Assembly (NCBI GenBank): GCA_026225395.1
Contig: JAMFSR010000007.1
Location: 1 to 64,000, forward strand
DNA length: 64,000 bases
Direction: 5' to 3'
DNA from: Granulicella sapmiensis
Lineage (GTDB): Bacteria > Acidobacteriota > Terriglobia > Terriglobales > Acidobacteriaceae
The position numbers and the translations under genes were made by a program. Below, one piece after another: positions 1 through 64,000 of this stretch (the first letter of the stretch is position 1; each line of letters starts with the position of its first letter). Under the pieces are notes generated by a model. The model was not told where the DNA came from and searched no databases. It saw only the letters and a program-made list of their open reading frames with translations.

Positions 1-1
1 C

Positions 2-733
2 GAGCACTTCACCACCGGCGTCGACGGCCAGACCAACGTCGCCATCCACGTCCTTCAGGGCGAACGCGAGCTCGCCACGGACTGCCGGTCGTTAGCACGC
101 TTCGACCTCAAAGGCATACCACCGATGGTCGCCGGCCTTCCGCGCATCGAGGTCAAGTTCCTCATCGACGCCAACGGCATCCTCCACGTCTCCGCCCGCG
201 AACAGCGCAGCGGTCAGGCCGCCGAGGTCGAAGTCAAACCCACCTACGGCCTCACCGACGAGCAGGTCGAAACCATGATCCTCGACTCCTTCGACAACGC
301 CGAAGAAGACATCACCGCCCGCCAGGTGATCGAAGCCACCAACGAAGCCAACACCATCCTCGAAGCTGTAGAGAAGGGCAAGAAGTCCCCCGCCTGGCAG
401 CAGCTCACCTTCGACGAACACGCCGACATCGAAGCAGCCGCCCTCAACCTCAAAGCCTCCATCAAGGGCGGCGACTACAAGATCATCCGCCAATCCATCG
501 AACAGCTCGACAAAAAAACCCGCCGCTTCGCCGAGATCATGATGGACACCGCCGTCACCGGCGCCCTCGGCGGCAAAACGATGCAAGCCGCCGGAGAAGA
601 TATCGATGCCAAAGGCGCCGCACCCTCCGCCCCCCACGCCTTCAAGAAGGCCGAGTTCGAAGACGCAGCGCTCAATATCATCGAAGAAGACGAAGCCAAC
701 CCCGAAACACCTGGCGAATCCACCGAAGACTGA
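2..733 (+). CDS. hscA: Fe-S cluster assembly Hsp70 chaperone HscA, C-terminal part
   Basis: The frame is open from base 2, so the gene begins outside the window; 243 residues of the C-terminal half are present. They contain the Hsp70 substrate-binding beta-sandwich (DGQTNVAIHVLQGER, then GIPPMVAGLPRIEV and DANGILHVSA), followed by a helical lid and an acidic tail. The CRSLARF and GIPPM wording is typical of HscA rather than DnaK. HscA works with HscB to move [2Fe-2S] clusters from the IscU scaffold to target proteins in the cytoplasm. The Isc-type ferredoxin that usually follows hscA is 4.3 kb downstream at 5025, separated by unrelated genes. Stop TGA at 731-733. Confidence 0.85.
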   Translation, partial: EHFTTGVDGQTNVAIHVLQGERELATDCRSLARFDLKGIPPMVAGLPRIEVKFLIDANGILHVSAREQRSGQAAEVEVKPTYGLTDEQVETMILDSFDNAEEDITARQVIEATNEANTILEAVEKGKKSPAWQQLTFDEHADIEAAALNLKASIKGGDYKIIRQSIEQLDKKTRRFAEIMMDTAVTGALGGKTMQAAGEDIDAKGAAPSAPHAFKKAEFEDAALNIIEEDEANPETPGESTED

Positions 734-752
734 GATGTGAGACAGTACGGAA

Positions 753-985
753 ATGCCAGTGGTTCTCCGTATCGGTCCTTATGCCTTCTTGTTCTATAGC
801 AATGAGAACCAGGAACCGCCGCACATTCATGTGGAACGGGATAGCGATATGGCCAAATTTTGGCTGGAGCCAGTGAGTCCCGCAGCGAATCACGGGTTCG
901 CACTCACGAATTAAACGTCATACTGAAGTTGGTACTTGAAAATCAAGATATTCCGCGGGAGCGCTGGTATGCCTATTTCGGTTGA
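753..985 (+). pseudogene. DUF4160 protein gene with a one-base frameshift
   Basis: The ATG at 753 opens a 53-codon frame reading MPVVLRIGPYAFLFYSN and then EPPHIHVERD, the signature start of DUF4160 proteins (usually about 80 residues). It stops at 912-914. A second frame picks up at about 908 with ELNVILKLVLENQ and RERWYAYFG, the normal family C-terminus, and stops at 983-985. Losing one base near 905-907 explains the break exactly. It may be a real inactivation, a sequencing error or, less likely, programmed frameshifting. The downstream DUF2442 gene starts at 969 inside this end, the usual DUF4160-DUF2442 gene order, which is thought to resemble a toxin-antitoxin pair; function is unproven. 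Confidence 0.75.
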
Positions 986-1208
986 ACTCGATGCAACTGC
1001 AATTGATGTCATTACTGACGAAGAAACCCTCCGCGTATTTTTGGCAGACGGTCGCGAAATCATTGCGCCGCTGATGTGGTTTCCGCCGCTAATGTCCGCG
1101 ACACAGGAACAACGCGCCAAATGGCGCTTGATGGGGCACGGCACGGGCATTGCATGGGACGATCTTGACGAACACCTGTCCGTTGCCGGTCTTCTGCGGC
1201 AACACTAG
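969..1208 (+). CDS. DUF2442 domain protein
   Basis: This 79-residue protein starts MPISVELDATAIDV and carries the DUF2442 core: a short beta-rich segment, DGREIIAPLMWFPPL, then an amphipathic helix and GTGIAWDDLDEHLSVAGLL. The ATG at 969 lies within the last codons of the upstream DUF4160 frame (17-bp overlap, different frame), so the two are translationally coupled. An in-frame ATG at 936 would add 11 residues unlike the family. DUF2442 is often paired with DUF4160 and has been suggested to act as an antitoxin-like partner; that role is inference here. The gene is intact although its partner is frameshifted. Confidence 0.75.
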   Translation: MPISVELDATAIDVITDEETLRVFLADGREIIAPLMWFPPLMSATQEQRAKWRLMGHGTGIAWDDLDEHLSVAGLLRQH

Positions 1209-1257
1209 AGTGCATCTCTCTATTCACGCTCCGTAAGTACGGAATCAGGAGAACGCC

Positions 1258-2172
1258 GTGCGCTTACCCCACAAACTTCGTCTGCTCTTTTCGACTCTTA
1301 CCTTTGCCGCGTCCTGCCTCGCCGTCTCCGCACAGCAAACCGCCTCCTTCCAGAACGCCGGCCTCACCCTCCACTACACCATCGCCGGCAAAGGCACGCC
1401 CGTCGTCATCCTTTCGGGCGGACCGGGCATGGACGCAGCCTACATGCAGCCCGTCGCCGATCTCGTCGCGCAGCACAACACGGCGATCCTGCTCGACCAG
1501 CGCGGCACCACCGGCTCTATGCCCGCCACGCTCGACGCCACCACCATCACGCCCGAGCTCTACCTCTCCGACCTCGAAGCTCTCCGCACCTCGCTCGGCT
1601 ACAAGCAGTGGATCGTCCTCGGTCACTCCGCCGGCGCGCTCACAGCCATGCGCTATACCATCGCCCACCCCGACCACACGCAGGCGCTACTGCTCGTAGG
1701 CGTCGTTCCCCCACGCTCCGCCGGTCTCTCACGCATGATGGACAACGTCTCCGTACGCCTCTCGCCGGAAACAATGAAGCAGCTCGCCGCCATCAACTCA
1801 AGCGACAAATCACCTGACGCCAAAATGGCCGCGGGTATCAGCCTTCTCTTCGCAGCCGACTTCTTCGACCGCGACGCAGCCGCCAAGTTCGCACTCACCA
1901 TGACGCCCGAAACCTGCCACGCGCTCACAGCAAGCCTGCTCCAACAGGCGACGCCTACCTTCGACTTCACTTCTGATCTCGCAAAACTCCACATCCCCAC
2001 GCTTATCGTGCAGGGCCGCCAGGATCCACTCGACCCAGAGATGGCGTCCGAAGCTCGCGACGCCATCCCCGGCGCAAAGCTCATCATCCTCGAGCGCGCC
2101 GGCCACTTCTCCTGGCTCGACAACCCCACCGACTTCAGCGCAGCCCTGCAACCGTTCCTCGCCGCGCGATAA
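1258..2172 (+). CDS. Secreted alpha/beta hydrolase, prolyl-iminopeptidase-like
   Basis: A 304-residue protein with a GTG start at 1258 and a clear ribosome-binding site (AGGAG at 1247-1251). Residues 1-25 form a signal peptide ending VSA before QQ, so it is probably periplasmic. The hydrolase fold shows SGGPG near 53-57 (oxyanion region), DQRGTTGS near 80-87, the nucleophile elbow GHSAG with Ser124, an acid in GRQDPLDPE, and His in RAGHFSWLD. The GGPG plus DQRG combination resembles proline iminopeptidases and their S33 relatives, but the substrate cannot be told. Its stop codon abuts the stop of the convergent oxidoreductase gene with no spacer. Confidence 0.8.
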   Translation: MRLPHKLRLLFSTLTFAASCLAVSAQQTASFQNAGLTLHYTIAGKGTPVVILSGGPGMDAAYMQPVADLVAQHNTAILLDQRGTTGSMPATLDATTITPELYLSDLEALRTSLGYKQWIVLGHSAGALTAMRYTIAHPDHTQALLLVGVVPPRSAGLSRMMDNVSVRLSPETMKQLAAINSSDKSPDAKMAAGISLLFAADFFDRDAAAKFALTMTPETCHALTASLLQQATPTFDFTSDLAKLHIPTLIVQGRQDPLDPEMASEARDAIPGAKLIILERAGHFSWLDNPTDFSAALQPFLAAR

Positions 2173-3366
2173 CTACGCCTCCAGCGTTACCACCTTCGCC
2201 GCCAGCTGCGCCTTGATCACCAGCTCCGCAGCCAGCAGGCACTGCGTCTGGTCCTGCGCCACATGCGTACGGTTCACCACATCCGCCACAAACTGCGGAC
2301 CGAACGGCAACTCCACATTGTTGCAGTCGATGTACTTCTGCGAAGTCGCATCCACGATGAAGAGATTGTTCCCAGCCTTCTTCACCCCGACATCGACATA
2401 CTTCCGCACCTCGATATACCCCCTCGTGCCGAGAATGAACAGCCGCCCATCGCCCCACATCCCCAGCCCATCGGGCGTAAACCAGTCCAGCCGCACATAG
2501 CCGAAGCCTTTGTTACCGCGCAGCACCATGTCGCCAAAGTCCTGAAACCGCGGATGGTCCGGATGATGCACGTTGCTCACCTGCGACTCCACAACCTCAG
2601 CCTTCGTGCATCCCGTGTAGTACAAAAACTGGTCCACCTGGTGCGACCCGATGTCGCACAGAATGCCGCCATACAGCTCCGGCTTCCAGAACCAGTCCGG
2701 CCTGCCGCCTGCGCCGCCGCCATCGCCGTAGCCCTGCACAATCTGGTGCGGCGCAATGTTGATCGTCTGGATCACGCGCCCGATCGCGCCCGCATGCACC
2801 AGCTCACCGGCCTTCACTGCGGCCTTCACCTCAAGCCGCTCGCTGTACATAATGCCGTACAGCCTCTTGGTCTCAGCAATTGTCTTGCGCACTGCCTCCA
2901 ACTGCGGAAGCGTCAGCACACCAGGCTTGTCACTCAGATAATCCTTCCCCGCCTTCATCACCTTCACGCCCAGCGGTGCGCGATCCACCGGCACGGTCGA
3001 GCTCAGGACTAATTGAATCGACGGATCATGCAGAATCTCTTCTTCACTGGCGACCATCTTCACATCGGGAAAGCGCTTCTTAAAGCCCGCGACCTTATCC
3101 GGCTCCGCGCCATACGCCGCCATCAGCACGCCACCCCCGCGCTGGATCGCCCCCACCATGCCGTAGATGTGGTCATGGCTCATGCCGCACACCGCAAACT
3201 TGATCGAATACTTCGGCGCAACCGGCTCCTGCGCCGCCGCCACCTCATGCAGCACATGGCCTTCGCCAAACGCCGCGCCGCCAGCCAGTCCCGCAGCTGC
3301 AAAAGCCGGCGCCGCCGCTCCCACCGTCTTCAAAAACGACCGCCGATTCAAACTCTCGTTGCTCAT
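2173..3366 (-). CDS. Tat-exported Gfo/Idh/MocA family oxidoreductase
   Basis: A 397-residue protein with a twin-arginine signal at the start (NRRSFLKTVG followed by an Ala-rich stretch), so it is predicted to be exported folded with its nucleotide. The rest follows the Gfo/Idh/MocA plan: an N-terminal NAD(P)-binding Rossmann domain (KFAVCGMSHDHIYGMV; VLSSTVPVDRAPLGVKVMKAGKDYLSDKPG) and a C-terminal alpha/beta domain with GGILCDIGSHQVDQFLY, where the conserved His sits. Sugars or cyclic polyols are the usual substrates of the family. Monocistronic: its 3' end touches the convergent hydrolase gene, and 51 bp separate its start from the next minus-strand gene upstream. Confidence 0.85.
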   Translation of the reverse strand: MSNESLNRRSFLKTVGAAAPAFAAAGLAGGAAFGEGHVLHEVAAAQEPVAPKYSIKFAVCGMSHDHIYGMVGAIQRGGGVLMAAYGAEPDKVAGFKKRFPDVKMVASEEEILHDPSIQLVLSSTVPVDRAPLGVKVMKAGKDYLSDKPGVLTLPQLEAVRKTIAETKRLYGIMYSERLEVKAAVKAGELVHAGAIGRVIQTINIAPHQIVQGYGDGGGAGGRPDWFWKPELYGGILCDIGSHQVDQFLYYTGCTKAEVVESQVSNVHHPDHPRFQDFGDMVLRGNKGFGYVRLDWFTPDGLGMWGDGRLFILGTRGYIEVRKYVDVGVKKAGNNLFIVDATSQKYIDCNNVELPFGPQFVADVVNRTHVAQDQTQCLLAAELVIKAQLAAKVVTLEA

Positions 3367-3417
3367 CCCAAAACTCCCTCAGGGCCGATGGATCGCCACA
3401 TCGCAGCCACGGGAATT

Positions 3418-3897
3418 CTACGGCAACCGCACAACCTTCATCCCCTCAATCGCCGTAACTCGCGCCGGTCCACCACTATCCGTCTGCTCGGCCAGCGGCG
3501 ATCCCGCAAAGTGTCGATACACCGGCGCCTGCCCGGCCCCATACTCCAAAAACTCCACACCCAACGGTGCATCCGGCATTCGCCCGCCAAACCAGTGCGG
3601 ATCGTCCTTCTGCCGCCATGTCACCAAACCCAGCACCGCGCCCGCAGGGTAGGCCTGCCCAGCCCGCGAAGCCATTACGGCACTGTCATTGCCAAACAAT
3701 GTCGATGTCGTCCCCGCACCGCGATCCACCGACGTCGTCAGTGCCTGCCACTCCATCACCGGATACGGCAGTGGCGCATCCACCTTCGCCGCATCGTTAT
3801 AAAGATCCGTCGCTACCAACTGTTTCTTCCTGCAGCCAACACTACTCAGCAAGCAACCGCACATCACGCATGCCAGTACTCTTGTCCGCAAGCTCAT
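3418..3897 (-). CDS. Lipoprotein with P460-like fold lacking the haem motif
   Basis: A 159-residue protein starting at 3897; the four bases 3894-3897 overlap the upstream cytochrome gene's stop (ATGA coupling). The N-terminus is a lipoprotein signal with lipobox LSSVGC. The body (VMEWQALTTSVDRGAG, LFGNDSAVMASRAG, YPAGAVLGLVTWRQKDDPHW, GVEFLEYG) lines up with the C-terminal P460 domain of its upstream neighbour (DWKVLSTTDRGDN, ITGNDVAIRAV, WPDQSVFAKITM), but there is no CxxCH. It is therefore probably a haemless P460 paralogue that partners the dihaem protein. The alignment is by eye only. A longer start at 3975 would bury the lipobox, so I prefer 3897. Confidence 0.6.
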   Translation of the reverse strand: MSLRTRVLACVMCGCLLSSVGCRKKQLVATDLYNDAAKVDAPLPYPVMEWQALTTSVDRGAGTTSTLFGNDSAVMASRAGQAYPAGAVLGLVTWRQKDDPHWFGGRMPDAPLGVEFLEYGAGQAPVYRHFAGSPLAEQTDSGGPARVTAIEGMKVVRLP

Positions 3898-4847
3898 CGT
3901 CCCACCCCCGGCCGCGCGATCGGCAGTGTGTACACATAGTCGTTGTCCCGCATCGGCTCGTGGCATCCAGTGCATTCATGGTCGAAGTGCTTGTCCGCGC
4001 CGTAAGGCTTTAGCTCATCACCCTTGTAGCGCGCATAGCCCCAACCCTGCGTCGTGGCATACTTCTGCGCGTCCTTCAACATGAACTCCACCTGCACAAA
4101 CTTCCCCGAAGCCACGTGCCCCTGTCCATCATCGACCGCCGACATTGTGATCTTTGCAAACACGCTCTGGTCCGGCCACGGATCGGTCTTCCGCTGCTCT
4201 ACCGCACGAATCGCCACATCATTCCCCGTGATGATCCGCAGCGTCTTGTTGTCGCCGCGATCCGTCGTGCTCAACACCTTCCAGTCGCGATAGTCCGGAA
4301 AGTACGGCACACCACTCAGCGAAACTGAAGCCGCACCCTTGCGCACACCATCGCTCGGCGGGGGCGCAACCGGCGGCGGCGCGGCATTCATCGCGGCAAG
4401 TCCGTCCGGAGCAAACGGATTCAGATACGCCTTCAGTGTCGCCAGCTCTTCCTCGGTCACATCCGACCCCGGATGCGCCGCGCGATAGCTCGGCAGCGGC
4501 ATCGCTCCCAGCTGGATCATATTCACCGCTTCGAACAGCTCCGCCCGCTGTACCGCCGGCGGCTTCGTCCCCAGTTCCGAAAAATTCAGCCGCGACCGCG
4601 CCTCCCGCACATCATGTGCCACCAGCCAGTACGCCGGAGCCACGTGGTCAAACCACGACAGTCTCGGCTCATCCGAGTGGCACTGCTCACACCGCCGCTC
4701 CAAGATCTCCCGCACCTCAAGCGGCGCCGCAATCTCAGCCTTCGGTCCCACCGAGGTCACCAGCTCCGGGCGCACCGCCTGTGCTAACACAAAAAACACG
4801 AGGCCCACGACCACCAACGTCGTTAGAAGTTTCAGCCATCCGCGCAT
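3894..4847 (-). CDS. Membrane-anchored haem-binding / cytochrome P460 fusion protein
   Basis: A 317-residue protein with an N-terminal membrane anchor (residues 5-24) and two haem c sites: CEQCH at 53-57 in a haem-binding (Haem_bd-type) domain, and CTGCH at 292-296 at the end of a cytochrome P460-type domain. A proline-rich linker (APPPVAPPPSD) joins them. The P460 part contains the DYRDWKVLSTTDRGDN and ITGNDVAIRAV motifs. P460 cytochromes oxidise hydroxylamine or detoxify nitrogen oxides; related acidobacterial proteins are of unknown substrate. It is the first gene of a two-gene operon with the haemless P460-like lipoprotein. Confidence 0.75.
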   Translation of the reverse strand: MRGWLKLLTTLVVVGLVFFVLAQAVRPELVTSVGPKAEIAAPLEVREILERRCEQCHSDEPRLSWFDHVAPAYWLVAHDVREARSRLNFSELGTKPPAVQRAELFEAVNMIQLGAMPLPSYRAAHPGSDVTEEELATLKAYLNPFAPDGLAAMNAAPPPVAPPPSDGVRKGAASVSLSGVPYFPDYRDWKVLSTTDRGDNKTLRIITGNDVAIRAVEQRKTDPWPDQSVFAKITMSAVDDGQGHVASGKFVQVEFMLKDAQKYATTQGWGYARYKGDELKPYGADKHFDHECTGCHEPMRDNDYVYTLPIARPGVGR

Positions 4848-4941
4848 GCAGGTCGTCCACCTTTACCGATATCGAAACTGTAAAGGACAAATGCCTTCTT
4901 TGAATCCAGTACACCATACGGGGGTTTTTGGGGAACTTTCA

Positions 4942-4972
4942 AATCCCTTATCCGGCATCACCGAAAGGGATT
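4942..4972. promoter_or_regulatory. Inverted repeat AATCCCTT / AAGGGATT upstream of fdx
   Basis: Two perfect 8-bp arms (4942-4949 and 4965-4972) separated by 15 bp lie in the 177-bp gap between the divergent cytochrome and ferredoxin genes. Either an operator or an RNA hairpin is possible. A possible -10 (TAGAAT) follows just upstream of fdx without a convincing -35. Confidence 0.3.
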
Positions 4973-5024
4973 GATAATCGCATTCAAACACCGAAAATCG
5001 CTCTCGACTAGAATAGAAACTGAC

Positions 5025-5456
5025 ATGTCTGACCACGAAATCACGCTCCCTGAAGTCGATCTCTCCAAGCCACCCGCCGAAAACATGGTGCGCGTCACCT
5101 TTGAGCCCGAAAACAAAACCGTCGAGTTCCCCTTCGACACCTTGCCCTACGACGGCCACGGCCTTCCGATGTCCTTCCTCGACGTCGCCGAAAACTACGG
5201 CATCTTCCTGGACCACGCCTGCGGCGGCGTCGCCGCCTGCACCACCTGCCACATCTTTTTGAAGAAGGGCGCCGAAGGCGTCTCCGAAGCCGAGGACCTC
5301 GAGCTGGACCGCCTCGACCTCGCGCCAGGCCTGCAGCTCAACAGCCGCCTCGGCTGCCAGTGTGTCATCGAAAAGCCCGGCATCTACGTCGCGGAAATCC
5401 CCGCCTGGAACAAAAACTACGTCCAGGAAGGCAAGCCCGCTGCCGTGAAGAAGTAG
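5025..5456 (+). CDS. fdx: [2Fe-2S] ferredoxin, Isc type
   Basis: A 143-residue protein starting at ATG 5025. It has the adrenodoxin/Isc ferredoxin cluster pattern: Cys66, Cys72, Cys75 in DHACGGVAACTTCH and Cys111 36 residues later in SRLGCQCV (with an extra Cys113). It supplies electrons for cluster assembly on IscU. It carries an N-terminal extension of about 20 residues before the beta-grasp domain. In most Isc operons fdx directly follows hscA; here hscA ends at 733 and five intact genes plus a broken one intervene, so fdx must have its own promoter. An in-frame ATG at 4971 would add 18 residues unlike ferredoxins. Confidence 0.9.
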   Translation: MSDHEITLPEVDLSKPPAENMVRVTFEPENKTVEFPFDTLPYDGHGLPMSFLDVAENYGIFLDHACGGVAACTTCHIFLKKGAEGVSEAEDLELDRLDLAPGLQLNSRLGCQCVIEKPGIYVAEIPAWNKNYVQEGKPAAVKK

Positions 5457-5482
5457 CCCAACCACATCTTCAGCAACACCAA

Positions 5483-5525
5483 GCGCCGCACTGTGACACT
5501 CACGAAAAGTGTCTGAGTGTGGCGC
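5483..5525. terminator. Long imperfect hairpin downstream of fdx
   Basis: The 43-nt segment folds into a 10-bp outer stem (GCGCCGCACT with AGTGTGGCGC, one G-T pair), a 2x2 internal loop and a 6-bp inner stem (GACACT with AGTGTC) around a 7-nt loop. No T-run follows, so it is not a classical intrinsic terminator on either strand; it could be an mRNA-end stabiliser or an element remnant. Confidence 0.4.
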
Positions 5526-5587
5526 ACTTCGTTGGCACCATCTCATAACGTGACTCCAGCAGTGGCACAACCCTGCGGAGGAGCGTT

Positions 5588-6106
5588 ATGTTTCGGTACA
5601 TTCTTCTTACCGTCATCGCAATCATCGTGTTGAACATCAGCAGCGCAACCGCACAATCACCAACTCCCGTCCCACCCCACCTCGCCCACCAATGGCAGCG
5701 CATCGCCAACCTCCCGCCCGGCACACACATCCTCGTCCGCGAGCGCTACGCACCCTACCCCACTCCCTGCACGCTAGCCTGGATCGACAATAACTCCATC
5801 GCCTGCGACAGCCCCGAAGGCCGCATCATCTACCCCGCCATATCTCTCGCATCTATCGCACCCGACACGCCACCCAACCGCGTTCCTGTCGGCTTCTTCG
5901 TGGCCGCCGGCGTCGGAGCCATCGTCGGCGGCCTCGCCGGCAGCAATGGCACCGCCGGAACCACCGCCGCCGGCGTCTTGATCGGCGGCGGCTTCGGCGG
6001 AGCCATGGCAGCCATCGCCTCGTCCGGCCAATCGCACACACCGCAAGCAGGCCTGCGCATTCCGCTGCGCGCGCATCCTTTCGGCCGTGTTCCGTTCCGA
6101 CCCTAG
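5588..6106 (+). CDS. Secreted glycine-zipper protein of unknown function
   Basis: A 172-residue protein with a strong ribosome-binding site (GGAGGAG just before ATG 5588) and a signal peptide (residues 1-22, ending SATAQ). The mature part has a short beta-like segment with [13 protein letters not shown] and [13 protein letters not shown] (two cysteines that could pair), then a glycine/alanine-rich hydrophobic stretch ([17 protein letters not shown] and [14 protein letters not shown]) typical of membrane-inserting glycine-zipper regions. No family is recognised. The gene ends inside the convergent PDZ-protein gene (4-bp overlap at 6103-6106). Confidence 0.6.
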
Positions 6107-7050
6107 TTCACCAGCGGGGAGGAGAATCCTTCCATCACCCGAGGCCAAACCACTTCCGAGTGCTTCTTCGCATCCGGCATCAGTGTCAAGATCTGCTCAT
6201 GCTTGTCGCGCAGCACCGTCAGAGGTATCGCCCGGCCCTTAGCGGCGTGCAGGCTCTTCGTCCAGTCGGAGGTCGAACCCAGCAACACACCATTGGCTCG
6301 CAAGACCACGTCGCCCGCCTTCAACCCCGCCGACGCAGCCGGGCTGTTCGCCTCTACCGAATGCACCAGCAAACCCTTGCCCTGCGGCGCTCCGAAGAAC
6401 ACCGACAGCTGCGGCTCCATCGTCCCCAACATCAAGCCTGTATACGGCCCAAACCGCAGCATGCTGCCGATAAAGCTCTGGCTCTTCGCCGGCGGTGTAG
6501 CAGGCTCCAGCGTGTAGCTCTCCACAAATCCGCTCACCACCGCATCATCCGAGCCAGCCGCGGACGGCTGAACCATGTGCTGCTGCCACGCCTGCTTCGC
6601 CACCTGGTCGCGATCCGCCAGCTGTGCCGTCATCGAAACCGGATGTCCTTCCCGTATCACTGAAAGCACCACTGAAGCTCCCGCACCCGCCTCATGGATC
6701 ATCCGCCGCAGCGCTTCCGCGCCTTCCACCGTCAGCCCATTCAACTGCATCACGATGTCGTGCGGCCGCAATCCCGCCTTGCCCGCCGGCCCATCGTGGT
6801 CCACCATCACAATCTCGGCGCCATGCATCTTCTGCAGGTGCATCGACGAGATCTCATCTTCCGTCGTATCCCGGAACTCGATCCCCAGATATCCCGGCGT
6901 ATGCTCATGCCCACCCGTACGCCCGCCTGTCCTGGCCTTGGCTAGCGCCAGTTGCGAACACAGCATCATCACGACCGCGACAAGCAACACATGCCGCGGC
7001 TGCACCCAGCCTCCGGCCAGCGCACTTCGAGATGGAATCGTCTCTGTCAT
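6103..7050 (-). CDS. Exported protein with two PDZ domains
   Basis: A 315-residue protein with an N-terminal membrane/signal segment (residues 20-36) and two PDZ domains: one near 50-135 ([28 protein letters not shown]) and one near 215-295 ([29 protein letters not shown]). No protease domain is attached, so it is a PDZ adaptor rather than a DegP/RseP enzyme. It is the third gene of the sigma / anti-sigma operon, coupled to the anti-sigma gene by TAATG (stop and start share bases at 7050). It may sense or present misfolded envelope proteins to that system; this role is inferred from position. Confidence 0.75.
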
Positions 7051-8018
7051 TACTGAATGTCGGACGCGTCTTGCAGTACATGGAACGACGCATCGCGGAT
7101 CGCCGGGTTCGCATCTTCGGTCGACACCGTCCGCAGCACCTGCCGCACACTGGAGTCCGCCTGCACCGGCTCCAACATCGACACCGCCTGCCCGCGTACA
7201 TCCGCGCTCGCGTCGTGCATCAACGCTTCCAGCACCGCATCCCGCACATGCTCATCCTGCGCCACATAAGGCTGCAGCCCGTTCAACGCCTTCAAACGCA
7301 CCGCCGGACTCTTGTCATATCGTAGCGAAGCCAGCAGCGCGGTACGAATCCCGCTCGCGCCTGCATCGTCATCCGCCGATCCGCAATGATGCCCCGCCGC
7401 ACACTCATTGGCAAGCAGTGCCACAGAGTCCGCATGGACCGTGTTGGTTGTCGCCAGCTTCGTGCCCAGCATCAGCAACTGCCGAATCTGCGGATCGTCC
7501 AACGAGCCCTGAACAGTCTCGGGAACCAGGCGGTTGTAGTTCACCTGCACCAGCTCCGAGTTCGGCGTCTGCACAATGCCGGAAACACTCGCAATCGCTC
7601 CATTCGACCCGGAAAGAATTACAGGCGAAGGCAGCTTCGGCGCATGTGCCACCTGGTAGCGCGCAATCGCGTTTCCACCCAGGAATCCCGCGCCCAGCAG
7701 CAGAGTTGTCAGCGCAGGCGCGCCCTGCACGTATCCCAGCCAACGAAACGCGTTACCAAAAAAACGTTGCGTCATCGACCGCGGCGGCATCAGGTCCAGC
7801 GCCTCGTCCAGCCGCATCCGCGAAGCCGCCAGCAGGTTCGGCGAAGGCTCGACCATCGGTGCCAGCGCCAGCTCTTCGTTCAGCGCGATCAGCGCCTTCC
7901 ACTCCCTGCGGCACTCCTCACATCCGCTTACATGCTGCTCCAGCGGAAACTGCAACTCGTCCGGCAACTCGCCATACTGCGCAAGAATGATGTTTTGTTG
8001 TGCGTTCTCGCAATTCAT
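7050..8018 (-). CDS. Zinc anti-sigma factor with periplasmic HEAT-like repeats
   Basis: A 322-residue protein from ATG 8018, chosen because AGAGGA lies about 9 nt upstream and the zinc-finger motif begins at once. It has Cys3 plus His29-x3-Cys33-x2-Cys36 (zf-HC2, the ZAS-type sigma-binding module), one membrane helix ([18 protein letters not shown]), then an outer region whose last 120 residues look like HEAT repeats ([38 protein letters not shown]). It should bind and inhibit the ECF sigma factor encoded upstream and sense an envelope signal through the HEAT part. The sigma gene ends 151 bp before it. Confidence 0.8.
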
Positions 8019-8133
8019 ATCTGCGTTCCTCTTACCAGCCTCAAAATTGTCTTGCCTACTACCGCGGATCATAACTATCTGCCCGCTTGATTCCCTACCG
8101 TACAACTCGACGAGCCCGACTTCTACTACGATT

Positions 8134-8168
8134 TCTCTACGCTCTACTCTCTATCCTCTACACTCTGC
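8134..8168. repeat. Tandem heptamer array after sigma-factor stop codon
   Basis: Five consecutive 7-bp units of pattern NCTCTAN (last one CTCTG) end one base before the TAA of the minus-strand sigma gene at 8170. On the coding strand it reads as purine-rich AGAG repeats right after the stop. Same unit family as 32793, 36028 and 53144. Confidence 0.8.
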
Positions 8169-8169
8169 T

Positions 8170-8940
8170 TTACCGCACATCCGCCAGCCGCGCCCGCAAC
8201 TTCCGCGTCGCCCGGAACAGCGTATTTTTTGCCGTCTCTTCCGTCGTCGAAAGCATCTCTCCAATGGTCCTCAATTTCAAGCCCTGGTAGTGCTTCAACT
8301 CAAAAACTGTCCGCTCCCGCGGCGTGAGTTCCTCAAGCGCACTCTGGATCGCCTCATTCATGCCCTTACGCTCCAGCTCCCGGGCCGGATTCGCACTCGC
8401 CCGTCCATCGGTCAGGTTCGCCAGCAGGTCGATCGACTCACCCGAACCATCGTCCACGGTCGAAGGATCCTCTCGCCGGCTCTTCCGCCGCCGCAGCTGG
8501 TCGAGGCAAAGGTTCGTCACAATCCGGTAGAGCCATGTATAAAACGAGCACTCGAACCGGAAGTTCGACAAGTGCCGGTACGCCTTGATGAACGCGTCCT
8601 GGTGTACATCCTGCGCATCCTGCTCGTTGCCCAGCATATGCAGCGCCAGTCGCAGCACGCTGCGGTCATACCGGCGAACCAGCGAATCGAACGCCGACCG
8701 GTCGCCCTTCTGCGCCGCCCGGATCAACTCGTCGTCTTCGGCGCGCTGCATCTGCCTGGCTTCAAGCTGTTCCGCGGTCATCTTCCCACGTAATCCGGAT
8801 TGGGCAGCAGCTTTCGGCACGGCTGCCGCTGATTCTACCCCCGTGGACGCACCCAGGGTCTGCTCCAACCCAAGGGCAAAGGGACTCGGGCGCCGGCGGG
8901 TCGGGTCGCCGGGAAGAACAATCGCGTTTCCTGCACTCAT
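8170..8940 (-). CDS. ECF-type RNA polymerase sigma factor
   Basis: A 256-residue sigma-70 family protein. Region 2 is ELIRAAQKGDRSAFDSLVRRY through DAQDVHQDAFIKAYRHLSNF and FYTWLYRIVTNLCLDQLRRRK; region 4 is LTPRERTVFELKHYQGL and IGEMLSTTEETAKNTLFRA, giving an RpoE-like extracytoplasmic function sigma. The first 53 residues form a low-complexity extension; an alternative start (MTAEQLEARQ, position 8781) would give a standard length. It heads an operon with its anti-sigma and a PDZ protein. A perfect 16-bp palindrome overlaps the ribosome-binding site of the 8940 start, suggesting autoregulation. Confidence 0.85.
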   Translation of the reverse strand: MSAGNAIVLPGDPTRRRPSPFALGLEQTLGASTGVESAAAVPKAAAQSGLRGKMTAEQLEARQMQRAEDDELIRAAQKGDRSAFDSLVRRYDRSVLRLALHMLGNEQDAQDVHQDAFIKAYRHLSNFRFECSFYTWLYRIVTNLCLDQLRRRKSRREDPSTVDDGSGESIDLLANLTDGRASANPARELERKGMNEAIQSALEELTPRERTVFELKHYQGLKLRTIGEMLSTTEETAKNTLFRATRKLRARLADVR

Positions 8941-8946
8941 CTTTGT

Positions 8947-8962
8947 CTGACTCCGGAGTCAG
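8947..8962. promoter_or_regulatory. Perfect 16-bp palindrome over the sigma-factor ribosome-binding site
   Basis: CTGACTCCGGAGTCAG is self-complementary and lies 7-22 bp before the sigma ATG; the GGAG inside it is the only Shine-Dalgarno-like sequence there. A second inverted repeat (TAGACG, 5-nt spacer, CGTCTA) sits at 8985-9001. Confidence 0.5.
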
Positions 8963-9057
8963 TTGAACATCTCGTACACCCAGATAGACGAAACCCGTCT
9001 ACAGAAGGTAGCAACCCCACCGCAAAGTTCCACTTTCGCCATTTAGACTGAAACCCG

Positions 9058-9684
9058 ATGCCACGACCAGCCACCAGCCTCTTTCCCGACGACACCGCCG
9101 CACCCTCGGCCTCCGCCGACTGGGTCCTCGCCCACTGCGACGGCGGTGCCCGCGGCAACCCCGGCCCCTCCGGCTACGGCGCCGTCCTCACCGATTCCCA
9201 CGGCAAAATCCTCGCCGAGCTCTCCGAGTTCCTTGGCAACCACACCAACAACTTCGCCGAGTACTCCGGCCTCCTCGGCTGCCTCCAGTGGGCGCTCGAC
9301 AACCATCACCCCCGCCTCCGCGTCACCTCCGACTCCGAGCTCATGGTCAAGCAGATCCAGGGCAAGTACAAGGTCAACTCCCCCGACCTGCGCCCCCTCT
9401 GGGAAGAAGCCCGCCGCCGCATCGCCCAGCTTGACCGCTTCGAAATCGTCCACGCCCTCCGCCACAAAAACAAGGACGCCGACCGCCTAGCCAACGACGC
9501 CATGGATCGCGGCATGGGCCGCCAGCCCACCCCCAAAACCCTCACCCCTCAAACCTCTTCCCCTCAAGCCTCTCCAAAACCCCAACCGACCATGCTCCGC
9601 GGCTTCACCCGCGACGGCGCCATCCACCTCCTCGGCAGCGCCACCCTCCCCGACGGCATCTTCGTCAAGGTGATTCCCGAATGA
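9058..9684 (+). CDS. RNase HI-like protein with Pro/Thr-rich tail
   Basis: A 208-residue protein. Residues 20-150 form a type 1 RNase H domain with all four acidic catalytic positions: Asp28 in CDGGARGNPGPSGYG, Glu68 in NNFAEY, Asp92 in TSDSELMVKQI and the Asp of DADRLAN. This compact form matches the actinobacterial/plant-type RNase HI that degrades RNA in RNA-DNA hybrids. The domain is followed by a Pro/Thr/Ser linker (about residues 155-180) encoded by DNA with a 7-bp period, and a short C-terminal segment LHLLGSATLPDGIFVKVIPE. Its stop overlaps an ATG of the next frame (ATGA at 9681). Confidence 0.8.
   Translation: MPRPATSLFPDDTAAPSASADWVLAHCDGGARGNPGPSGYGAVLTDSHGKILAELSEFLGNHTNNFAEYSGLLGCLQWALDNHHPRLRVTSDSELMVKQIQGKYKVNSPDLRPLWEEARRRIAQLDRFEIVHALRHKNKDADRLANDAMDRGMGRQPTPKTLTPQTSSPQASPKPQPTMLRGFTRDGAIHLLGSATLPDGIFVKVIPE
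9541..9584. repeat. Heptamer-period tract inside the RNase H gene
   Basis: C-rich sequence with loosely repeated CCCTCAA/ACCTCTT-type 7-mers encodes the Pro/Thr/Ser linker of the RNase HI-like protein. The period is seven, not a multiple of three, so it looks like an inserted repeat that happens to stay open. Confidence 0.45.
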
Positions 9685-9749
9685 CCCTGGCGCCTGCCCG
9701 ACACCCTCTTCAAAAACCGTTCGCCGGCCACCTGCATCCAACCCAGTCG

Positions 9750-10559
9750 ATGCTCGCCCGCCCTTTTCTTCTCGCCCTCGCCCTTGCTGTATGGCCGCAA
9801 TTCGCTCATTCGCAAGCCTCTGACCCCAAAGCCCAGCAAACCATCGAAGCCGCAGTCCAGGCCGAGCTCGCCGCCTCCCGCACCGACAAAAGCAACTGGC
9901 ACTACCGAGATCAGGACATCGGCCCCGAAAAAAACGCCACCTACGAGACGATCGAAACCCCAAAGGGCGAACTCAAACGCCTCATCGATCTCAACGGCCG
10001 ACCCATCGAAGGCGCGGCCCGCGACACCGAAACCAACCGCATCGCCAATTACGTCAACGACCCCTCCGCCCAGGCCAAGGCTCGCAAAGCAGCCGCCCAC
10101 GACGATGCCCAGGCCGAAGAGATGACCAAGATGCTCCCTCGCGCCTTCATCTGGACCATCGCCAGCGAAACACCCGAGTTCACTACCCTCAGCTACCGCC
10201 CGAACCCCAACTTCGACCCCCCGGACTACGAAGCCCGCGTCATGGGCACCATGGCCGGCCAGGTCATCGTCGCCAAAGACGGCAACCGCATCCGCACGCT
10301 CAAAGGCGCGCTTACCGAAGACGTCAAGTTCGGCTTCGGCTTCTTCGGCCGCCTCAATCGCGGCGGCAGCTTCGATATCGAACGCCGCCAGGTCGGCGGA
10401 GGCCACTGGCAGATCACCGAATCTCACGTCCACATCGGCGGCCACGCCCTGCTCTTCAAAAATATCGGCCAGCAGGACGACGAAACCAAGACCGACTGGA
10501 AGCCTTCCACCGCCACCAACCTCCGCGAAGCCGAAGAACAGCTCCGCGCCACCAAGTAG
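9750..10559 (+). CDS. Exported protein of unknown function
   Basis: A 269-residue protein taken from ATG 9750, where an ideal signal peptide begins (LARPFLLALALAVWP, cleavage near AHSQA). An earlier in-frame ATG at 9681 overlaps the RNase H stop but would put 23 non-hydrophobic residues before the signal. The mature protein has a charged N-terminal part (ELAASRTDKSNWHYRDQDI, TYETIETPKGELKRLIDLNGRP) and a C-terminal beta-rich part (VMGTMAGQVIVAKDGNRIRTLKG, FGFFGRLNRGGSFDIERRQ, WQITESHVHIGGHALLFKNIG). I recognise this style of secreted acidobacterial protein but can assign no function. Confidence 0.65.
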   Translation: MLARPFLLALALAVWPQFAHSQASDPKAQQTIEAAVQAELAASRTDKSNWHYRDQDIGPEKNATYETIETPKGELKRLIDLNGRPIEGAARDTETNRIANYVNDPSAQAKARKAAAHDDAQAEEMTKMLPRAFIWTIASETPEFTTLSYRPNPNFDPPDYEARVMGTMAGQVIVAKDGNRIRTLKGALTEDVKFGFGFFGRLNRGGSFDIERRQVGGGHWQITESHVHIGGHALLFKNIGQQDDETKTDWKPSTATNLREAEEQLRATK

Positions 10560-10599
10560 CCATCCTCCTCATCCATAACCCTCCATCCGGCCGCAAATC

Positions 10600-10634
10600 C
10601 CCTACTCCCTGCTCCCTACTCCCTATTTCCTGTC
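10600..10634. repeat. CCCTACT heptamer array with minus-strand G-quadruplex potential
   Basis: Five 7-bp units of CCCTACT type. The minus strand has four G-runs (three GGG and one GGGG) separated by 4-nt loops, so it could form a G-quadruplex about 50-85 bp upstream of the TolC-like gene start. Confidence 0.7.
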
Positions 10635-10684
10635 TTAATTCGCATCCCCAAACCGCTCGTGGCACTCTAATAGAGAACGTGACG

Positions 10685-12223
10685 ATGCCTTCTCCCAGAC
10701 AAGATCTCCTCAAGCTGCTCCCCCTGGCCGCCATCTTCTGCGCTGTGCCGCTCCTTCGCGCCCAGAACTCCTCAGCCGTTCCGGCCGCCGACCTGCCATC
10801 GGCCCCCAGCTCCGTCCTCGCCATCGAAGCCGAATCGCTCGCCAAGCCCGCCGGCTCCAGCATGATCTTCAAGGCCCCCGGCAGCACCCTCGGCCCCGGC
10901 GGCGTCACCGTGGAAAGCCCGACGTCCGGCCCACTGCAGCTTTCGCTCGACGATGCCATCGCCCTCGGCCTCAACCGCAACCTCCGCATCGTCTACGACC
11001 GCGCCAATCAAAAGGCCGTCAAAGGCGACGAGCTCTCCGTCCTCAACGCCCTGATCCCCTCGCTCACCTTCAAGGCCGACTCCGAAACCCAGGAGATCAA
11101 CCTCGCCGCCATGGGCTTCAAGCCCGCGCTCTTCCAGACCATCGCCAAAGAGCTCAACATCCCCACCGCCGGCTTCAGCACCATCGTCAAGGTCGACACA
11201 ACCGACGTCCAGGTGTCAGCCAACCAGCAGCTCTTCAACGCCTCCGCCTACGAGCTCTACAAAGGCGCCAAGCGCGAAGTCGCCGTCGTCGAGCTCAACG
11301 CCCTCAACGGCCGCGGAGACCTCGTCCTCGCCGTCGGTACCGCCTACCTAAAACTTCTCGCCGATCAGACCACCATCACCAACGCCCAGGCCGAAGAAGC
11401 TTCCTCCAAGCTCAGCTTCAACCAGGCCAGCGACCGCCAGCAAGCAGGCGTCGGCACCTCGCTCGACACGCTCCGCGCGCAGGTCCAGTACCAGCAGGAC
11501 GAACAGGCCACCATCTCCGCCATCAACCAGCTCGCCAAGGACACCATCCAGCTCAACCGCATCATGGGCCTGCCCGCCGGCCAGCAGCTTGAGCTAACCG
11601 ACGCCGCACCCTTCGCCGAGCTCGCCGCCATGCCGCTCGACGCCGCCAAGCAGACCGCCTACGCCCACCGCAAGGACTATCTAGCCCTCATCGCCGAGCT
11701 CGACGTCGACCAGCGTGAACTTCGCGCCGTCAAGTACCAGCGCCTGCCCGTCCTGGCCTTCAACGGCTACTACGGCGTCCTCGGCCAGACCGAAGGCATG
11801 TACCACGGCGTCTTCGCCGCCACCGGCAGCCTCAAGTTCCCCATCTTCAACGAAGCCCAGCAACGCGGCCAGCAGGATCAGGTCAGCGCCCAGATCATGG
11901 GCCTCCAGCAGCGTCTCACGAGTACCCGCACCGACATTGAAGCCCAGATCCGCTCCGCCATGCTCGACGTCAACTCCGCCGAACAGCTCGTCAAGGTCGC
12001 TCAATCGAACGTCGAGCTCGCCAAGCAGGAGCTCTCCGACGAGCGCGACCGCTTCACCGCCGGCGTCGACACCAACCTGCCCGTCCTCGACGCCCAAGCC
12101 TCAGTCACTGGCGCCGATGCCCAGCTGGTCAGCGCCCTCTACCAGTACAACGTAGCCAAGCTCAACCTCGCCCGCAACACCGGCGTCGTCGAAACCCGCT
12201 ACCGCACCTACCTCGGCAAGTAA
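10685..12223 (+). CDS. TolC-family outer membrane efflux protein
   Basis: A protein of about 512 residues with an N-terminal signal (LPLAAIFCAVPLLRAQ) and two outer-membrane-efflux repeats. The first begins PLQLSLDDAIALGLNRNLRIVYDRANQ and the second contains ELDVDQRELRAVKYQRLPVLAFNGYYG and QAQRGQQDQ-like helices ending YQYNVAKLNLARNTG. TolC-type trimers form the outer membrane exit duct for RND, MFS or ABC pumps. No adaptor or pump gene is adjacent, so its partner is elsewhere. Start: ATG 10685; GTG 10679 is two codons earlier and equally possible. Confidence 0.85.
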   Translation: MPSPRQDLLKLLPLAAIFCAVPLLRAQNSSAVPAADLPSAPSSVLAIEAESLAKPAGSSMIFKAPGSTLGPGGVTVESPTSGPLQLSLDDAIALGLNRNLRIVYDRANQKAVKGDELSVLNALIPSLTFKADSETQEINLAAMGFKPALFQTIAKELNIPTAGFSTIVKVDTTDVQVSANQQLFNASAYELYKGAKREVAVVELNALNGRGDLVLAVGTAYLKLLADQTTITNAQAEEASSKLSFNQASDRQQAGVGTSLDTLRAQVQYQQDEQATISAINQLAKDTIQLNRIMGLPAGQQLELTDAAPFAELAAMPLDAAKQTAYAHRKDYLALIAELDVDQRELRAVKYQRLPVLAFNGYYGVLGQTEGMYHGVFAATGSLKFPIFNEAQQRGQQDQVSAQIMGLQQRLTSTRTDIEAQIRSAMLDVNSAEQLVKVAQSNVELAKQELSDERDRFTAGVDTNLPVLDAQASVTGADAQLVSALYQYNVAKLNLARNTGVVETRYRTYLGK

Positions 12224-12236
12224 TAGTCTCGACCGA

Positions 12237-12560
12237 TCAGGCGAGCACCTTCAGCCCGTGTTTCTGCACGATCGCGAGCAGCTTCAACGCCATCCCACTT
12301 GGTTTTTTTGCACCGCTCTCCCACTTCTCCACCGTGGACTCGCTGGTATTCAGGTAACGCGCAAACACCGGCTGGCTCACCCGGTGCTTTTCCCGTAGCC
12401 GCTTGATCTGCCGAGGCTCAATCAAGGACGGAACAGCTAGACAGGAGTCATCGAAGCTCCGCATCGTCGCCTTGTCGATAGCGCCGACTTTAAACATCGC
12501 AGACGCTGAAGAGTGAATGGCCTCATCCACGCTGCTCTTGTACTTAGGCTTTTTCGTCAT
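12237..12560 (-). CDS. HigA-type antitoxin, XRE helix-turn-helix
   Basis: A 107-residue protein. The N-terminal half (SSVDEAIHSSASAMFKVGAIDKATMRSFDD) matches HigA/antitoxin leaders that contact the toxin; the C-terminal half is an XRE HTH (IKRLREKHRVSQPVFARYLN, STVEKWESGAKKPSGMALKLL). It begins 21 bp after the RelE-like toxin gene. The toxin-first order is typical of HigBA. It should neutralise the toxin and repress the pair's promoter. Confidence 0.8.
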   Translation of the reverse strand: MTKKPKYKSSVDEAIHSSASAMFKVGAIDKATMRSFDDSCLAVPSLIEPRQIKRLREKHRVSQPVFARYLNTSESTVEKWESGAKKPSGMALKLLAIVQKHGLKVLA

Positions 12561-12581
12561 GGCATACCTCCGTCAGACATC

Positions 12582-12953
12582 TCAATGGCAGATCTCGATC
12601 CAATCCTCGTCCTGCACCAGCTGGTCGATCTGTTGTAGCGTCAGCGTCCCGTAAACCTTGGCAAGCTTGCGGAAATTGACCAGTTGGCTGTCTTCAATAT
12701 TGGCCATATCTTGCTTCGCAAATAGATACTCGTAAATCCAATATCTCCCACCCTTCGCAATGAGGATGGAACGGTACAGATTCTTGCTAAGCCGCTTCTT
12801 GTAAACGCCGCCACCGAGGTCGTCAGCCTGCCCCAGTAGCACCTGACGAATCGCAGCGCAGAGTTCATCATCCGAAATATGCGCTTTTTTGGCCGCCTTG
12901 GAAAACCAAGCCGTTTTAAAAATCTGTTCTGACTGTTCAGCTCGGCTAGTCAC
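12582..12953 (-). CDS. HigB/RelE-type toxin (DUF1044-like)
   Basis: A 123-residue protein with the RelE-like core IFKTAWFSKAAKKAHISDDELCAAI, DLGGGVYKKRLSK, RSILIAKGGRYWIYEYLFAKQD and IEDSQLVNFRKLAKVY. This matches the HigB subgroup of RelE/ParE toxins, which cleave mRNA on the ribosome. Compared with the family core of about 105 residues it has a C-terminal extension (LQQIDQLVQDEDWIEICH). First gene of the toxin-antitoxin pair on the minus strand; local GC is lower than in neighbours, consistent with horizontal acquisition. Confidence 0.8.
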   Translation of the reverse strand: MTSRAEQSEQIFKTAWFSKAAKKAHISDDELCAAIRQVLLGQADDLGGGVYKKRLSKNLYRSILIAKGGRYWIYEYLFAKQDMANIEDSQLVNFRKLAKVYGTLTLQQIDQLVQDEDWIEICH

Positions 12954-13003
12954 AACAGAAGTGTAGCACTAGGTGCAACCGATAGCATTGCCCTCCCCAC
13001 GCG

Positions 13004-14155
13004 CTATCCCAACTCCACCACCGGCAGCGACAACCCCAGCCTCATCAGCTCCGCCTGCCGCCGCGTTCCGGTCTTTGCCATCACCCGCTTGGTCTGCAGC
13101 CGCACCGTCCCCAGCGTCAATCCCAACCGGCTCGCGGCCTCACCTGCGTCAAGACCCTGCAGCAACAGGTTCGCCACCCGTGTCTCCGCCGGCGTAAGCC
13201 CATACAACGACCGCATCAGCGTTCCTCGCGACTGCGGAACCCCTCCCGGATCGCTCACAAACACCAACGCCGCCAGAGCCATCGAGCCACCGTTGATCGT
13301 CGACACAAACCGGGTCGCCGTCACTCGCAGCGCCTTCTTGCCCGACGTTCTTTCCAGCAACATCGCACCCGATTGTTCGGGCCCAAACCCCAGGCCCACA
13401 GCGTCTGAAAGCAACTGCTGCAGCTTCCGGTTCTCTGTGGCAAACGTCGCCAGGAGCCTGCCATTCGACAGCCTCAGGCAATCCCCTTCACGCACCACCG
13501 CTTCCGCTCCACGATTCAGCAGCATCACCCGCCCGTTCGAGCCAATCCCGAACACCGCATGCTCATGGGCATCGAGCGCCGCCTCCAACCCCAGCCTCGC
13601 CGTCTCCAGCGCACCCATGCGATGGTGCAGCTCCAGCGCCCGCTGCAGATGCGGCTTCAGCGTCAACGCCACCTGCTCTGCGGTCTCGGAAAACGGTCCC
13701 CACCCCAACGGCCTCTGGCAGCTGAAAGAAGCCGACGGCCCATCCTCCACCACCAGCCGCAGCCCCATCGCGTAGTGCATCCGGTTTGGCTTGAAGAAGT
13801 CGTTATAGAACTCCGTCTTTGCCAGCTCTGCGTCCGTCATCACCATATCGCTCTTCCAGACCTGGTCAGGAGAAAGCGTCGCCTCGCATCGCGCCATGAT
13901 CGGGTTGATGCCTGCGTAGTACTCCGCAAACGCCTGCCACGTCGGCGCATCGATACCGGTCATCGAAAGCAGCGCAGGCCGCGTCGCATCCGGCGATCCC
14001 GCAAAGAACCCGATCGAATCGCTCCCCGTCGTCGCGGCGATCTCCCGCACCACGCCGTCCCACAACTCGGGTTTACCCGCCGCTCCATAAATAAGGTCGA
14101 TCAGCTCCAGCATGCGCTGCGAGCCGCCAAATGCCTTTTCAGGATTATGAAACAT
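13004..14155 (-). CDS. LuxR-type transcriptional regulator
   Basis: A 383-residue protein. The start at 14155 has GGAG four bases upstream; a frame-start at 14182 has none. The C-terminal 65 residues form a GerE/LuxR HTH (YGLTPAETRVANLLLQGLDAGEAASRLGL, GTVRLQTKRVMAKTGTRRQAELM). The long N-terminal part looks like a PAS/GAF-type sensor (residues 15-150, then AHEHAVFGIGSNGRVMLLNRGAEAVV as a PAS core). The ligand is unknown. No obvious target gene adjoins: the HigBA pair lies downstream and the dead-amylase gene diverges from it. Confidence 0.75.
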   Translation of the reverse strand: MFHNPEKAFGGSQRMLELIDLIYGAAGKPELWDGVVREIAATTGSDSIGFFAGSPDATRPALLSMTGIDAPTWQAFAEYYAGINPIMARCEATLSPDQVWKSDMVMTDAELAKTEFYNDFFKPNRMHYAMGLRLVVEDGPSASFSCQRPLGWGPFSETAEQVALTLKPHLQRALELHHRMGALETARLGLEAALDAHEHAVFGIGSNGRVMLLNRGAEAVVREGDCLRLSNGRLLATFATENRKLQQLLSDAVGLGFGPEQSGAMLLERTSGKKALRVTATRFVSTINGGSMALAALVFVSDPGGVPQSRGTLMRSLYGLTPAETRVANLLLQGLDAGEAASRLGLTLGTVRLQTKRVMAKTGTRRQAELMRLGLSLPVVELG

Positions 14156-14367
14156 GGGTCTCCACCACCCCTGCCCGCGCATTGTTTTTGTCTTGGTTTC
14201 GTTAGAGTAGCAAACAAGTCTGCGCGTTCCGCATTTTTTTGCATACGTCCGTAAGGGACCGAGCCACGACTGCCGGCAAGCCCGCTACCTTCGCCCCCAC
14301 CTGCCGTCCTACTCCAGTAGCATCAAACTCACCGGCGGCAAAACCGTCGACTACGACAGCTTCGCCT

Positions 14368-15945
14368 ATGAAGACATACCCCGCACCCAACCCGCGCCGC
14401 TCACGCCATCCCCTACCCCACACACTGGTCATCGGGCGCATCGCGAAGGGTCTGCTGTTCGCCAGTTTCGTCCTGACCCTCCTCGGACAGCCACTCACCG
14501 CCCAAACCCTCGCCCGCCCCGGTTGGGCCGGCTCCGGCCTAGCCCCCGAGTCCTGGTGGCGTCACGCCGTCCTCTACCGCACCGACACCCCCCAACTCCC
14601 CACCCTCACCCAGCTCCCCAGCCTCCAGGCCTTCGGCATCGACGCCATCCTCCTCACGCCCACAGCCATGCAGCCTCCTTCACCTTTGGCGGCCACGGGT
14701 CCAGAGGCTCCGATCCTGGATCCCAACCTCACCCCCGACACAACAAACCCAACCCCCAACCTCCAATCCCCAACCCCCGACCCACCCCTCACCCTCGACG
14801 ACCTCTTCTTCGAGTGCAGCCGCCTCCACATCCGCGTCCTCGTCCCACTCGACCTCGCCGCACCCAACTCCACCCCCGACGCCACACTCGCGCTCGCCAA
14901 ATCCTGGCTTTACCGCGGGGCCGCCGGCTTCGTCCTCTCGGGCATCGATTCCCTGACCAAACTAACCCCCACCCCCCAACCGGACACCACCACCCCCGGA
15001 CCCGTCCGCCTCCACCATCGCAGCCCCACCATCCACCTCACGCCGGTGGTCAATGAGCCCGCCATCCTCGCCAGCCTCCGCAAGCTCCTCACCCAGTTCC
15101 CGGGCGAGCGCATCCTCATCGGCGCCGCAACCTCCGAGTCCACACCCCTGCCCTCACTCCAGCTCCAGATTGCCACCATCCCCGCTACCCCCGACACCGC
15201 CCACCTCGCCACGCTCTCCGCCCAAACCACCCCACACACGCTCCTCACCCTCGCGCCCGACACGCCCTTCAGCCCCATCGAAGCCGCCATCCTCCTCGCC
15301 GGCAACCAGCCCGCCATCCTCGAAAGCTCGCAGCTCCCCGCCGACCTCCTCGCCCGCGTCTTCCCGCCTCTGGCCAAAGGCACCGTACCCGAAGCTCCCG
15401 CCGCGCCCGCTCCACCCCCGCCGCCTCCACCACCCTCCGACGTCTACGGCGCCTTCAAACCCTACGTCCGCAAGGAAACCAACACCGCCGCTGAGCGCAA
15501 ACGCAAAGCCGCCGCCGAAAAAGCCGCCGCGGACGCCGCCCAGATCGCCACCGATACCTTCCCCGTCCAGCCCATGTACCAGCCCATCACCCCCACGCCC
15601 GAAGGCCAGGTCGCCTTCTACCACCGCCTCATCCAGCTCCACCGCGCCAACGCCACCCTCCACGACGGCACCCTCCACTCGCTCGACACCGCCGGCCAGC
15701 CAACCCTCGCCTGGGCCGCCACCCACGCCGGCTCCGCCCCCCTCATCGTCGTCTGCAACCCGTCCAGCTCACCCCTCAAGCTCGACCTCACCACCCCACT
15801 CCAAAAGCTAGGCCAGGCCCGCGACATGTCCCGCACCCTCCTCCACACCGCCGCAGCCTCCGGCGTAGTCAACATCGACCGCCTAACCGTCCCCCCACAA
15901 GGCGTCTACATAGGCGAACTGTCGCACGCCTACACCTACCGCTAA
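14368..15945 (+). CDS. Amylase-fold (GH13-like) protein lacking catalytic residues
   Basis: A 525-residue protein from ATG 14368 with an N-terminal membrane/signal segment (VIGRIAKGLLFASFVLTLLG). The order of motifs follows the GH13 alpha-amylase barrel: ESWWRHAVLYRTD, LQAFGIDAILLTP, FECSRLHIRVLVPLDL, SWLYRGAAGFVLSGID, LRKLLTQFPGERILIGAA, EAAILLAG, FYHRLIQLHRANATL and a C-terminal beta domain (APLIVVCNPSSSPLKLDL). However, the GFRLD nucleophile is GFVLS, the GE acid/base is GA and the NHD site is absent. It is therefore probably a pseudo-enzyme, perhaps glycan-binding. Two insertions are extremely Pro/Thr-rich, and a Lys/Ala-rich helix (residues around 410-440) precedes the last part. Confidence 0.65.
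   Translation: MKTYPAPNPRRSRHPLPHTLVIGRIAKGLLFASFVLTLLGQPLTAQTLARPGWAGSGLAPESWWRHAVLYRTDTPQLPTLTQLPSLQAFGIDAILLTPTAMQPPSPLAATGPEAPILDPNLTPDTTNPTPNLQSPTPDPPLTLDDLFFECSRLHIRVLVPLDLAAPNSTPDATLALAKSWLYRGAAGFVLSGIDSLTKLTPTPQPDTTTPGPVRLHHRSPTIHLTPVVNEPAILASLRKLLTQFPGERILIGAATSESTPLPSLQLQIATIPATPDTAHLATLSAQTTPHTLLTLAPDTPFSPIEAAILLAGNQPAILESSQLPADLLARVFPPLAKGTVPEAPAAPAPPPPPPPPSDVYGAFKPYVRKETNTAAERKRKAAAEKAAADAAQIATDTFPVQPMYQPITPTPEGQVAFYHRLIQLHRANATLHDGTLHSLDTAGQPTLAWAATHAGSAPLIVVCNPSSSPLKLDLTTPLQKLGQARDMSRTLLHTAAASGVVNIDRLTVPPQGVYIGELSHAYTYR
14750..14784. repeat. CAACCCC heptamer array inside the amylase-like gene
   Basis: Five consecutive 7-mers of the type CAACCCC encode the Pro/Thr/Asn-rich insertion between the second and third barrel motifs. 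The minus strand is G-rich with telomere-like GGGGTTG units. Confidence 0.7.
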
Positions 15946-15986
15946 CCCAAAGCCCAACCCCTGAAACCTAAAACCTAAAACCTACC
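15945..15986. repeat. ACCTAAA heptamer array filling a convergent intergenic gap
   Basis: Six 7-bp units of ACCTAAA type occupy the whole 42-bp space between the stop of the amylase-like gene (15945) and the stop of the LOG gene (15988). Confidence 0.75.
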
Positions 15987-15987
15987 T

Positions 15988-16977
15988 CTAAGACTGCGTC
16001 TTCGCAATATCCGGCCCCAGCACTTCCTGCGCACTCGGCGCTGGCGTATCCGGAATCGGCTCTTCCGTCCGCGTCCCAAACTCCCCATCCAGATGGTTCG
16101 CCGTCAGCCCTTCTTTCAATATCGCGAACGCCTCTTCCGGCGTATCCGCAAACTCAAACAGGTCCAGGTCCTTCGGCGAAATCGCTCCCTTGTCCGCTAG
16201 CATCTGAAAATTAATCAAATCCTTCCAGTACTTCGACCCATAAATCACAACCGTGATTTTCTTCGCCAACTTCTGCGTCTGTGCGAGTGTCAGCAGCTCG
16301 AACATCTCATCAAACGTCCCGAACCCGCCCGGAAACACCACCAGAGCCTTCGCCAGGTACGCAAACCAGTACTTCCTCATAAAAAAGTAGTGAAAGTTCA
16401 AATTCAGCGCCGGCGTAATGTAAGGGTTCGGCATCTGCTCAAACGGCAGCTTGATGTTCAGTCCGATCGTCTTTCCGCCCGCCTCCCACGCTCCACGATT
16501 CGCCGCTTCCATAATCCCCGGTCCACCGCCCGAGGTGATCACAAACCGGTGCCGACGCCCAGGCAGCTTCATCGACCACTCCGTCATCATCCGCGCCAGC
16601 TCACGCGCGGCCTCATAGTAGTGCGCCATCTCGACCGCCGCTTCCGCCCGGTCCCGCTTCAACTGGCTTGTCTCTACCTCATCCCCACGCGCCGGCTGCT
16701 CTTCCGGAGGCGCCGGCTTGGTCGACCCCGTATTGTCCAGCAGCTCCATCTGCTCATGCGCTTCATCCAGCGCATGAAACCGCGCCGACCCGAAGAACAC
16801 CACCGTGTCCTGGATCCTCTCCCGCCGGAACCGCGCCTGCGGCTCGTAGTACTCCGCCATAATCCGCAGCATCCGCCCATCGGGCGAGTCTATAAAGTCC
16901 TTGTTCTCATAAGCCAGCGGAGCGCTTTCCAGCGGCAACGGTTCAGGGGCGATCTCGGTTTCCATCTCGTCAGACAT
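15988..16977 (-). CDS. LOG-family protein (lysine decarboxylase-like fold)
   Basis: A 329-residue protein from ATG 16977 (an upstream ATG at 17025 adds 16 residues outside the family). It carries the LOG motifs ITSGGGPGIMEAANRGAWEAGG and VVFPGGFGTFDEMFELLTL, which form the nucleotide 5'-monophosphate phosphoribohydrolase site. True LOG enzymes release cytokinin-type bases or free bases from nucleotides. This long bacterial form (TIGR00730-like core, extended N- and C-termini, acidic linker around residues 75-100) has uncertain substrate. No operon partner; its end is separated from the amylase-like gene only by heptamer repeats. Confidence 0.8.
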   Translation of the reverse strand: MSDEMETEIAPEPLPLESAPLAYENKDFIDSPDGRMLRIMAEYYEPQARFRRERIQDTVVFFGSARFHALDEAHEQMELLDNTGSTKPAPPEEQPARGDEVETSQLKRDRAEAAVEMAHYYEAARELARMMTEWSMKLPGRRHRFVITSGGGPGIMEAANRGAWEAGGKTIGLNIKLPFEQMPNPYITPALNLNFHYFFMRKYWFAYLAKALVVFPGGFGTFDEMFELLTLAQTQKLAKKITVVIYGSKYWKDLINFQMLADKGAISPKDLDLFEFADTPEEAFAILKEGLTANHLDGEFGTRTEEPIPDTPAPSAQEVLGPDIAKTQS

Positions 16978-17076
16978 AAGACAGCCATTGTCTCGCGATT
17001 GCGCGCGAAATCCTAGCTCGGCCATCGAAGATCGCCAAAGCCTCCAGCGCCCGCAAGCGCACCGGAAGACTTTCTT

Positions 17077-20000
17077 CTATTCGATCGTAAGTGTGAACGT
17101 CGCGGTGTGAGCCTTCGCCGATCCGCTCGTCGTACCCGCAGCCGCGGCCTTAGCCACGCCCGTCACCGTCACCACACTCTTTCCCGGTGGTGTCGCGTTC
17201 AAGTACGAGCTGCAGCCCACAGCCCCACCCAGCACTGCCAGCAGCATCGCCAAAAGCGCCCACTGCTTCATCGAGCCACGCAGGCTCTTGCGCCGCACAC
17301 CGAGCAATCCGCACAGCAGGCCAGGCAGGATCAGCACAGAGGCAAGCATCGGTCCAACACCCGTAAAGTTCCTGGCCAGCGTGACCGTGCCACCGGAGGG
17401 CCCAACCGTTGTAATCGTCAGTTGAGACGTCTGCACGGTATTCGAGCCATCCGCCGTAACGGTCGGCGGCTGGAAGATACAGGACGCTCCCACGGGCAGC
17501 CCGGTGCAGGTAAAGACGACCGTTCCGGTATATCCACCCACGGGCGTAAAGGTGAACGTTGCAAGACCGGTCTGGCCGGAGTTCAGCGTCATCGTGGAGG
17601 GGTTCACGGTCAGCGAGTAATCGGGCTGCGGCGCTCCCGTCCCCGTCAGGCTGATGCTCTCCTGCGTCCCTCCAAACCCAACCTGGGTTTGCAGTGCGCC
17701 AGAGATCGGTCCCGAAGACGCGGGATCAAACGTCACCTGGATCGTGCAGGTGGAGTAAGCCGGCAGGTTGCCATTGCCGCAGGTGTTTGTCTGGCTGAAG
17801 TCCGTCGGGTCAGTCAGCAACAGGCCAAAGAACGGCACGGAGGAGCCGCTGGTATTGTTCAGCGTCACAGTCCACGCATTGCTCGCCGCTCCCACCGCCT
17901 GGGTGCCGAAGTTGATGTTGCTCGTCGAGAAGTAAACCGCGGAAGTGATCGGCACTCCCGTGCCTGTCAGATTGACCGTCAGTGGTCCGCTCGGCACGCC
18001 GGTCGGAAGCACCATAAGCTGGCTGGGATTCAGGCCCGCGGACAGAGGTGAGAACTTCACCAGGATGTTGCAGCTTGAGAACGCAGCGAGGCTTGTGCCG
18101 CAGTTGTCCGTCTCGGTAAAGTACGGGCCCGGAAGCTCGAGAACGAAGCTCATCGCCGTGTTGCCCGTATTGCTCATGGTCAGCGTCCACGGGTTGCTGG
18201 AGGTGCCTACCGCCTGGTTGCCGAAGTCGATGCTCGTGGTCGAAAACGACAGCGGCGCGCCCACACCCATTCCCGTGAGCGAAATCGTTATCGGCAGATA
18301 GGGCCCACCGTTCGGAAACACGACGAGTTGCCCCGGAGCAACGCCCTGAAACTGCGGAGAGAACGTCACCAGAATGTTGCAACTGGAATAAGCCGCAAGG
18401 CTCGTTCCACAGTTATCTGTTTCGGTATAGAACGGTGCAATCGCTTGGACCGGCGAATACGTGACGGTTGTGTTCGTCACATTGCTCATGGTGAGCGTCC
18501 ACGGATTGCTGGAGGAGCCCACAGTCTGATTGCCAAAGTTGATGCTGCTCGCCGAAAACGACAGCGGCGCCTCAACGCCCGTCCCTGTAATGTTCACAAA
18601 TAGCGGAGTCATGTAGGGGCTTGTTGGCAGCACGTACATCTCGCCACTGAGCGGCGCCTGAAAAGTAGGCGTGAAGGTCACAACAATATTGCAGTTCGAG
18701 TACGCGGACAGGCTGGTTCCGCAGTTATTCGTTTGCGTAAAGCCAATCCCCGGAAGCTGAACCGCACTGAACGTGACCGCCGTGCCGCCAGTGTTATTGA
18801 GAGTCACCGTCCAGTTCGTGCTGGACCCCACCTGCACGTTGCCGAAGTTGATGGTGCTCGTGGAAAACTGAAGCGGCGACGGCGGCACGGTTCCTGTTCC
18901 TGTAAGGCTAACCGTCTGCGGAACACTGTTTCCATTAATCAGCACGACAAGCTGACCGAGGAACGTACCGGGTATCGTCGGCGCAAACGTCACCTGCACG
19001 TTGCAGGTGGAGTATGCCGCGAGACTCGTTCCGCAGGAATTCGTCTGCGCAAATGAGGGATCTCCCGAAATCGCAATCGGGCTCGCAAACGTCACCGGAA
19101 CCCCGCTCGTATTGCTCAGCGTCACCGTCCACGGATTACTGGTCGTCCCCATCTGCAAGCTGCCGAAATCGATATTGGCAGGAGAGAACGTCACGATAGG
19201 CGTCGACGTCGTTCCAGTCCCGGTCAGCGCCACGGCCAGCGGCGTGCTCACGCCGTTGATTAGTGCCACCAGCTGTCCGGTCACCACACCCGCCACACCC
19301 GGCGTAAAGCTCACCTGTATGTTGCAGGTCGAAAAAGGCGCCAGACTCGTGCCGCAGTTGTCCGTCTCCGTAAAAGCCGTAGACCCGGTAATCGAAAGTG
19401 GACCCGTAAACACAGCCGCCGTCGCGCTCGTATTGCTCAGCGTCACCGTCCACGGATTGCTCGCCGTCCCAACCGCGAGACTGCCAAAGTCGATGCCGGT
19501 CGGCGAGAACTGCACCACCGGTGTCGACGACGTTCCAGTTCCCGTCAGGCTCACCGTCAGTGGCGTGCTGATGCCATTGATCTGCACAGAAACCTGCCCT
19601 GTGATCACAGCCACCGTGCTCGGCGTAAACGTCACCACCACGTTGCAGGTGGAGTGCGGCGCGAGCGAGTTTCCGCAGGTGTTCGTCTGGCTGAAGTCCG
19701 CGGAGCCCGAGATCAAGATCGGCGTCAGGAACGGAGCCGGATAGTCGCTCGTATTGTTCAGCGTCACCGTCCACGGATTGCTCGCCGTCCCCGTGGCCTG
19801 GCTGCCGAAGTCCACGCTCGTAGGCGAGAACACCACCCCCGGCGTCGCGGCAAGGCCCATACCGGTCAGGCTTACGGTCAGTGGGGTGAGACCGGCAATC
19901 GAGGCCACAATCTGCCCGGTCGTCGCGCCCGCAGTCCCTGGCGCAAACGATACCGTCACATTGCACGTAGAGTGCGCTCCCAGCGTCGTCCCGCAGGTGT

Positions 20001-20637
20001 TGGTCTGCACAAACGCCGTCGAACCCGAAATCGCGATAGGGGAAGATAGCGTGGCATTATTGCCGCTGGTGTTGTTCAGCGTCACAGTCCAGGAATTGCT
20101 CGTCGTGCCCACTGCCTGATTTCCAAAATCGATGCTCGTAGGCGAGAACACCACCACCGGCGCATTCGACGTCCCCACCCCGGTCAGGTTGACGCTCTGC
20201 GACCCACCCGCCGCATTGTCCGTAAAGGTCAGATACCCCGCCAGCGTTCCGGTCGTTGTCGGCGTAAACGCTACCTGCAGCGTGCAGGTCGAGTACGCCC
20301 CCAGCGTCGATCCGCAACCGCCGGTCAGCGCAAAGTCACCCGGATCAGTCACGCTCACCGACGAAATCGCCAGCGGCGTCCCACCCGTATTGCTCAGCGA
20401 AACCGTCCATGGAGAACTAGCAGTCCCCTGCATCTGGTTGCCGAAATCAATCGACGTGGTGGAAACAACGACGGTCGGTATCTGAGCAGACGCGCCCGCG
20501 CAGAAAACTCCTCCCAACAGACACACTGAACCCATCTTCGACAGAAAGGCGCGCGTCTTGCGGCTGGCACAGGAAAAACGGGCAGGAGAGCCCGCGCAGT
20601 TTGCAGCAACCAGGGAAGAAGAAGTCCGGGAGATCAC
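17077..20637 (-). CDS. Giant secreted choice-of-anchor-D repeat protein
   Basis: An 1186-residue protein with a signal segment (MGSVCLLGGVFCAGASAQ, residues 35-52); the start is either GTG 20637 or the internal ATG at 20535. It consists of nine immunoglobulin-like choice-of-anchor-D units of about 100-110 residues, each opening with a variant of FSPTSIDFGNQAVGT followed by WTVTLNN and containing C-G-T-S/L and TC-NI/V motifs. A further Ig-like domain follows (DYSLTVNPSTMTLNSGQTG), then a hydrophobic helix with positive stop (LPGLLCGLLGVRRK) and a last extracytoplasmic segment. It is probably a surface or periplasmic protein. The function of such proteins in acidobacteria is unknown; adhesion is a guess. 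Confidence 0.8.
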   Translation of the reverse strand: MISRTSSSLVAANCAGSPARFSCASRKTRAFLSKMGSVCLLGGVFCAGASAQIPTVVVSTTSIDFGNQMQGTASSPWTVSLSNTGGTPLAISSVSVTDPGDFALTGGCGSTLGAYSTCTLQVAFTPTTTGTLAGYLTFTDNAAGGSQSVNLTGVGTSNAPVVVFSPTSIDFGNQAVGTTSNSWTVTLNNTSGNNATLSSPIAISGSTAFVQTNTCGTTLGAHSTCNVTVSFAPGTAGATTGQIVASIAGLTPLTVSLTGMGLAATPGVVFSPTSVDFGSQATGTASNPWTVTLNNTSDYPAPFLTPILISGSADFSQTNTCGNSLAPHSTCNVVVTFTPSTVAVITGQVSVQINGISTPLTVSLTGTGTSSTPVVQFSPTGIDFGSLAVGTASNPWTVTLSNTSATAAVFTGPLSITGSTAFTETDNCGTSLAPFSTCNIQVSFTPGVAGVVTGQLVALINGVSTPLAVALTGTGTTSTPIVTFSPANIDFGSLQMGTTSNPWTVTLSNTSGVPVTFASPIAISGDPSFAQTNSCGTSLAAYSTCNVQVTFAPTIPGTFLGQLVVLINGNSVPQTVSLTGTGTVPPSPLQFSTSTINFGNVQVGSSTNWTVTLNNTGGTAVTFSAVQLPGIGFTQTNNCGTSLSAYSNCNIVVTFTPTFQAPLSGEMYVLPTSPYMTPLFVNITGTGVEAPLSFSASSINFGNQTVGSSSNPWTLTMSNVTNTTVTYSPVQAIAPFYTETDNCGTSLAAYSSCNILVTFSPQFQGVAPGQLVVFPNGGPYLPITISLTGMGVGAPLSFSTTSIDFGNQAVGTSSNPWTLTMSNTGNTAMSFVLELPGPYFTETDNCGTSLAAFSSCNILVKFSPLSAGLNPSQLMVLPTGVPSGPLTVNLTGTGVPITSAVYFSTSNINFGTQAVGAASNAWTVTLNNTSGSSVPFFGLLLTDPTDFSQTNTCGNGNLPAYSTCTIQVTFDPASSGPISGALQTQVGFGGTQESISLTGTGAPQPDYSLTVNPSTMTLNSGQTGLATFTFTPVGGYTGTVVFTCTGLPVGASCIFQPPTVTADGSNTVQTSQLTITTVGPSGGTVTLARNFTGVGPMLASVLILPGLLCGLLGVRRKSLRGSMKQWALLAMLLAVLGGAVGCSSYLNATPPGKSVVTVTGVAKAAAAGTTSGSAKAHTATFTLTIE
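17632..20475 (-). repeat. Nine tandem coding repeats of about 320 bp
   Basis: DNA encoding the anchor-D units. Parts are nearly identical between copies (for example the stretches around 19440-19470 and 19760-19790), which suggests recent duplication or gene conversion. Confidence 0.75.
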
Positions 20638-20977
20638 AAAAGCTCATTTCTCGGGGCTGCCCGAAGGCGAGCCCGGTCGGCCCATACGGCTCTTGGAGTC
20701 ATGAAATTTGGTGGTGCCTACAACAGGAATCGAATGCCGCAGCTACGCCGCTCAAGCCAATACATATCCGACAACGAACGCGCTGCACTTCGGAAATTCG
20801 GGATTCGGAAGATAAATCGAAGATCGCTTCCAAAATTCGGTGACTTTCGTAACTACAACTTTAGTGGTGTGCAAAAGTTAGCGCATAGGCGCCGGAAAGT
20901 CAACGCAAACCTGCGTTATCGCATAAGGAATTGAGTGAGCGCCAGTGAATAAGAATGTGACGGAAGGCTAGACGGCA
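20638..20977. other. Non-coding gap with lower GC
   Basis: 340 bp without a supportable gene. It holds a tRNA 3'-end fragment (20709-20735) and AT-richer DNA from about 20750 to 20950 that does not resemble the flanking genes. I see no promoter or terminator that I would defend. Confidence 0.4.
20709..20735 (-). other. tRNA 3'-end fragment, possible attachment-site remnant
   Basis: Read on the minus strand this 27-mer has a T-loop (TTCGATT), the 3' T-stem CCTGT, acceptor strand TGTAGGC, discriminator A and CCA, the end of a tRNA of the GCCTACA-acceptor type. The rest of the tRNA is missing: the 5' T-stem does not match. Integrated elements often leave such 3' tRNA copies. Confidence 0.5.
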
Positions 20978-21301
20978 TCACGCCCGGTAATCCCGGTAAT
21001 GCACCATCTCACTGATTCCAATCCACATATCCAGCAGCCCCACACCGCTGATCACCCCGCGCACCCATCCGCGCTGCAGCACCGCATCCAGCGCCGGGTG
21101 CGACATCAACCACCCGTTCTGCTCCCAGTACCGGGGCCACCATGGCAACAGCGACAGAATTCCGCCGATATAAAAGCAGAAAATTACCAGCACCACCAGG
21201 CTCAACCGCTGCAGCCACACCGGAGCCGGCGCCGGGTCTTCACGCCGGTGCATCGCGTCCGCTCGGTCTGTCTCACGCACGATCTGTTGCTGGGCCGCCA
21301 T
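20978..21301 (-). CDS. Small membrane protein of unknown function
   Basis: A 107-residue protein with a charged N-terminus, two hydrophobic segments (LSLVVLVIFCFYIGGILSLL and a weaker one in VRGVISGVGLLDMWIGIS) joined by a Trp-rich loop (WWPRYWEQNGW). The topology suggests an inner membrane protein. No family is recognised. It follows the AsmA-like gene by 42 bp on the same strand and may be its operon partner. Confidence 0.55.
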   Translation of the reverse strand: MAAQQQIVRETDRADAMHRREDPAPAPVWLQRLSLVVLVIFCFYIGGILSLLPWWPRYWEQNGWLMSHPALDAVLQRGWVRGVISGVGLLDMWIGISEMVHYRDYRA

Positions 21302-21343
21302 CGTCTCTCTTCCACGGTAGCAGGACGCTCCGCCGCTGTCGCG

Positions 21344-23035
21344 TCACTTGTCTCCTACTACCCGGCCGCCGGCTTTCTTCTCAGCCGCCTTACCCTTCAT
21401 CCCAGCCTCGATCTGTGCCGCTGTCTCATCCGCCGACCCACCCATTGCCAGCCCGAACTTCACATCGCCGCCCGTCCCGCTGATCGAAACTGGCAGCTCC
21501 AATCCAGCCCCGTTCTTCTTCAAAAACTTGTCCACCGGCATCAGCAGGATCGACTTCCACCCCGTCACCATCTGCGAAGCCGTCGCCTCGGTCCGCACAT
21601 GCCCTTTGAACTCGAAAACGTCCCCTGCCGTCGTGTACACGCCGTTCATCAGCACCTTCGCCCCGGGAATCTCATAGTCCAGCCCATCCACCAGAATCGT
21701 CCCATGCGCCAGGTTGAACTTAGCCGTCATCGACGACTGCACCTCGGCTTTCTTATCACTCCCGGCCTCGCGCGCATCCTCCGGCTTGCCCTGCGCCCGC
21801 ATGCTCAGCCCATCGATCTTGTCCTGCCACTTCGCATTGCTGAAGTCCACGCCCGCAATCTTGAACGTTCCCGCCAGCGCGATCTTCTGCGCCACGCGCT
21901 CCTTCCCCGGCGGAATATGCAGCTTCGTCTGCATCGTCAACGCGCCGCGCATCAGTGGAGGATTGGTCTTGACCCCCAGCTCCAGCATGTCCTCGATCCG
22001 CGCATGCAGCATCACCACGTCAAGCGAAATATCATGCCCCACGCCCTTGATCAGTTCCACCTTGCCGCGGCACGTAAAATCCGAGTGCAGCAGATGCGCC
22101 TGGACCGGATCGAGCGTCGTGTCGCCATCGGTCCCATCCACATACGCATGGAACTTCGTATGCAGCGACACCGGATGATTGCTGATGTCCAGCGAAAAGT
22201 CCGGCGTATCGGTCGTTCCATCGATCGTGATCCGCTGTAGCTGACCGGCGTAGTGTCCGGTAGACGACAGAATCCCACCCAACCCCTTGATCGTGTTCAG
22301 ATCCGCATGGTCGAAGCTGTAATCGCCATCCACGGCCGATTCGCGCGGATCGTCGGCATTCCACGGCCCAAAGTGCCCCAGCGCATGGATATTGCCCACC
22401 GGCTTGGGGTTCACCAGCTCCGCGTCATACAGCATCGGCCTTCCGGCCCCAATGTCATGCAGATCCAGCCGCGAAATCTCAAACTCCAGCGGCTCCTTGC
22501 CCGGCTTCTCCGTCTCGATCACCAGCTTCACGTTCGTGCAGAGAATCTCGTCCGCGGTAAACGCAATCTTCGGTTTCGTCCCGGGATGCTGAGGATCAGC
22601 GGTCGGCTTGGCACCGCCGACACCCAGAAGGTCGCCCCGCTCCTGCCTCGGCGGCAGATGAATCTCCATCCCATCCACTCGCACAAACGCAATATTCGTC
22701 GGTTGATGCAGCAATCCCTTGATCGTCGTCCGAAACGCAAAGTGATCCACGCTAATCAACCGCTGACCGGCCCCATACGGAATCCGTAACCCGCCGCCTT
22801 CCACCTCAACCCCGCGCAGCAGCGAAATATCCAGCGAATCCAGCTCTACCGGCGCATTGAACCGTGCAGAAAGTGTCTCGATCACCCGCTTACGCACAAT
22901 CGGCCCAGCGTGGTGCAGCACATACTCCGCCGCCACGCCCAACCCCACCACCCCTGCCAAAACACAGCCGCCTACGACCTTCAACCAACGCCTGCGCCAC
23001 CAACTCACTTGCTGCTTTGTGCTTTTATCGTCCAC
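21344..23035 (-). CDS. AsmA-like / DUF748-type membrane-anchored protein
   Basis: A 563-residue protein. GTG 23035 is preferred because GGAG lies 9 nt upstream and the membrane anchor follows soon after (WWRRRWLKVVGGCVLAGVVGLGV); an ATG at 23104 is possible. After the anchor come AsmA-family features: GPIVRKRVIETLSARFNAPVELDSLDISLLRG at the start of the periplasmic part, then long beta-rich repeats (LHDIGAGRPMLYDAELVNPKP, SLHTKFHAYVDG, AKFNLAHGTILVDGLDYEIPGAKVLMNGVY). AsmA-like proteins are thought to move or organise lipids between the membranes. Divergent from the ABC-F gene. Confidence 0.7.
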   Translation of the reverse strand: MDDKSTKQQVSWWRRRWLKVVGGCVLAGVVGLGVAAEYVLHHAGPIVRKRVIETLSARFNAPVELDSLDISLLRGVEVEGGGLRIPYGAGQRLISVDHFAFRTTIKGLLHQPTNIAFVRVDGMEIHLPPRQERGDLLGVGGAKPTADPQHPGTKPKIAFTADEILCTNVKLVIETEKPGKEPLEFEISRLDLHDIGAGRPMLYDAELVNPKPVGNIHALGHFGPWNADDPRESAVDGDYSFDHADLNTIKGLGGILSSTGHYAGQLQRITIDGTTDTPDFSLDISNHPVSLHTKFHAYVDGTDGDTTLDPVQAHLLHSDFTCRGKVELIKGVGHDISLDVVMLHARIEDMLELGVKTNPPLMRGALTMQTKLHIPPGKERVAQKIALAGTFKIAGVDFSNAKWQDKIDGLSMRAQGKPEDAREAGSDKKAEVQSSMTAKFNLAHGTILVDGLDYEIPGAKVLMNGVYTTAGDVFEFKGHVRTEATASQMVTGWKSILLMPVDKFLKKNGAGLELPVSISGTGGDVKFGLAMGGSADETAAQIEAGMKGKAAEKKAGGRVVGDK

Positions 23036-23120
23036 CCATAAACTCCAACATTTTCGTTCGATGCACTCAACAAGCCGTTGGACTCCTGCGACAACCCTTG
23101 GCAATGCGAAAATAGGGGTG

Positions 23121-25160
23121 ATGCTTCAACTCTCATCCGCCGGCAAACGATTCGGCCCAAAACTCCTGTTCGACGAAGTCAACTGGCTCATCACGCCCAA
23201 TGAGCGCACCGGCCTGGTCGGCGGCAATGGCACGGGCAAATCCACGCTGCTCAAGATCCTCGCCGGCATGGACACCCTCGACTACGGCACCCGTACCCAC
23301 ATCAAGGGCATGACCATCGGCTACCTGCCGCAGGACGGCCTCGCGCTCTCCGGCCGCACCGTCTTCGAGGAGTGCCTCTCGGTCTTCGACGCCTTGCGTG
23401 ACATGGAGAACGAAGCCGAACAGCTCACCCACGTCCTCTCCGACGCCGACCCTAAATCGAAGGAGTACGCCGCCGCGGCCGATCGTTACTCCGAGATCGC
23501 CGATCACCTGCACGTCCACGACATCTACACGCTCGACGCCCAGGTAGGCGCCGTCCTCGGCGGCCTCGGCTTCACACGCGAAGACTGGGAACGCCGCACC
23601 GAAGAGTTCTCCGGCGGCTGGCAGATGCGCATCTCGCTTGCCAAGCTGTTGCTGCAAAAACCCAGCCTGCTCCTGCTCGACGAGCCCACGAACCATCTTG
23701 ATCTCGAAAGCCGCAACTGGCTGGAAGACTATCTCCACAACTACGAGAACGCGTTCATCCTGATCTCGCACGATCGCTACTTCCTCGACGTCACAGTCAA
23801 CAAGATCGTGGAAGTCTGGAACAAGCGCATGCAGGTCTACCACGGCAACTACGAAAAGTACCTCGTCCTGAAAGACGAACGCCGCACGCAGATCATGTCC
23901 GCGTACAAGAACCAGCGCGACCGCATCGAAGCCCTCGAAGCCTTCATCAACCGCTTCCGCGCGCAGGCCACCAAGGCCAAGCAAGTGCAGTCGCGCATCA
24001 AGGAACTCGAAAAGATCGAGCGCATCGAAGTCCCCGAAGAAGAAGCCACGATCCACTTCAAGTTCCCGCAGCCCCCTGCTTCAGGCCGCACCGTCATTGA
24101 GGTTTCGCACCTCCACAAGCAGTACCCCATGCCTGACGGCTCGCCCAAGCACATCCTCACGGATGTCAGCTTCACCATCGAACGCGGCGATCGCATCGCG
24201 CTCGTCGGCGCGAACGGCGCAGGCAAATCCACGATGATCCGCATGCTGAGCGGCCTCGAAGGCCCCACCAGCGGCACCATCAAACTCGGCCACAACGTCC
24301 TCGCCGACTACTTTGCGCAGGATCAGTACAAAGTGTTGGACGGAAATGCAGAGATGCTCGACGACATTACCGGATCGAACCCCAAGGTCGATGTCGTCAC
24401 GCTACGCTCGCTGCTCGGCTGCTTCATGTTCACCGGCGACGACGTCTTCAAGAAGCTCGGCGTGCTTTCCGGCGGCGAACGCAATCGCTACGCCATGGCG
24501 AAGATGCTCGTTTCGCCCGCAAACTTCATCCTGCTCGACGAGCCCACCAACCATCTCGATCTGCGCGCAAAAGACGTGCTTTTAGAGGCGATTCGCGACT
24601 TCTCCGGCACAGTCCTCTTCGTTTCGCACGATCGCTACTTCATCGATCGCCTCGCCACGCGCGTGTTTGAAGTGGAGGACCGGCGTGTACATATCTACCC
24701 GGGTAACTACGAGGACTACCTCTTCCGCAAGCAGGGTGGCTTGGCGAAGATCGCAGAAGCCGCAGCCCACAACCCCCATGTAGACGCCGCCACAGGCATG
24801 CTGAAGCCCGTAAAACAAGTCGGCACAGCGCCTCAGGCACCCGCAGAACCGTGGGAATCCACACATGAGATCACCGGTTCGCTCACGCCTGTAGTCCCAA
24901 CACCCAAATCAACCATCAAACGCCTGAACCCGATTAAGTTGAAGCAACTGGAAGATCGTGTGGCCGCGATTGAGGCGGAGTTGCCGGTTCTCGAGGACCG
25001 CATTCAGACAGCTGAACAGCAGCAGGCCGGGTTTTCGACTGCAGAAGCTGCGCGCGCGCTTGCGGCTGAGTTAGACACGCTGCGTCAACAACATACGGCC
25101 CTTACGGCGGAGTGGGAAGACCTCGCGACGCAACTGGAAGAGCAGCAGGCTACCGCCTAG
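23121..25160 (+). CDS. ABC-F family ATPase
   Basis: A 679-residue soluble protein with two ABC domains and no membrane segments. Walker A motifs GGNGTGKST (about residue 35) and GANGAGKST (about 370), signatures FSGGWQMR and LSGGERNR, and Walker B LLLLDEPTNHLDLESRNW and ILLDEPTNHLDLRAKD are all intact. The linker between domains is the charged helical arm of ABC-F proteins, and the C-terminus is a coiled coil (LEDRVAAIEAELPVLEDRIQTAEQQQ). ABC-F proteins act on the ribosome as translation or antibiotic-protection factors; the overall shape is Uup/YheS-like. The start is ATG 23121, preceded by AGGGG; the open frame upstream overlaps the divergent AsmA gene. Confidence 0.88.
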   Translation: MLQLSSAGKRFGPKLLFDEVNWLITPNERTGLVGGNGTGKSTLLKILAGMDTLDYGTRTHIKGMTIGYLPQDGLALSGRTVFEECLSVFDALRDMENEAEQLTHVLSDADPKSKEYAAAADRYSEIADHLHVHDIYTLDAQVGAVLGGLGFTREDWERRTEEFSGGWQMRISLAKLLLQKPSLLLLDEPTNHLDLESRNWLEDYLHNYENAFILISHDRYFLDVTVNKIVEVWNKRMQVYHGNYEKYLVLKDERRTQIMSAYKNQRDRIEALEAFINRFRAQATKAKQVQSRIKELEKIERIEVPEEEATIHFKFPQPPASGRTVIEVSHLHKQYPMPDGSPKHILTDVSFTIERGDRIALVGANGAGKSTMIRMLSGLEGPTSGTIKLGHNVLADYFAQDQYKVLDGNAEMLDDITGSNPKVDVVTLRSLLGCFMFTGDDVFKKLGVLSGGERNRYAMAKMLVSPANFILLDEPTNHLDLRAKDVLLEAIRDFSGTVLFVSHDRYFIDRLATRVFEVEDRRVHIYPGNYEDYLFRKQGGLAKIAEAAAHNPHVDAATGMLKPVKQVGTAPQAPAEPWESTHEITGSLTPVVPTPKSTIKRLNPIKLKQLEDRVAAIEAELPVLEDRIQTAEQQQAGFSTAEAARALAAELDTLRQQHTALTAEWEDLATQLEEQQATA

Positions 25161-25244
25161 ATAGACCGGTTTTCGACGGTACGTTTTCGTGGAGGTTTGT
25201 GGTGACTTGTGGTGAGTTTATGGACGTTGTGGTGTCCAGCAAAC

Positions 25245-25275
25245 TTGACATCGCCGGGTGAACCTTTCGTAATGT
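25245..25275 (+). promoter_or_regulatory. Possible sigma-70 promoter
   Basis: TTGACA at 25245-25250 and TAATGT at 25270-25275 with a 19-bp spacer lie 64 bp before the membrane-protein gene at 25339. The spacing is longer than ideal. Confidence 0.3.
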
Positions 25276-25338
25276 TTACCCACGACGAACAGAGCCTCTG
25301 TACGATGATCTCGACTCCATCGTCATCCGAGGCGAGCG

Positions 25339-25908
25339 ATGCAACTCACCACCCGCGAACTTCTCACTGCACTCCACGGCATGCTCTTTGGCGGCTTCTT
25401 CCTGATGGCTATCTTTGGCCTCGTGGTGGAGCTGGTCCGCAGCCGGCACACGAGCACACACATTGAGCTGACCCCACGCGGCCGCACGATTGAATCCTGG
25501 TTCCTGATCCTCATGGCCGCGTTCGGCTGGCTTGCCGTCTTTACCGGGACTTACGTGATTTACCCCTGGTATCGCGCAAAGCCGCCTGCGAATACTGCCG
25601 ACCTCACTGCTTATCCGCGTTATCTACTGCTCTCGCACCCGAACACGGCTGCATGGCACAACCTGGGCATGGAGTGGAAGGAGCACATTGCGTTCTTCGC
25701 GACGATCGCCGTTACGATGTTGGCCTTCGTGCTCATCCGGCAGCGCGCGGCGCTGCGTCAGTATCCGCAGCTGCGCAACGCCGTGCTGGGATTTGCGCTG
25801 CTGGCGCTGGCCTCCTGCGGTGTGGCCGCCGGGTTTGGAGCCATGGTCAACAAGGCCGCCCCCGTCACCGGTGGCAACACCATCACTCTCATAAGGAGCG
25901 GCCAATGA
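25339..25908 (+). CDS. Four-helix membrane protein of unknown function
   Basis: A 189-residue protein with four predicted membrane helices (LHGMLFGGFFLMAIFGLVVELV; WFLILMAAFGWLAVFTGTYVIYPWY; HIAFFATIAVTMLAFVLI; AVLGFALLALASCGVAAGFG). His13 in the first helix, His101 in SHPNTAAWHNLGMEWKEH and other conserved-looking histidines would be candidates for haem or metal binding, but this is only a suggestion. The next gene starts within its stop (ATGA at 25905), so the two make a translationally coupled pair. Confidence 0.6.
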   Translation: MQLTTRELLTALHGMLFGGFFLMAIFGLVVELVRSRHTSTHIELTPRGRTIESWFLILMAAFGWLAVFTGTYVIYPWYRAKPPANTADLTAYPRYLLLSHPNTAAWHNLGMEWKEHIAFFATIAVTMLAFVLIRQRAALRQYPQLRNAVLGFALLALASCGVAAGFGAMVNKAAPVTGGNTITLIRSGQ

Positions 25909-26231
25909 CTCTGACTGAAACGCAGGTTCCCAATGGGCCCGCGGCTGCAGCGATCCTCAGCGCAGCGATCGGCTGCTTTGCGCTTGGACTTACCACAGTC
26001 GCCGCCGACAAGAGCAAGGCTGTGAACAAGCTCATGCTCTTCTATCCGCCTTCCGGCGCGTTGACCGGTGAGACGACCATTGCCATCGTCGTGTGGCTCG
26101 TGGCGTGGCTGATCCTTGCACGGTTGTGGCGCAACAGCACGCGTGCACTCGGACCGATCAACATTGCGTCCTTCGTGTTGCTGCTTTGTGGCCTTCTGCT
26201 TACGTTTCCGCCGTTCGTTGACGCCCTGTAG
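25905..26231 (+). CDS. Small membrane protein, partner of the preceding gene
   Basis: A 108-residue protein with three hydrophobic stretches (AAILSAAIGCFALGLTTVA; TTIAIVVWLVAWLILARLW; IASFVLLLCGLLLTFPPFV). Its start overlaps the upstream stop by four bases. The pair is likely to form one inner membrane complex. No family recognised. The following ketopantoate-reductase gene begins 24 bp later, so all three may be co-transcribed. Confidence 0.6.
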   Translation: MTLTETQVPNGPAAAAILSAAIGCFALGLTTVAADKSKAVNKLMLFYPPSGALTGETTIAIVVWLVAWLILARLWRNSTRALGPINIASFVLLLCGLLLTFPPFVDAL

Positions 26232-26255
26232 CCCGCACCCGATTAGCATGGAAAC

Positions 26256-27194
26256 ATGAGTTCAGTTTCACCCCTCCGCATTCTCGTCATCGGAGCCGGC
26301 GCTGTCGGCGGATACTTTGCCGCGCGACTGACTGCCGCCGGGCGCGACGTCACGATCCTTGTTCGACCCGCCCGCGCTGCACAGCTTCGCAGCACTGGCC
26401 TCGAAGTCTTCAGCCCGCTTGGCGATGTTACGGTGCAACCGAAGTTGCTGCTCGCATCGGAGTTGAAGGAGCCTTTCGACCTGATCCTTGTGAGTACGAA
26501 GGCATACTCGCTCGAAGCCGCGATGAACGACTTTGCCCCGGCCGTCGGGCCGGACACGGCGATCCTGCCCCTGTTGAACGGGATGCGGCATCTCGACGCC
26601 CTTATTGCGCGCTTCGGGGAGAAAGCGGTGATCGGGGGCCTGTCGCGTATCGTCGCCGACCTGGATACTGAGGGTCGCGTTCACCAGTTTGGGCCGCTAC
26701 ATGACATTGTGTTCGGCGAGCGGACGCGGGAGGTGACGCCGCGCATCCAGGCGATCGACGCCGCGCTGCGTGATTGCGGCTTTCCGACGACGCTATCGGC
26801 GGATATTATGGCTTCCATGTGGATGAAGTGGGTGCTGCTTTCTTCGCTTGCTGGAACCACGTGCCTGCTGCGGGCTTCGGTCGGGCAGATTGAAGCGGTA
26901 AAGTACGGCGCGGAGCTTGTTCGCTCGATTGTGGATGAGTCAGTCTCCGTGGCCACGGCGAATGGATATCCGCAAGACCCCAAATTCATCGACTCGCACA
27001 AAGCGCGCATGACCGAACCGGGATCGGCACTAACGGCATCGATGTTTCGTGACCTCACCAAAGGCCAGCCGGTCGAGTCCGAACAGATCCTGGGCGATTT
27101 TCTGGCGCGCGCTGTCGCGCATGACGTTCATCCGCCGCTGCTGACCGCGGCGTATGTGCAGCTTAGTGTGTATGCCAATTCGCTGAAGAAGTGA
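26256..27194 (+). CDS. 2-dehydropantoate 2-reductase family protein
   Basis: A 312-residue protein with the ApbA/PanE plan: N-terminal Rossmann motif GAGAVGGYFAARL, the NADPH-site Lys in LVSTKAYSLE, PLLNGMRHLDAL, and the C-terminal helical domain with MASMWMKWVLLSSLAGTTCLLR and EPGSALTASMFRDLTKGQPVE. PanE reduces ketopantoate to pantoate for coenzyme A synthesis. The region around the catalytic Lys (WMKWVLLSSLAG) follows the subgroup in which the usual N-A-I-N-P motif is replaced, so the substrate may be another 2-keto acid. No symbol is given for that reason. Confidence 0.8.
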   Translation: MSSVSPLRILVIGAGAVGGYFAARLTAAGRDVTILVRPARAAQLRSTGLEVFSPLGDVTVQPKLLLASELKEPFDLILVSTKAYSLEAAMNDFAPAVGPDTAILPLLNGMRHLDALIARFGEKAVIGGLSRIVADLDTEGRVHQFGPLHDIVFGERTREVTPRIQAIDAALRDCGFPTTLSADIMASMWMKWVLLSSLAGTTCLLRASVGQIEAVKYGAELVRSIVDESVSVATANGYPQDPKFIDSHKARMTEPGSALTASMFRDLTKGQPVESEQILGDFLARAVAHDVHPPLLTAAYVQLSVYANSLKK

Positions 27195-27200
27195 GCTTAC

Positions 27201-27638
27201 ATGACAAACAAGACGCAGAAGCATACCGACTACTCCGGCACACCGCTTCCGAAGAAGCTTGGCATCGTTTCGGCTTCTGCGAAGGCGGTACCAGCTGAGG
27301 TTGCGTTGCTCGGAGCCCCGGAAGACTTTCGGCAGTCGCTTGGCGAGCTTCCAGCGTACGTTACGTTTGCCAAGCGCATCACGCCGGACACCACGCTTGG
27401 GCTTTGCTTTGTCCGGTCCGTGAAAGAGCTGGAGGCCATGGTCGATCTGCTTGGTGCGCAGCTTCCGGAAAGAGCTTCCGCGTGGATCCTCCATCCGAAG
27501 GCGGCGCATAAGCCGGGGTTTAACCAGAATGATGTTCGGGATGCGGCGCTTCCGCGGGGTTTGGTGGATTACAAGGTTTGCTCGGTGGATGAGGATTGGT
27601 CTGGGTTGAAGTTTGCCTGGCGGAAGGGGTCTTCGTAG
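27201..27638 (+). CDS. DUF3052-like protein
   Basis: A 145-residue soluble protein beginning after a 6-bp gap from the reductase gene. It shows the DUF3052 pattern: DYSGTPLPKKLGIV near the start, VALLGAPEDFRQSLGELP, LGLCFVRSVKELEAMV, ASAWILHPKAAHKPGFNQNDVRDAALPRGLVDYKVCSVDEDWSGLKFAWRK at the end (given here only as family landmarks). DUF3052 proteins are small cytoplasmic proteins of unknown function. It is probably co-transcribed with the reductase. Confidence 0.7.
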   Translation: MTNKTQKHTDYSGTPLPKKLGIVSASAKAVPAEVALLGAPEDFRQSLGELPAYVTFAKRITPDTTLGLCFVRSVKELEAMVDLLGAQLPERASAWILHPKAAHKPGFNQNDVRDAALPRGLVDYKVCSVDEDWSGLKFAWRKGSS

Positions 27639-27691
27639 CAGTGTGGGTGATCGCTTCTACGTGGCGGGAGCAGGTAAGAGAGCGAGTCCCA

Positions 27692-27744
27692 GGGGCTAAA
27701 GCCCGGTTTGGGGCGAGTTGGAATGTCCGGGCTGAAGCCCGGAC
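27692..27744. repeat. Pair of GGGCTNAAGCCC hairpins
   Basis: GGGC-TAAA-GCCC at 27693-27704 and GTCCGGGC-TGAA-GCCCGGAC at 27725-27744 are two small perfect hairpins with similar 4-nt loops. They sit in the 335-bp gap before ppc and look like dispersed REP-type elements. Confidence 0.55.
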
Positions 27745-27788
27745 TTATCTCAGAGGCAAAGGCAAAAGCTGGTGGTGGGTTAACGGTT

Positions 27789-27833
27789 GGTGTTCCCCAC
27801 TCATCGCGCGAAAGGATGCGCGATGAATGGGCC
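27789..27833. repeat. Dispersed hairpin element, copy 1
   Basis: A conserved frame (GGTGTTCCCCAC ... AATGGGCC) surrounds a perfect 9-bp stem (TCATCGCGC at 27801-27809 with GCGCGATGA at 27818-27826) and an outer CCCA/TGGG stem. Copy 2 at 35066-35107 keeps the frame but has a different, still perfect, stem. Confidence 0.75.
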
Positions 27834-27973
27834 ACCCGGGCGGATGGGGCTTGTTTGGGGAAAGCAGATCCCCTGCGGGAATGACAGAAAGAAAAGCAAA
27901 AGCTTGTGGGGTTAGAGGTTTGCTTTCTACCAGGCGTTGGTGGGGTCCTGACGTAACAGGGCATAATCTAACA

Positions 27974-30817
27974 ATGCCTTCGTTGTGGACCCCCTCCGAC
28001 TGGCCGGCGCGTCTCGCCGAGCTCGAAGCCCGAACGGGCGAAGAAAAACAAGCACCGCTCCGCCGCGACATCCGCTCGCTCGGCACCCTTCTTGGCCAGG
28101 TTTTGCGCGAACAGGCCGGGGACTCGCTCTTCGACACCGTCGAAGCCCTGCGCGTGGTCGCGATTGCACGCCGCGAAGCTGAAGCTGAAAGCAATAACCC
28201 TGCTGCCGAGCAACATCTGGATGAAGCCCAGGCGCTTACGCATGAGGCGGCTTCCAACCCGACTTTTGCGTACCGGTTGGCGCGCGCGTTTGCCTCTTAC
28301 TTCGAGCTGATCAACCTGGCCGAGACCAACCACCGCAAGCGGCGGCGGCGTTCCTCTTTGCTGGATGCAGCAGCAACGCCGCAACGTGGATCTTTGCGCG
28401 GTACGTTGCGGCGCTTGCGCGATGCGGGCATCGATCGCGGGTCGGCATTGCGGCTGCTGGCGCAGATTTGCATTACGCCGGTCTTTACAGCGCACCCAAC
28501 GGAGGTTGCGCGGCGCAGCGTGATGTTCAAGCGGCGGCGCATCTCCGATCTGCTGGAAAAGCTGGATGGCATCCCGCTGCCGCCAGCGGAGCTCGACGCA
28601 CTGGAAAGCTCGCTGCTGGCTGAGATCACCGCGCTGTGGCAGACCGATGATGTTCGCCACGCACGGCCCACCGTGCGTGATGAAGTGCGCATGGCGCTGG
28701 ACTACTACGACGCTTCGATCTTCGAAACCATTCCGGTTCTGTACGCCGAGATCGCGGCGGCGTTCGATGCTGAGTATTCGGCCGACGAGCAGCCGGCGCA
28801 ACTGCCGCTGGTCGTCACCTTCGGCTCGTGGATTGGCGGCGATCGCGATGGCAATCCCTTCGTGACGGCTGAGACTACGGCGGATTCGCTGGCGATGTCG
28901 CGACAGCTTCTGCTGGACCGCTATCATGCGCAACTGGCGTTGATCTTCGACCAGCTGGCTTCTTCGACCAACCAGGCACCGATTACTGACGCACTACAGG
29001 CGCGGCTTGAGCAGTATCTTGAAGAGCTGCGCGCTTCCGGCTATACGACGCGCGACGACTACTTCCCCACTGAAGCGGTTCGCTTCGCCATTGCCTGCAT
29101 CACACTGCGGCTGGCCGGAGCGCCGGCAGCGACCGTGCTTCGGAACCTTGCACTCACGCCGCATGCCAAGCTAACGCATTACAAGACTGCGACGGAGCTG
29201 CTGGAAGACCTTATGCTGCTGCGCGACTCTCTTACCGCCAACCGTGGCATACGGCTGGCGCAGGTGTTCGTCGATCCGCTGATTCTTGAAGTGCGCACCT
29301 TCGGGCTGCATCTGCAGACGCTGGACATACGACAGCATGCGCGGGTGCATGAGGCTGCCGTGGAAGAGCTGACCGCGTGGCAGAGCTCCAGCGACCTGCA
29401 ACTGCCTGCGCCGCTTACGGAACAGACCGCGGAAGTTCTCGCGACGTTCCGCGGCATTGCTGCCGTGAAGAAGCGCGCGCCTGAAGCAATTACGACGTAT
29501 GTGATCTCCGGCGCGAGCTCCGCGCAGGATGCGCTGCGCGTGCTTTGGCTGGCACGGCTGGGTAGCGTACACGTCGAGGGCGATCCAGCAAAGGGCGATC
29601 CCGGTCTGCAGCCTGTGCCGCTGTTTGAATCCATTGAAGACCTGCGCAACGCACCGGCGATATGCCGCGAGCTTTGGTCTTCGGACATCTACAAGCCGCT
29701 GCTTGCCGCGTGGAACGGACGGCAGGAAGTGATGCTGGGTTACTCCGACTCCAACAAGGATGGCGGCATGATCGCAAGCACGTGGGAGATATGGAAAGCC
29801 CACCGAGCGCTGCATGATGTGGCCCGTGAGTGCGGCGTGACGCTGCGGCTCTTCCATGGCCGCGGAGGAACGGTGGGACGCGGCGGCGGCCCTACGCATC
29901 GGGCGATTTATGCGCAGCCGCTGAACAGCTTTACCGGAGAGCTGCGCATTACCGAGCAGGGCGAGGTGCTGAACTGGAAGTACTCGGACGTGGTGCTGGC
30001 TGAGCGCAACCTGGAGCTGATGATCGCGGCTTCGCTGGACGCTATTGCGCGGCCCGATCTGATCGTGAATGTGAATGGCGATTCACATTTGACGGGCGGG
30101 ATCCGTCCGGAGTGGGAATCGGCGCTCGATGAACTCTGCGACGCGTCCTTCGCGTTCTACACGAAACATATCGTCGATAACCCGGATGTGTTTACGTACT
30201 TCGAGCAGGCGACGCCGGTGGCGGAACTGGAGCATGCGCGCATCGGCTCGCGCCCTGCAAAGCGTGCCGACGCTAGCGCGACAAAGAAGCGAAGCATGGC
30301 CGATCTTCGCGCCATCCCGTGGGTGTTTGGCTGGATGCAGTCGCGGCATGTGGTGCCTGCGTACTTTGGCGTAGGCCATGCGCTGGAGTCGTTCGTCGCG
30401 GCGCACCCTGATGGCCTGGCGCTGCTGCAGGAGATGGTGCGGAGCTTTCCGCTGTTTCTCGACATGATTCGCAACGTGGAGATCGCGTTGGCCAAGGCCG
30501 ACTTCGGCATAGCAAAGCTGTATGCCTCGCTGGTGGAGGATGCCGCTCTGCGCGATCGCGTGTTCGAGGTGCTGGAAACGGAGTTCGACCGCACGCGGAG
30601 GATGGTGTTGCTGATCACCGAACAAGGGGAGCTGCTGGAGAAGAATGCGGTGCTGGCGAACTCGATCCGGCTGCGTAACCCTTATGTCGACCCGATGAGC
30701 CTGTTGCAGGTGGAGCTGCTGCGGCGTAAGCGTGCGGGCGAGCAGAGCGAAGAGCTGGACCGCGCGATCACGGCGACGATCAATGGGATTAGTGCGGGGT
30801 TGAGGAATACGGGGTGA
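27974..30817 (+). CDS. ppc: Phosphoenolpyruvate carboxylase
   Basis: A 947-residue enzyme from ATG 27974 (an open frame upstream covers only repeats). It adds bicarbonate to phosphoenolpyruvate to make oxaloacetate, refilling the TCA cycle. Diagnostic motifs are all present: FTAHPTEVARRSV with the catalytic His, GSWIGGDRDGNPFVTAE, TLDIRQHARVHE, MLGYSDSNKDGG, LFHGRGGTVGRGGGPTHRAI, TEQGEVLNWKY and the C-terminal RNTG. The length is slightly above the usual 880-930 because of loops near residues 740-760. A CATAAT at 27960-27965 lies only eight bases before the ATG, so the transcript leader may be very short. Stand-alone gene. Confidence 0.95.
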   Translation: MPSLWTPSDWPARLAELEARTGEEKQAPLRRDIRSLGTLLGQVLREQAGDSLFDTVEALRVVAIARREAEAESNNPAAEQHLDEAQALTHEAASNPTFAYRLARAFASYFELINLAETNHRKRRRRSSLLDAAATPQRGSLRGTLRRLRDAGIDRGSALRLLAQICITPVFTAHPTEVARRSVMFKRRRISDLLEKLDGIPLPPAELDALESSLLAEITALWQTDDVRHARPTVRDEVRMALDYYDASIFETIPVLYAEIAAAFDAEYSADEQPAQLPLVVTFGSWIGGDRDGNPFVTAETTADSLAMSRQLLLDRYHAQLALIFDQLASSTNQAPITDALQARLEQYLEELRASGYTTRDDYFPTEAVRFAIACITLRLAGAPAATVLRNLALTPHAKLTHYKTATELLEDLMLLRDSLTANRGIRLAQVFVDPLILEVRTFGLHLQTLDIRQHARVHEAAVEELTAWQSSSDLQLPAPLTEQTAEVLATFRGIAAVKKRAPEAITTYVISGASSAQDALRVLWLARLGSVHVEGDPAKGDPGLQPVPLFESIEDLRNAPAICRELWSSDIYKPLLAAWNGRQEVMLGYSDSNKDGGMIASTWEIWKAHRALHDVARECGVTLRLFHGRGGTVGRGGGPTHRAIYAQPLNSFTGELRITEQGEVLNWKYSDVVLAERNLELMIAASLDAIARPDLIVNVNGDSHLTGGIRPEWESALDELCDASFAFYTKHIVDNPDVFTYFEQATPVAELEHARIGSRPAKRADASATKKRSMADLRAIPWVFGWMQSRHVVPAYFGVGHALESFVAAHPDGLALLQEMVRSFPLFLDMIRNVEIALAKADFGIAKLYASLVEDAALRDRVFEVLETEFDRTRRMVLLITEQGELLEKNAVLANSIRLRNPYVDPMSLLQVELLRRKRAGEQSEELDRAITATINGISAGLRNTG

Positions 30818-30844
30818 TGGGCCTGGGGGTTGGGGGTTGGGATA
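30818..30844. repeat. TGGGGGT heptamer repeats after the ppc stop codon
   Basis: Two exact TGGGGGT units (30824-30837) and a third partial one follow the TGA of ppc by six bases, purine-rich on the coding strand. Confidence 0.65.
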
Positions 30845-30894
30845 TGACGCCTCTTCAAAGCTGTGACGGAAGCGGAAGCAAAGGCGGGCGGGGT

Positions 30895-30913
30895 GCCACC
30901 GGGCGGATGGGGC
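30895..30913. repeat. Partial third copy of the dispersed element
   Basis: GCCACCGGGCGGATGGGGC matches 27831-27850 just downstream of hairpin copy 1 except for one missing C. An upstream GCAAAGGC is also shared by all three loci. The hairpin itself is absent here. Confidence 0.5.
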
Positions 30914-30918
30914 GGATG

Positions 30919-31542
30919 TTATTTGAGCGCTTCGTCGTAGCTGCCCAGTGTGCCGACGCCGACGAAGTAGATGCCGCTCAGATGACCCATGGCGGTTCGC
31001 GCGTAGGGGAGTGCGTCCTTCGCTCTGGCCGCGTCGAGGACGACGCCCGGAGACTTCAGGATCGGCAGTAGCTGCAGGTAGTCGTTGATGGCGAGCTCTT
31101 CCATCGACTCCAACTGGTCCTGCTCTTTGTACGCTTCGGAGAACTGTTCGACCTCGCTATAGTCCATGTAGCTGAGCGCGCCGGTTGTGCTTGCTGTACG
31201 CCACGCAGAGTCCCGCAGGAATCCCTGATGGAACTGCAGCGACTCGGCGTTCACCGTGCCGGGCTTGCCCTGGCTGAGGTCTTCCAGCGCACGCAGCGCC
31301 TTGGTCATGCCTTCGATTTCGGACTTCAGCCCGGCCGTGCCCTGGTGAATCGTCTCCCGATTGCTCTGCAGCTCCTGCCGGATCAGTGTCTCAGCTTCCT
31401 TGCGCTGGTGCCGGTGATGCATGGCCTCCACGCCGGCCTCAAGCGCCAGCGCAATCAGCAGGCCGACCGTGATGGTCAGCAGATGCACGACAAAATCGCG
31501 AACTCCGTGGATGTTATGTTCCGGCGCGTGGACGTCCAGCAT
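30919..31542 (-). CDS. Membrane-anchored coiled-coil protein
   Basis: A 207-residue protein with one N-terminal membrane helix (VVHLLTITVGLLIALALEAGVEAM) followed by a charged helical region (RKEAETLIRQELQSNRETIHQ, LKSEIEGMTKALRALEDL) likely to be a coiled coil. Similar small acidobacterial and proteobacterial proteins are known only as hypothetical. The GVRDFVVHLLTITVGLLIALALE type of start is shared by several such proteins. The substrate or partner is unknown. It is divergent from the esterase gene at 31602. Confidence 0.55.
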   Translation of the reverse strand: MLDVHAPEHNIHGVRDFVVHLLTITVGLLIALALEAGVEAMHHRHQRKEAETLIRQELQSNRETIHQGTAGLKSEIEGMTKALRALEDLSQGKPGTVNAESLQFHQGFLRDSAWRTASTTGALSYMDYSEVEQFSEAYKEQDQLESMEELAINDYLQLLPILKSPGVVLDAARAKDALPYARTAMGHLSGIYFVGVGTLGSYDEALK

Positions 31543-31601
31543 CGCGGCTCCTTCTTACCTGGTTTCGCCTAGAGTACCAGCCTCGCGGTACACTGCGAGC
31601 C

Positions 31602-32762
31602 ATGCGCCGCCTCCTTATTCTTCTCGCTCTTGCCGCTTCTTTGTGCGCTCCCGCACAGCAGCCCGCTATCCCCATCCAGTCGCACCAGGTCAATGCGGAC
31701 GGCTCGATCACGTTCCGGTACATGGCGCCGGGTGCGACCAAAGTGCTCGTCAACTCCGATGCGTTCCTCACCCCGCAGACCATGACCAAAGGCGCCGATG
31801 GCCTATGGACGTTTACGACTGATCCGATGCCGCCGCAGTACTACTCGTACTCGTTTACTGAGGATGGCATCACCAAGGTCGATCCCTTCAACCCGATCAC
31901 GGTACAGAACTCGGATGCGCTGCCGGCTATTTATTATCTGGGTTCGAAGGTGCTGGTACCGGCGACGCCGCCTTCGCCGTGGGACCCTACCGATGTGCCG
32001 CATGGCAATGTGGATCATCATTTTTATACGACGCATGTGGTGAAGGGGTTGGTGCACGACCAGAGCGGGTATGTGGTGTACACGCCACCGGGGTATGACG
32101 CGAAGCACAAGGGCGGGTATCCGGTGCTGTATCTGCTGCACGGCTGGTCGGATGTGGAGACAGGATGGACCAACGATGGGCATGCGAATTTTATTCTTGA
32201 TTCGCTGATCGCCGCCGGCAAGGCTGTTCCTATGATCGTGGTGATGCCGCTTGGCTATGGCGACGAAGACTTTGCGCGGCATCCGATTTCGATCTGGGGC
32301 AACAAGGCGCTGGTGGATGCGAACCTTGCGGGGTTTACGCAGGCCTTTGAGACCGAGGTGATGCCGGCCGTCGAGCACGAGTACAACATCGCAAAGGGGC
32401 GCGAGAATCATGCCATTGCCGGGCTTTCGATGGGTGGGCTGGAGGCGTTGACCATTGGGCTGAACCATTCGGACCAGTTTGCGTGGGTGGCCGGGATGAG
32501 CTCCGCGATTGTGGGAACGCCGCTGAGCGCAAGGCTGCCGGGGCTGGCGACGCCGGAAGCGGCGAAGAAGGCGGACCTGCGGCTGCTTTGGGTGGCGTGT
32601 GGAGTGTCGGATGGGTTGATCAAGTCGAACAGGGAGTTTGTGGCCTGGGCGAAGGGTGTGGGATTGCCGGTGACCGCCGTAGAGACGCCGGGACGGCATA
32701 CGTTCGTCGTGTGGCGCGACAACCTGGTGCATCTGGCGCCGCTGTTGTTCCAGCCGAAGTAG
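31602..32762 (+). CDS. Secreted esterase (esterase D / feruloyl-esterase-like)
   Basis: A 386-residue protein with a signal peptide (RRLLILLALAASLCAPAQQ), an N-terminal E-set/CBM48-like beta domain (NADGSITFRYMAPGATKVLVN, PPQYYSYSFTEDG) and a C-terminal alpha/beta hydrolase domain starting near residue 145 (YVVYTPPGYDAKHKGGYPVLYLLHGWSD). The nucleophile is Ser in AGLSMGGLEAL and the His is in PGRHTFVVWRDNL. This two-domain layout is that of XynZ-like feruloyl esterases and enterochelin esterase relatives, suggesting de-esterification of plant polysaccharide. Followed by heptamer repeats shared with the convergent carboxylesterase gene. Confidence 0.8.
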   Translation: MRRLLILLALAASLCAPAQQPAIPIQSHQVNADGSITFRYMAPGATKVLVNSDAFLTPQTMTKGADGLWTFTTDPMPPQYYSYSFTEDGITKVDPFNPITVQNSDALPAIYYLGSKVLVPATPPSPWDPTDVPHGNVDHHFYTTHVVKGLVHDQSGYVVYTPPGYDAKHKGGYPVLYLLHGWSDVETGWTNDGHANFILDSLIAAGKAVPMIVVMPLGYGDEDFARHPISIWGNKALVDANLAGFTQAFETEVMPAVEHEYNIAKGRENHAIAGLSMGGLEALTIGLNHSDQFAWVAGMSSAIVGTPLSARLPGLATPEAAKKADLRLLWVACGVSDGLIKSNREFVAWAKGVGLPVTAVETPGRHTFVVWRDNLVHLAPLLFQPK

Positions 32763-32792
32763 CGAGGGGCGCCCGCAACATCATGGGCGCCT

Positions 32793-32827
32793 TCTCTACG
32801 CTCTACACTCTGTCCTCTACGCTCTGC
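32793..32827. repeat. Tandem heptamer array after carboxylesterase stop codon
   Basis: Five NCTCTAN-type 7-mers end two bases before the TAG (32830-32832) of the minus-strand carboxylesterase gene. Confidence 0.8.
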
Positions 32828-32829
32828 TT

Positions 32830-34560
32830 CTACGATCCCGGCTGCACGTAAGGCACCTGGCCGAGATATTTTCGCTCGCGGCCGCGTGGATCGTCTTCGA
32901 CGCGTGCGGGGAGATCGAAGATCATCGTCGGCCGTTTTGCTGGATCGAACGCGGGCCACTTTGGCAGCTTGGCGTTGTTCGGATTGCCCGTGCGGGCGAA
33001 GGCGATGTAGGTCTCGCTGACGATGTCGGCCATCTGTTGCGCGCGGGCTTGGTCGGCGGGCGAGCTGCCGACCATACCGGACGAGAGAGCTACGTTATCG
33101 AAGGCGAGGGGGATGTCGAGGGTGTGCGGTGCGCCCCACTTGCCGCCGTCGACGCCGGACTTCCAGTTGAGCTGGTAGACCCATGTGTGCGGTTGGGCGG
33201 TGGGGTCGGCAGCGCGGCGTTCGGCTTCGATGACTTCGCCGCGCCAGGAGCGGGAGTCCGTGGTGACGGCGAAGAAAACGTCGCTGGCGGAGTAGGTGGG
33301 GTTCCAGGTACGGTAGTTTTTGATGACTTCGGCGACGGGGAGTGAGACGGTGTCGGACTTGAGGAACGGTGCGCCTTTTTCGAGGGCGTCCGGCAGCGTT
33401 TCCCAGGTCAGATCGTAGAGCCTTGGTTGGCCGCCGCCGATCAGAACGCGAGTCTCGTCGTGCGTGTTGCCCAGCACCATCGGGATGTTGGCGGAAAGCT
33501 TCGGATCGGTGGGCGTGAAGGGGTCGACGGGGAGTGAGCGGCCGTCGGTGACGGGGCCGAAGTAGCCGCCGGCGCGCGTGGCCTGCTGGATCTCCAGCAT
33601 GGACTTCGTGCGGAGGGCGGTGGCTGCATCCGCGGCGCTCATGGCATCGAGCTTCAAAGCGGCGAGGACTTTCTTGGCGCGGTCGGTGGCGTGGTCGCGC
33701 TGCACGCCGACCACCTGCTGGCCGCTCATGGAAAGCACGCGGTGGAACAAACCCTTCGCCGGAGGCTGCGCCATCAACGTGGCGCACTTCGCGCCGCCGC
33801 CGCTTTGGCCGAAGATCATCACGCGGTGCGGGTCGCCGCCGAACTCTTCGATGTTGTCGCGTACCCATTCGAGCGCCAGGACGAGGTCTAGCTGGCCGGC
33901 GTTGCCTGAGTCTTCAAATCCCTGGTTCGGCAGCGCCTCCGCCAGATACATGTAGCCGAAGGAGTTGAGGCGGTGGTTCACTGTTACCACCACCACGTCG
34001 CCGCGCCTGGCGAGGCGCGTGCCATCGTAGAGTTCGGCGTTGCCTGTGCCATTCGCGAAGGCCCCGCCGTGGATGTAGAACATAACCGGGCGCTTCTTGC
34101 GATCGCGAAGCCCGGGCGTCCACACATTCAGGTGCAGACAGTCTTCGCTGTCATAGCCCTGATCGATGGGCAGGTGGTAGCCGCCACGTCGTGTTTCTTC
34201 TGTTTCTCGTTGTGTCAGCCACGCGGCGCTGAGGACTTCTTCGGGATTCGATGGCACGCCGGGCCGCGCACCGATCGTCTGAGGCGCCTTGGTGGTCCAG
34301 CGCGTGCAGACCAGAGTGTCGGTCCACGGAGTTGGTGGCTTCGGGGGTGCAAACCGGGTCTTTGCCGTGTCCAATCCGTACGGGATACCTTTGAACGCTG
34401 CAATGCCCTCGCCGGCTGTATAGCCGGAGACTTTTCCGGCCTTCGTCTTCGCTATGGGAGCCGCTACATCCGCCCATGCCTGATGCCCCACTACTGCAAC
34501 CGCGCCCACCGCAGCCGCACCGACCAAAACATCACGCCTGTTCATTGCCCCGTTCTCCAT
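32830..34560 (-). CDS. Exported type-B carboxylesterase
   Basis: A 576-residue protein with a twin-arginine-like signal (MNRRDVLVGAAAVGAVAVVG). The carboxylesterase family features are complete: FKGIPYG near the N-terminus, EDCLHLNVWTP, YIHGGAFANGTG (oxyanion hole), nucleophile Ser in FGQSGGGAKC, Glu in GNTHDETRV and His in GAPHTLDIPLAFDN. It hydrolyses carboxylic esters; the natural substrate cannot be read from sequence. The export signal places it in the periplasm or outside. Single gene; its 3' end carries the heptamer array. Confidence 0.88.
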   Translation of the reverse strand: MENGAMNRRDVLVGAAAVGAVAVVGHQAWADVAAPIAKTKAGKVSGYTAGEGIAAFKGIPYGLDTAKTRFAPPKPPTPWTDTLVCTRWTTKAPQTIGARPGVPSNPEEVLSAAWLTQRETEETRRGGYHLPIDQGYDSEDCLHLNVWTPGLRDRKKRPVMFYIHGGAFANGTGNAELYDGTRLARRGDVVVVTVNHRLNSFGYMYLAEALPNQGFEDSGNAGQLDLVLALEWVRDNIEEFGGDPHRVMIFGQSGGGAKCATLMAQPPAKGLFHRVLSMSGQQVVGVQRDHATDRAKKVLAALKLDAMSAADAATALRTKSMLEIQQATRAGGYFGPVTDGRSLPVDPFTPTDPKLSANIPMVLGNTHDETRVLIGGGQPRLYDLTWETLPDALEKGAPFLKSDTVSLPVAEVIKNYRTWNPTYSASDVFFAVTTDSRSWRGEVIEAERRAADPTAQPHTWVYQLNWKSGVDGGKWGAPHTLDIPLAFDNVALSSGMVGSSPADQARAQQMADIVSETYIAFARTGNPNNAKLPKWPAFDPAKRPTMIFDLPARVEDDPRGRERKYLGQVPYVQPGS

Positions 34561-34604
34561 CGTTCAAGTCGAAGCACGCGGCGGAAGCCACAAACCTTCG
34601 CCCT

Positions 34605-34632
34605 GACAACTTAGAACTCCGGACAGACAACT
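34605..34632. repeat. GACAACT heptamer array between divergent genes
   Basis: Four 7-bp steps: two exact GACAACT units, one TAGAACT and one degenerate unit, upstream of the carboxylesterase start. Confidence 0.55.
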
Positions 34633-34737
34633 TGCAAGCCCGGCTTACGTCGCGTCTGCTAAAAGACATTGCGACTGTGCGAAAACGAATTGATTTTGTG
34701 GCGCCGCTAAGCGACATCCCACGTTGCGGAGGTGCTT

Positions 34738-34902
34738 ATGTCGAAACCATTGGAGATCGACTCGCTGGACGCTATCGACCACAGTAAATTCGTAGTTCAC
34801 TTTTCAGACGAGACGTTCGTTGCGATCACGGCCAACGATTTGGCGGACTGCTTTCCGGAGCGCACGCGAACCGATGACGCGCCTGAAGAAGATCAGGGAT
34901 AG
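34738..34902 (+). CDS. Small acidic protein of 54 residues
   Basis: ATG 34738 is preceded by a good ribosome-binding site (GGAGG about 7 nt upstream). The 54-residue product begins MSKPLEIDSLDAIDH, has a compact beta-like core KFVVHFSDETFVAITANDLADCFPE (family landmark KFVVHFSD) and ends in an acidic tail. It has coding-like codon use and no hydrophobic segment, so it is probably a small cytoplasmic protein. No function is known to me. Confidence 0.55.
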   Translation: MSKPLEIDSLDAIDHSKFVVHFSDETFVAITANDLADCFPERTRTDDAPEEDQG

Positions 34903-35201
34903 GTATTGAATGTCTGACGAATCAATTTGCCAGCCGCTCATCAAGAACACCCGGACTAAGGCCCGGACCCAATCCCGAGGGCAACAGCGGCAATAGACAA
35001 TACGGTGTCCTTCGGTTTGCCTCCAGGTGCCGGCGAACAGGCAAAGGCTCGCTCGTTGGGCTTTTGGTGTTCCCCACTCATGCGCAAAGAGCGCGCATGA
35101 ATGGGCCCTCCGGTCGTTGTGGCCCGCTGGAAAAAGCAGGTCCCTCCACTTCCCCTTCGACAGGCTCAGGGTCCGGTCGAGATGACACAGTGTAGGGGAA
35201 T
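34903..35201. other. Non-coding gap rich in dispersed repeats
   Basis: It holds hairpin-element copy 2 (35066-35107) and a CCTTCGACAGGCTCAGGG motif at about 35154-35171, an interrupted palindrome often seen in intergenic repeats. No gene is apparent. Confidence 0.5.
35066..35107. repeat. Dispersed hairpin element, copy 2
   Basis: Same outer frame as 27789-27833, with stem TCATGCGC (35078-35085) and GCGCATGA (35093-35100) and the CCCA/TGGG outer stem at 35073-35076 and 35102-35105. The stem sequence differs from copy 1 yet pairing is perfect. The following GGAAAAAGCAGGTCCC also resembles copy 1's flank. Confidence 0.75.
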
Positions 35202-35951
35202 TTATTGGGCATCGTGGGTGATGCTAATGGCTTTACCGTGGCGGAAGTCCAGGGTGATCGGCTTTCCGTTGTTGTCGTAGGTCACGGTGCGCTCGCCGAT
35301 CTTGTCTCCATGCGGCACCATCACCTGGCCTAGCGACATCATCGCCTCGTTCTCGGTCATGCCAATCGCGGGCTCATGTTTGTCGATGTGCGCCCACATG
35401 GCCGGGCCCCAGAAGTCGTAGAGCTTGTGCGGGTCGTCGTAGAAGAAGATGTTATCGGTAAGGAACGTGTAGCTGCCGTTATCGAAGTTGCCGACGGGCA
35501 CGGCGTACTCTGCCTTGGGATCGCTTGAGTGCGGCAGCGTGAACGAAAGCAGAACATGCCGCTGCCCGGCGGAGATGCGCATCACAGGGCGACCGGTTTT
35601 GGGCGGCACCTGCTCGAACACGCCTGTCACGATCAGCGGCTCTGCTCCGGGCAGTGTCGTCACCGGATGTGCGTAGTCTGCTTTGTGGTTCGCATACTGG
35701 TAGTAGTCCAGCTGCGCCGCGGCAGATACCCAGATGGTCTTGCCGATGAGCTCGCGCTCGTCCTTCAGCGTGGAGGGATACATCTTCTTCAGGAACACAT
35801 TGTCATCCGGATCGACACTGGGCTCCCCGGCCGTGCTTTTGGTTACCGGGACCTCTTCATTGTTCTTGTGGTGGATGTACGCAAACTCTCCCGCAATCAC
35901 CAGCAAAAACGCCGCCGTCACACCCACAAAAACTTTGGTCTTCGTCTGCAT
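35202..35951 (-). CDS. Membrane-anchored periplasmic protein of unknown function
   Basis: A 249-residue protein with an N-terminal anchor (VFVGVTAAFLLVIAGEFAYI) and a soluble remainder. Landmarks are ELIGKTIWVSAAAQLDYYQY, LIVTGVFEQVPP, RHVLLSFTLPHS, FYDDPHKLYDFWGPAMWAHIDKHEPAIGMTENEAMMSLGQ and a C-terminal beta hairpin ending GKPITLDFRHGKAISI. The MTENEAMMSLGQ plus final beta strands recall the SmpA/BamE-like fold, where a helix-helix-strand unit binds other proteins, but this is weak. The function is not known. Confidence 0.5.
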   Translation of the reverse strand: MQTKTKVFVGVTAAFLLVIAGEFAYIHHKNNEEVPVTKSTAGEPSVDPDDNVFLKKMYPSTLKDERELIGKTIWVSAAAQLDYYQYANHKADYAHPVTTLPGAEPLIVTGVFEQVPPKTGRPVMRISAGQRHVLLSFTLPHSSDPKAEYAVPVGNFDNGSYTFLTDNIFFYDDPHKLYDFWGPAMWAHIDKHEPAIGMTENEAMMSLGQVMVPHGDKIGERTVTYDNNGKPITLDFRHGKAISITHDAQ

Positions 35952-36027
35952 CCCGCCTCCGCCACAAATGGTTTCACACCTTCAGACACCCGGAACCTCC
36001 AATCCCACCGCACCGGCCCGCGCGTCT

Positions 36028-36062
36028 TCTCTACGCTCTACACTCTATCCTCTACACTCTCG
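36028..36062. repeat. Tandem heptamer array after MFS gene stop codon
   Basis: Five NCTCTAN-type units end three bases before the stop codon (36066-36068) of the minus-strand transporter gene. The array is nearly identical to those at 8134 and 32793. Confidence 0.8.
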
Positions 36063-36065
36063 TTT

Positions 36066-37400
36066 TCAATCCACTTCCTCTTGCGAGCTGAACTGCTTCT
36101 CCACGGCAATCAAGCTCTCTGGAGTCAACCTGTCCGCCTCACGCAGCGCCGGGAAGAAGCCCGACCACAAGCCCGTAATCACCATGCTGGCCACGCCGCC
36201 GATCACCACGGCCCGCACCGCGCCCCACCAGTGCGCGGTGAGGCCGCTTTCGTACTCGCCAAATTCGTTGGAGGCGCCGAGGAAGAGCCAGTTGACGCTG
36301 GAGACGCGGCCGCGCATCTCGGGCGGAGTGGCGAGCTGCAGGATGCTGGATCGTACGACCACGCTGATCATGTCCGCCGCACCGGTGATCACCAGCGCCA
36401 GGCAGCTCAGGTAGATGTTGCGGCTCAGTCCGAACACCACCGTCGCCGCTCCGAAGATTCCTACACAGACGAGCATCGTCCGCCCCGCCCTGCGTTTTAG
36501 AGGGATACGCAGCAGGGTCAGTGAAACGGCAAGCGCACCCAGGCTCGGCATCGCGCGCAGAATGCCCAGCCCGTGCGGCCCGGAGTGCAACACTTCCACC
36601 GCGAAGATGGGCAGCAACGAAACCGCGCCACCCAGCAGCACCGCAAACAAATCCAATGACATAGAACCCAACAGAAGCCGCGTGCCGGCCACATACTTCA
36701 ACCCGGCGAGCATCGTGCCGATCGTAAAGCCCTTCTTCTCCGCCGCGCCGCGTGGCTTGATCATGCTGAACAGCACGAGATACGTGAGCAGCAGCGCCAG
36801 CGTGAGGCTATATACCAGCGGAGCGCCGTTCCATTTGGCCAAGCCCCCACCGAACGCCACGGTGAATAGCAGACCGCCCACCATCGGCCCGCTAGCGTTG
36901 GCAATTTGGAAGATCGTCGCGCCCCACGTTACGGCGTTCACAAAGTGTTCTTTCGGCACCAGCGTTGGCACCAATGCACTCATCGCCGGTCCGCTGAAAC
37001 ATCGGCCCGTGCCGATGACGAAAAGGATTCCGTAGATCAGCCAGACGTTCCGGGTTCCCTGCAGCGAAATCCAAAGCAGCTGCGCGGTCGCCAGCGATTG
37101 CACGGTGTAGCAGCAAAGTACGACCGTTCGCCGGTCATAACGATCTGCTACGTGCCCCGCGAGCAGCGTGAAGATGATTCCCGGGAGAAACAGCGCGAGT
37201 CCCGTATATCCCAACCGTAACGCGGATTGCGATATCGACAAACCCACCGCGCGCGAGATGGCATAGATTTGCCATCCAACGGCCATTGCCTGCGCCTCGC
37301 CACCCATCACCCCCAGCAGCCGTGCCGCTGAGTAGAACCGGAAGTCCCGCGATTGCCACGCCACTGTGGCCGAAGTCTGTTTACTTTCCCCGTCAGGCAT
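36066..37400 (-). CDS. MFS transporter, EntS/DHA3-like
   Basis: A 444-residue protein with about twelve membrane helices. The loop 2-3 motif LLAGHVADRYDRRTVV matches MFS motif A (G-x3-D-R-x2-R). Helix 5/6 text (GRCFSGPAMSALVPTLVP, FVNAVTWGATIFQIANASGPMVGGLL) is typical of the EntS / macrolide exporter (DHA3) group, which export siderophores or drugs by proton antiport. The TetR gene upstream (37420-38058) is on the same strand with only 20 bp between, so transporter and regulator probably form one operon. Confidence 0.85.
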   Translation of the reverse strand: MPDGESKQTSATVAWQSRDFRFYSAARLLGVMGGEAQAMAVGWQIYAISRAVGLSISQSALRLGYTGLALFLPGIIFTLLAGHVADRYDRRTVVLCCYTVQSLATAQLLWISLQGTRNVWLIYGILFVIGTGRCFSGPAMSALVPTLVPKEHFVNAVTWGATIFQIANASGPMVGGLLFTVAFGGGLAKWNGAPLVYSLTLALLLTYLVLFSMIKPRGAAEKKGFTIGTMLAGLKYVAGTRLLLGSMSLDLFAVLLGGAVSLLPIFAVEVLHSGPHGLGILRAMPSLGALAVSLTLLRIPLKRRAGRTMLVCVGIFGAATVVFGLSRNIYLSCLALVITGAADMISVVVRSSILQLATPPEMRGRVSSVNWLFLGASNEFGEYESGLTAHWWGAVRAVVIGGVASMVITGLWSGFFPALREADRLTPESLIAVEKQFSSQEEVD

Positions 37401-37419
37401 TGTCTCTATGCTTACATAT

Positions 37420-38058
37420 TTAGACTGCGTGGGCGTTACAACTCTGCAGATACGACTGGCAGAGCAGCACCAGATGCTTCCGCAGCCCCTTCACCAAGGC
37501 CGGTGTAGCCCCTGCTTCCAGCACGTTGCGTGTCGTCCCGGCCATGGTCGCCATCATCATCCGCGCGGTAAACTTCACATCCTCAAACTGGACCCCGGGA
37601 ACCGTCATCAGCATCTGCTCAATCGTCCGGTGCGACCGCTCCCCGACTGACCTCACGACCTTTACCCCGCCAAGTTCCGCGGCGATCTTGTACAGCGCCA
37701 TCGAGACATCGGTTCTCTCCATTTTTGCGTCCACAAACGCCTCGATAACATGCTTCACCATTGCCTTGATCGGCAGCCCGTGGCTCTCTTCGCAGGCGCG
37801 CGAGAGCAAGGCGGTCACTTTATCCAGATGCGCCTCCAGCACGGCGAACAAGAGCGCCTGCTTGTTCGGGTAGTACTGGTAGAGCGTACCGACCGAAACC
37901 CCGGCGCGCTCTGCGACCCGTGTGGTCGTCAAACGCTCGACTCCGTGGCTGAGCAAAACCTGAATAGCGGCCTCCGCGATGGCCTCAACCGTCACAGTGG
38001 ACCGCGCCTGAACGGGCGTCTTTCTTGGCTCCAGCGTACTTTGCATCTCAACTGGCAT
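37420..38058 (-). CDS. TetR/AcrR family repressor
   Basis: A 212-residue protein with the TetR HTH (VEAIAEAAIQVLLSHGVERLTTTRVAERAGVSVGTLYQYYPNKQALL) at residues 24-70 (described by its landmarks TTTRVAERAGVS and LYQYYPNK) and a helical ligand domain after it. It probably represses itself, the downstream MFS exporter and the divergent SDR gene. In the 67-bp divergent gap two copies of AAACCTGA lie 20 bp apart, a plausible operator. Confidence 0.85.
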   Translation of the reverse strand: MPVEMQSTLEPRKTPVQARSTVTVEAIAEAAIQVLLSHGVERLTTTRVAERAGVSVGTLYQYYPNKQALLFAVLEAHLDKVTALLSRACEESHGLPIKAMVKHVIEAFVDAKMERTDVSMALYKIAAELGGVKVVRSVGERSHRTIEQMLMTVPGVQFEDVKFTARMMMATMAGTTRNVLEAGATPALVKGLRKHLVLLCQSYLQSCNAHAV

Positions 38059-38069
38059 ATGCGAACTCC

Positions 38070-38097
38070 AAACCTGAAGCTTCCTTCATAAACCTGA
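38070..38097. promoter_or_regulatory. Direct repeat AAACCTGA x2, candidate operator
   Basis: Two identical 8-mers (38070-38077 and 38090-38097) are exactly 20 bp apart, about two helical turns, between the divergent tetR and SDR genes. Confidence 0.4.
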
Positions 38098-38125
38098 GTC
38101 TAATCCAGCAGAGGAAAAGAACACC

Positions 38126-38857
38126 ATGCCCACCACCAAGAAAATTGCACTCATCACCGGAGCCAACAAAGGCATTGGCTTCGAAGTTTCCAAACAGATT
38201 GCCCGCACCGGCGTGACCGTGCTGATGGGCGCGCGTAACAAGGCCGCAGGCGAGGAAGCCGTGGCTAAACTTGTCGCGGAAGGCCTGGACGCGCGCTTCC
38301 TGCACCTTGATATCACCGATGCAGCCACCGTTGCGGCCGCGGCCGCGAAGATCGAAGCCGACTTCGGCCAGCTCGACATCCTGGTCAATAACGCAGGCAT
38401 CATCGACCATGCCGACGGCCCTCCTTCCACGGCCAGCCTCGATGCAGTCGACCGCACGCTGCGCACCAACTTCTTCGGGCCGATCGCGGTCACGCAGGCG
38501 CTGCTGCCGTTACTGCGCAAAGCACCTGCAGCGCGCATCGTGAATGTGTCCAGCGGCCTCGGTTCGCTGACGCAGAACGGCGATCCGAACTACTTTGGGG
38601 CGTTCGCGAAGTTCCTCGGCTACAACTCGTCCAAGGCTGCGCTGAACATGCTCACCGTGCAGCTGGCGTATGAGCTTCGCGATACGCCGATCAAGGTCAA
38701 CTCCGCCGATCCGGGCTACACGGCGACCGACCTAAACGAGAATCGTGGAACGCAGACGATCGAAGAGGGCTCGGCGGAGACGATCCGGCTGGCGCTGCTG
38801 CCGGACGATGGGCCGACCGGGACGTACTCCGACAAAGACGGCATCGTTCCCTGGTAG
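38126..38857 (+). CDS. Short-chain dehydrogenase/reductase (carbonyl-reductase-like)
   Basis: A 243-residue SDR with cofactor motif TGANKGIGFEV, structural NNAG (ILVNNAGII), catalytic Ser in NVSSGLGSL and the YxxxK pair in GYNSSKAALNML. The arginine in MGARNK after beta-2 favours NADPH. Its shape resembles the carbonyl reductase/salutaridine reductase-like group, which reduces reactive carbonyls and quinones. Divergent from the TetR gene, so it is likely part of the same detoxification response. RBS GAGG upstream of ATG 38126. Confidence 0.85.
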   Translation: MPTTKKIALITGANKGIGFEVSKQIARTGVTVLMGARNKAAGEEAVAKLVAEGLDARFLHLDITDAATVAAAAAKIEADFGQLDILVNNAGIIDHADGPPSTASLDAVDRTLRTNFFGPIAVTQALLPLLRKAPAARIVNVSSGLGSLTQNGDPNYFGAFAKFLGYNSSKAALNMLTVQLAYELRDTPIKVNSADPGYTATDLNENRGTQTIEEGSAETIRLALLPDDGPTGTYSDKDGIVPW

Positions 38858-38918
38858 TCGAACCCGGAAGAGAGTCGGCGCGGCACAGTGGCGCGCCGAC
38901 TCGTTATCATGGAAAGCG

Positions 38919-39824
38919 ATGCAAGCTCCTGACCAGAAGATCCTCGGCACACTCCTTACTGAATCTCGCAACCCTGCCACCGAGCACCTCGACCAGCTCC
39001 CAACGCTGCAGATGCTCGAGGTGATTAACGACGAAGATGCGAAGGTCGCGGCCGCTGTTCGCGCAGAGCTGCCGAACGTGGCTCGTGCCATTGATGAAGT
39101 GGCTGCGCGGTTTAGCAAGGGTGGGCGGCTGTTTTATATCGGCGCGGGGACGAGTGGACGGCTGGGCGTGCTCGATGCGTCTGAGTGTCCGCCTACGTTT
39201 TCGGTGCCGGCTGAGCTGTTTCAGGGGCTGATTGCCGGGGGCGACCGGGCGCTGCGGCTTTCGAGCGAGCACTCCGAAGACTCGCCTGAGGAAGGCGCCA
39301 GCGACCTTGCCACAACCGGCTTCAACGCACAGGACACGCTGATCGGCATCGCTGCCTCCGGACGCACGCCGTATGTACTCGGGGCGCTGGCGCATGCGAA
39401 AAAGATTGGAGCGCTGACTATCGGGCTGACCTGTGTGCCTGGCTCGGCGATTTCGCAGGCCGTGGACATTGCCATTACGCCAGCGACCGGAGCGGAAGTG
39501 CTGACCGGAAGCACGCGGTTGAAGGCGGGCACGGCGACCAAGCTGGTGCTGAATATGCTTTCGACGGGGATCATGGTGCGCACAGGCGCTACCTATGGGA
39601 ATTTGATGGTCAACGTGCGGCCAACGAATGCGAAGCTGGTCGACCGCGCGCATCGCATTATTGCCGCGGCTGTGGACTGCGATATGGCGACTGCGGCGCG
39701 GCTGCTTGCGGACTCCGGCGACAGTGTGAAGACGGCAATTGTGATGGGTAAGCTGGCGCTCACGCGCGAAGCCGCGGAAGAACGGCTCGCGGCAGCGAAG
39801 GGTGTGCTGGCGAAGGTGCTGTAG
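38919..39824 (+). CDS. murQ: N-acetylmuramic acid 6-phosphate etherase
   Basis: A 301-residue protein from ATG 38919. It contains the SIS-fold signature of MurQ: NPATEHLDQLPTLQMLEVIN, FYIGAGTSGRLGVLDASECPPTF, IGIAASGRTPYVLGAL, GLTCVPGSAI, TGSTRLKAGTATKLVLNMLSTG and a C-terminal LTREAAEERLAAAKG. MurQ cleaves the lactyl ether of MurNAc-6-phosphate to GlcNAc-6-phosphate in peptidoglycan recycling. No anmK or mur transporter is adjacent. The gap to the SDR gene is 61 bp. Confidence 0.93.
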   Translation: MQAPDQKILGTLLTESRNPATEHLDQLPTLQMLEVINDEDAKVAAAVRAELPNVARAIDEVAARFSKGGRLFYIGAGTSGRLGVLDASECPPTFSVPAELFQGLIAGGDRALRLSSEHSEDSPEEGASDLATTGFNAQDTLIGIAASGRTPYVLGALAHAKKIGALTIGLTCVPGSAISQAVDIAITPATGAEVLTGSTRLKAGTATKLVLNMLSTGIMVRTGATYGNLMVNVRPTNAKLVDRAHRIIAAAVDCDMATAARLLADSGDSVKTAIVMGKLALTREAAEERLAAAKGVLAKVL

Positions 39825-39833
39825 GGCGTCGCG

Positions 39834-41084
39834 TCAGGCGGTGTAGGGGCCGAAGCTGGCTGTGACGGTGTCGGTTTCGTCCGCGTTCGAGAGGATGTAC
39901 ACGGCGAAGGTGTCACCGCCGGGCTCTACGCGGAGGACGATGTGCCCGGCGCGGGACTTGAGGTCGTCGGTCTTCTTGTTCGCGATTCGATTCTCCTGCT
40001 TGACGAGCGTGGCGAAGACGTCGCGGTTGCCGGGATAGATGGCCTTGGAGAAGAGAGCGTTGAGCACGTTGACCGAGGGGTGGGCGGAGTCCCATGTCGG
40101 GATGACGAAGACCTGAGGACGGAGAGCGCGGACGTAGCGGTCGCCGCTGGCGTTGAAGTAGCCGTGGTGGTTAACGACGGCGGCGCTGACTGGGCCGCAG
40201 GCCTCGGCGGCTGCGGATTCGGTGTCGCGCCAGGGATTGCGGCCGTAGTTGGTGTCGCTGGTGAGATCGCCGCCGGTGTAATAGCCGAACTTGCCGTAGC
40301 GCAGGCGAATGGCGCAGGAGCAGGGGTTCTCTGCGGGATAGTCCGCGGGCTTGAGGGTGGAGAGATCGGGAAAGAGTTTTTTCGTCTGCGCGCCGTTGCC
40401 GGTCCAGACTTCGCCGTTCGCGATGAGGTTGCGGATTTCGAACCCGGGGAAGGCCGCGGGTTTGTGTTGCAGGGCGAATTGATCTTTGCTGCCGGGATGA
40501 AAGCGCTCCACCTTTTTGCCGGCCTTGCTTTGCGACTGGAGGAAGGCGCGGTAGTTCTGCTGGAAGTCGGCCTCGGCAGGGGCCGGGTAAGTGTAGTCCG
40601 GCCAGGCGCGATCGACGAACCTCTGGATGGGAACGATGGCGGCGACATCGGAGACGCCGGTGAGCCGGTAGGTGCCGTCGGAGGAGAGTGGGGCGTCGGG
40701 GGAGAGATAGCCGAGGTGATCGCCGTGGAGATGGGTGAGCAGGAAGGTGTCGATGGCAGTGAGTCCGCTGGCCTCGAGGCGGCGCTTTGCATATCGCCCA
40801 ATCCATTCACCCGGACGACGCTGGCCTGATGGCAGCGGCTCGCTGAGGTAGGGCGTGGCGCCGTAGATGGCGCCGGCATCGACCATCAGGGTGGTGCTGT
40901 CGGGAAGAATCAGGAACGCGCTGTTACCGCGGTTGGTGGCGATTTGATGGATCTCGAGGACGCCGGGCTGCCACGGAGGGAGCGTTTTAGAGACGGGTGC
41001 GGCAGCGCGCAGGAGCGGCGTGGGAAGGCTTTCGAAGGCTGCGAGAGCAAGCGAATTCAGAACGAGACCGCGACGCGAAATCAT
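39834..41084 (-). CDS. Exported metallo-beta-lactamase-fold hydrolase
   Basis: A 416-residue protein from ATG 41084 with an export signal (SRRGLVLNSLALAAFESLP; the RRG could be a Tat motif). The MBL metal motif HxHxDH is THLHGDHLGYL, preceded by LPDSTTLMVDAGAIYG, with later ligands in YTGGDLTSD and VVNHHGYF. The layout resembles the ComEC/Rec2-type competence MBL domain as a free secreted protein. Substrate unknown (phosphodiester or lactone hydrolysis are possibilities). The frame is also open upstream to 42014, but that part overlaps the glycerophosphodiesterase gene and has no family features. Confidence 0.75.
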   Translation of the reverse strand: MISRRGLVLNSLALAAFESLPTPLLRAAAPVSKTLPPWQPGVLEIHQIATNRGNSAFLILPDSTTLMVDAGAIYGATPYLSEPLPSGQRRPGEWIGRYAKRRLEASGLTAIDTFLLTHLHGDHLGYLSPDAPLSSDGTYRLTGVSDVAAIVPIQRFVDRAWPDYTYPAPAEADFQQNYRAFLQSQSKAGKKVERFHPGSKDQFALQHKPAAFPGFEIRNLIANGEVWTGNGAQTKKLFPDLSTLKPADYPAENPCSCAIRLRYGKFGYYTGGDLTSDTNYGRNPWRDTESAAAEACGPVSAAVVNHHGYFNASGDRYVRALRPQVFVIPTWDSAHPSVNVLNALFSKAIYPGNRDVFATLVKQENRIANKKTDDLKSRAGHIVLRVEPGGDTFAVYILSNADETDTVTASFGPYTA

Positions 41085-41162
41085 GCAAGATCGTAACAGG
41101 GCCGATGAAGGCGTCCGCTGCGTCACACAAACGCAACACGGCAGACGTATGATCTCTGGTCT

Positions 41163-42341
41163 ATGCTCAAACGCACCGCGCTGCTCGCTCTCTTCGCCGC
41201 CCCTGCTCTCACGATGGCCCAGCAAACCGCACCGCCGGCTGATCGCTTCCTGACCCTGATGACCGCTGCGCGCGCGCATGCTTTCGCCCACGGTGTCGTT
41301 ATGCCGCCGGTGCTTTCGCCGCTCGATGCGACCCTGCTTGGCGACAACCCCGCGGTCAACGTCGCCAGCCTTCATGAAGCGGGCTTCCGCGTCATTCCCT
41401 GGACGACCGACGACGCCCCTAAGATGCACGCCCTCATCACGCTGCACGTCGACGGCATCATCACCGACTATCCGAACATGCTGCAAACGGTGCTGAAAGA
41501 AGAGCGCGCCACGGCAGCCGGCGACGCCAAACAGCTTGCTTATCTCGACCGCTTCGTCCTCTCCGCGCATCGCGGAGGCCGCGGGTTGCGCCCGGAAAAC
41601 ACACTGCCGTCGTTCGAGAGCGGCCTCGACCATCTCGCGACGGAGCTCGAAACCGACACTGGTGTTTCGACCGACCATGTTTCGCTGATCTGGCACGACC
41701 AGTTCTACAACCCGCTCTCCTGCCGCCGCGTCGACGGCAAGCCTTACACGATGGAGAACCGTGTCTTCCTGCGCGACATCTCCTCCATCGACGCGCAGAA
41801 GACCTTCATCTGCGACAAGCTGCACCAGGGCCCGGCTTACGGCCCCGCGCAGTTCCCCGACCAGACCAACGACCTCAGCCTGTCGCCTGTAGCCGTGGCG
41901 TTCGCAAAGCACGAGCACCTGATGAACCCCTACGTGCCCACCTACGCGGAACAGCTCTTCCGTTTCGTCGCCTTCTATGTGGACTTCTACAAGCATGGCC
42001 CCGGCAAGTCGCACCCCGGAGCCGCCGCACGCGCGGCGAACGCTGCGAAGGTCCGCTTCAACCTCGAAACCAAGATCCTGCCCGAGCTTCCACCCGCCGA
42101 AGCCAAATTAGCCGGCGAACCTGACGGCAACCATACCGTCGATCCGCAGACCTTCGTCACCACGCTCTGCGGCGCGATCACCCGCAATCACATGGAGTCG
42201 CGCGCCGAAGTCCAGAGCTTCGACTTCCGCACGCTGCAACTGGTGGAAGAACAGTTTCCCACCGTCCCCACTTATTACCTGACCGGGCCGGCTTCTACGC
42301 TAAGCAGCCCACTGCTCCCACCATCGCTCCGGCAGCCCTAG
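41163..42341 (+). CDS. Glycerophosphodiester phosphodiesterase with permuted domain order
   Basis: A 392-residue protein with a signal peptide (LKRTALLALFAAPALTMAQQ). Residues 134-180 are the start of a GDPD barrel (SAHRGGRGLRPENTLPSFESG, ELETDTGV, LIWHD) with both catalytic histidines and metal-binding Glu/Asp. The protein ends soon after the QSFDFRTLQLV and YYLTG strands (about 350-375). The last barrel strands of a normal GDPD (HEAGFRVIPWTTDD, VDGIITDYPNML) are instead at residues 71-108, before the HRG motif. This implies circular permutation. Expected reaction: glycerophosphodiesters to glycerol-3-phosphate and alcohol, in the periplasm. Confidence 0.75.
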   Translation: MLKRTALLALFAAPALTMAQQTAPPADRFLTLMTAARAHAFAHGVVMPPVLSPLDATLLGDNPAVNVASLHEAGFRVIPWTTDDAPKMHALITLHVDGIITDYPNMLQTVLKEERATAAGDAKQLAYLDRFVLSAHRGGRGLRPENTLPSFESGLDHLATELETDTGVSTDHVSLIWHDQFYNPLSCRRVDGKPYTMENRVFLRDISSIDAQKTFICDKLHQGPAYGPAQFPDQTNDLSLSPVAVAFAKHEHLMNPYVPTYAEQLFRFVAFYVDFYKHGPGKSHPGAAARAANAAKVRFNLETKILPELPPAEAKLAGEPDGNHTVDPQTFVTTLCGAITRNHMESRAEVQSFDFRTLQLVEEQFPTVPTYYLTGPASTLSSPLLPPSLRQP

Positions 42342-42346
42342 CGCTT

Positions 42347-42374
42347 CTGTTCGCTGTTGACTGTTAGCTGCTTC
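42347..42374. repeat. CTGTTNN heptamer array at GGDEF gene end
   Basis: Four 7-mers (CTGTTCG, CTGTTGA, then two variants) fill the gap between the GDPD stop (42341) and the convergent diguanylate cyclase stop (42374). Confidence 0.7.
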
Positions 42375-43606
42375 TAAAGCATCTGCTTCGGCACGGAGTA
42401 CCGGCTGCGCCACGTCGGCTTGTCCTTCACCAGCTCGCCGCTTATCGGGCTCGCGCCAATCGCACACAGCATCACCTGGTTGCGTCCATTCCGCTTGGCG
42501 CGATACAGCGCATCGTCCGCGCGGCACAGCATCTCCGTCCAGCTATGCTCGCCATCGCGCAACACGCTCACGCCGATGCTCACCGTCATCGATGCGCTGT
42601 TTTCGGTTTCATGCAGCCGCAGTTTCTCAATCGAAACCCGCAGGCGCTCGGCCACGATTCCCGCATCTTCCAGGCCGCAGCCCGGCAAAAGCACCGCGAA
42701 CTCTTCCCCGCCCATTCGAGCTGTCAGCTCACGCGGGCTCATCTCGCGTTGCAACACCGACCCGACCACGCGCAGTGCGCGATCCCCGAGTGCATGTCCC
42801 CAGGTATCGTTCAAGTCTTTGAAGTGATCCAGATCCAGCATGAGCAGCGCCAGTGAAGTCTGTTTCCGTACCGCCTGCCAGACTTCACGGATCGCCACTT
42901 CCTCCATCGCACGGCGGTTGCGCAGCTTGGTCAGGCTGTCGGTCCGTGTGTCTTCCTGCAGACGGCGGTTGGTTTCGCCCACGAATATCGCCACAAACGA
43001 GAACGAAAGCAGCGTAACCAGCGTGATCGTGATGGCGCGCATGACCACCACAAACCCGCTTTCGGGGAAATTGATCAGCCAGGCTTCCATCGGCAGGCGG
43101 GCGAACATATTCACCACGATGATCAGCATCGCCATCGCCAGCACAATCGCACAGGCCCGGGCTGTCGCCTTCAATCCCTTGACCCTGCAACGCCAAAGCA
43201 TGGTCACCGCATTCGCGCCGATACCCAATCCAATGCACCGGCCTATGTCGACGGCCAGTTCCCCGTTCACAAGTGATGCCGCCAGCACCAGCGCAATCGC
43301 GCCTCCGGCCAGCAGCAGTTCCCTGCGCGACTCAATGCCGCGCTGCTTCGCGAACCAGCGAAACCCCACATAAACGCTATAGAAAAGCAGCAACAGGAGG
43401 CAGGCGCTCAATGCTTCCGACAACCGGCTCACTTGGCTGCCCCACGTCGCCCGCGACGCGGTCCACGCAAACTGCAACGCACACGCCCCGGCCAGCCAAG
43501 GGGTTCCCCTGGTACGGCGGTCACTCCACGCCAGCAGCATCAGCGTAAGAGCGAAGGTAGCTTGCGAAATCAGGCCCACGAGGTACAACGTGTGTACGTC
43601 GATCAT
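42374..43606 (-). CDS. Membrane diguanylate cyclase (GGDEF)
   Basis: A 410-residue protein from ATG 43606, which has GGAG five bases upstream. Six or seven membrane helices occupy residues 5-215 as an unclassified MASE-like sensor, followed by a GGDEF domain: TRTDSLTKLRNRRAMEE, LLMLDLDHFKDLNDTWGH and active-site GGEEF at 299-303. The inhibitory I-site (RxxD) is replaced by SPRE, so product inhibition should be weak. It makes cyclic di-GMP from two GTP. Its 3' end lies in a heptamer array. Confidence 0.87.
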   Translation of the reverse strand: MIDVHTLYLVGLISQATFALTLMLLAWSDRRTRGTPWLAGACALQFAWTASRATWGSQVSRLSEALSACLLLLLFYSVYVGFRWFAKQRGIESRRELLLAGGAIALVLAASLVNGELAVDIGRCIGLGIGANAVTMLWRCRVKGLKATARACAIVLAMAMLIIVVNMFARLPMEAWLINFPESGFVVVMRAITITLVTLLSFSFVAIFVGETNRRLQEDTRTDSLTKLRNRRAMEEVAIREVWQAVRKQTSLALLMLDLDHFKDLNDTWGHALGDRALRVVGSVLQREMSPRELTARMGGEEFAVLLPGCGLEDAGIVAERLRVSIEKLRLHETENSASMTVSIGVSVLRDGEHSWTEMLCRADDALYRAKRNGRNQVMLCAIGASPISGELVKDKPTWRSRYSVPKQML

Positions 43607-43767
43607 GAAACTCCGGTACTTTGCCTCACGACGTACCAGCGTCGGAGACACACCTGGGAAAATGAAACAGGAGAATGACCTATTTTAGGGGCCCGTGATA
43701 AATCTGTCACCAATGCTACTATGTCGTGCGTCGAACATAGCGTGCTTTAGTGCTGAATTCGGTTCCT

Positions 43768-44844
43768 CTAAAAAAGCATGTTCGGCTTGTGCGGCATATC
43801 AATGCCCAGGTGCTCATACGCCAGCCGGGTCGCCACCCGCCCCCGCGGCGTCCGGTCCAGGAACCCGATCTGGATCAGGAACGGCTCATAGACTTCTTCC
43901 AACGCGTCCTGCTCCTCGGCCAGCGCAGCCGCCAGTGTGTTCAACCCCACCGGGCCGCCATCGTACTTCTCGATGATCGTCCTCAGCAGCCTCCGGTCCA
44001 GCTCGTCGAACCCATGCGCGTCGACCTCCAGGAGCTTCAGCGCCGCGCAGGCCGTTTCACGGTCGATCTTGCCCGCCGCCCGCACCTGCGCATAGTCCCG
44101 CACGCGCCGCAGCAGACGATTTGCGATTCGCGGTGTTCCGCGCGACCGCATAGCGATCTCCGCCGCTCCGTCATGGTCGATCGGCACGCCCAGCACCTCG
44201 GCCGAGCGCTCCACCACAAACCGCAACTCGTCGTCGGTATAGAACTCCAACCGCAGCAGGATGCCGAACCGGCTCCGCAGCGGGCTTGACAGCAAACCCG
44301 GCCGCGTCGTCGCCGCGATAAACGTAAATGGCTTGATCTCCAGCGTATGCGTCCGCGCTGCCGGCCCCTGCCCGATGATAATGTCCATCTGGTAGTCCTC
44401 GAGCGCCGTATACAGCTTCTCTTCGAGCACCGGCTGCAGCCGGTGAATCTCATCCAGGAACAGCACCTGCTTTTCGCGCAGGTTGGTGAGGATTGCCGTT
44501 AGATCGCCCTGGATCTGCAACGCCGGCCCGCTGGTCTGCTGGTAGCCCACGCCAAGCTCGTTGGCGATGATCGTCGCCAGCGTCGTTTTGCCCAGCCCCG
44601 GCGGTCCAAACAACAGCACATGGTCCAGCGCCTCGCCGCGCGTCTTCGCCGCTTCGAGCGCAATCGCCAGCTGCTCCTTGGCCTTGGTCTGCCCAATAAA
44701 CTCCGCCAGCCACTTCGGCCGCAGCTTCAGCTCGACGGCATCGTCGTCGTCCTCGACCTTGCCGGCGGAAACCAGCCGTTCGGCCTCGGCAGACTTGCGC
44801 CCGGCGCCGTTGAGGTCAAACTTCTTCTTGTTCGCGAAATCCAT
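43768..44844 (-). CDS. ruvB: Holliday junction branch migration helicase RuvB
   Basis: A 358-residue AAA+ ATPase with Walker [10 protein letters not shown], Walker [10 protein letters not shown], sensor 1 [20 protein letters not shown], arginine finger in that same segment, and the C-terminal winged helix ending [20 protein letters not shown]. It drives branch migration of Holliday junctions with RuvA. Slightly longer than usual at the N-terminus, with a charged stretch (residues 20-40). ruvA and ruvC are not nearby. Confidence 0.95.
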
Positions 44845-44968
44845 CTAGGGCGAGGATACGGCGAAGACCGCCGTGGAAGCAATGAAAGCCTGCGCCGCCG
44901 TTCCAATCCAGGAGATACGATGTTAGAGCGTTCCCAACCCGCGGACGCCCGTCCTATCGTCCGTACCC

Positions 44969-45616
44969 ATGGAGCACGCCTTGCCCACCCCGACTCCGCT
45001 AACCGGAAAATCCGACCTCACCTTTACCATCCTCCTGAACGGCTCTCGAATGCCCGCCAGCTTCCAGGTCGCGTCCGTGGAAACCTCTTCCGAGCACCGT
45101 CAGGCGTCCCATGCTGAGATCGTCTTCTACGACGGCTCTGCCGCTGCAGGGCACTTTGATATCGCCGACTCCGAGGACATGCGCCGTGGGACACGGGTCG
45201 AGGTTCTGGTCGGATACCAGATGTTCGAGGCAGCGATCTTCACGGGCAATATCCGCCAACTCAGCCCCCGGTGCAGCCCGACCGAGGCAAGCGTTCTGGT
45301 CGTCACCGCGGCCGGCCCAGTAGCCGAGGCGAAGCCCGATCCGGGCGCCGCTCCCGTTCTACAGGTCACGTTCGGAGAATCGATCCTCTCCATGAATTTG
45401 CAGCTCAACCCGGTCGGCGGGAAACGGCCGGACCCGACCCGGGTGCGCGGCGAAGTCTCGTTTCAGGGCAGCACGCTCGCCCGGCCCGCTAAAATCCTCG
45501 AACTCGCCGGCATTGGCGATCGCTTCGACGGGCCCGCCTTTATCGGGGCGGTTCGCCACACCATCCGCGACGGAGAATGGACCACCTTCGTCACGCTCGG
45601 TCTTCCCGCTGCCTGA
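44969..45616 (+). CDS. Miniature VgrG / phage gpD-like protein
   Basis: A 215-residue protein without signal or membrane segments. Residues 17-120 match the start of the gp27-like (phage late control D / VgrG) domain: LTFTILLNGSRMPASFQVASVE, HAEIVFYDGSAAAGHFDIAD, TRVEVLVGYQMFEAAIFTGNI. Residues 130-143 (QVTFGESILSMNL) resemble the middle of that domain, and 157-213 (RGEVSFQGSTLARP, LAGIGDRFDGPAFIGAVRHTI, WTTFVTLGL) its end. About half of the normal domain and the whole OB-fold/needle are missing. VgrG proteins tip contractile injection machines; here no sheath, tube or baseplate genes adjoin. Confidence 0.65.
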   Translation: MEHALPTPTPLTGKSDLTFTILLNGSRMPASFQVASVETSSEHRQASHAEIVFYDGSAAAGHFDIADSEDMRRGTRVEVLVGYQMFEAAIFTGNIRQLSPRCSPTEASVLVVTAAGPVAEAKPDPGAAPVLQVTFGESILSMNLQLNPVGGKRPDPTRVRGEVSFQGSTLARPAKILELAGIGDRFDGPAFIGAVRHTIRDGEWTTFVTLGLPAA

Positions 45617-45716
45617 TCCCCACAACGGGCTACCCGTTGACGTCATCCTCCAAACACTTTGCAACGCATGCGTCCTATCAGGTCTAATCTTTTGTAAAGC
45701 GGAAAGAGAACGTGCC

Positions 45717-45890
45717 ATGGGCATCCTGCAAACCGTCGTCGACAACTTCATCCTGATCGTTGGCATCACCCCGCCCAAGCCGGAAAAGAAGCGCGCCGCT
45801 ACGATCATCATCGGCACGGCGCTGATCGCGACGGTCGTCGGCCTGGTGGCGCTGATCGCGTTTCTGATTACGCGGCTGAACCATCACTAG
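45717..45890 (+). CDS. Small single-helix membrane protein
   Basis: A 57-residue protein from ATG 45717. It begins GILQTVVDNFILIVGITPPKPEKKRAA (landmark GITPPKPEKKR) and ends with one membrane helix (TALIATVVGLVALIAFLIT) and RLNHH. The frame upstream to 45513 overlaps the VgrG-like gene and is not credible. No family recognised. Confidence 0.5.
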   Translation: MGILQTVVDNFILIVGITPPKPEKKRAATIIIGTALIATVVGLVALIAFLITRLNHH

Positions 45891-46238
45891 ATCGCCGCGC
45901 TATTTTGCCGCTGCGAACCCCTCCCAGCGCTCATCTCGCACACAAAAGGCCCTCCACCAACCCCCATACCCGTCCCGGCATCAGAAAATTCAGTCAACTG
46001 AATCTTCCGTAAACCGTTTGTCGTCTCTACAATCTGAACATCGGGAATTTCAGCCGTCGTTGGGTCAACTCCTCCCCTGGCATTACTGCGGGGGTCGGCT
46101 AGGCCTTCTTTTGCAACTAACTGATCCGGCCAGGGTTTGCCTTCTCACCCGACTTTTAGCCGGCGCGCCAATCTTGATACAAGCCATCACCGGGTGCCAC
46201 AAACCCGGCTCGATTGGCAATTTGGAGAGGATTTATCC
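45891..46238. other. Non-coding leader region
   Basis: 348 bp without a gene. The last 70 bases hold a nested stem structure (46167-46218); a CCCC/GGGG hairpin lies near 46073-46095. I see no convincing terminator for the small membrane gene. Confidence 0.4.
46167..46218 (+). promoter_or_regulatory. Nested hairpin just before a ribosome-binding site
   Basis: Outer stem GCCAAT (46167-46172) with ATTGGC (46213-46218) encloses a perfect inner stem CCGGGT (46190-46195) with ACCCGG (46203-46208). GGAGAGG begins five bases after the structure and the ATG is at 46239. It could be a cis-regulatory RNA; it matches no riboswitch consensus I know. Confidence 0.4.
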
Positions 46239-46487
46239 ATGAAGAGACTGATCTCCGTTTCACTCGCACTGGTCATTTGCCTTTGCCTGCTCGTGGGCAC
46301 CGAGCGCCAGGCCATGGCCTACGTTGACCCCGGCACCGGCCTGCTCGCCCTGCAATCGGTCGGCTCTGCCGCCGCGGCTACCGCCTTTTTCCTGCGCCGC
46401 CGCATCATGGCTCTCTTCTCCAAGAAAGAAGCCGCTGCTACCCCTTTGCCAGTCGTGGTCAAGTCCGACTCCCGTAAAGCCGCATGA
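46239..46487 (+). CDS. Small exported protein with YVDPGTG motif
   Basis: An 82-residue protein from ATG 46239 (RBS GGAGAGG). It has a signal peptide (LISVSLALVICLCLLVG, cleavage after AMA) directly followed by YVDPGTGLLALQSVGSAAAATAFFLRRR, a membrane helix, and a short Lys/Ala-rich tail. Small proteins with Y-I/V-DPGTGS-LLLQ often sit next to sulfatase-like envelope enzymes, as here. The next gene starts within its stop (ATGA at 46484). It may be a subunit or assembly factor for the sulfatase-like protein two genes on; that is inference. Confidence 0.65.
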   Translation: MKRLISVSLALVICLCLLVGTERQAMAYVDPGTGLLALQSVGSAAAATAFFLRRRIMALFSKKEAAATPLPVVVKSDSRKAA

Positions 46488-47863
46488 GCGCATCCACTCC
46501 GCTCCCCACATTCCGCGACCCCGCCGGCTCACTCGCCTTTGAAGACGGCCTCGTCATCCGCCGCATCAACCCCGCGGCCCGCGAGGAAGCGCTCGAATGG
46601 GTCAACTCCCCTCTCGCAGCCCTGCTCGTAGAGCGCGGCGACATGGTTTCATCCACCATCGAGGACACCCCCGAAGGCCTCCGCCTCCTGCACCCCAAGA
46701 TCGCCATCCCCACCTACCCGTGGGAGTGGTCGGCCTCCCAGTGGCTCGCCGCAGCCGAGCTCACGCTCGACCTTTGCAACGAAGCCCTCACCGACGGCTG
46801 GATCCTCAAGGACGCCACCCCGCTCAACATCCTCTTCCTCGGGCCCAAGCCCGTCCTGGTCGACGTCCTCTCCTTCGAGAAGCACGACCCCACCAGCTCC
46901 ACGTGGCTCGCCTACGGCCAGTACATGCGCACGTTCCTTCTTCCACTGCTGACCAGCAAGCTCCTCCACTGGCCGCTCGAGCTCAGCATGTTCAAGCGCG
47001 ATGGCTACGAGCCCATCGATCTCTACGATGCGCTCAGCTTCAGCAAGCGCTTCTCGCCGACAGCCTTCTGGCCCATCACTCTGCCTGCGCTGCTCGAAAA
47101 GCGCAAAGGCTCGGGCGACAAGCCCGTCCAGCCGCGCGCCGCCAATAAGGACGCCGAGCTCAACCTCCACATCCTGCGCCGCACGCTCGCCAGCCTTCGC
47201 AAAAGCACCATCAAGGCCATGCCCGCGGACCACGCCACCGAGTGGAGCGACTACAAAGCCAACCTCGGCCACTACACCGCCGAGCAGAGCCAGGCCAAGT
47301 TCGATTGGGTCAAGGGCGTCCTCACCGAGTACCACCCCGCCACCACGCTCGACATCGGCGCCAACACCGGCGAGTTCTCCAAGCTCTCCTCCGACTGCGG
47401 CTCGCAGGTCGTCGCCCTCGAGCGCGAACCCGTATCCGCCGGCAAGATCTTCAACACCGCCCGCTCGGCCGGCCTGAACATCACGACCATCCACGCCGAT
47501 CTCTCGCGCCCCACTCCCGCCGTCGGCTGGGACAACCGCGAGTCTTCCGCGCTCATGCCGCGCCTTGAAGGGCAGTTCGAGCTCGTAATGATGCTGGCCG
47601 TCATCCACCACATCGTACTGCTGGAGCAGATTCCCCTCTCAGCGATCATCGACCTCTGCCACAAGCTCACCAACAAGCTCCTCATCGTCGAATGGGTTCC
47701 GACCACCGACCCCATGTTCATCTCGCTCATGCGTGGACGCGACGATCTTTACGGCCAGCTCACCAGCGAAAGTCTGTTCGCCGCCTGCAGGGGCAAATTT
47801 AATCTCGTCCGCGAAGAAGTCCTGGGCAACGGCCGCATCATGTATCTCTTCCAAAAGCAGTAG
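46484..47863 (+). CDS. NoeA-like fusion of kinase-like domain and SAM methyltransferase
   Basis: A 459-residue soluble protein. The N-terminal half (FRDPAGSLAFEDGLVIRRI, PKIAIPTYPWEWSASQWLAAAELTL, LKDATPLNILFLGPKPVLVDVLSFE) resembles an aminoglycoside/protein-kinase-like active site, with D-x4-N and V-D pairs in place of HxDxxxxN and DFG. The C-terminal half is a class I methyltransferase (TLDIGANTGEFSKL, VALEREPVSAGKIF, FELVMMLAVIHHIV). The combination is that of NoeA-type proteins linked with polysaccharide or Nod-factor decoration. It is coupled to the small protein upstream and lies 30 bp before the sulfatase-like gene, so all three likely act on one surface glycan. Confidence 0.7.
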   Translation: MSASTPLPTFRDPAGSLAFEDGLVIRRINPAAREEALEWVNSPLAALLVERGDMVSSTIEDTPEGLRLLHPKIAIPTYPWEWSASQWLAAAELTLDLCNEALTDGWILKDATPLNILFLGPKPVLVDVLSFEKHDPTSSTWLAYGQYMRTFLLPLLTSKLLHWPLELSMFKRDGYEPIDLYDALSFSKRFSPTAFWPITLPALLEKRKGSGDKPVQPRAANKDAELNLHILRRTLASLRKSTIKAMPADHATEWSDYKANLGHYTAEQSQAKFDWVKGVLTEYHPATTLDIGANTGEFSKLSSDCGSQVVALEREPVSAGKIFNTARSAGLNITTIHADLSRPTPAVGWDNRESSALMPRLEGQFELVMMLAVIHHIVLLEQIPLSAIIDLCHKLTNKLLIVEWVPTTDPMFISLMRGRDDLYGQLTSESLFAACRGKFNLVREEVLGNGRIMYLFQKQ

Positions 47864-47893
47864 GGCCAGACTTAAAGAAAAGAGAAGACCCGG

Positions 47894-49420
47894 GTGAGAA
47901 AGCTAGAGATCTTCAAAAAGCTCTCTCAGAGCATCGGCCTGTCGTCCCTCATCCTGGTTATGAACTACGGAGACCTCCTCGGCGGAGGCTCCGACGTTCG
48001 CATGCATGTCCCGTTCCCACTCGTCGGCATCTGCCTCGCGCAGATCGCCGACGTCTTCCTCCTCGCCGCTCTCATCTTCATCTTCCTGGTCTGGCTCAAG
48101 CGCACACGTTACTACCCCATCGTGCGCCTTGTGCTCGCCATCATCATCCCGCCGTACCTCATCGTCCGCCTCCGCTCGGAGATTCCTTTCAACGTCGCCA
48201 ACGGCTTCCTCATCCTCGCGATGATCGCCTGGGGCGTCGTTCTTGTGCTGCTGCTGCGCAAGTTCCCCGGCCTCTATCGCCGCGTCATGCGCCTGGGCAA
48301 CGCCGCCGGAGTCTTCCTCGCCGTCTTCGCGCTCTCCAGCATCGCGCAGCTCATCTTCGTCATGCGCTGGCATCCCGGCCCGCACGAAATCGACGCCGCC
48401 TGGGCCCATACTCCGCAGCCACAGCGCGACCACCCCAAGGTTGTGTGGATCATCTTCGATGAGCTCTCCTTCGACCAGCTCTTCGCGCACCGCGCCAAAG
48501 ACCTTCCACTCCCCAACTTCGACGCGCTCCGCAACCAGTCCACGCTCTTCACCGATACCCAGCCCATCGGCTACAAGACCGTCAAGATCATCCCTTCACT
48601 GCTCATCGGCCATACCATCGACGACTACCGCTTCAGCTTCCGCAACCGTCTCTGGGTCCACAACCTCGGCGAGCACGACTTCCACCCCATCACGGGTGCC
48701 GATACCATCTTCGGCGACGCGAAACAGCAGGGCTGGCGTACCTCCGCCGTGGGTTGGTACAACCCCTACTGCACTATTTATGGCGATTCCATCGACGACT
48801 GCTACTGGATGAACCGCGACCGCATCGACGGCAACATGAGCCAGCAGTCCAGCTTCTGGCGCAACACCTACGAACCGCTCAAGCAGGTCGTCCGTGAAAT
48901 CAAAGCGCCCTCCCGCGCCGACCGCGACACCTGTACCTATGATGTCCGGCAGCGCCTCAAGACCACCCTCGATCTCGAACAGCACACCATGGACACTCTC
49001 AAGACCGATCAGGGCGACTTCGTCTTCCTGCACATGTCCATCCCGCACAGCCCCAACATCTGGTCGCGCATCGCCGGCGACTACACCCAGTTCTGCGACA
49101 GCTCCTACCTCGACAACCTCGCGCTCGCCGACATCTACCTCGGCAAAATGATGGCCGAGCTCCAGGCCAGCCCGCGCTGGAATAACACCACCGTCATCGT
49201 GGAAGGCGACCACGGCTGGCGCATCGACCTATGGGAACCGATGCCCGCCTGGACCGACGAAGACGACGCCGCCAGCCGCAACGGCTTCGACCCGCGGCCC
49301 GCTGTCCTGATCCACCTCGCCGGCCAGACCAAGCCCGAAACCAACAACTATCCGTGGTCCATCCTCAACATCCACGAGGTCCTCGAAGAACTCGTCCACG
49401 GCCAGCCCATCCACTACTAG
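47894..49420 (+). CDS. Membrane sulfatase/phosphotransferase-like protein
   Basis: A 508-residue protein with a GTG start at 47894. Four membrane helices lie in residues 10-165 and are followed by an alkaline-phosphatase-superfamily domain: VVWIIFDELSFDQLF (first metal site), TQPIGYKTVKIIPSLLIG (likely Thr nucleophile), HMSIPHSPNIW and IVEGDHGWRID (last metal site). Topology and motifs resemble lipoteichoic-acid-synthase and phosphoethanolamine-transferase relatives, which move head groups onto envelope glycans. Third gene of the 46239-49420 operon. Its stop overlaps the stop of the convergent GH27 gene by four bases. Confidence 0.75.
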   Translation: MRKLEIFKKLSQSIGLSSLILVMNYGDLLGGGSDVRMHVPFPLVGICLAQIADVFLLAALIFIFLVWLKRTRYYPIVRLVLAIIIPPYLIVRLRSEIPFNVANGFLILAMIAWGVVLVLLLRKFPGLYRRVMRLGNAAGVFLAVFALSSIAQLIFVMRWHPGPHEIDAAWAHTPQPQRDHPKVVWIIFDELSFDQLFAHRAKDLPLPNFDALRNQSTLFTDTQPIGYKTVKIIPSLLIGHTIDDYRFSFRNRLWVHNLGEHDFHPITGADTIFGDAKQQGWRTSAVGWYNPYCTIYGDSIDDCYWMNRDRIDGNMSQQSSFWRNTYEPLKQVVREIKAPSRADRDTCTYDVRQRLKTTLDLEQHTMDTLKTDQGDFVFLHMSIPHSPNIWSRIAGDYTQFCDSSYLDNLALADIYLGKMMAELQASPRWNNTTVIVEGDHGWRIDLWEPMPAWTDEDDAASRNGFDPRPAVLIHLAGQTKPETNNYPWSILNIHEVLEELVHGQPIHY

Positions 49421-50814
49421 CGCAGCATCAGCAACACACACCCATGCCCCGCCACATCCACGGACACCTTCCTCGCAACCCCCACATCCTTCGCACTCCA
49501 AACATCCCGTACCTGCCAGCTTCGCGCTAACCCGGCCCCAAAGTCTCCAAACGGACGATCCACCCGCAACACCGCATCACCCTTGTTGAAGAGAGCCAGC
49601 GCCAAACCCTTTCCTGGTATCCGCGCCTCCCACACCACAAGGTTTCCTTCGCCGAAAACCTTCGAACTCTCCGTCGCCGTCTGATCCACCGCGATCACCT
49701 CGCGATTGGCCAGCAGATGCAGCGTGGCCTCATCCATCTGCGTCAGATTTCCTCCAAAGATCAGTGGGCTCCGCGCCATCGCCCAAAGCGTCATCATCGT
49801 TCGCTGTTCGTCCGGAGTAAGCTTTGAGCTGCGCGCCGCGCCCCACCCCGGCACAGGCCGCAGCTCTCCCAGCGGCAGCATATCCGCATCCGGCCAGTTG
49901 CCTGGCTTCGCAAACTTCGCCCACGCAGCCATCGGGTCGAAATGCCCCAGGATGCCCTGCGGAAACTTCTTTCCGGAATCCCATACGTCCCACACATCGT
50001 CGGAAATCCGCCACATATTTGCCAAGCCGCCGACCTCCGCCGCATGCTCCAGCGCCGTCGGCCCGGGCGAAAGGCTCAGCACCATCGGTCTTCCTGCACG
50101 GTCGATCGCCCGCCGGATCATTCGTATCTCGCTCACCTTATACGGCCGGTCCGCGATGCAATCCACCTTCAGCAAGTCCACGCCCCACGCCGCGTACTGG
50201 CGCAGCAGCGAGTCATACCAGGCCTGACCCGCAGCGTTGTCCTTCACACCCCAGTTCGTCGGATCCCACGGACACGTATCCGCCTGATCGGCTGCATCAT
50301 CGGCATGGAAGCCGCTGCCTTCAATCGGCAGACTGCGTTCCACCGACGCCCGCGGAATACCTCGCACGATATGAATCCCGAACTGCAGGCCCTGCGCATG
50401 CACCCACTGTCCCAGCGCCGCGAAGCTCGTCTCTTCAATCGTCGCCTCCAGCTTCGGCGTCCGGCCAACGTACGCCGTTATCATCCCCGTCTTCGCCATC
50501 GCCGAAGGAAACCTCGCCGGCACCGGCACGTACCGGCCATGCGGATCGAGCGCATAGCGCAGCTTGTCCGGCGTTCCGCGATCCTGCGGATTCTCGAAGA
50601 ACCACCCCTCATCGATCACCGCATACCGCCAGCCGAACGGCAGCAGCTTTATCTTCAACACGTCGACGTTGGCCCGAAACTCCGGTTCGGTAATGGTCAG
50701 TCCATAGGCATCCCAGCTGTTCCATCCCATCGGCGGAGTCGCCGCCATCTGCTGGCCCATCGCCAAAGCCCCGCTTGCCATTCCGATCACCAGCAACATC
50801 GCCCGAATCTTCAT
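49417..50814 (-). CDS. Secreted GH27 alpha-galactosidase
   Basis: A 465-residue protein from ATG 50814 with a signal peptide (MLLVIGMASGALAMGQQ). It has the GH27 hallmarks: TPPMGWNSWDAYG at the mature start, YAVIDEGWF, GVDLLKVDCI with the nucleophile Asp, and NMWRISDDVWDVW with the acid/base Asp. Such enzymes remove terminal alpha-galactose (or N-acetylgalactosamine, or arabinopyranose) from plant oligosaccharides. The C-terminal beta domain (LALALFNKGDAVLRV) is normal. Monocistronic. Confidence 0.88.
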   Translation of the reverse strand: MKIRAMLLVIGMASGALAMGQQMAATPPMGWNSWDAYGLTITEPEFRANVDVLKIKLLPFGWRYAVIDEGWFFENPQDRGTPDKLRYALDPHGRYVPVPARFPSAMAKTGMITAYVGRTPKLEATIEETSFAALGQWVHAQGLQFGIHIVRGIPRASVERSLPIEGSGFHADDAADQADTCPWDPTNWGVKDNAAGQAWYDSLLRQYAAWGVDLLKVDCIADRPYKVSEIRMIRRAIDRAGRPMVLSLSPGPTALEHAAEVGGLANMWRISDDVWDVWDSGKKFPQGILGHFDPMAAWAKFAKPGNWPDADMLPLGELRPVPGWGAARSSKLTPDEQRTMMTLWAMARSPLIFGGNLTQMDEATLHLLANREVIAVDQTATESSKVFGEGNLVVWEARIPGKGLALALFNKGDAVLRVDRPFGDFGAGLARSWQVRDVWSAKDVGVARKVSVDVAGHGCVLLMLR

Positions 50815-50898
50815 GGTCGCCAAGATACCACCGTTCTTCCGGGCCAATATATTTCGTCAGCAATCTCAATCGCAGGCGTCTAATAACCATCGACAGCC

Positions 50899-51957
50899 AT
50901 GTCCAGATCTCGTCCTCAACCGCACCGATTCCGGACATCCCATAAACCGACACACTTCCTCTGCCCACTCACTCTGCTTCTGCTATCCGCCACCCTCCAA
51001 GCTCAATCGCCGACCATTACAACCACCACCAACCTCGTCCTCGTCCCTGCCCTTATCCAATCCCCTTCCGGCGACACTCTCCCCACCCTCAAAGCCACCG
51101 ACTTCCTTCTTACCGACAACGGCGTTGCCCAGCACGTAACCGTCGAAGACATCGAGCATCAGCCGCGCTCCATCGTCGTCCTTCTCCAGACCGGCACCAC
51201 TGCCCAGCGCAACTTCGCCGCCTATACCAAACTCGGCACCATGCTCGACTACCTCACAGTCAATGCTCCGCACCAGGTAGCGATGATCGAGTTCGACAGC
51301 CAGCCCGAGTATCAATGGGACTTCACCCCGAACATCAACGATCTCGAAGACGGATTCACCAAACCTGATCCCGGCGACCACGGCGCCGCTATCCTCGACG
51401 CCGTCGACTCCGCCATCGATCTCCTTCGCAAACAACCGCCCACTCATCGCCGCATCATCGTGCTCATCAGCCAGACCCACGACGACGGTAGCCGCGCGCA
51501 GTCCGCTAATATCGTGCGGCGCCTTGGCGAGAACAACATCACCATCGAGTGCCTCACCTTTTCTCCCGAGAAAGCCTGGCTCAAGGATGAGTTCACCAAA
51601 CCCCGGCACGAAAACCCGCCCTACCAGCTCTCCCCCGACCTCCCGCTCGTGATGCACACCTTCAACCTCGACCGCCCGCTCCGTGAGGCAATCGGTGCGA
51701 TGCGTACCAACACTTCCGCTGAGGTCGCCACGCTTTCCGGCGGCGAGTCCTTTCCCTTCTCCGGCAAATCAGATCTCGAACGACAGCTTTCCATCCTCGC
51801 GAATCACTTCGCGGCAAGCTACACCCTCAGTTTCAGCCCCACCTCAAAACAGCCCGGCTTCCACGCGCTCCATCTTCAGATCGCCGGCCAACCCACGCTC
51901 CAGGTTTCCGCCCGTACCAGCTATTGGGCCACTTCAGGCCCGTCCACCGGGCCGTAA
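50899..51957 (+). CDS. VWFA-related acidobacterial domain protein (short form)
   Basis: A 352-residue protein with an N-terminal signal (FLCPLTLLLLSATLQAQ). It starts with the TIGR03436-type lead segment (TNLVLVPALIQSPSGDTLPTLKATDFLLTDNGVAQHVTVEDI), then a von Willebrand A fold (IVVLLQTGTTAQRNF, VNAPHQVAMIEFDS, RIIVLISQTHDDGS). The MIDAS Asp-x-Ser-x-Ser is replaced by LQTGTTA, so metal binding is doubtful. It ends LANHFAASYTLSFSPTSKQPGFHALHLQI, as in the family. These secreted proteins are abundant in acidobacteria; their role is unknown. Confidence 0.8.
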   Translation: MSRSRPQPHRFRTSHKPTHFLCPLTLLLLSATLQAQSPTITTTTNLVLVPALIQSPSGDTLPTLKATDFLLTDNGVAQHVTVEDIEHQPRSIVVLLQTGTTAQRNFAAYTKLGTMLDYLTVNAPHQVAMIEFDSQPEYQWDFTPNINDLEDGFTKPDPGDHGAAILDAVDSAIDLLRKQPPTHRRIIVLISQTHDDGSRAQSANIVRRLGENNITIECLTFSPEKAWLKDEFTKPRHENPPYQLSPDLPLVMHTFNLDRPLREAIGAMRTNTSAEVATLSGGESFPFSGKSDLERQLSILANHFAASYTLSFSPTSKQPGFHALHLQIAGQPTLQVSARTSYWATSGPSTGP

Positions 51958-52366
51958 TAGCCACGCACACCCTTCGGTCGTTTCCCATAAAATCTTGTCA
52001 AGCCCCCGCGCCTCTGCAAAACTCACAAAACCCTCATCAGCACAGGCGATTCCTCCGCAAAATAGTTGGCACAGTTACCCCAGCCAATTCGTTATTTTAT
52101 TAACAGCACCCAAACACTCGCACATAACCCTTTGCGAACCTTCGCGACCTTTGCGTTCAAAGCTTCGGCCTGTGCGATCCGTTAACCCGTTTCGTTGCAA
52201 TATTTTGCAGCTAACTCATTTAGAAAGTTATCTTTACAAGATATCCCTGCCCCGGGGCCGCACATTCTAAAGCCACTTACCCCCAAGATACCCGCTACAT
52301 AGGGGGGAGGGGGGTACCCATCCTGTACCCTAGAAATCAGTACTGCAAAACCAGTAAGGACCAGCA
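51958..52366. other. 409-bp non-coding region with repeats and G-runs
   Basis: No gene is supported. It contains three imperfect units of CCTTTGCGA type (about 52128-52156), an AT-rich part near 52090-52110, and a double run of six G (52302-52314) before GGGTACCC near the FmdB promoter. GGTACC is palindromic. The block resembles dispersed acidobacterial intergenic sequence. Confidence 0.4.
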
Positions 52367-52702
52367 ATGCCGCTCTACGAATACGAATGCACCACCTGCC
52401 ATCGCCGCATCGAGAAGATCCAGAAGTTCTCCGACGCCGAGCTCACCGTCTGCCCACACTGCGACGGCAAGCTCGAGCGCACCATCACCGCCGCCGCGTT
52501 CTCCTTCCAGGGCGGCGGCTGGTACAAGGACGGCTACGGCTCAACCAAACCCGCCGCCAGCGCCAGCGAAACCAGCGCAGCTGCGCCCGCCGCAGTCGAT
52601 AGCTCCGCTTCGCCGGCCAAACCCGCCGAGTCCAAGCCTGCTGCTGCGGCCCCAACGCCCGCGGCAGCGCCATCGGCTCCTTCCACACCAACCAAGTCCT
52701 GA
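52367..52702 (+). CDS. FmdB-type zinc ribbon protein with Ala/Pro tail
   Basis: A 111-residue protein. Residues 1-45 are a zinc ribbon of the FmdB/CxxC_CxxC_SSSS family (PLYEYECTTCHRRIEKIQ, TVCPHCDGKLERTI) with both CxxC pairs, followed by the family's FSFQGGGWYKDGYG segment. The remaining 50 residues are a low-complexity Ala/Pro/Ser tail. The family was named as a putative regulator of formamidase/amidase genes but its role is not settled. No such genes adjoin. Confidence 0.8.
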   Translation: MPLYEYECTTCHRRIEKIQKFSDAELTVCPHCDGKLERTITAAAFSFQGGGWYKDGYGSTKPAASASETSAAAPAAVDSSASPAKPAESKPAAAAPTPAAAPSAPSTPTKS

Positions 52703-52823
52703 TCTCGAACGTCTAAATGCCTAACGCCCTCCTGAAGGCATTGCGTCGTGTTGCCGTTAACTTCTTCGCGACTCCCACAATGGTCGTAAGGTCGCTGTTA
52801 TCAAATTTTGAGGTTCCTGCGCT

Positions 52824-53090
52824 ATGATTCTCCGCATGCCGCTGTTTCGCACACGCCGCAACAAGTTTGAAGCCGCCCTCGAGGACGCCGCCGCTGAGGT
52901 CGCGCGCGAAGGCCGCGTCGTGCTGCGCAACATTGGATGGGTTTCGGCCGGTGTCACCGCACTCGCGATCGGCGTCGTCGTAGGCCGCGAACTCCGCCAG
53001 CGCTACAAGTTCAACCGCCGCACCCCGTATGACAACTACGCCCACGCCGGCGACGAAACGCCCGACGTAGAGTTCGGCGTAGGCATCTAG
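52824..53090 (+). CDS. Small membrane-associated protein
   Basis: An 88-residue protein (start ATG 52824, or ATG 52836 four codons later). It has an amphipathic charged helix (RRNKFEAALEDAAAEVAREGRVVLRN), one hydrophobic helix (IGWVSAGVTALAIGVVVG) and a polar tail ending VEFGVGI. Probably inner membrane. No family recognised. Followed by a two-way terminator. Confidence 0.5.
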   Translation: MILRMPLFRTRRNKFEAALEDAAAEVAREGRVVLRNIGWVSAGVTALAIGVVVGRELRQRYKFNRRTPYDNYAHAGDETPDVEFGVGI

Positions 53091-53112
53091 CTTTATCGAC
53101 ACCCGGACACAC

Positions 53113-53139
53113 AAAAGGCCGCTCCCAGAGCGACCTTTT
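53113..53139. terminator. Bidirectional intrinsic terminator
   Basis: AAAAGG-C-CGCTC, loop CCA, GAGCG-A-CCTTTT: an 11-bp stem with one mismatch, T-run at both ends, between convergent genes ending at 53090 and 53174. Confidence 0.75.
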
Positions 53140-53143
53140 GCAT

Positions 53144-53171
53144 TCTCTATCCTCTACACTCTAATCTCTGT
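53144..53171. repeat. Tandem heptamer array at a gene end
   Basis: Four NCTCTAN-type units lie just after the minus-strand gene's TAG (53174-53176), and the next unit in register (CTCTAAG) contains the stop codon itself. Confidence 0.75.
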
Positions 53172-53173
53172 CT

Positions 53174-53623
53174 CTAAGCTGCTGCCGTCCGCGACTTGCG
53201 CGGCGAAGCCTGCAGCAACCGAACCAGGTCTTCGACCGTAACCAGCGGCGTATGCCGCAAACCAGGCTGGCGATCACGCTTCAGCGCAGCCGTAAGCTCA
53301 CTGATGGTCTGATCGATATCTTCTGTGTCCAGCCCAAGGTCTTCGTCCAAAGCGTCGCCCGGAAGAATAGGAAACCGCACCAGCTGAACCTCCTGCAGGT
53401 AACGGTACGTTGCTCCGGTAATGGCCGGATCGAACCCGTACTGCTGCAGGTGAGCGGTAAACGTCGCTTCCGTCACACCTTCGCGTTCCGACGCCAACGC
53501 CTTATGCCGGCGTTGCGCGGAGATCTTGAGCGCAAGGAACGCAAACACAACGCAAGCGACGATAATGGCGATAGGCCAGGCCTGTTCATTCAGCCAGACC
53601 GAGAGAGAATCGGGTGTAACCAT
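53174..53623 (-). CDS. Membrane-anchored protein with carrier-protein-like segment
   Basis: A 149-residue protein from ATG 53623 (AGGAG about 11 nt upstream). It has one N-terminal membrane helix (WPIAIIVACVVFAFLALKISA) and a cytoplasmic domain. The stretch FPILPGDALDEDLGLDTEDIDQTISELTAAL resembles the helix II region of acyl carrier proteins (D-x-L-x-EDLGLDSLD), but the phosphopantetheine Ser position is Thr/Asp, so it would not be a working carrier. No family assigned. Confidence 0.5.
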   Translation of the reverse strand: MVTPDSLSVWLNEQAWPIAIIVACVVFAFLALKISAQRRHKALASEREGVTEATFTAHLQQYGFDPAITGATYRYLQEVQLVRFPILPGDALDEDLGLDTEDIDQTISELTAALKRDRQPGLRHTPLVTVEDLVRLLQASPRKSRTAAA

Positions 53624-53811
53624 GGAAGGGAGTCTCCTAGAATGACGACAGCGCACGGGTGGCGACTGTTTGCTGCCTCCATTTGCGTTCTATGGATGGC
53701 GCTTTAACTTAGTGCTGTTGGAAACTTTGATGCGGATAAGTCAATTCAGTATCACACGTAGGTGAATATTTCGGCATCGAAAAAGCATCTAATTTGCAGT
53801 ATTTCCCACCT

Positions 53812-54909
53812 ATGGCAACTTCGCTACCCCATTTCGAATCGCCCGCCATTTCGGGCCTCAACGCTACATCTCTCCCTGTAGAGATGCCATTTGAGCGTCT
53901 GCGGGATAGCTACGGACGCGCAATTACCGATCTTCGCCTTTCTGTCACCGACCGGTGCAACTATCGCTGCATTTACTGCCGCACCGGAACCGACGGCGCC
54001 CAGTATACCGACCTCCCGATCGCCGATTACGCCCACATGCTGCGCGTCTTCGTCTCGCTCGGCATCGAGAAGATCCGTCTCACCGGCGGTGAACCGCTGC
54101 TGCGCGAGGGCCTGCTCGATCTCATCCGCGAAGCCGCCGATCTACGCCCTGCATTCGCGCCGGATACCAAACTCGACATCGCCCTGACGACCAACGGGCA
54201 TCTTCTCGCCGGGCTCGCCAAGCCTCTGCGCGAAGCCGGTCTCCAGCGCATCACGGTCAGCATGGACGCAGTCGACGCCGAGACGTTCACCAGCATCACC
54301 CGCGTGCCGGGAAGCTTCCAGCGCGTACGCGATGGTATCCGCGCCGCGCAGGACGCCGGTCTCGGCCCTGTAAAGGTCAACTGCGTGCTCATGCGCGGCT
54401 TCAACGACTCCCAGATCGAAGCCTTCGCTGAGTTCTCTCGCACTGAAGGCGTTATCGTCCGCTTCATCGAGTTCATGCCTCTGGAAGAGCACTCGGAAGC
54501 GCCCGGTCATCGCGCGTGGGCTCCGGAGACAGTCGTCCGCATGGACGAAATTGTAGAGCGCCTCAACGCCGTTCGCACTCTTGTTGAGCTCCCTCCAAAT
54601 CACATCAGCGAAACCGCTCGCCGCTTCACCTTTGACGACGGCATCGGCGAAATCGGCATCATCGCGCCGGTTTCAAGACCCTTTTGCGGCCATTGCAGTC
54701 GCATCCGTCTGACTTCCGACGGAAAAATAAGAACCTGTCTTTTCTCCCAAACCGATCACGATTTTGCCGGTCTAATGTCGCATGGAACATGCGACGATGA
54801 TTTGCGTATCTGGATTCGACGCATCATCCAGCGCAAAGAGGCTCGTCATCATATCGGAGAGCCAGGCTTCCTCAAGCCTTCTCGCAGCATGGTGCATATC
54901 GGTGGTTGA
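53812..54909 (+). CDS. moaA: GTP 3',8-cyclase MoaA
   Basis: A 365-residue radical SAM enzyme from ATG 53812 (an in-frame TTG at 53794 is possible). The N-terminal [4Fe-4S] motif is TDRCNYRCIYCR (Cys49, Cys53, Cys56); the SAM site is LTGGEPLLR; the second, C-terminal cluster is FCGHC with a further Cys in IRTCLF. The protein ends in the conserved Gly-Gly. It converts GTP to the cyclised precursor for molybdopterin. No other mo genes are near. No Moco-type riboswitch is recognised in the 188-bp upstream gap. Confidence 0.93.
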   Translation: MATSLPHFESPAISGLNATSLPVEMPFERLRDSYGRAITDLRLSVTDRCNYRCIYCRTGTDGAQYTDLPIADYAHMLRVFVSLGIEKIRLTGGEPLLREGLLDLIREAADLRPAFAPDTKLDIALTTNGHLLAGLAKPLREAGLQRITVSMDAVDAETFTSITRVPGSFQRVRDGIRAAQDAGLGPVKVNCVLMRGFNDSQIEAFAEFSRTEGVIVRFIEFMPLEEHSEAPGHRAWAPETVVRMDEIVERLNAVRTLVELPPNHISETARRFTFDDGIGEIGIIAPVSRPFCGHCSRIRLTSDGKIRTCLFSQTDHDFAGLMSHGTCDDDLRIWIRRIIQRKEARHHIGEPGFLKPSRSMVHIGG

Positions 54910-54932
54910 GTAGTAAGGCGCCCTGCGTGCCA

Positions 54933-56126
54933 ATGCCGACACAAAATTTATTGATGGTGCTCTATCATCGTCTTGCTTACGCAGCGATCCCATGCGCATT
55001 CATCTTTGAACGGGACGTGAACGTGAAACTGAAACGCCAGCTCGAAGTCATCGATAACCGGCAGATGGAGAGCCTGCGTGTGTTTCACGAGGTCGCTCGC
55101 GCCCTCACATCGAACCTTGAGCTCGAACCGCTGCTGCTGGCCATCATGAGCAAGATGGAAGAGTTCTTCGGTCCCGAGCGCTGGTCGCTCTTAATGGTCG
55201 ATGAAGAAGCCGCCGAGCTGTATTACGCTCTGTCTGCCGGTGTAGACGATACAGCTTTCCGCAACAGCCGCCTGAAGATGGGACAAGGCATCGCGGGCTA
55301 TGTTGCCCAGACCGGCAATCCGCTGATCATCCCCGATGTTCAACTCGATCGCGATTGGGCAGCGTTTGCAGCGCAGCATTCAGAGCTCAATTTGCAATCG
55401 ATTGCATGCCTTCCTATCCGCCACGGCGGACGGACGCTCGGCGTGCTGCAACTGCACAACAGCAAGCTCGATCTCTTGCCTGACTCCTCCATCGCGTTCC
55501 TGCGTGTGCTCTGCGACTACGCCGCGATCGCGCTGCAGAACGCACGTTCGGTCAAGCTCATTCATCACCTGAGCATCACCGATGACTGTACGGGCCTGTT
55601 CAATGCGCGCTATCTGTACACCATGCTCGAGCAGGAGATCAATCCCGATCCGAGCACGCGGGTGGTCTCCATCCAACCGCACTTCAGCCTGCTGTTCCTC
55701 GACCTCGATCACTTCAAGTCCATCAACGACACCCATGGTCATCTCGTCGGCTCGCGTCTGCTCTCGGAGATCGGCGGCGTGATCAAACGCACGCTCGGTC
55801 CAGAACATCCGGCGTTCCGTTATGGTGGTGATGAGTTCGTCGCGCTGCTCCGCGGGCTGGATAAGAAGCGCGCCACTGAGCTCGCCAGCCATCTGAGGGA
55901 GACTCTGAACGATTCACGCTTCCTGAACGGCGAAGGCATGTCGCTGCGCATCACGGCCAGCTTCGGGCTGGCTACCTTTCCCGAGGATGGCAACACGCTG
56001 CACTCCATCATTCGCTCCTCCGACGCGATGATGTACAAGGCGAAGGCGATGGGCCGCAACTGTCTTGAGGTTGCCGACCCTTCGAGCCCCTTCGCTGCAC
56101 CGATCAAGACTTCCCGCCACAGCTAG
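54933..56126 (+). CDS. GAF-GGDEF diguanylate cyclase
   Basis: A soluble protein of about 397 residues from ATG 54933; TTG 54906 or GTG 55023 are alternative starts and the true one is uncertain. A GAF sensor domain (residues about 45-190: LEPLLLAIMSKMEEFFGPERWSLLMVDE, GIAGYVAQTGNPLIIPDV, LPIRHGGRTLGVLQLHNSKL) is followed by a GGDEF domain (TDDCTGLFNARYL, LLFLDLDHFKSINDTHGH, RYGGDEFVALL). The RxxD inhibitory site is absent. It should make cyclic di-GMP in response to a small-molecule or redox signal. Its start lies close to the moaA stop. Confidence 0.85.
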   Translation: MPTQNLLMVLYHRLAYAAIPCAFIFERDVNVKLKRQLEVIDNRQMESLRVFHEVARALTSNLELEPLLLAIMSKMEEFFGPERWSLLMVDEEAAELYYALSAGVDDTAFRNSRLKMGQGIAGYVAQTGNPLIIPDVQLDRDWAAFAAQHSELNLQSIACLPIRHGGRTLGVLQLHNSKLDLLPDSSIAFLRVLCDYAAIALQNARSVKLIHHLSITDDCTGLFNARYLYTMLEQEINPDPSTRVVSIQPHFSLLFLDLDHFKSINDTHGHLVGSRLLSEIGGVIKRTLGPEHPAFRYGGDEFVALLRGLDKKRATELASHLRETLNDSRFLNGEGMSLRITASFGLATFPEDGNTLHSIIRSSDAMMYKAKAMGRNCLEVADPSSPFAAPIKTSRHS

Positions 56127-56185
56127 CGGAACTTCCGGCAGCTCTCTCGCGTACGATATTCTGCGACAGAGGGAGTCGACGAACC

Positions 56186-56953
56186 ATGCAAAGCAGAATC
56201 GTAGGAACCACCATGCCGGTGCTGGAAGCTCTGCTTCAGCCCGGCGAGAGCCTCATTTCGGAAGCCGGCGAGCTGAGCTGGATGACGCAGACCATCGCGA
56301 TGACCACGCATACGCAAATGGCCGGTGGCGGCGGGTTCTTTGGGGCGATCAAGCGGATGGCCGGTGGTGGCACGCTCTTCATGACCGAGTACACAGCACA
56401 AGGCTATCCAGGTGAGGTAGCGTTTGCGACTAAGATTCCCGGACACATCCTGCCGCTCGAAGTTCATCCCGGACATGAGTTTCTGATTCATCGTCATGGA
56501 TTCCTGTGCGCGACACCGCAGATCCAACTGGGCTTCGGGTTCCAGCAGTCGCTGGGCGCGGGAATCTTCGGTGGGGATGGATTCCTGCTGCAGAAAGTTT
56601 CGGGAGTTGGTACGGCTTGGCTGGAGCTGGGTGGCGAAGTAGTGGTGCGCGATCTGCAGCCCGGTGAGACGCTGCGGGTGCATCCGGGGCATGTCGGGGC
56701 GTTTCAGGCTTCGGTGAGCTTCCAGATCACGCGCATTCAGGGAATTCGGAACATGTTCTTCGGAGGCGATGGCATCTTCCTGGCTGCGCTTACGGGACCC
56801 GGACGTGTTTGGTTGCAGACATTGCCGCTGGCGAACCTTGCTCATGCGCTGGAGCCTTATCTGCCACAGAACCGCGGAGAAGGCGGCAAGATTGGGACCG
56901 CTGCGGTGCTGGGTGGGATCGTCGGTTCGATGTTCGACAACAACAACCGCTAA
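56186..56953 (+). CDS. AIM24 / TIGR00266 family protein
   Basis: A 255-residue protein of the AIM24 (TIGR00266) family, a trimeric double beta-sandwich. Landmarks: LEALLQPGESLISEAGELSWM, MAGGGGFFGAIKRMAGGGTLFMTEY, PGHILPLEVHPGHEFLIHRHGFLC, GIFGGDGFLLQKVSGVGTAWLELGGEVV, HPGHVGAFQASVSFQI, FFGGDGIFLAALTGPGRVWLQT. The bacterial role is not known; the yeast mitochondrial relative helps membrane-complex stability. Monocistronic, with GGGAG upstream of the ATG. Confidence 0.85.
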   Translation: MQSRIVGTTMPVLEALLQPGESLISEAGELSWMTQTIAMTTHTQMAGGGGFFGAIKRMAGGGTLFMTEYTAQGYPGEVAFATKIPGHILPLEVHPGHEFLIHRHGFLCATPQIQLGFGFQQSLGAGIFGGDGFLLQKVSGVGTAWLELGGEVVVRDLQPGETLRVHPGHVGAFQASVSFQITRIQGIRNMFFGGDGIFLAALTGPGRVWLQTLPLANLAHALEPYLPQNRGEGGKIGTAAVLGGIVGSMFDNNNR

Positions 56954-56996
56954 GTCCCATTGCGGTGTTGAGGCTTTGCGAAGTAGACTCGCTGGC

Positions 56997-57998
56997 ATGA
57001 TGCGACTCCGCGCTGCGCTGCTGCCTGCTTCTTTCGCGGTCCTTATGGGACTTTGTACGTTGACCTGCTCCGCGCAGGATTGGGCGAAGGCTGCGCTCGC
57101 CAAGAGCCCACGGCATGGCGAGTATGTGTCCATTAAAGAGCCCAGCGGGCGCGTGCTGCAGGCGTGGGTGGTTTATCCGGAGGTGAAGGATAAAGCGCCT
57201 GTGGTTGTGATGATCCACGAGATCTTCGGGCTGAGCGACTGGGCACGCGAGATGGCCGATGAGGTCGCGAGTGCGGGATACATTGTGGTCGAGCCTGATC
57301 TGTTGAGTGGCTTTGGGCCGCCGATGACGGGCATGACAGCGAGCGATATGGGTAAGATCCCAGCTACGGCTCCCGGAGCCGGTTGCGATCCGATGCCTTG
57401 CCGCCCGGGGCAAACCAACCAGAGCCCGAACGGCGCTGCGTCTGCACCGATGGATCACATGCATATGCAGGGCGATGGTGGATCGGCGTTTATGGCGATG
57501 TCTCCGGGTGGGACGTCGGCGTTTCCGGACCAGAGTGCGGTAACGAAGGCTGTGTCTTCGCTTGATCCGGCGATTGTGTTGGGTGATCTGGATGCGGCTG
57601 CCGATTATGGGAAGAAGCAGCCTTCCGCGAGCGGCAAGTTGTTTGTTGCGGGGTTCTGCTGGGGTGGTGGAAAGAGCTTTGCGTTTGCAACGCATCGCAA
57701 GGATTTGAACTCGGCGTTCGTGTTCTATGGACCACCGCCGCCGGCGGATGCGATGAAGAATATCGTGGCTTCGGTCTATGGATTCTATGCGGGCAACGAT
57801 GCGCGGATTTCGGCGACGATTCCGCAGACCACGATCGACATGAAAGCCGCAGGCAAGAAGTATGAGCCGGTGACCTATGACGGCGCCGGGCATGGGTTCA
57901 TGCGCGCTGGTGAAGCTCCCGATGCCTCAGCCGAGAATGCAGCGGCCAGAGCCGCAGGATACAGGCGGATGGTCGAGCTGCTCGGTGGGATTCGTTAG
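56997..57998 (+). CDS. Secreted dienelactone hydrolase-like protein
   Basis: A 333-residue protein from ATG 56997 with a signal peptide (LPASFAVLMGLCTLTCSAQ). The dienelactone hydrolase fold is clear: PVVVMIHEIFGLSDWAREMADEVASAGY, nucleophile Cys in VAGFCWGGG, Asp in YAGNDARIS and His in GAGHGFMR. Between the third and fourth strands is a 60-residue insertion rich in Gly, Pro, Met and His (GCDPMPC, MDHMHMQ, MAMSPGG) that normal family members lack and that could bind metal. Substrate unknown. Confidence 0.78.
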   Translation: MMRLRAALLPASFAVLMGLCTLTCSAQDWAKAALAKSPRHGEYVSIKEPSGRVLQAWVVYPEVKDKAPVVVMIHEIFGLSDWAREMADEVASAGYIVVEPDLLSGFGPPMTGMTASDMGKIPATAPGAGCDPMPCRPGQTNQSPNGAASAPMDHMHMQGDGGSAFMAMSPGGTSAFPDQSAVTKAVSSLDPAIVLGDLDAAADYGKKQPSASGKLFVAGFCWGGGKSFAFATHRKDLNSAFVFYGPPPPADAMKNIVASVYGFYAGNDARISATIPQTTIDMKAAGKKYEPVTYDGAGHGFMRAGEAPDASAENAAARAAGYRRMVELLGGIR

Positions 57999-58024
57999 CG
58001 CGAAGACGAGTACATCCAACACCG

Positions 58025-59689
58025 CTATGGAGTCTGAGTTTGGGGTTGTGCTGTGGCGGCTGAGACGGTGGGCTCTGTGCCGGTAGAGCGGGCGGATGCG
58101 CCGGGAGCCAGGGCGATATCGGCAGTGCCCATGTGGCCCGTGGCTTCTACGCGGGCTACGAAACGAACACGCACGGCCTTGGGGTCGGGCTTGAGTTTGT
58201 ACGCAATGCCGACGGGGAGATGCAGGCGGCCGGTGACGGGAGCGGTGAGAGGCGCGCTGAAGGTGTAGGTGCGGCCGTCCTTGTTGAGCTCCTTTCCCTT
58301 CTTATCCATCGTGGTGGCGATGACGATGATGCGGGTGAAGCGAGGCTTGGCGGGGTCGTGGGTGATGTACCACTCCATGCTGCTGCCCTGGATGGAGATT
58401 TTGAAGTCGTTGGCGTCGGTGGGCGACGCGGCGACGGTGAAGTCGACGGCATCGTAGACCATGTTGCTGGTGGCAGCGTCGAAGAGCTCAGACATGAGGC
58501 GCTTGCTGGCCTGACCGCCGGGGTAGAGGCGCGCGGGGCGGATGGAGGGATAGTAGCCCTGGCGAGTGACGAAGGTGATGCCGGGGCGGTCGATGGTGAC
58601 CTTGATGCGGCGGAACTTGTCGGTGTCCGTGGAGGGATTGCTGGGGACGTAGCTGAGTGTGTAGAGGCTGGAGCCGTCGCGAATGGAGTCGCCGACCTGG
58701 ACGTCGACGTCGTTCGTGCCGTGGAAGGTGCGGCCGCCGGTTTCTCGGGCGAGGGCTTCGAAGGTTGGGTCACCGCCGAAGGGCGAGAAGAGACGAGCAT
58801 CGTTGCCGTAGCCGCCGCCGGGTTCGACGGTGAGGCCGGAAGGGTCGATGGTGTAGAGAGTGACGCGGGCGTCGCGGAGCTCATCGACGGCGAGCTGGAT
58901 GGCGGTGTGGGTCTGGCGTTGAGCGTCGACGGCAATGCCGGACAGGTTGAGCGTGGGCAGACCGCGGCCGAGCCAGATCATGTTCTTGTGGCCCTGGTGT
59001 CCGGAGCTGGCCTCTGCAATGCGGCGCAGGGTGTTGAAGGCGGTGTTGTATTGCTCGTTAGCCCAGGAGAAGTTGCTGTTGCGCCAGGGGTTGGCGATGA
59101 AGTGATGGTCGAGCGCCTGAATGAGCTCGTCCTTGTTCTGGGTATAGTCGCGCAGGACGGTGAAGTGCTGGAAGTCGACGGAGGCAAGCATGGTGGGGGT
59201 GTCGAGCTTGGCAGGCTGCTTTTCGAGCCACTTTTTGAGCGAGTAGCGAGCGAAGGCCATGTCTTCAAAGTGGGTGGTGAACTCGTCGAGAAGGACGATG
59301 TTGACAGGCGCGTGAGGGGCGAGGCGGTCGAGGTCGGCGGTGGAGTCGATGGTGAGGTCAGGGGCGGGCGTGAAGCGGCCGGGAGGGTCGAAGTTGCGGA
59401 TCCTCTGAGGTTGGTCGTCGTCGACGATATGGAAGTCGGACTGGGTGAGATTGGTGATAGGGACGCCTTTAGCGTCGATGGCAACGCCGTCGAGGACGAC
59501 GAGCTGGACATTGCTGCGAATGGTGTTGGCGGCGTTGGGCGCGGGTGGAGGCGTTTCCGGAGGCGCCTGCGTGACGGGCGCGGGAGTCGCTGTAGCGGGA
59601 ATGGCTGATGCCGGAGGCGGGGCCTGCTGCGCAAATACGGGAAGCGCGAGAGTGAGAGCAAGGAGCGGGAGGATGGTGTTCGAGCGCAT
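58025..59689 (-). CDS. VWFA-related acidobacterial domain protein (long form)
   Basis: A 554-residue protein from ATG 59689 (GGAG nine bases upstream) with a signal peptide (ILPLLALTLALPVFAQQ) and a Pro/Ala-rich linker. The TIGR03436-type core is: IRSNVQLVVLDGVAIDAKGVPITNLTQSDFHIVDDDQPQRI, then NIVLLDEFTTHFEDMAFAR and the VWA-like strands to SGLTVEPGG. The canonical MIDAS motif is again missing. The C-terminal 170 residues form a second beta-rich domain (MEWYITHDPAKPRFTRIIVIATTMD, GRLHLPVGIAYKL). Secreted; function unknown. Confidence 0.82.
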   Translation of the reverse strand: MRSNTILPLLALTLALPVFAQQAPPPASAIPATATPAPVTQAPPETPPPAPNAANTIRSNVQLVVLDGVAIDAKGVPITNLTQSDFHIVDDDQPQRIRNFDPPGRFTPAPDLTIDSTADLDRLAPHAPVNIVLLDEFTTHFEDMAFARYSLKKWLEKQPAKLDTPTMLASVDFQHFTVLRDYTQNKDELIQALDHHFIANPWRNSNFSWANEQYNTAFNTLRRIAEASSGHQGHKNMIWLGRGLPTLNLSGIAVDAQRQTHTAIQLAVDELRDARVTLYTIDPSGLTVEPGGGYGNDARLFSPFGGDPTFEALARETGGRTFHGTNDVDVQVGDSIRDGSSLYTLSYVPSNPSTDTDKFRRIKVTIDRPGITFVTRQGYYPSIRPARLYPGGQASKRLMSELFDAATSNMVYDAVDFTVAASPTDANDFKISIQGSSMEWYITHDPAKPRFTRIIVIATTMDKKGKELNKDGRTYTFSAPLTAPVTGRLHLPVGIAYKLKPDPKAVRVRFVARVEATGHMGTADIALAPGASARSTGTEPTVSAATAQPQTQTP

Positions 59690-59761
59690 GCGAGGGGTCT
59701 CCGGGGACGCATGACTACGATATCGCAAGGCGATGAATTGAGGGTTGAATTTCTAAGCGGA

Positions 59762-60865
59762 TCAGGCGGACGGCGCGCTGGAGCTGCGGGGCCACCAGAG
59801 GGTAACGGTGGTGCCTTCGCCGGGTATGGAGGTTACGCTAACTGTTCCACCGTGCCGAGTGACGATGTGCTTGACCGACCAGAGGCCGATGCCATTGCCC
59901 TGCTCGCCCTTAGTAGTGAAGCCGAACTGGAAGAGCGTTGCGAGGATGGCTGGGTCGATGCCGACGCCGTGGTCGACTATGGCGACTTCGACGCCTGCGG
60001 GTGAGCCGGTGAGGTTGATGCTGACGCCGGGGCCGCCGGGCGCGGTGGCCTCGCAGGCGTTGCGCACGACGTTGAGCAAGACCTGACGAACTTCACCGGC
60101 GATGGCTTCTATGACGACGTCACCTTCGCTATGGATTTCGAGCGAGATGCGTTTGCTGGCAAGTAGGGTGCCGAGGAGGAAGCGGACGGACTCGGCAACA
60201 GTGGAGAGGTCTACCGGTTCGGGTTCGGCGGTATGGCGGAAGAAGGCGAGTGTGGAGCGGGAGATCTCCATGACACGATCGACTTCGTCCGCGGCTGTTT
60301 TTGCCAGCTCGACGGCTTCGCGTGGTGTGCCTTGTGTGCGTTGAATGAGGTAAAGCAGATTGTGGATGGCTTCGAGCGGGTTGTTGATCTCGTGAGCCAC
60401 GGCCGTGGACATACGGCTCCAGTCCTCAATCTTGCGAGCGGCGAGCAGGTTCTGCTGCATCTGGAGCTTTTCGTTTTCGGCGTTGGCAAGGCGCTCGGCG
60501 TAGTCGTTGATGCTGAAGCCGATGGTGTGGGAACGGCGGATGAGCATGATGGCGACGTAGGCGGAGAGGAGCGCGGTGATGATGTTCGCGGCGGCGTCGA
60601 TCCAGAAAAGCGGCGTCCAGGTGGTGACGACCTCCATGAGGTGCGTGGTGCCGCAGGCGACGATGAAGAGCGCAAAGCCGACGACGAAGTAGGCCCAGTC
60701 GCGCTGGATGATTTTGCGGGTGCGGCGGACGAGAGAAAAGAGGGTGAGGCAGATGGTGAGGTAGCTCAGGAACGTGATGCCGTTCGTGACCACCATGGTC
60801 CAGATCAGCTGAGGGTCGGCTTTCCAGCAGACCGCATGCGGCATAAGCAAGGTTGATCGGAACAT
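59762..60865 (-). CDS. Sensor histidine kinase with ethylene-receptor-like membrane domain
   Basis: A 367-residue protein from ATG 60865 (60931 is a possible longer start). Residues 20-110 form three membrane helices that match the ethylene-binding domain of ETR1-type receptors: FALFIVACGTTHLMEV carries the copper-ligand Cys71 and His75, and Tyr36 is kept, but the essential Asp of helix 1 is Asn28 (VVTNGITFLSY). The kinase core follows: H-box STAVAHEINNPLEAIH with His158, N-box LNVVRNACEA, G1 VDHGVGID, G2 GNGIGLWS. No response regulator is adjacent. Confidence 0.82.
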   Translation of the reverse strand: MFRSTLLMPHAVCWKADPQLIWTMVVTNGITFLSYLTICLTLFSLVRRTRKIIQRDWAYFVVGFALFIVACGTTHLMEVVTTWTPLFWIDAAANIITALLSAYVAIMLIRRSHTIGFSINDYAERLANAENEKLQMQQNLLAARKIEDWSRMSTAVAHEINNPLEAIHNLLYLIQRTQGTPREAVELAKTAADEVDRVMEISRSTLAFFRHTAEPEPVDLSTVAESVRFLLGTLLASKRISLEIHSEGDVVIEAIAGEVRQVLLNVVRNACEATAPGGPGVSINLTGSPAGVEVAIVDHGVGIDPAILATLFQFGFTTKGEQGNGIGLWSVKHIVTRHGGTVSVTSIPGEGTTVTLWWPRSSSAPSA

Positions 60866-61044
60866 CGAAATACCACGGTGCCTGGATTTAGCTGATGCAA
60901 CACGTTTGGGCCCGACGACTGGGTTTATCAATCCGTAAATGCTCTGAAGGGATGGTTACGGCGGATTCGATGCGTTGGGGCCACGATTGGGTTGTATGAG
61001 GATTTCGGCAGGAGGGTGACAAGACAGGGTGAGGGGAAGTCCAA

Positions 61045-61080
61045 AGGAAAGAGCCCGGGGGTTGGCCCGGGCTCTTTCCT
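61045..61080. terminator. Perfect 15-bp hairpin terminator
   Basis: AGGAAAGAGCCCGGG (61045-61059), loop GGTTGG, and its exact complement (61066-61080). It lies 91 bp beyond the TIGR03435 gene's stop on the minus strand, within the 305-bp gap (60866-61170) before the histidine kinase gene. The run after the stem is short, so its efficiency is uncertain. Confidence 0.7.
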
Positions 61081-61170
61081 GGTTGGATGGCGAACTCGTT
61101 GGCTCCTGCCATGGCCACGCGAGCACCTCAGGCAGGCGCTTGTAGCAGTGAGGCGGCTCATCGGATAGAA

Positions 61171-62058
61171 CTAGTTCTCCGAAGGTTTCTGAACATGATC
61201 GATGGCAATCGCATCAACAAGCGCCTTTCGTGAGTCCAGCCGTAATCCAAGCTGCTGCCGGAGCGCCTCAAATAATCCCGGCGCGATATCGTCGTTGGCC
61301 GCCTGCTGTGGCGGGGGCGGATTTCCCTTAAACTGCGAGTTGTCTGGCGTGAACGTGACGCTAATATCAAATTTTCCTGCAATACCTGTCTGATCCACTA
61401 CTGGCCGGTCCAACACGATCATCTGAAGATAGCCTGTGAAGTCTGTCATGCTTGCATTACGCATGGACAACGTCCACCCACGGGAGCCCGATAGCAGGCT
61501 ATTGACGGGCACAGGTCCTTTGAGTTGCGTCGGGTTCAGCTTCGGCTCATTCTGCTCGACTGTGAGTACAAATGCAGATAGCTCTCGCTTGCCTCGATGG
61601 AATGTGAGTTTGTATCGATCCGCCATTAGCTTCTGCACCATGAGTCTGACCTGCGAGAGAGTGGGCACGCCCTCCTGGTTTGGCACCGCAGATATGTCGT
61701 ATCGATCTCTGTCCATCCATTCCGGCGCACCAACAATCTGCTTCGCCTGAATGCCGTATGCAAATTGGATAAGGTCGGCGAGAGACGTATTGTGCGTGGT
61801 GAAATAGCGCCCCTTCTCGTTTATCCCTTGCATCATTGGTGCTCCGGAGCTATTGGGTCTGATCGTAGCGACATCAAACGACGGATCTGCATCTTGCGCC
61901 ATCCGTTTCGGTGGTGCTTCGTCTTGCGACAACAATCTTGCCCAATTAGCTGGGACGATTAGTGAGCCAATCGAAACCAACAGACCTAACATCAGCCCAA
62001 TCCCAATCCGCGGAAGTTCTATACGGAATAGAAGTTTTCGACTAACTCGACTGTTCAT
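61171..62058 (-). CDS. TIGR03435-type soil-associated protein
   Basis: A 295-residue protein with an N-terminal membrane segment (GIGLMLGLLVSIGSLIV) and the TIGR03435 pattern: PSFDVATIRPNSSGAP, GRYFTTHNTSLADLIQFAYGI, QIVGAPEWMDRDRYDISA, VRLMVQKLMADRYKLTFHRGKREL, MTDFTGYLQMIVLDRPVVDQTGIAGKFD and LFEALRQQLGLRLDSRKALVDAIAIDHVQKPSEN (landmark QLGLRLDSRK). The family is strongly expanded in soil acidobacteria and planctomycetes; function unknown. No BlaR/MecR-type partner is adjacent here. Confidence 0.88.
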   Translation of the reverse strand: MNSRVSRKLLFRIELPRIGIGLMLGLLVSIGSLIVPANWARLLSQDEAPPKRMAQDADPSFDVATIRPNSSGAPMMQGINEKGRYFTTHNTSLADLIQFAYGIQAKQIVGAPEWMDRDRYDISAVPNQEGVPTLSQVRLMVQKLMADRYKLTFHRGKRELSAFVLTVEQNEPKLNPTQLKGPVPVNSLLSGSRGWTLSMRNASMTDFTGYLQMIVLDRPVVDQTGIAGKFDISVTFTPDNSQFKGNPPPPQQAANDDIAPGLFEALRQQLGLRLDSRKALVDAIAIDHVQKPSEN

Positions 62059-62275
62059 AGCTGGTAATTATGAGTCCTGCGCAGATAATGAATGCTATCG
62101 ATTCTCACTAATAGTAAGGACGGGCCTGTTCACGTTCTGCTCGAATTAATTGTTGCCGAAGAAACCGGCGAAAATCCCTGATTTGCGTATGCACTCAGGA
62201 TGAAGGTTCAAGGGGTTAAGGCTCGCCGGGGTTGGGTAGGCCTCGCGGCGGTCATCGTGTTGAGGACAAAAGAAA

Positions 62276-62300
62276 GAGCCTGGGCTTATCGCCCAGGCTC
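62276..62300 (-). terminator. Intrinsic terminator of tsf
   Basis: On the minus strand GAGCCTGGGC, loop GATAA, GCCCAGGCTC is followed by TTTCTTTTG; a 10-bp perfect stem 24 bp after the tsf stop. Confidence 0.85.
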
Positions 62301-62324
62301 GGTGTTACCCGGAGATGTTGAAGC

Positions 62325-62990
<666 letters not shown>

Positions 62991-63032
62991 TCTTTATTCC
63001 TTCTCGCCTCAAAGTGGAGGCGGCGTGAAAAA

Positions 63033-63059
63033 GGGGCGCGGGGTTGATGCCCGCGCCCC
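63033..63059 (-). terminator. Hairpin attenuator between rpsB and tsf
   Basis: GGGGCGCGGG with CCCGCGCCCC around a 7-nt loop; on the minus strand five T residues follow. It should end some rpsB transcripts before tsf, lowering tsf relative to rpsB. Confidence 0.75.
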
Positions 63060-63076
63060 CGAATTGATGGTGGAGC

Positions 63077-64000
<924 letters not shown>

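Follow-up and report, generated by a model that had tools for sequence, protein, structure and literature searches.

The window analysed is the first 64,000 nt of contig JAMFSR010000007.1 of the soil bacterium Granulicella sapmiensis. A reading made from the sequence alone had placed short tandem arrays of 7-bp period directly 3' of the stop codons of seven genes, and such an array is present at all seven places (Table 1), with best lag-7 scores of 14–18/21. Five of the seven arrays score at least 16/21, while those of the carboxylesterase and GGDEF genes reach only 14/21 and are distinct mainly through phased YAG triplets, in runs of five and four, respectively. TRF returned period 7 at five of the seven places (8135, 15960, 30824, 32794 and 36029). 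Lag-7 identity per array is 67–75%, a level matched by 6e-5 to 6e-4 of Markov-1 windows, which is a per-window frequency uncorrected for the choice of places; the input of the simulation was the concatenated sequence, with its N spacers carried along. Pfam confirms the gene names (sigma-70, Lysine_decarbox/LOG, PEPcase, COesterase, MFS and GGDEF) and gave no match for the 53174 gene. There were no Rfam matches at gathering score in the whole window, and a known RNA family was rejected on this basis.

Table 1. Arrays of 7-bp period in the window, with strand and neighbouring gene
Position	Strand	Array	Location and remarks
8134..8168	-	TAGAG family	3' of sigma-70 gene stop (8170-8940, -)
10596..10635	-	GGGAGTA/GGGAGCA	YAG phased on minus strand; absent from the sequence-only reading
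14745..14785	+	CCCAACC	Within called gene 14368-15945 (no Pfam match); absent from the sequence-only reading
15945..15990	-	GGTTTTA type	3' of LOG (Lysine_decarbox) gene stop (15988-17025, -)
30818..30844	+	GGGGGTT, G-rich, without YAG	Immediately 3' of ppc stop
32793..32827	-	TAGAG family	3' of carboxylesterase stop (32830-34560, -)
36028..36062	-	TAGAG family	3' of MFS gene stop (36066-37400, -)
42347..42374	-	NNAACAG type, weak (lag-7 score 14/21)	3' of GGDEF gene stop (42374-43651, -)
53144..53171	-	TAGAG family	3' of 53174 gene stop (-)

The array after the sigma-70 gene reads TAA-AG-CAGAG-TG-TAGAG-GA-TAGAG-AG-TAGAG-CG-TAGAG-AA on the coding strand. The LOG array occupies the whole gap between that gene and a convergent gene ending at 15945. 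A GGCGCCC/GGGCGCC hairpin comes after the carboxylesterase array, and a strong hairpin with TTTT after that of the 53174 gene. The array at 10596 lies 36 nt 3' of the stop of the 9750-10559 gene, with the next gene 109 nt away. The unit sequences had been described as differing from place to place under a constant period. The period is indeed fixed and the unit varies, but the CTCTAN unit belongs to one genome-wide family that makes up four of the seven arrays.

Genome-wide excess and position at gene edges

A scan of 859 kb of the same genome detected 33 intergenic lag-7 clusters (24.6 per 100 kb) and 11 coding clusters (1.5 per 100 kb). Control lags that are multiples of neither 3 nor 7 gave 0–1 intergenic clusters, and 20 simulated intergenic sets gave one in all. 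Genes were called with a home-made caller, by which start codons are approximate, and the names Glk, TrmD, Pth and rpmJ/rpsM are presumptive, having been given from the appearance of the proteins. The gene set takes in 19 regions chosen for TAGAG arrays, and loci L147-L150 and L187 were chosen likewise.

Most of the intergenic clusters (85%; null 54%) are no more than 15 nt away from a gene edge, and the edge closest to the cluster is a stop in 25/33 (p = 0.0025) and a start in 8/33; the position after stops, held earlier to be fixed, is thus dominant, but start codons are abutted too. We discarded the idea that start-edge elements are linked to a copied stop triplet, as a purine-rich beginning yields such a match by chance. 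The G-richer strand reads outward from the gene in 25/33 arrays (18 out of a stop, 7 out of a start) and in 43/57 over three sets (p = 1.5e-4), a count in which the 13 mallensis arrays and the arrays of G002 and G023 include orthologous copies; the other 14/57 read inward. By gene arrangement, array density per 10 kb is 0.95 between divergent genes (3 arrays), 3.06 between tandem genes (22) and 2.76 between convergent genes (8).

The TAGAG family and unit switches at orthologous stops

The NNTAGAG family gave 107 overlapping pattern matches genome-wide and none in the reversed control. In loci that were mostly fetched because the family was present, 35/72 elements start no more than 20 nt beyond a stop, 11 lie within 20 nt of a start and seven are placed within called genes. 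The order of the spacers is common across loci, TG-GA-TG-(CG or GA), with TG first in 39 and GA second in 36 of the elements of this genome, and TG-AG-GA in mallensis. Neighbouring units carry the same spacer in only 4/139 cases, against 29% expected, and in 0/54 cases in mallensis. Simple 7-bp slippage, one of the processes proposed from the sequence alone, does not fit this pattern. As the units follow a common order, copying of TAGAG arrays between loci is likely, judging from sequence patterns, and the proposal that the arrays do not descend from one repeat fails for this family.

At some orthologous places the unit differs between genomes. G002 and G023, two genomes that are 94% identical, differ in unit at 3/10 array-bearing stop edges, including one at which the G002 array falls below the array threshold and the switch was judged by eye. 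Differing arrays occur at the LOG stop in 6/9 lineages and at the carboxylesterase stop in 4/6, with other units in G010, G023/G002 and G027; carboxylesterase relatives of more than 50% identity were present in only seven genomes besides this one, six of them already part of the comparison. Array families are replaced at orthologous edges with flanks unchanged or nearly so, and at one site both inverted arms changed family together. One change of array length, of 14 nt, was observed. A donor array was identified for none of the unit switches. The change of unit at single orthologous places fits a process better than inheritance of one repeat, so that the earlier reading of 'process, not descent' survives at these stops but not for the TAGAG family. 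The switches hint that copying or rewriting is active in the heptad arrays.

The places themselves are not conserved in general: 4/23 ortholog groups have an array in at least two lineages, close to the permutation mean of 3.2. Six lineages in one group arose in 2/2000 permutations. The number of array pairs, 28 against a permutation mean of 4.6, comes from four groups only (15, 9, 3 and 1 pairs) and is not a general statistic; only the concentration at LOG and carboxylesterase is unusual. With the count of shared groups at chance level, persistence rests on these two genes. At the ppc stop, an array was seen by eye in just one of the 31 relatives that reach the stop (L113; 35 loci fetched).

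The reading we prefer, tentatively and at slightly less than an even chance, is that these are lineage-specific short tandem elements at the outer edges of genes, rewritten in place by slippage and copying. The arrays here are mostly (YAG-NNNN) heptads of 4–5 units, usually sited 0–15 nt 3' of a stop and less often right 5' of a start, with the G-richer strand pointing outward. Local slippage would add or remove array length, as the 14-nt change suggests, while larger changes may reflect non-reciprocal copying between arrays, or template switching among them, a step that we deduce from the patterns described. Copying would perhaps be aided by a common beginning (stop codon, a few purines, GCAG) and the common YAG beat. 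The arrays might persist as a short unstructured spacer, harmless or mildly useful, that separates the coding edge from whatever signal follows, in many cases a terminator hairpin. A strong hairpin does lie 3' of 19/71 TAGAG elements, compared with 99/756 control windows (13%; p = 0.004), but 52/71 adjoin none, so the spacer idea would apply to a minority.

Alternative explanations

A protein reading YAG every 7 nt, on RNA or DNA, could retain the arrays while the four other bases drift, an unlikely explanation but the strongest of the alternatives. Phased YAG is found in 34/44 arrays of this genome, the first YAG being CAG in 26/34 and preceded by G in 24/34. YAG is the commonest of 96 phased patterns tested here and joint first in mallensis (22/36), and arrays with other units persist at the LOG and carboxylesterase stops. 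It is, however, not the foremost pattern in G027 (5/18) or G033 (4/11), and the LOG arrays of G001 and X99, the AGTGATA family and the ppc array have no phased YAG run. Run lengths peak at five (four units, 20; five, 26; six, 1; nine, 2), but the threshold of four truncates the left side of this distribution. Start-edge arrays would put the motif on antisense RNA, and the protein is hypothetical.

Three further possibilities are each improbable, and about equally so. The first is a stop cassette, in which one stop per heptad limits extension by readthrough or frameshift. Stops in all three frames within 42 nt follow 37/69 array genes and 24/729 others, in a set that includes the regions picked for TAGAG. 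The enrichment, however, is an automatic outcome of TAG at period 7, and the property is not retained at shared places, all three frames being closed in only 3/6 LOG and 1/5 carboxylesterase arrays, and hence was rejected as a conserved property. The first unit is also mostly CAG, and sense stops would be useless in the start-edge arrays, which point outward.

In the second, the arrays would be arms of intergenic hairpins acting as terminators or mRNA ends, and lone arrays would be halves of decayed palindromes. Within 400 bp, 21/93 arrays have a counterpart of their own family in inverted orientation (5/44 in this genome, 5/9 in G002, 7/11 in G023 C7, 4/18 in G027 and 0/11 in G033), and the joint switch of both arms at one site agrees with this. 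The majority of arrays are nevertheless without a partner, including the window's four TAGAG arrays, and the lone arrays are themselves unstructured.

In the third, 3' ends left by intergenic breakage or loss would be extended outward from the gene edge off a heptad template and then joined. The template would be another array, or a dedicated one as in telomerase. If true, such extension would account for the outward polarity at both stops and starts, for inverted pairs of the same family and arms that switch together, and for a fixed beat with a varying unit in slots bounded by gene ends.

Simple slippage of heptamers during replication, a bias known from bacteria, acting on unconstrained DNA with neither copying nor function, is less probable again. 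In many bacteria heptamers outnumber every other class of long repeat (Mrazek 2007, as cited in the searched parts of PMC4692102 and PMC4679880), and perfect runs do occur (e.g., CTCTTAG in G027). The common unit order of TAGAG elements, their avoidance of identical neighbours, the family switches with nearly unchanged flanks and the outward bias in orientation all argue against it. Mobilisation as REP-like elements by a RAYT (Y1_Tnp) transposase is very improbable: the gene is present in 26/28 genomes of the genus, one G023 copy lying between inverted TAGAG arrays, but single units are non-palindromic, most arrays have no inverted copy, and the six arrays in 92.9 kb around 30 RAYT loci (6.5 per 100 kb; backgrounds, 5.1 and 2.9) led us to reject such mobility.

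Known heptamer systems and significance

The STRR heptamers of heterocystous cyanobacteria form several intergenic families per genome of exact 7-bp tandem units. The Granulicella arrays resemble them in these respects, and the analogy, drawn already from the sequence alone, is apt given the over-representation of 7-bp tandem units between genes (33 clusters against 0–1 at control lags). The closest described relatives that we found are the GGGAATC and GGGGA(C,T)T heptamers of Xanthomonas and Nostoc (Rehm et al. 2015, PMC4692102), the anatomy of which is nearly the same. According to the parts of that paper searched, which also cite Calothrix heptamers, the repeats are intergenic, occupy the coding strand up to 50 bp past stops and the non-coding strand up to 50 bp ahead of starts, are few between divergent genes, form inverted pairs (70 cases in Xcc), have a preferred number of units, and vary in sequence at the same genes between two related species. 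The same edge rule holds here for the 18 stop and seven start arrays that read outward, as do the rarity between divergent genes and the inverted pairs. The systems differ in that the same text describes a single G-rich unit per genome, with a proposed G-quadruplex, whereas the Granulicella arrays have several units per genome, outright unit switches and mostly lack four G3 tracts. These tracts are found in only 10/44 arrays of this genome and 13/36 of mallensis, and a G-quadruplex was rejected as a common property.

The TAACTGA direct repeats of Beggiatoaceae (MacGregor 2015, PMC4679880, consulted in part) are likewise intergenic heptamer arrays near ORF edges, with stops in all frames in one orientation. 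They consist of one unit, mostly forward and just 5' of starts; the Granulicella arrays have several other units, lie mostly after stops, and point outward where they abut starts. Geobacter metallireducens carries scattered elements that each consist of four or five heptamers in tandem, one class having 49 copies; these also occur within genes and are called putative regulatory elements; the searched part of that paper (PMC2700814) does not report orthologous switching. Acidobacteria are not named in the searched text of PMC4692102, and a literature search, mostly of papers available outside subscription, returned no description of repeats of this kind from Acidobacteriota.

The results extend the same anatomy to Acidobacteriota, with units that mostly could not adopt the G-quadruplex suggested for Xanthomonas. 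Two genomes of 94% identity show the replacement in place of arrays by another family. Heptamer repeats have been known in bacteria for decades, yet we know of no explanation for why the unit is seven, why gene edges are favoured or how the repeats spread. The origin of the arrays now becomes testable through strain comparisons and simple deletions, and the arrays would give models of bacterial genome evolution a fast-changing but position-locked class of intergenic sequence.

Period-7 arrays at gene edges

All seven period-7 (heptad) arrays described in the sequence-only reading are present in the window, each beginning within a few bases of the relevant stop codon, and its gene names were confirmed by Pfam, the 53174 gene giving no Pfam match. 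The best lag-7 scores (matches of 21 at distance 7, within 55 nt past the stop) were 16 for sigma factor, 18 for LOG, 16 for ppc, 14 for carboxylesterase, 16 for MFS, 14 for GGDEF and 16 for the 53174 gene, which marks the arrays after carboxylesterase and GGDEF as the weak ones. The gene call at 14368-15945 carries many short C-rich repeats (TRF rows 14591, 14748, 15690) and has no Pfam match.

The G. sapmiensis genome comprises 4.98 Mb in 43 contigs, and the window covers positions 1-64000 of contig 26. A sample of 859 kb of the genome, window included, was analysed using genes from a home-made caller. At a threshold of at least 16 of 21 matches, lag-7 clusters numbered 33 in intergenic DNA (134 kb) versus 11 in genes (725 kb). 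Control lags (4, 5, 8, 10, 11, 13, 16, 17, 19, 20) gave 0 or 1 intergenic cluster, and a single cluster turned up across 20 Markov-1 simulations of the intergenic DNA, versus 32 real. The proposed preference for stop codons also held: the nearest edge was a stop for 25 of the 33 intergenic clusters and a start for 8, while stops make up 511/1044 of all edges (p = 0.0025), and 85% lay within 15 nt of an edge (null 54%). Array density per 10 kb was 3.06 for tandem, 2.76 for convergent and 0.95 for divergent genes. No lag-7 cluster was found in 135 kb of Edaphobacter (arrays at 0/98 genes) or 50 kb of E. coli; a spurious one in contig 9 of the relative G023, which reads N near 159441-160566, was excluded.

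Orientation was defined by the strand with more G than C, relative to the nearest gene edge. Arrays read outward in 25/33 cases in the own genome (18 stops, 7 starts), 11/13 in pieces of the mallensis pair (G023 and G002) and 7/11 in G027; pooled, 43/57 read outward and 14/57 inward (p = 1.5e-4). The start-edge cases look genuine: three genes, whose products resemble glucokinase, TrmD and Pth by their N-termini, begin a few bases past an array that has its pyrimidine strand as the sense strand.

Common form and the TAGAG family

Phased YAG, repeated at least four times, occurs in 34/44 own-genome arrays, the top of 96 patterns tested; the first YAG is CAG in 26 of the 34 and is preceded by G in 24. 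Runs of 4, 5, 6 and 9 were counted 20, 26, 1 and 2 times. A putative phased binding site is a live rival explanation of the arrays. YAG and YCT tie in the mallensis arrays (22/36 each), and the YAG form is not universal, as it does not lead in G027 (5/18) or G033 (4/11). A same-family inverted partner was seen for 21/93 arrays (own genome, 5/44). Stops in all three frames within 42 nt past the gene were found for 37/69 array genes versus 24/729 others, and such three-frame stops likewise remain in contention as an explanation.

The dispersed TAGAG family (NNTAGAG) was followed with the pattern CTCTANNCTCTANNCTCTA, which has 107 overlapping exact matches in the own genome (reversed pattern, 0) and is found in 17/28 Granulicella genomes and 0/33 outside the genus. 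Among 72 elements, many at loci fetched for holding this family, 35 begin within 20 nt past a stop, 11 lie within 20 nt of a start and 7 within called genes. A strong hairpin lies 3' of 19/71 elements versus 99/756 control windows (p = 0.004), and by eye a stem starts at the array end, followed by at least four T, at six places (L148, L186, L192, L193, L199 and window 53144).

In the own genome the family reads (stop)-AAG-CAGAG-TG-TAGAG-GA-TAGAG-TG-TAGAG-(CG/GA)-TAGAG-AA, and the mallensis spacer order is TG-AG-GA-TG. Adjacent units share a spacer in 4/139 cases in the own genome (29% expected) and 0/54 in mallensis (25% expected). Independent 7-bp slippage at each locus does not fit, since it would not yield a common order without identical neighbours; such a pattern would be expected if whole arrays were copied, or if slips of 14 and 21 bp preceded copying.

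In contig 27 of G023 (L187:9475-9795) a Y1_Tnp (RAYT-like) gene is flanked by two inverted TAGAG arrays; at the G002 counterpart the first array is present and the gene absent.

Array places and unit switching

The constant period with a changing unit, first noted between genes, also applies at single orthologous stops. The pair G023 (matching Granulicella mallensis X5P3) and G002 (6,237,577 bp; taken here to be G. mallensis MP5ACTX8) aligns over 205 kb in 35 blocks, with 94.06% identity. Ten orthologous stop edges bear an array in one or both genomes: the family was kept at 5, kept with a 14-nt deletion at 1, found only in G023 at 1 and different at 3. Elsewhere, the interval between an rpmJ-like gene and its neighbour differs over about 50 bp, with flanks identical in the displayed alignment; at G023 247570/247902 both inverted arms changed family, and G002 has unrelated sequence where contig 9 of G023 carries an inverted TAGAG pair. 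An own-genome mixed array (C26:97593-97668), GGTTTTA units then GGGCTCA units, is a possible intermediate of such a switch.

Arrays and other repeats by place and lineage
Feature	Genome	Location	Unit or remark
Additional period-7 array, previously unnamed	own (window)	10596-10635	
Additional period-7 array, previously unnamed	own (window)	14745-14785	
Carboxylesterase stop	own		TAGAG
Carboxylesterase stop	G010		CAAACAG/GAAACAG
Carboxylesterase stop	G023 and G002		GGAAACAG/GGAAGTAG
Carboxylesterase stop	G027 (matching Bryocella elongata)	L122 / L085	perfect CTCTTAG run, at least 14 units in 107 nt, directly past stop
Family switch 1	G023 and G002		AGTGATA vs TAGAG; protein identity 98.8%
Family switch 2	G023 and G002		TAGAG vs GGGATTA
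Family switch 3	G023 and G002		GGGATTA vs GGAAACA/CTAACA form, latter below array threshold
Non-heptad dispersed repeat	copies in G023	L041:193-276	
Non-heptad dispersed repeat	copies in G002	L205:14029-14120	
Non-heptad dispersed repeat	copies in G002	L212:14836-15130	

The carboxylesterase stop bears an array in 4/6 lineages (none in G007 and G016), that of G027 being unusually long for a heptamer array. At the LOG stop, arrays with differing units occur in 6/9 lineages (weak in X112), and at the ppc stop, by eye, in 1/31 relatives. The counts speak against a general rule of shared places: of 141 ortholog groups covering at least two lineages, 23 show an array in one lineage or more and 4 in at least two, against 3.2 by permutation. 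The sole unusual feature is the concentration in a single gene (six lineages in 2/2000 permutations, four or more in 160). The dispersed non-heptad repeats measure about 40-260 bp and are present in tens of copies, of which several form inverted pairs.

Origin of the arrays

These elements resemble the heptamers of Xanthomonas and Nostoc in position, orientation and pairing, but differ in their units, G-quadruplex capacity and visible replacement. The boldest reading, that 3' ends at gene edges are extended outward from a heptad template, is improbable. Terminator arms are a live rival, alongside the phased binding site and three-frame stops. The leading explanation, held tentatively, is that the arrays undergo slippage and are copied from one to another, and that they are retained where genes begin or end.
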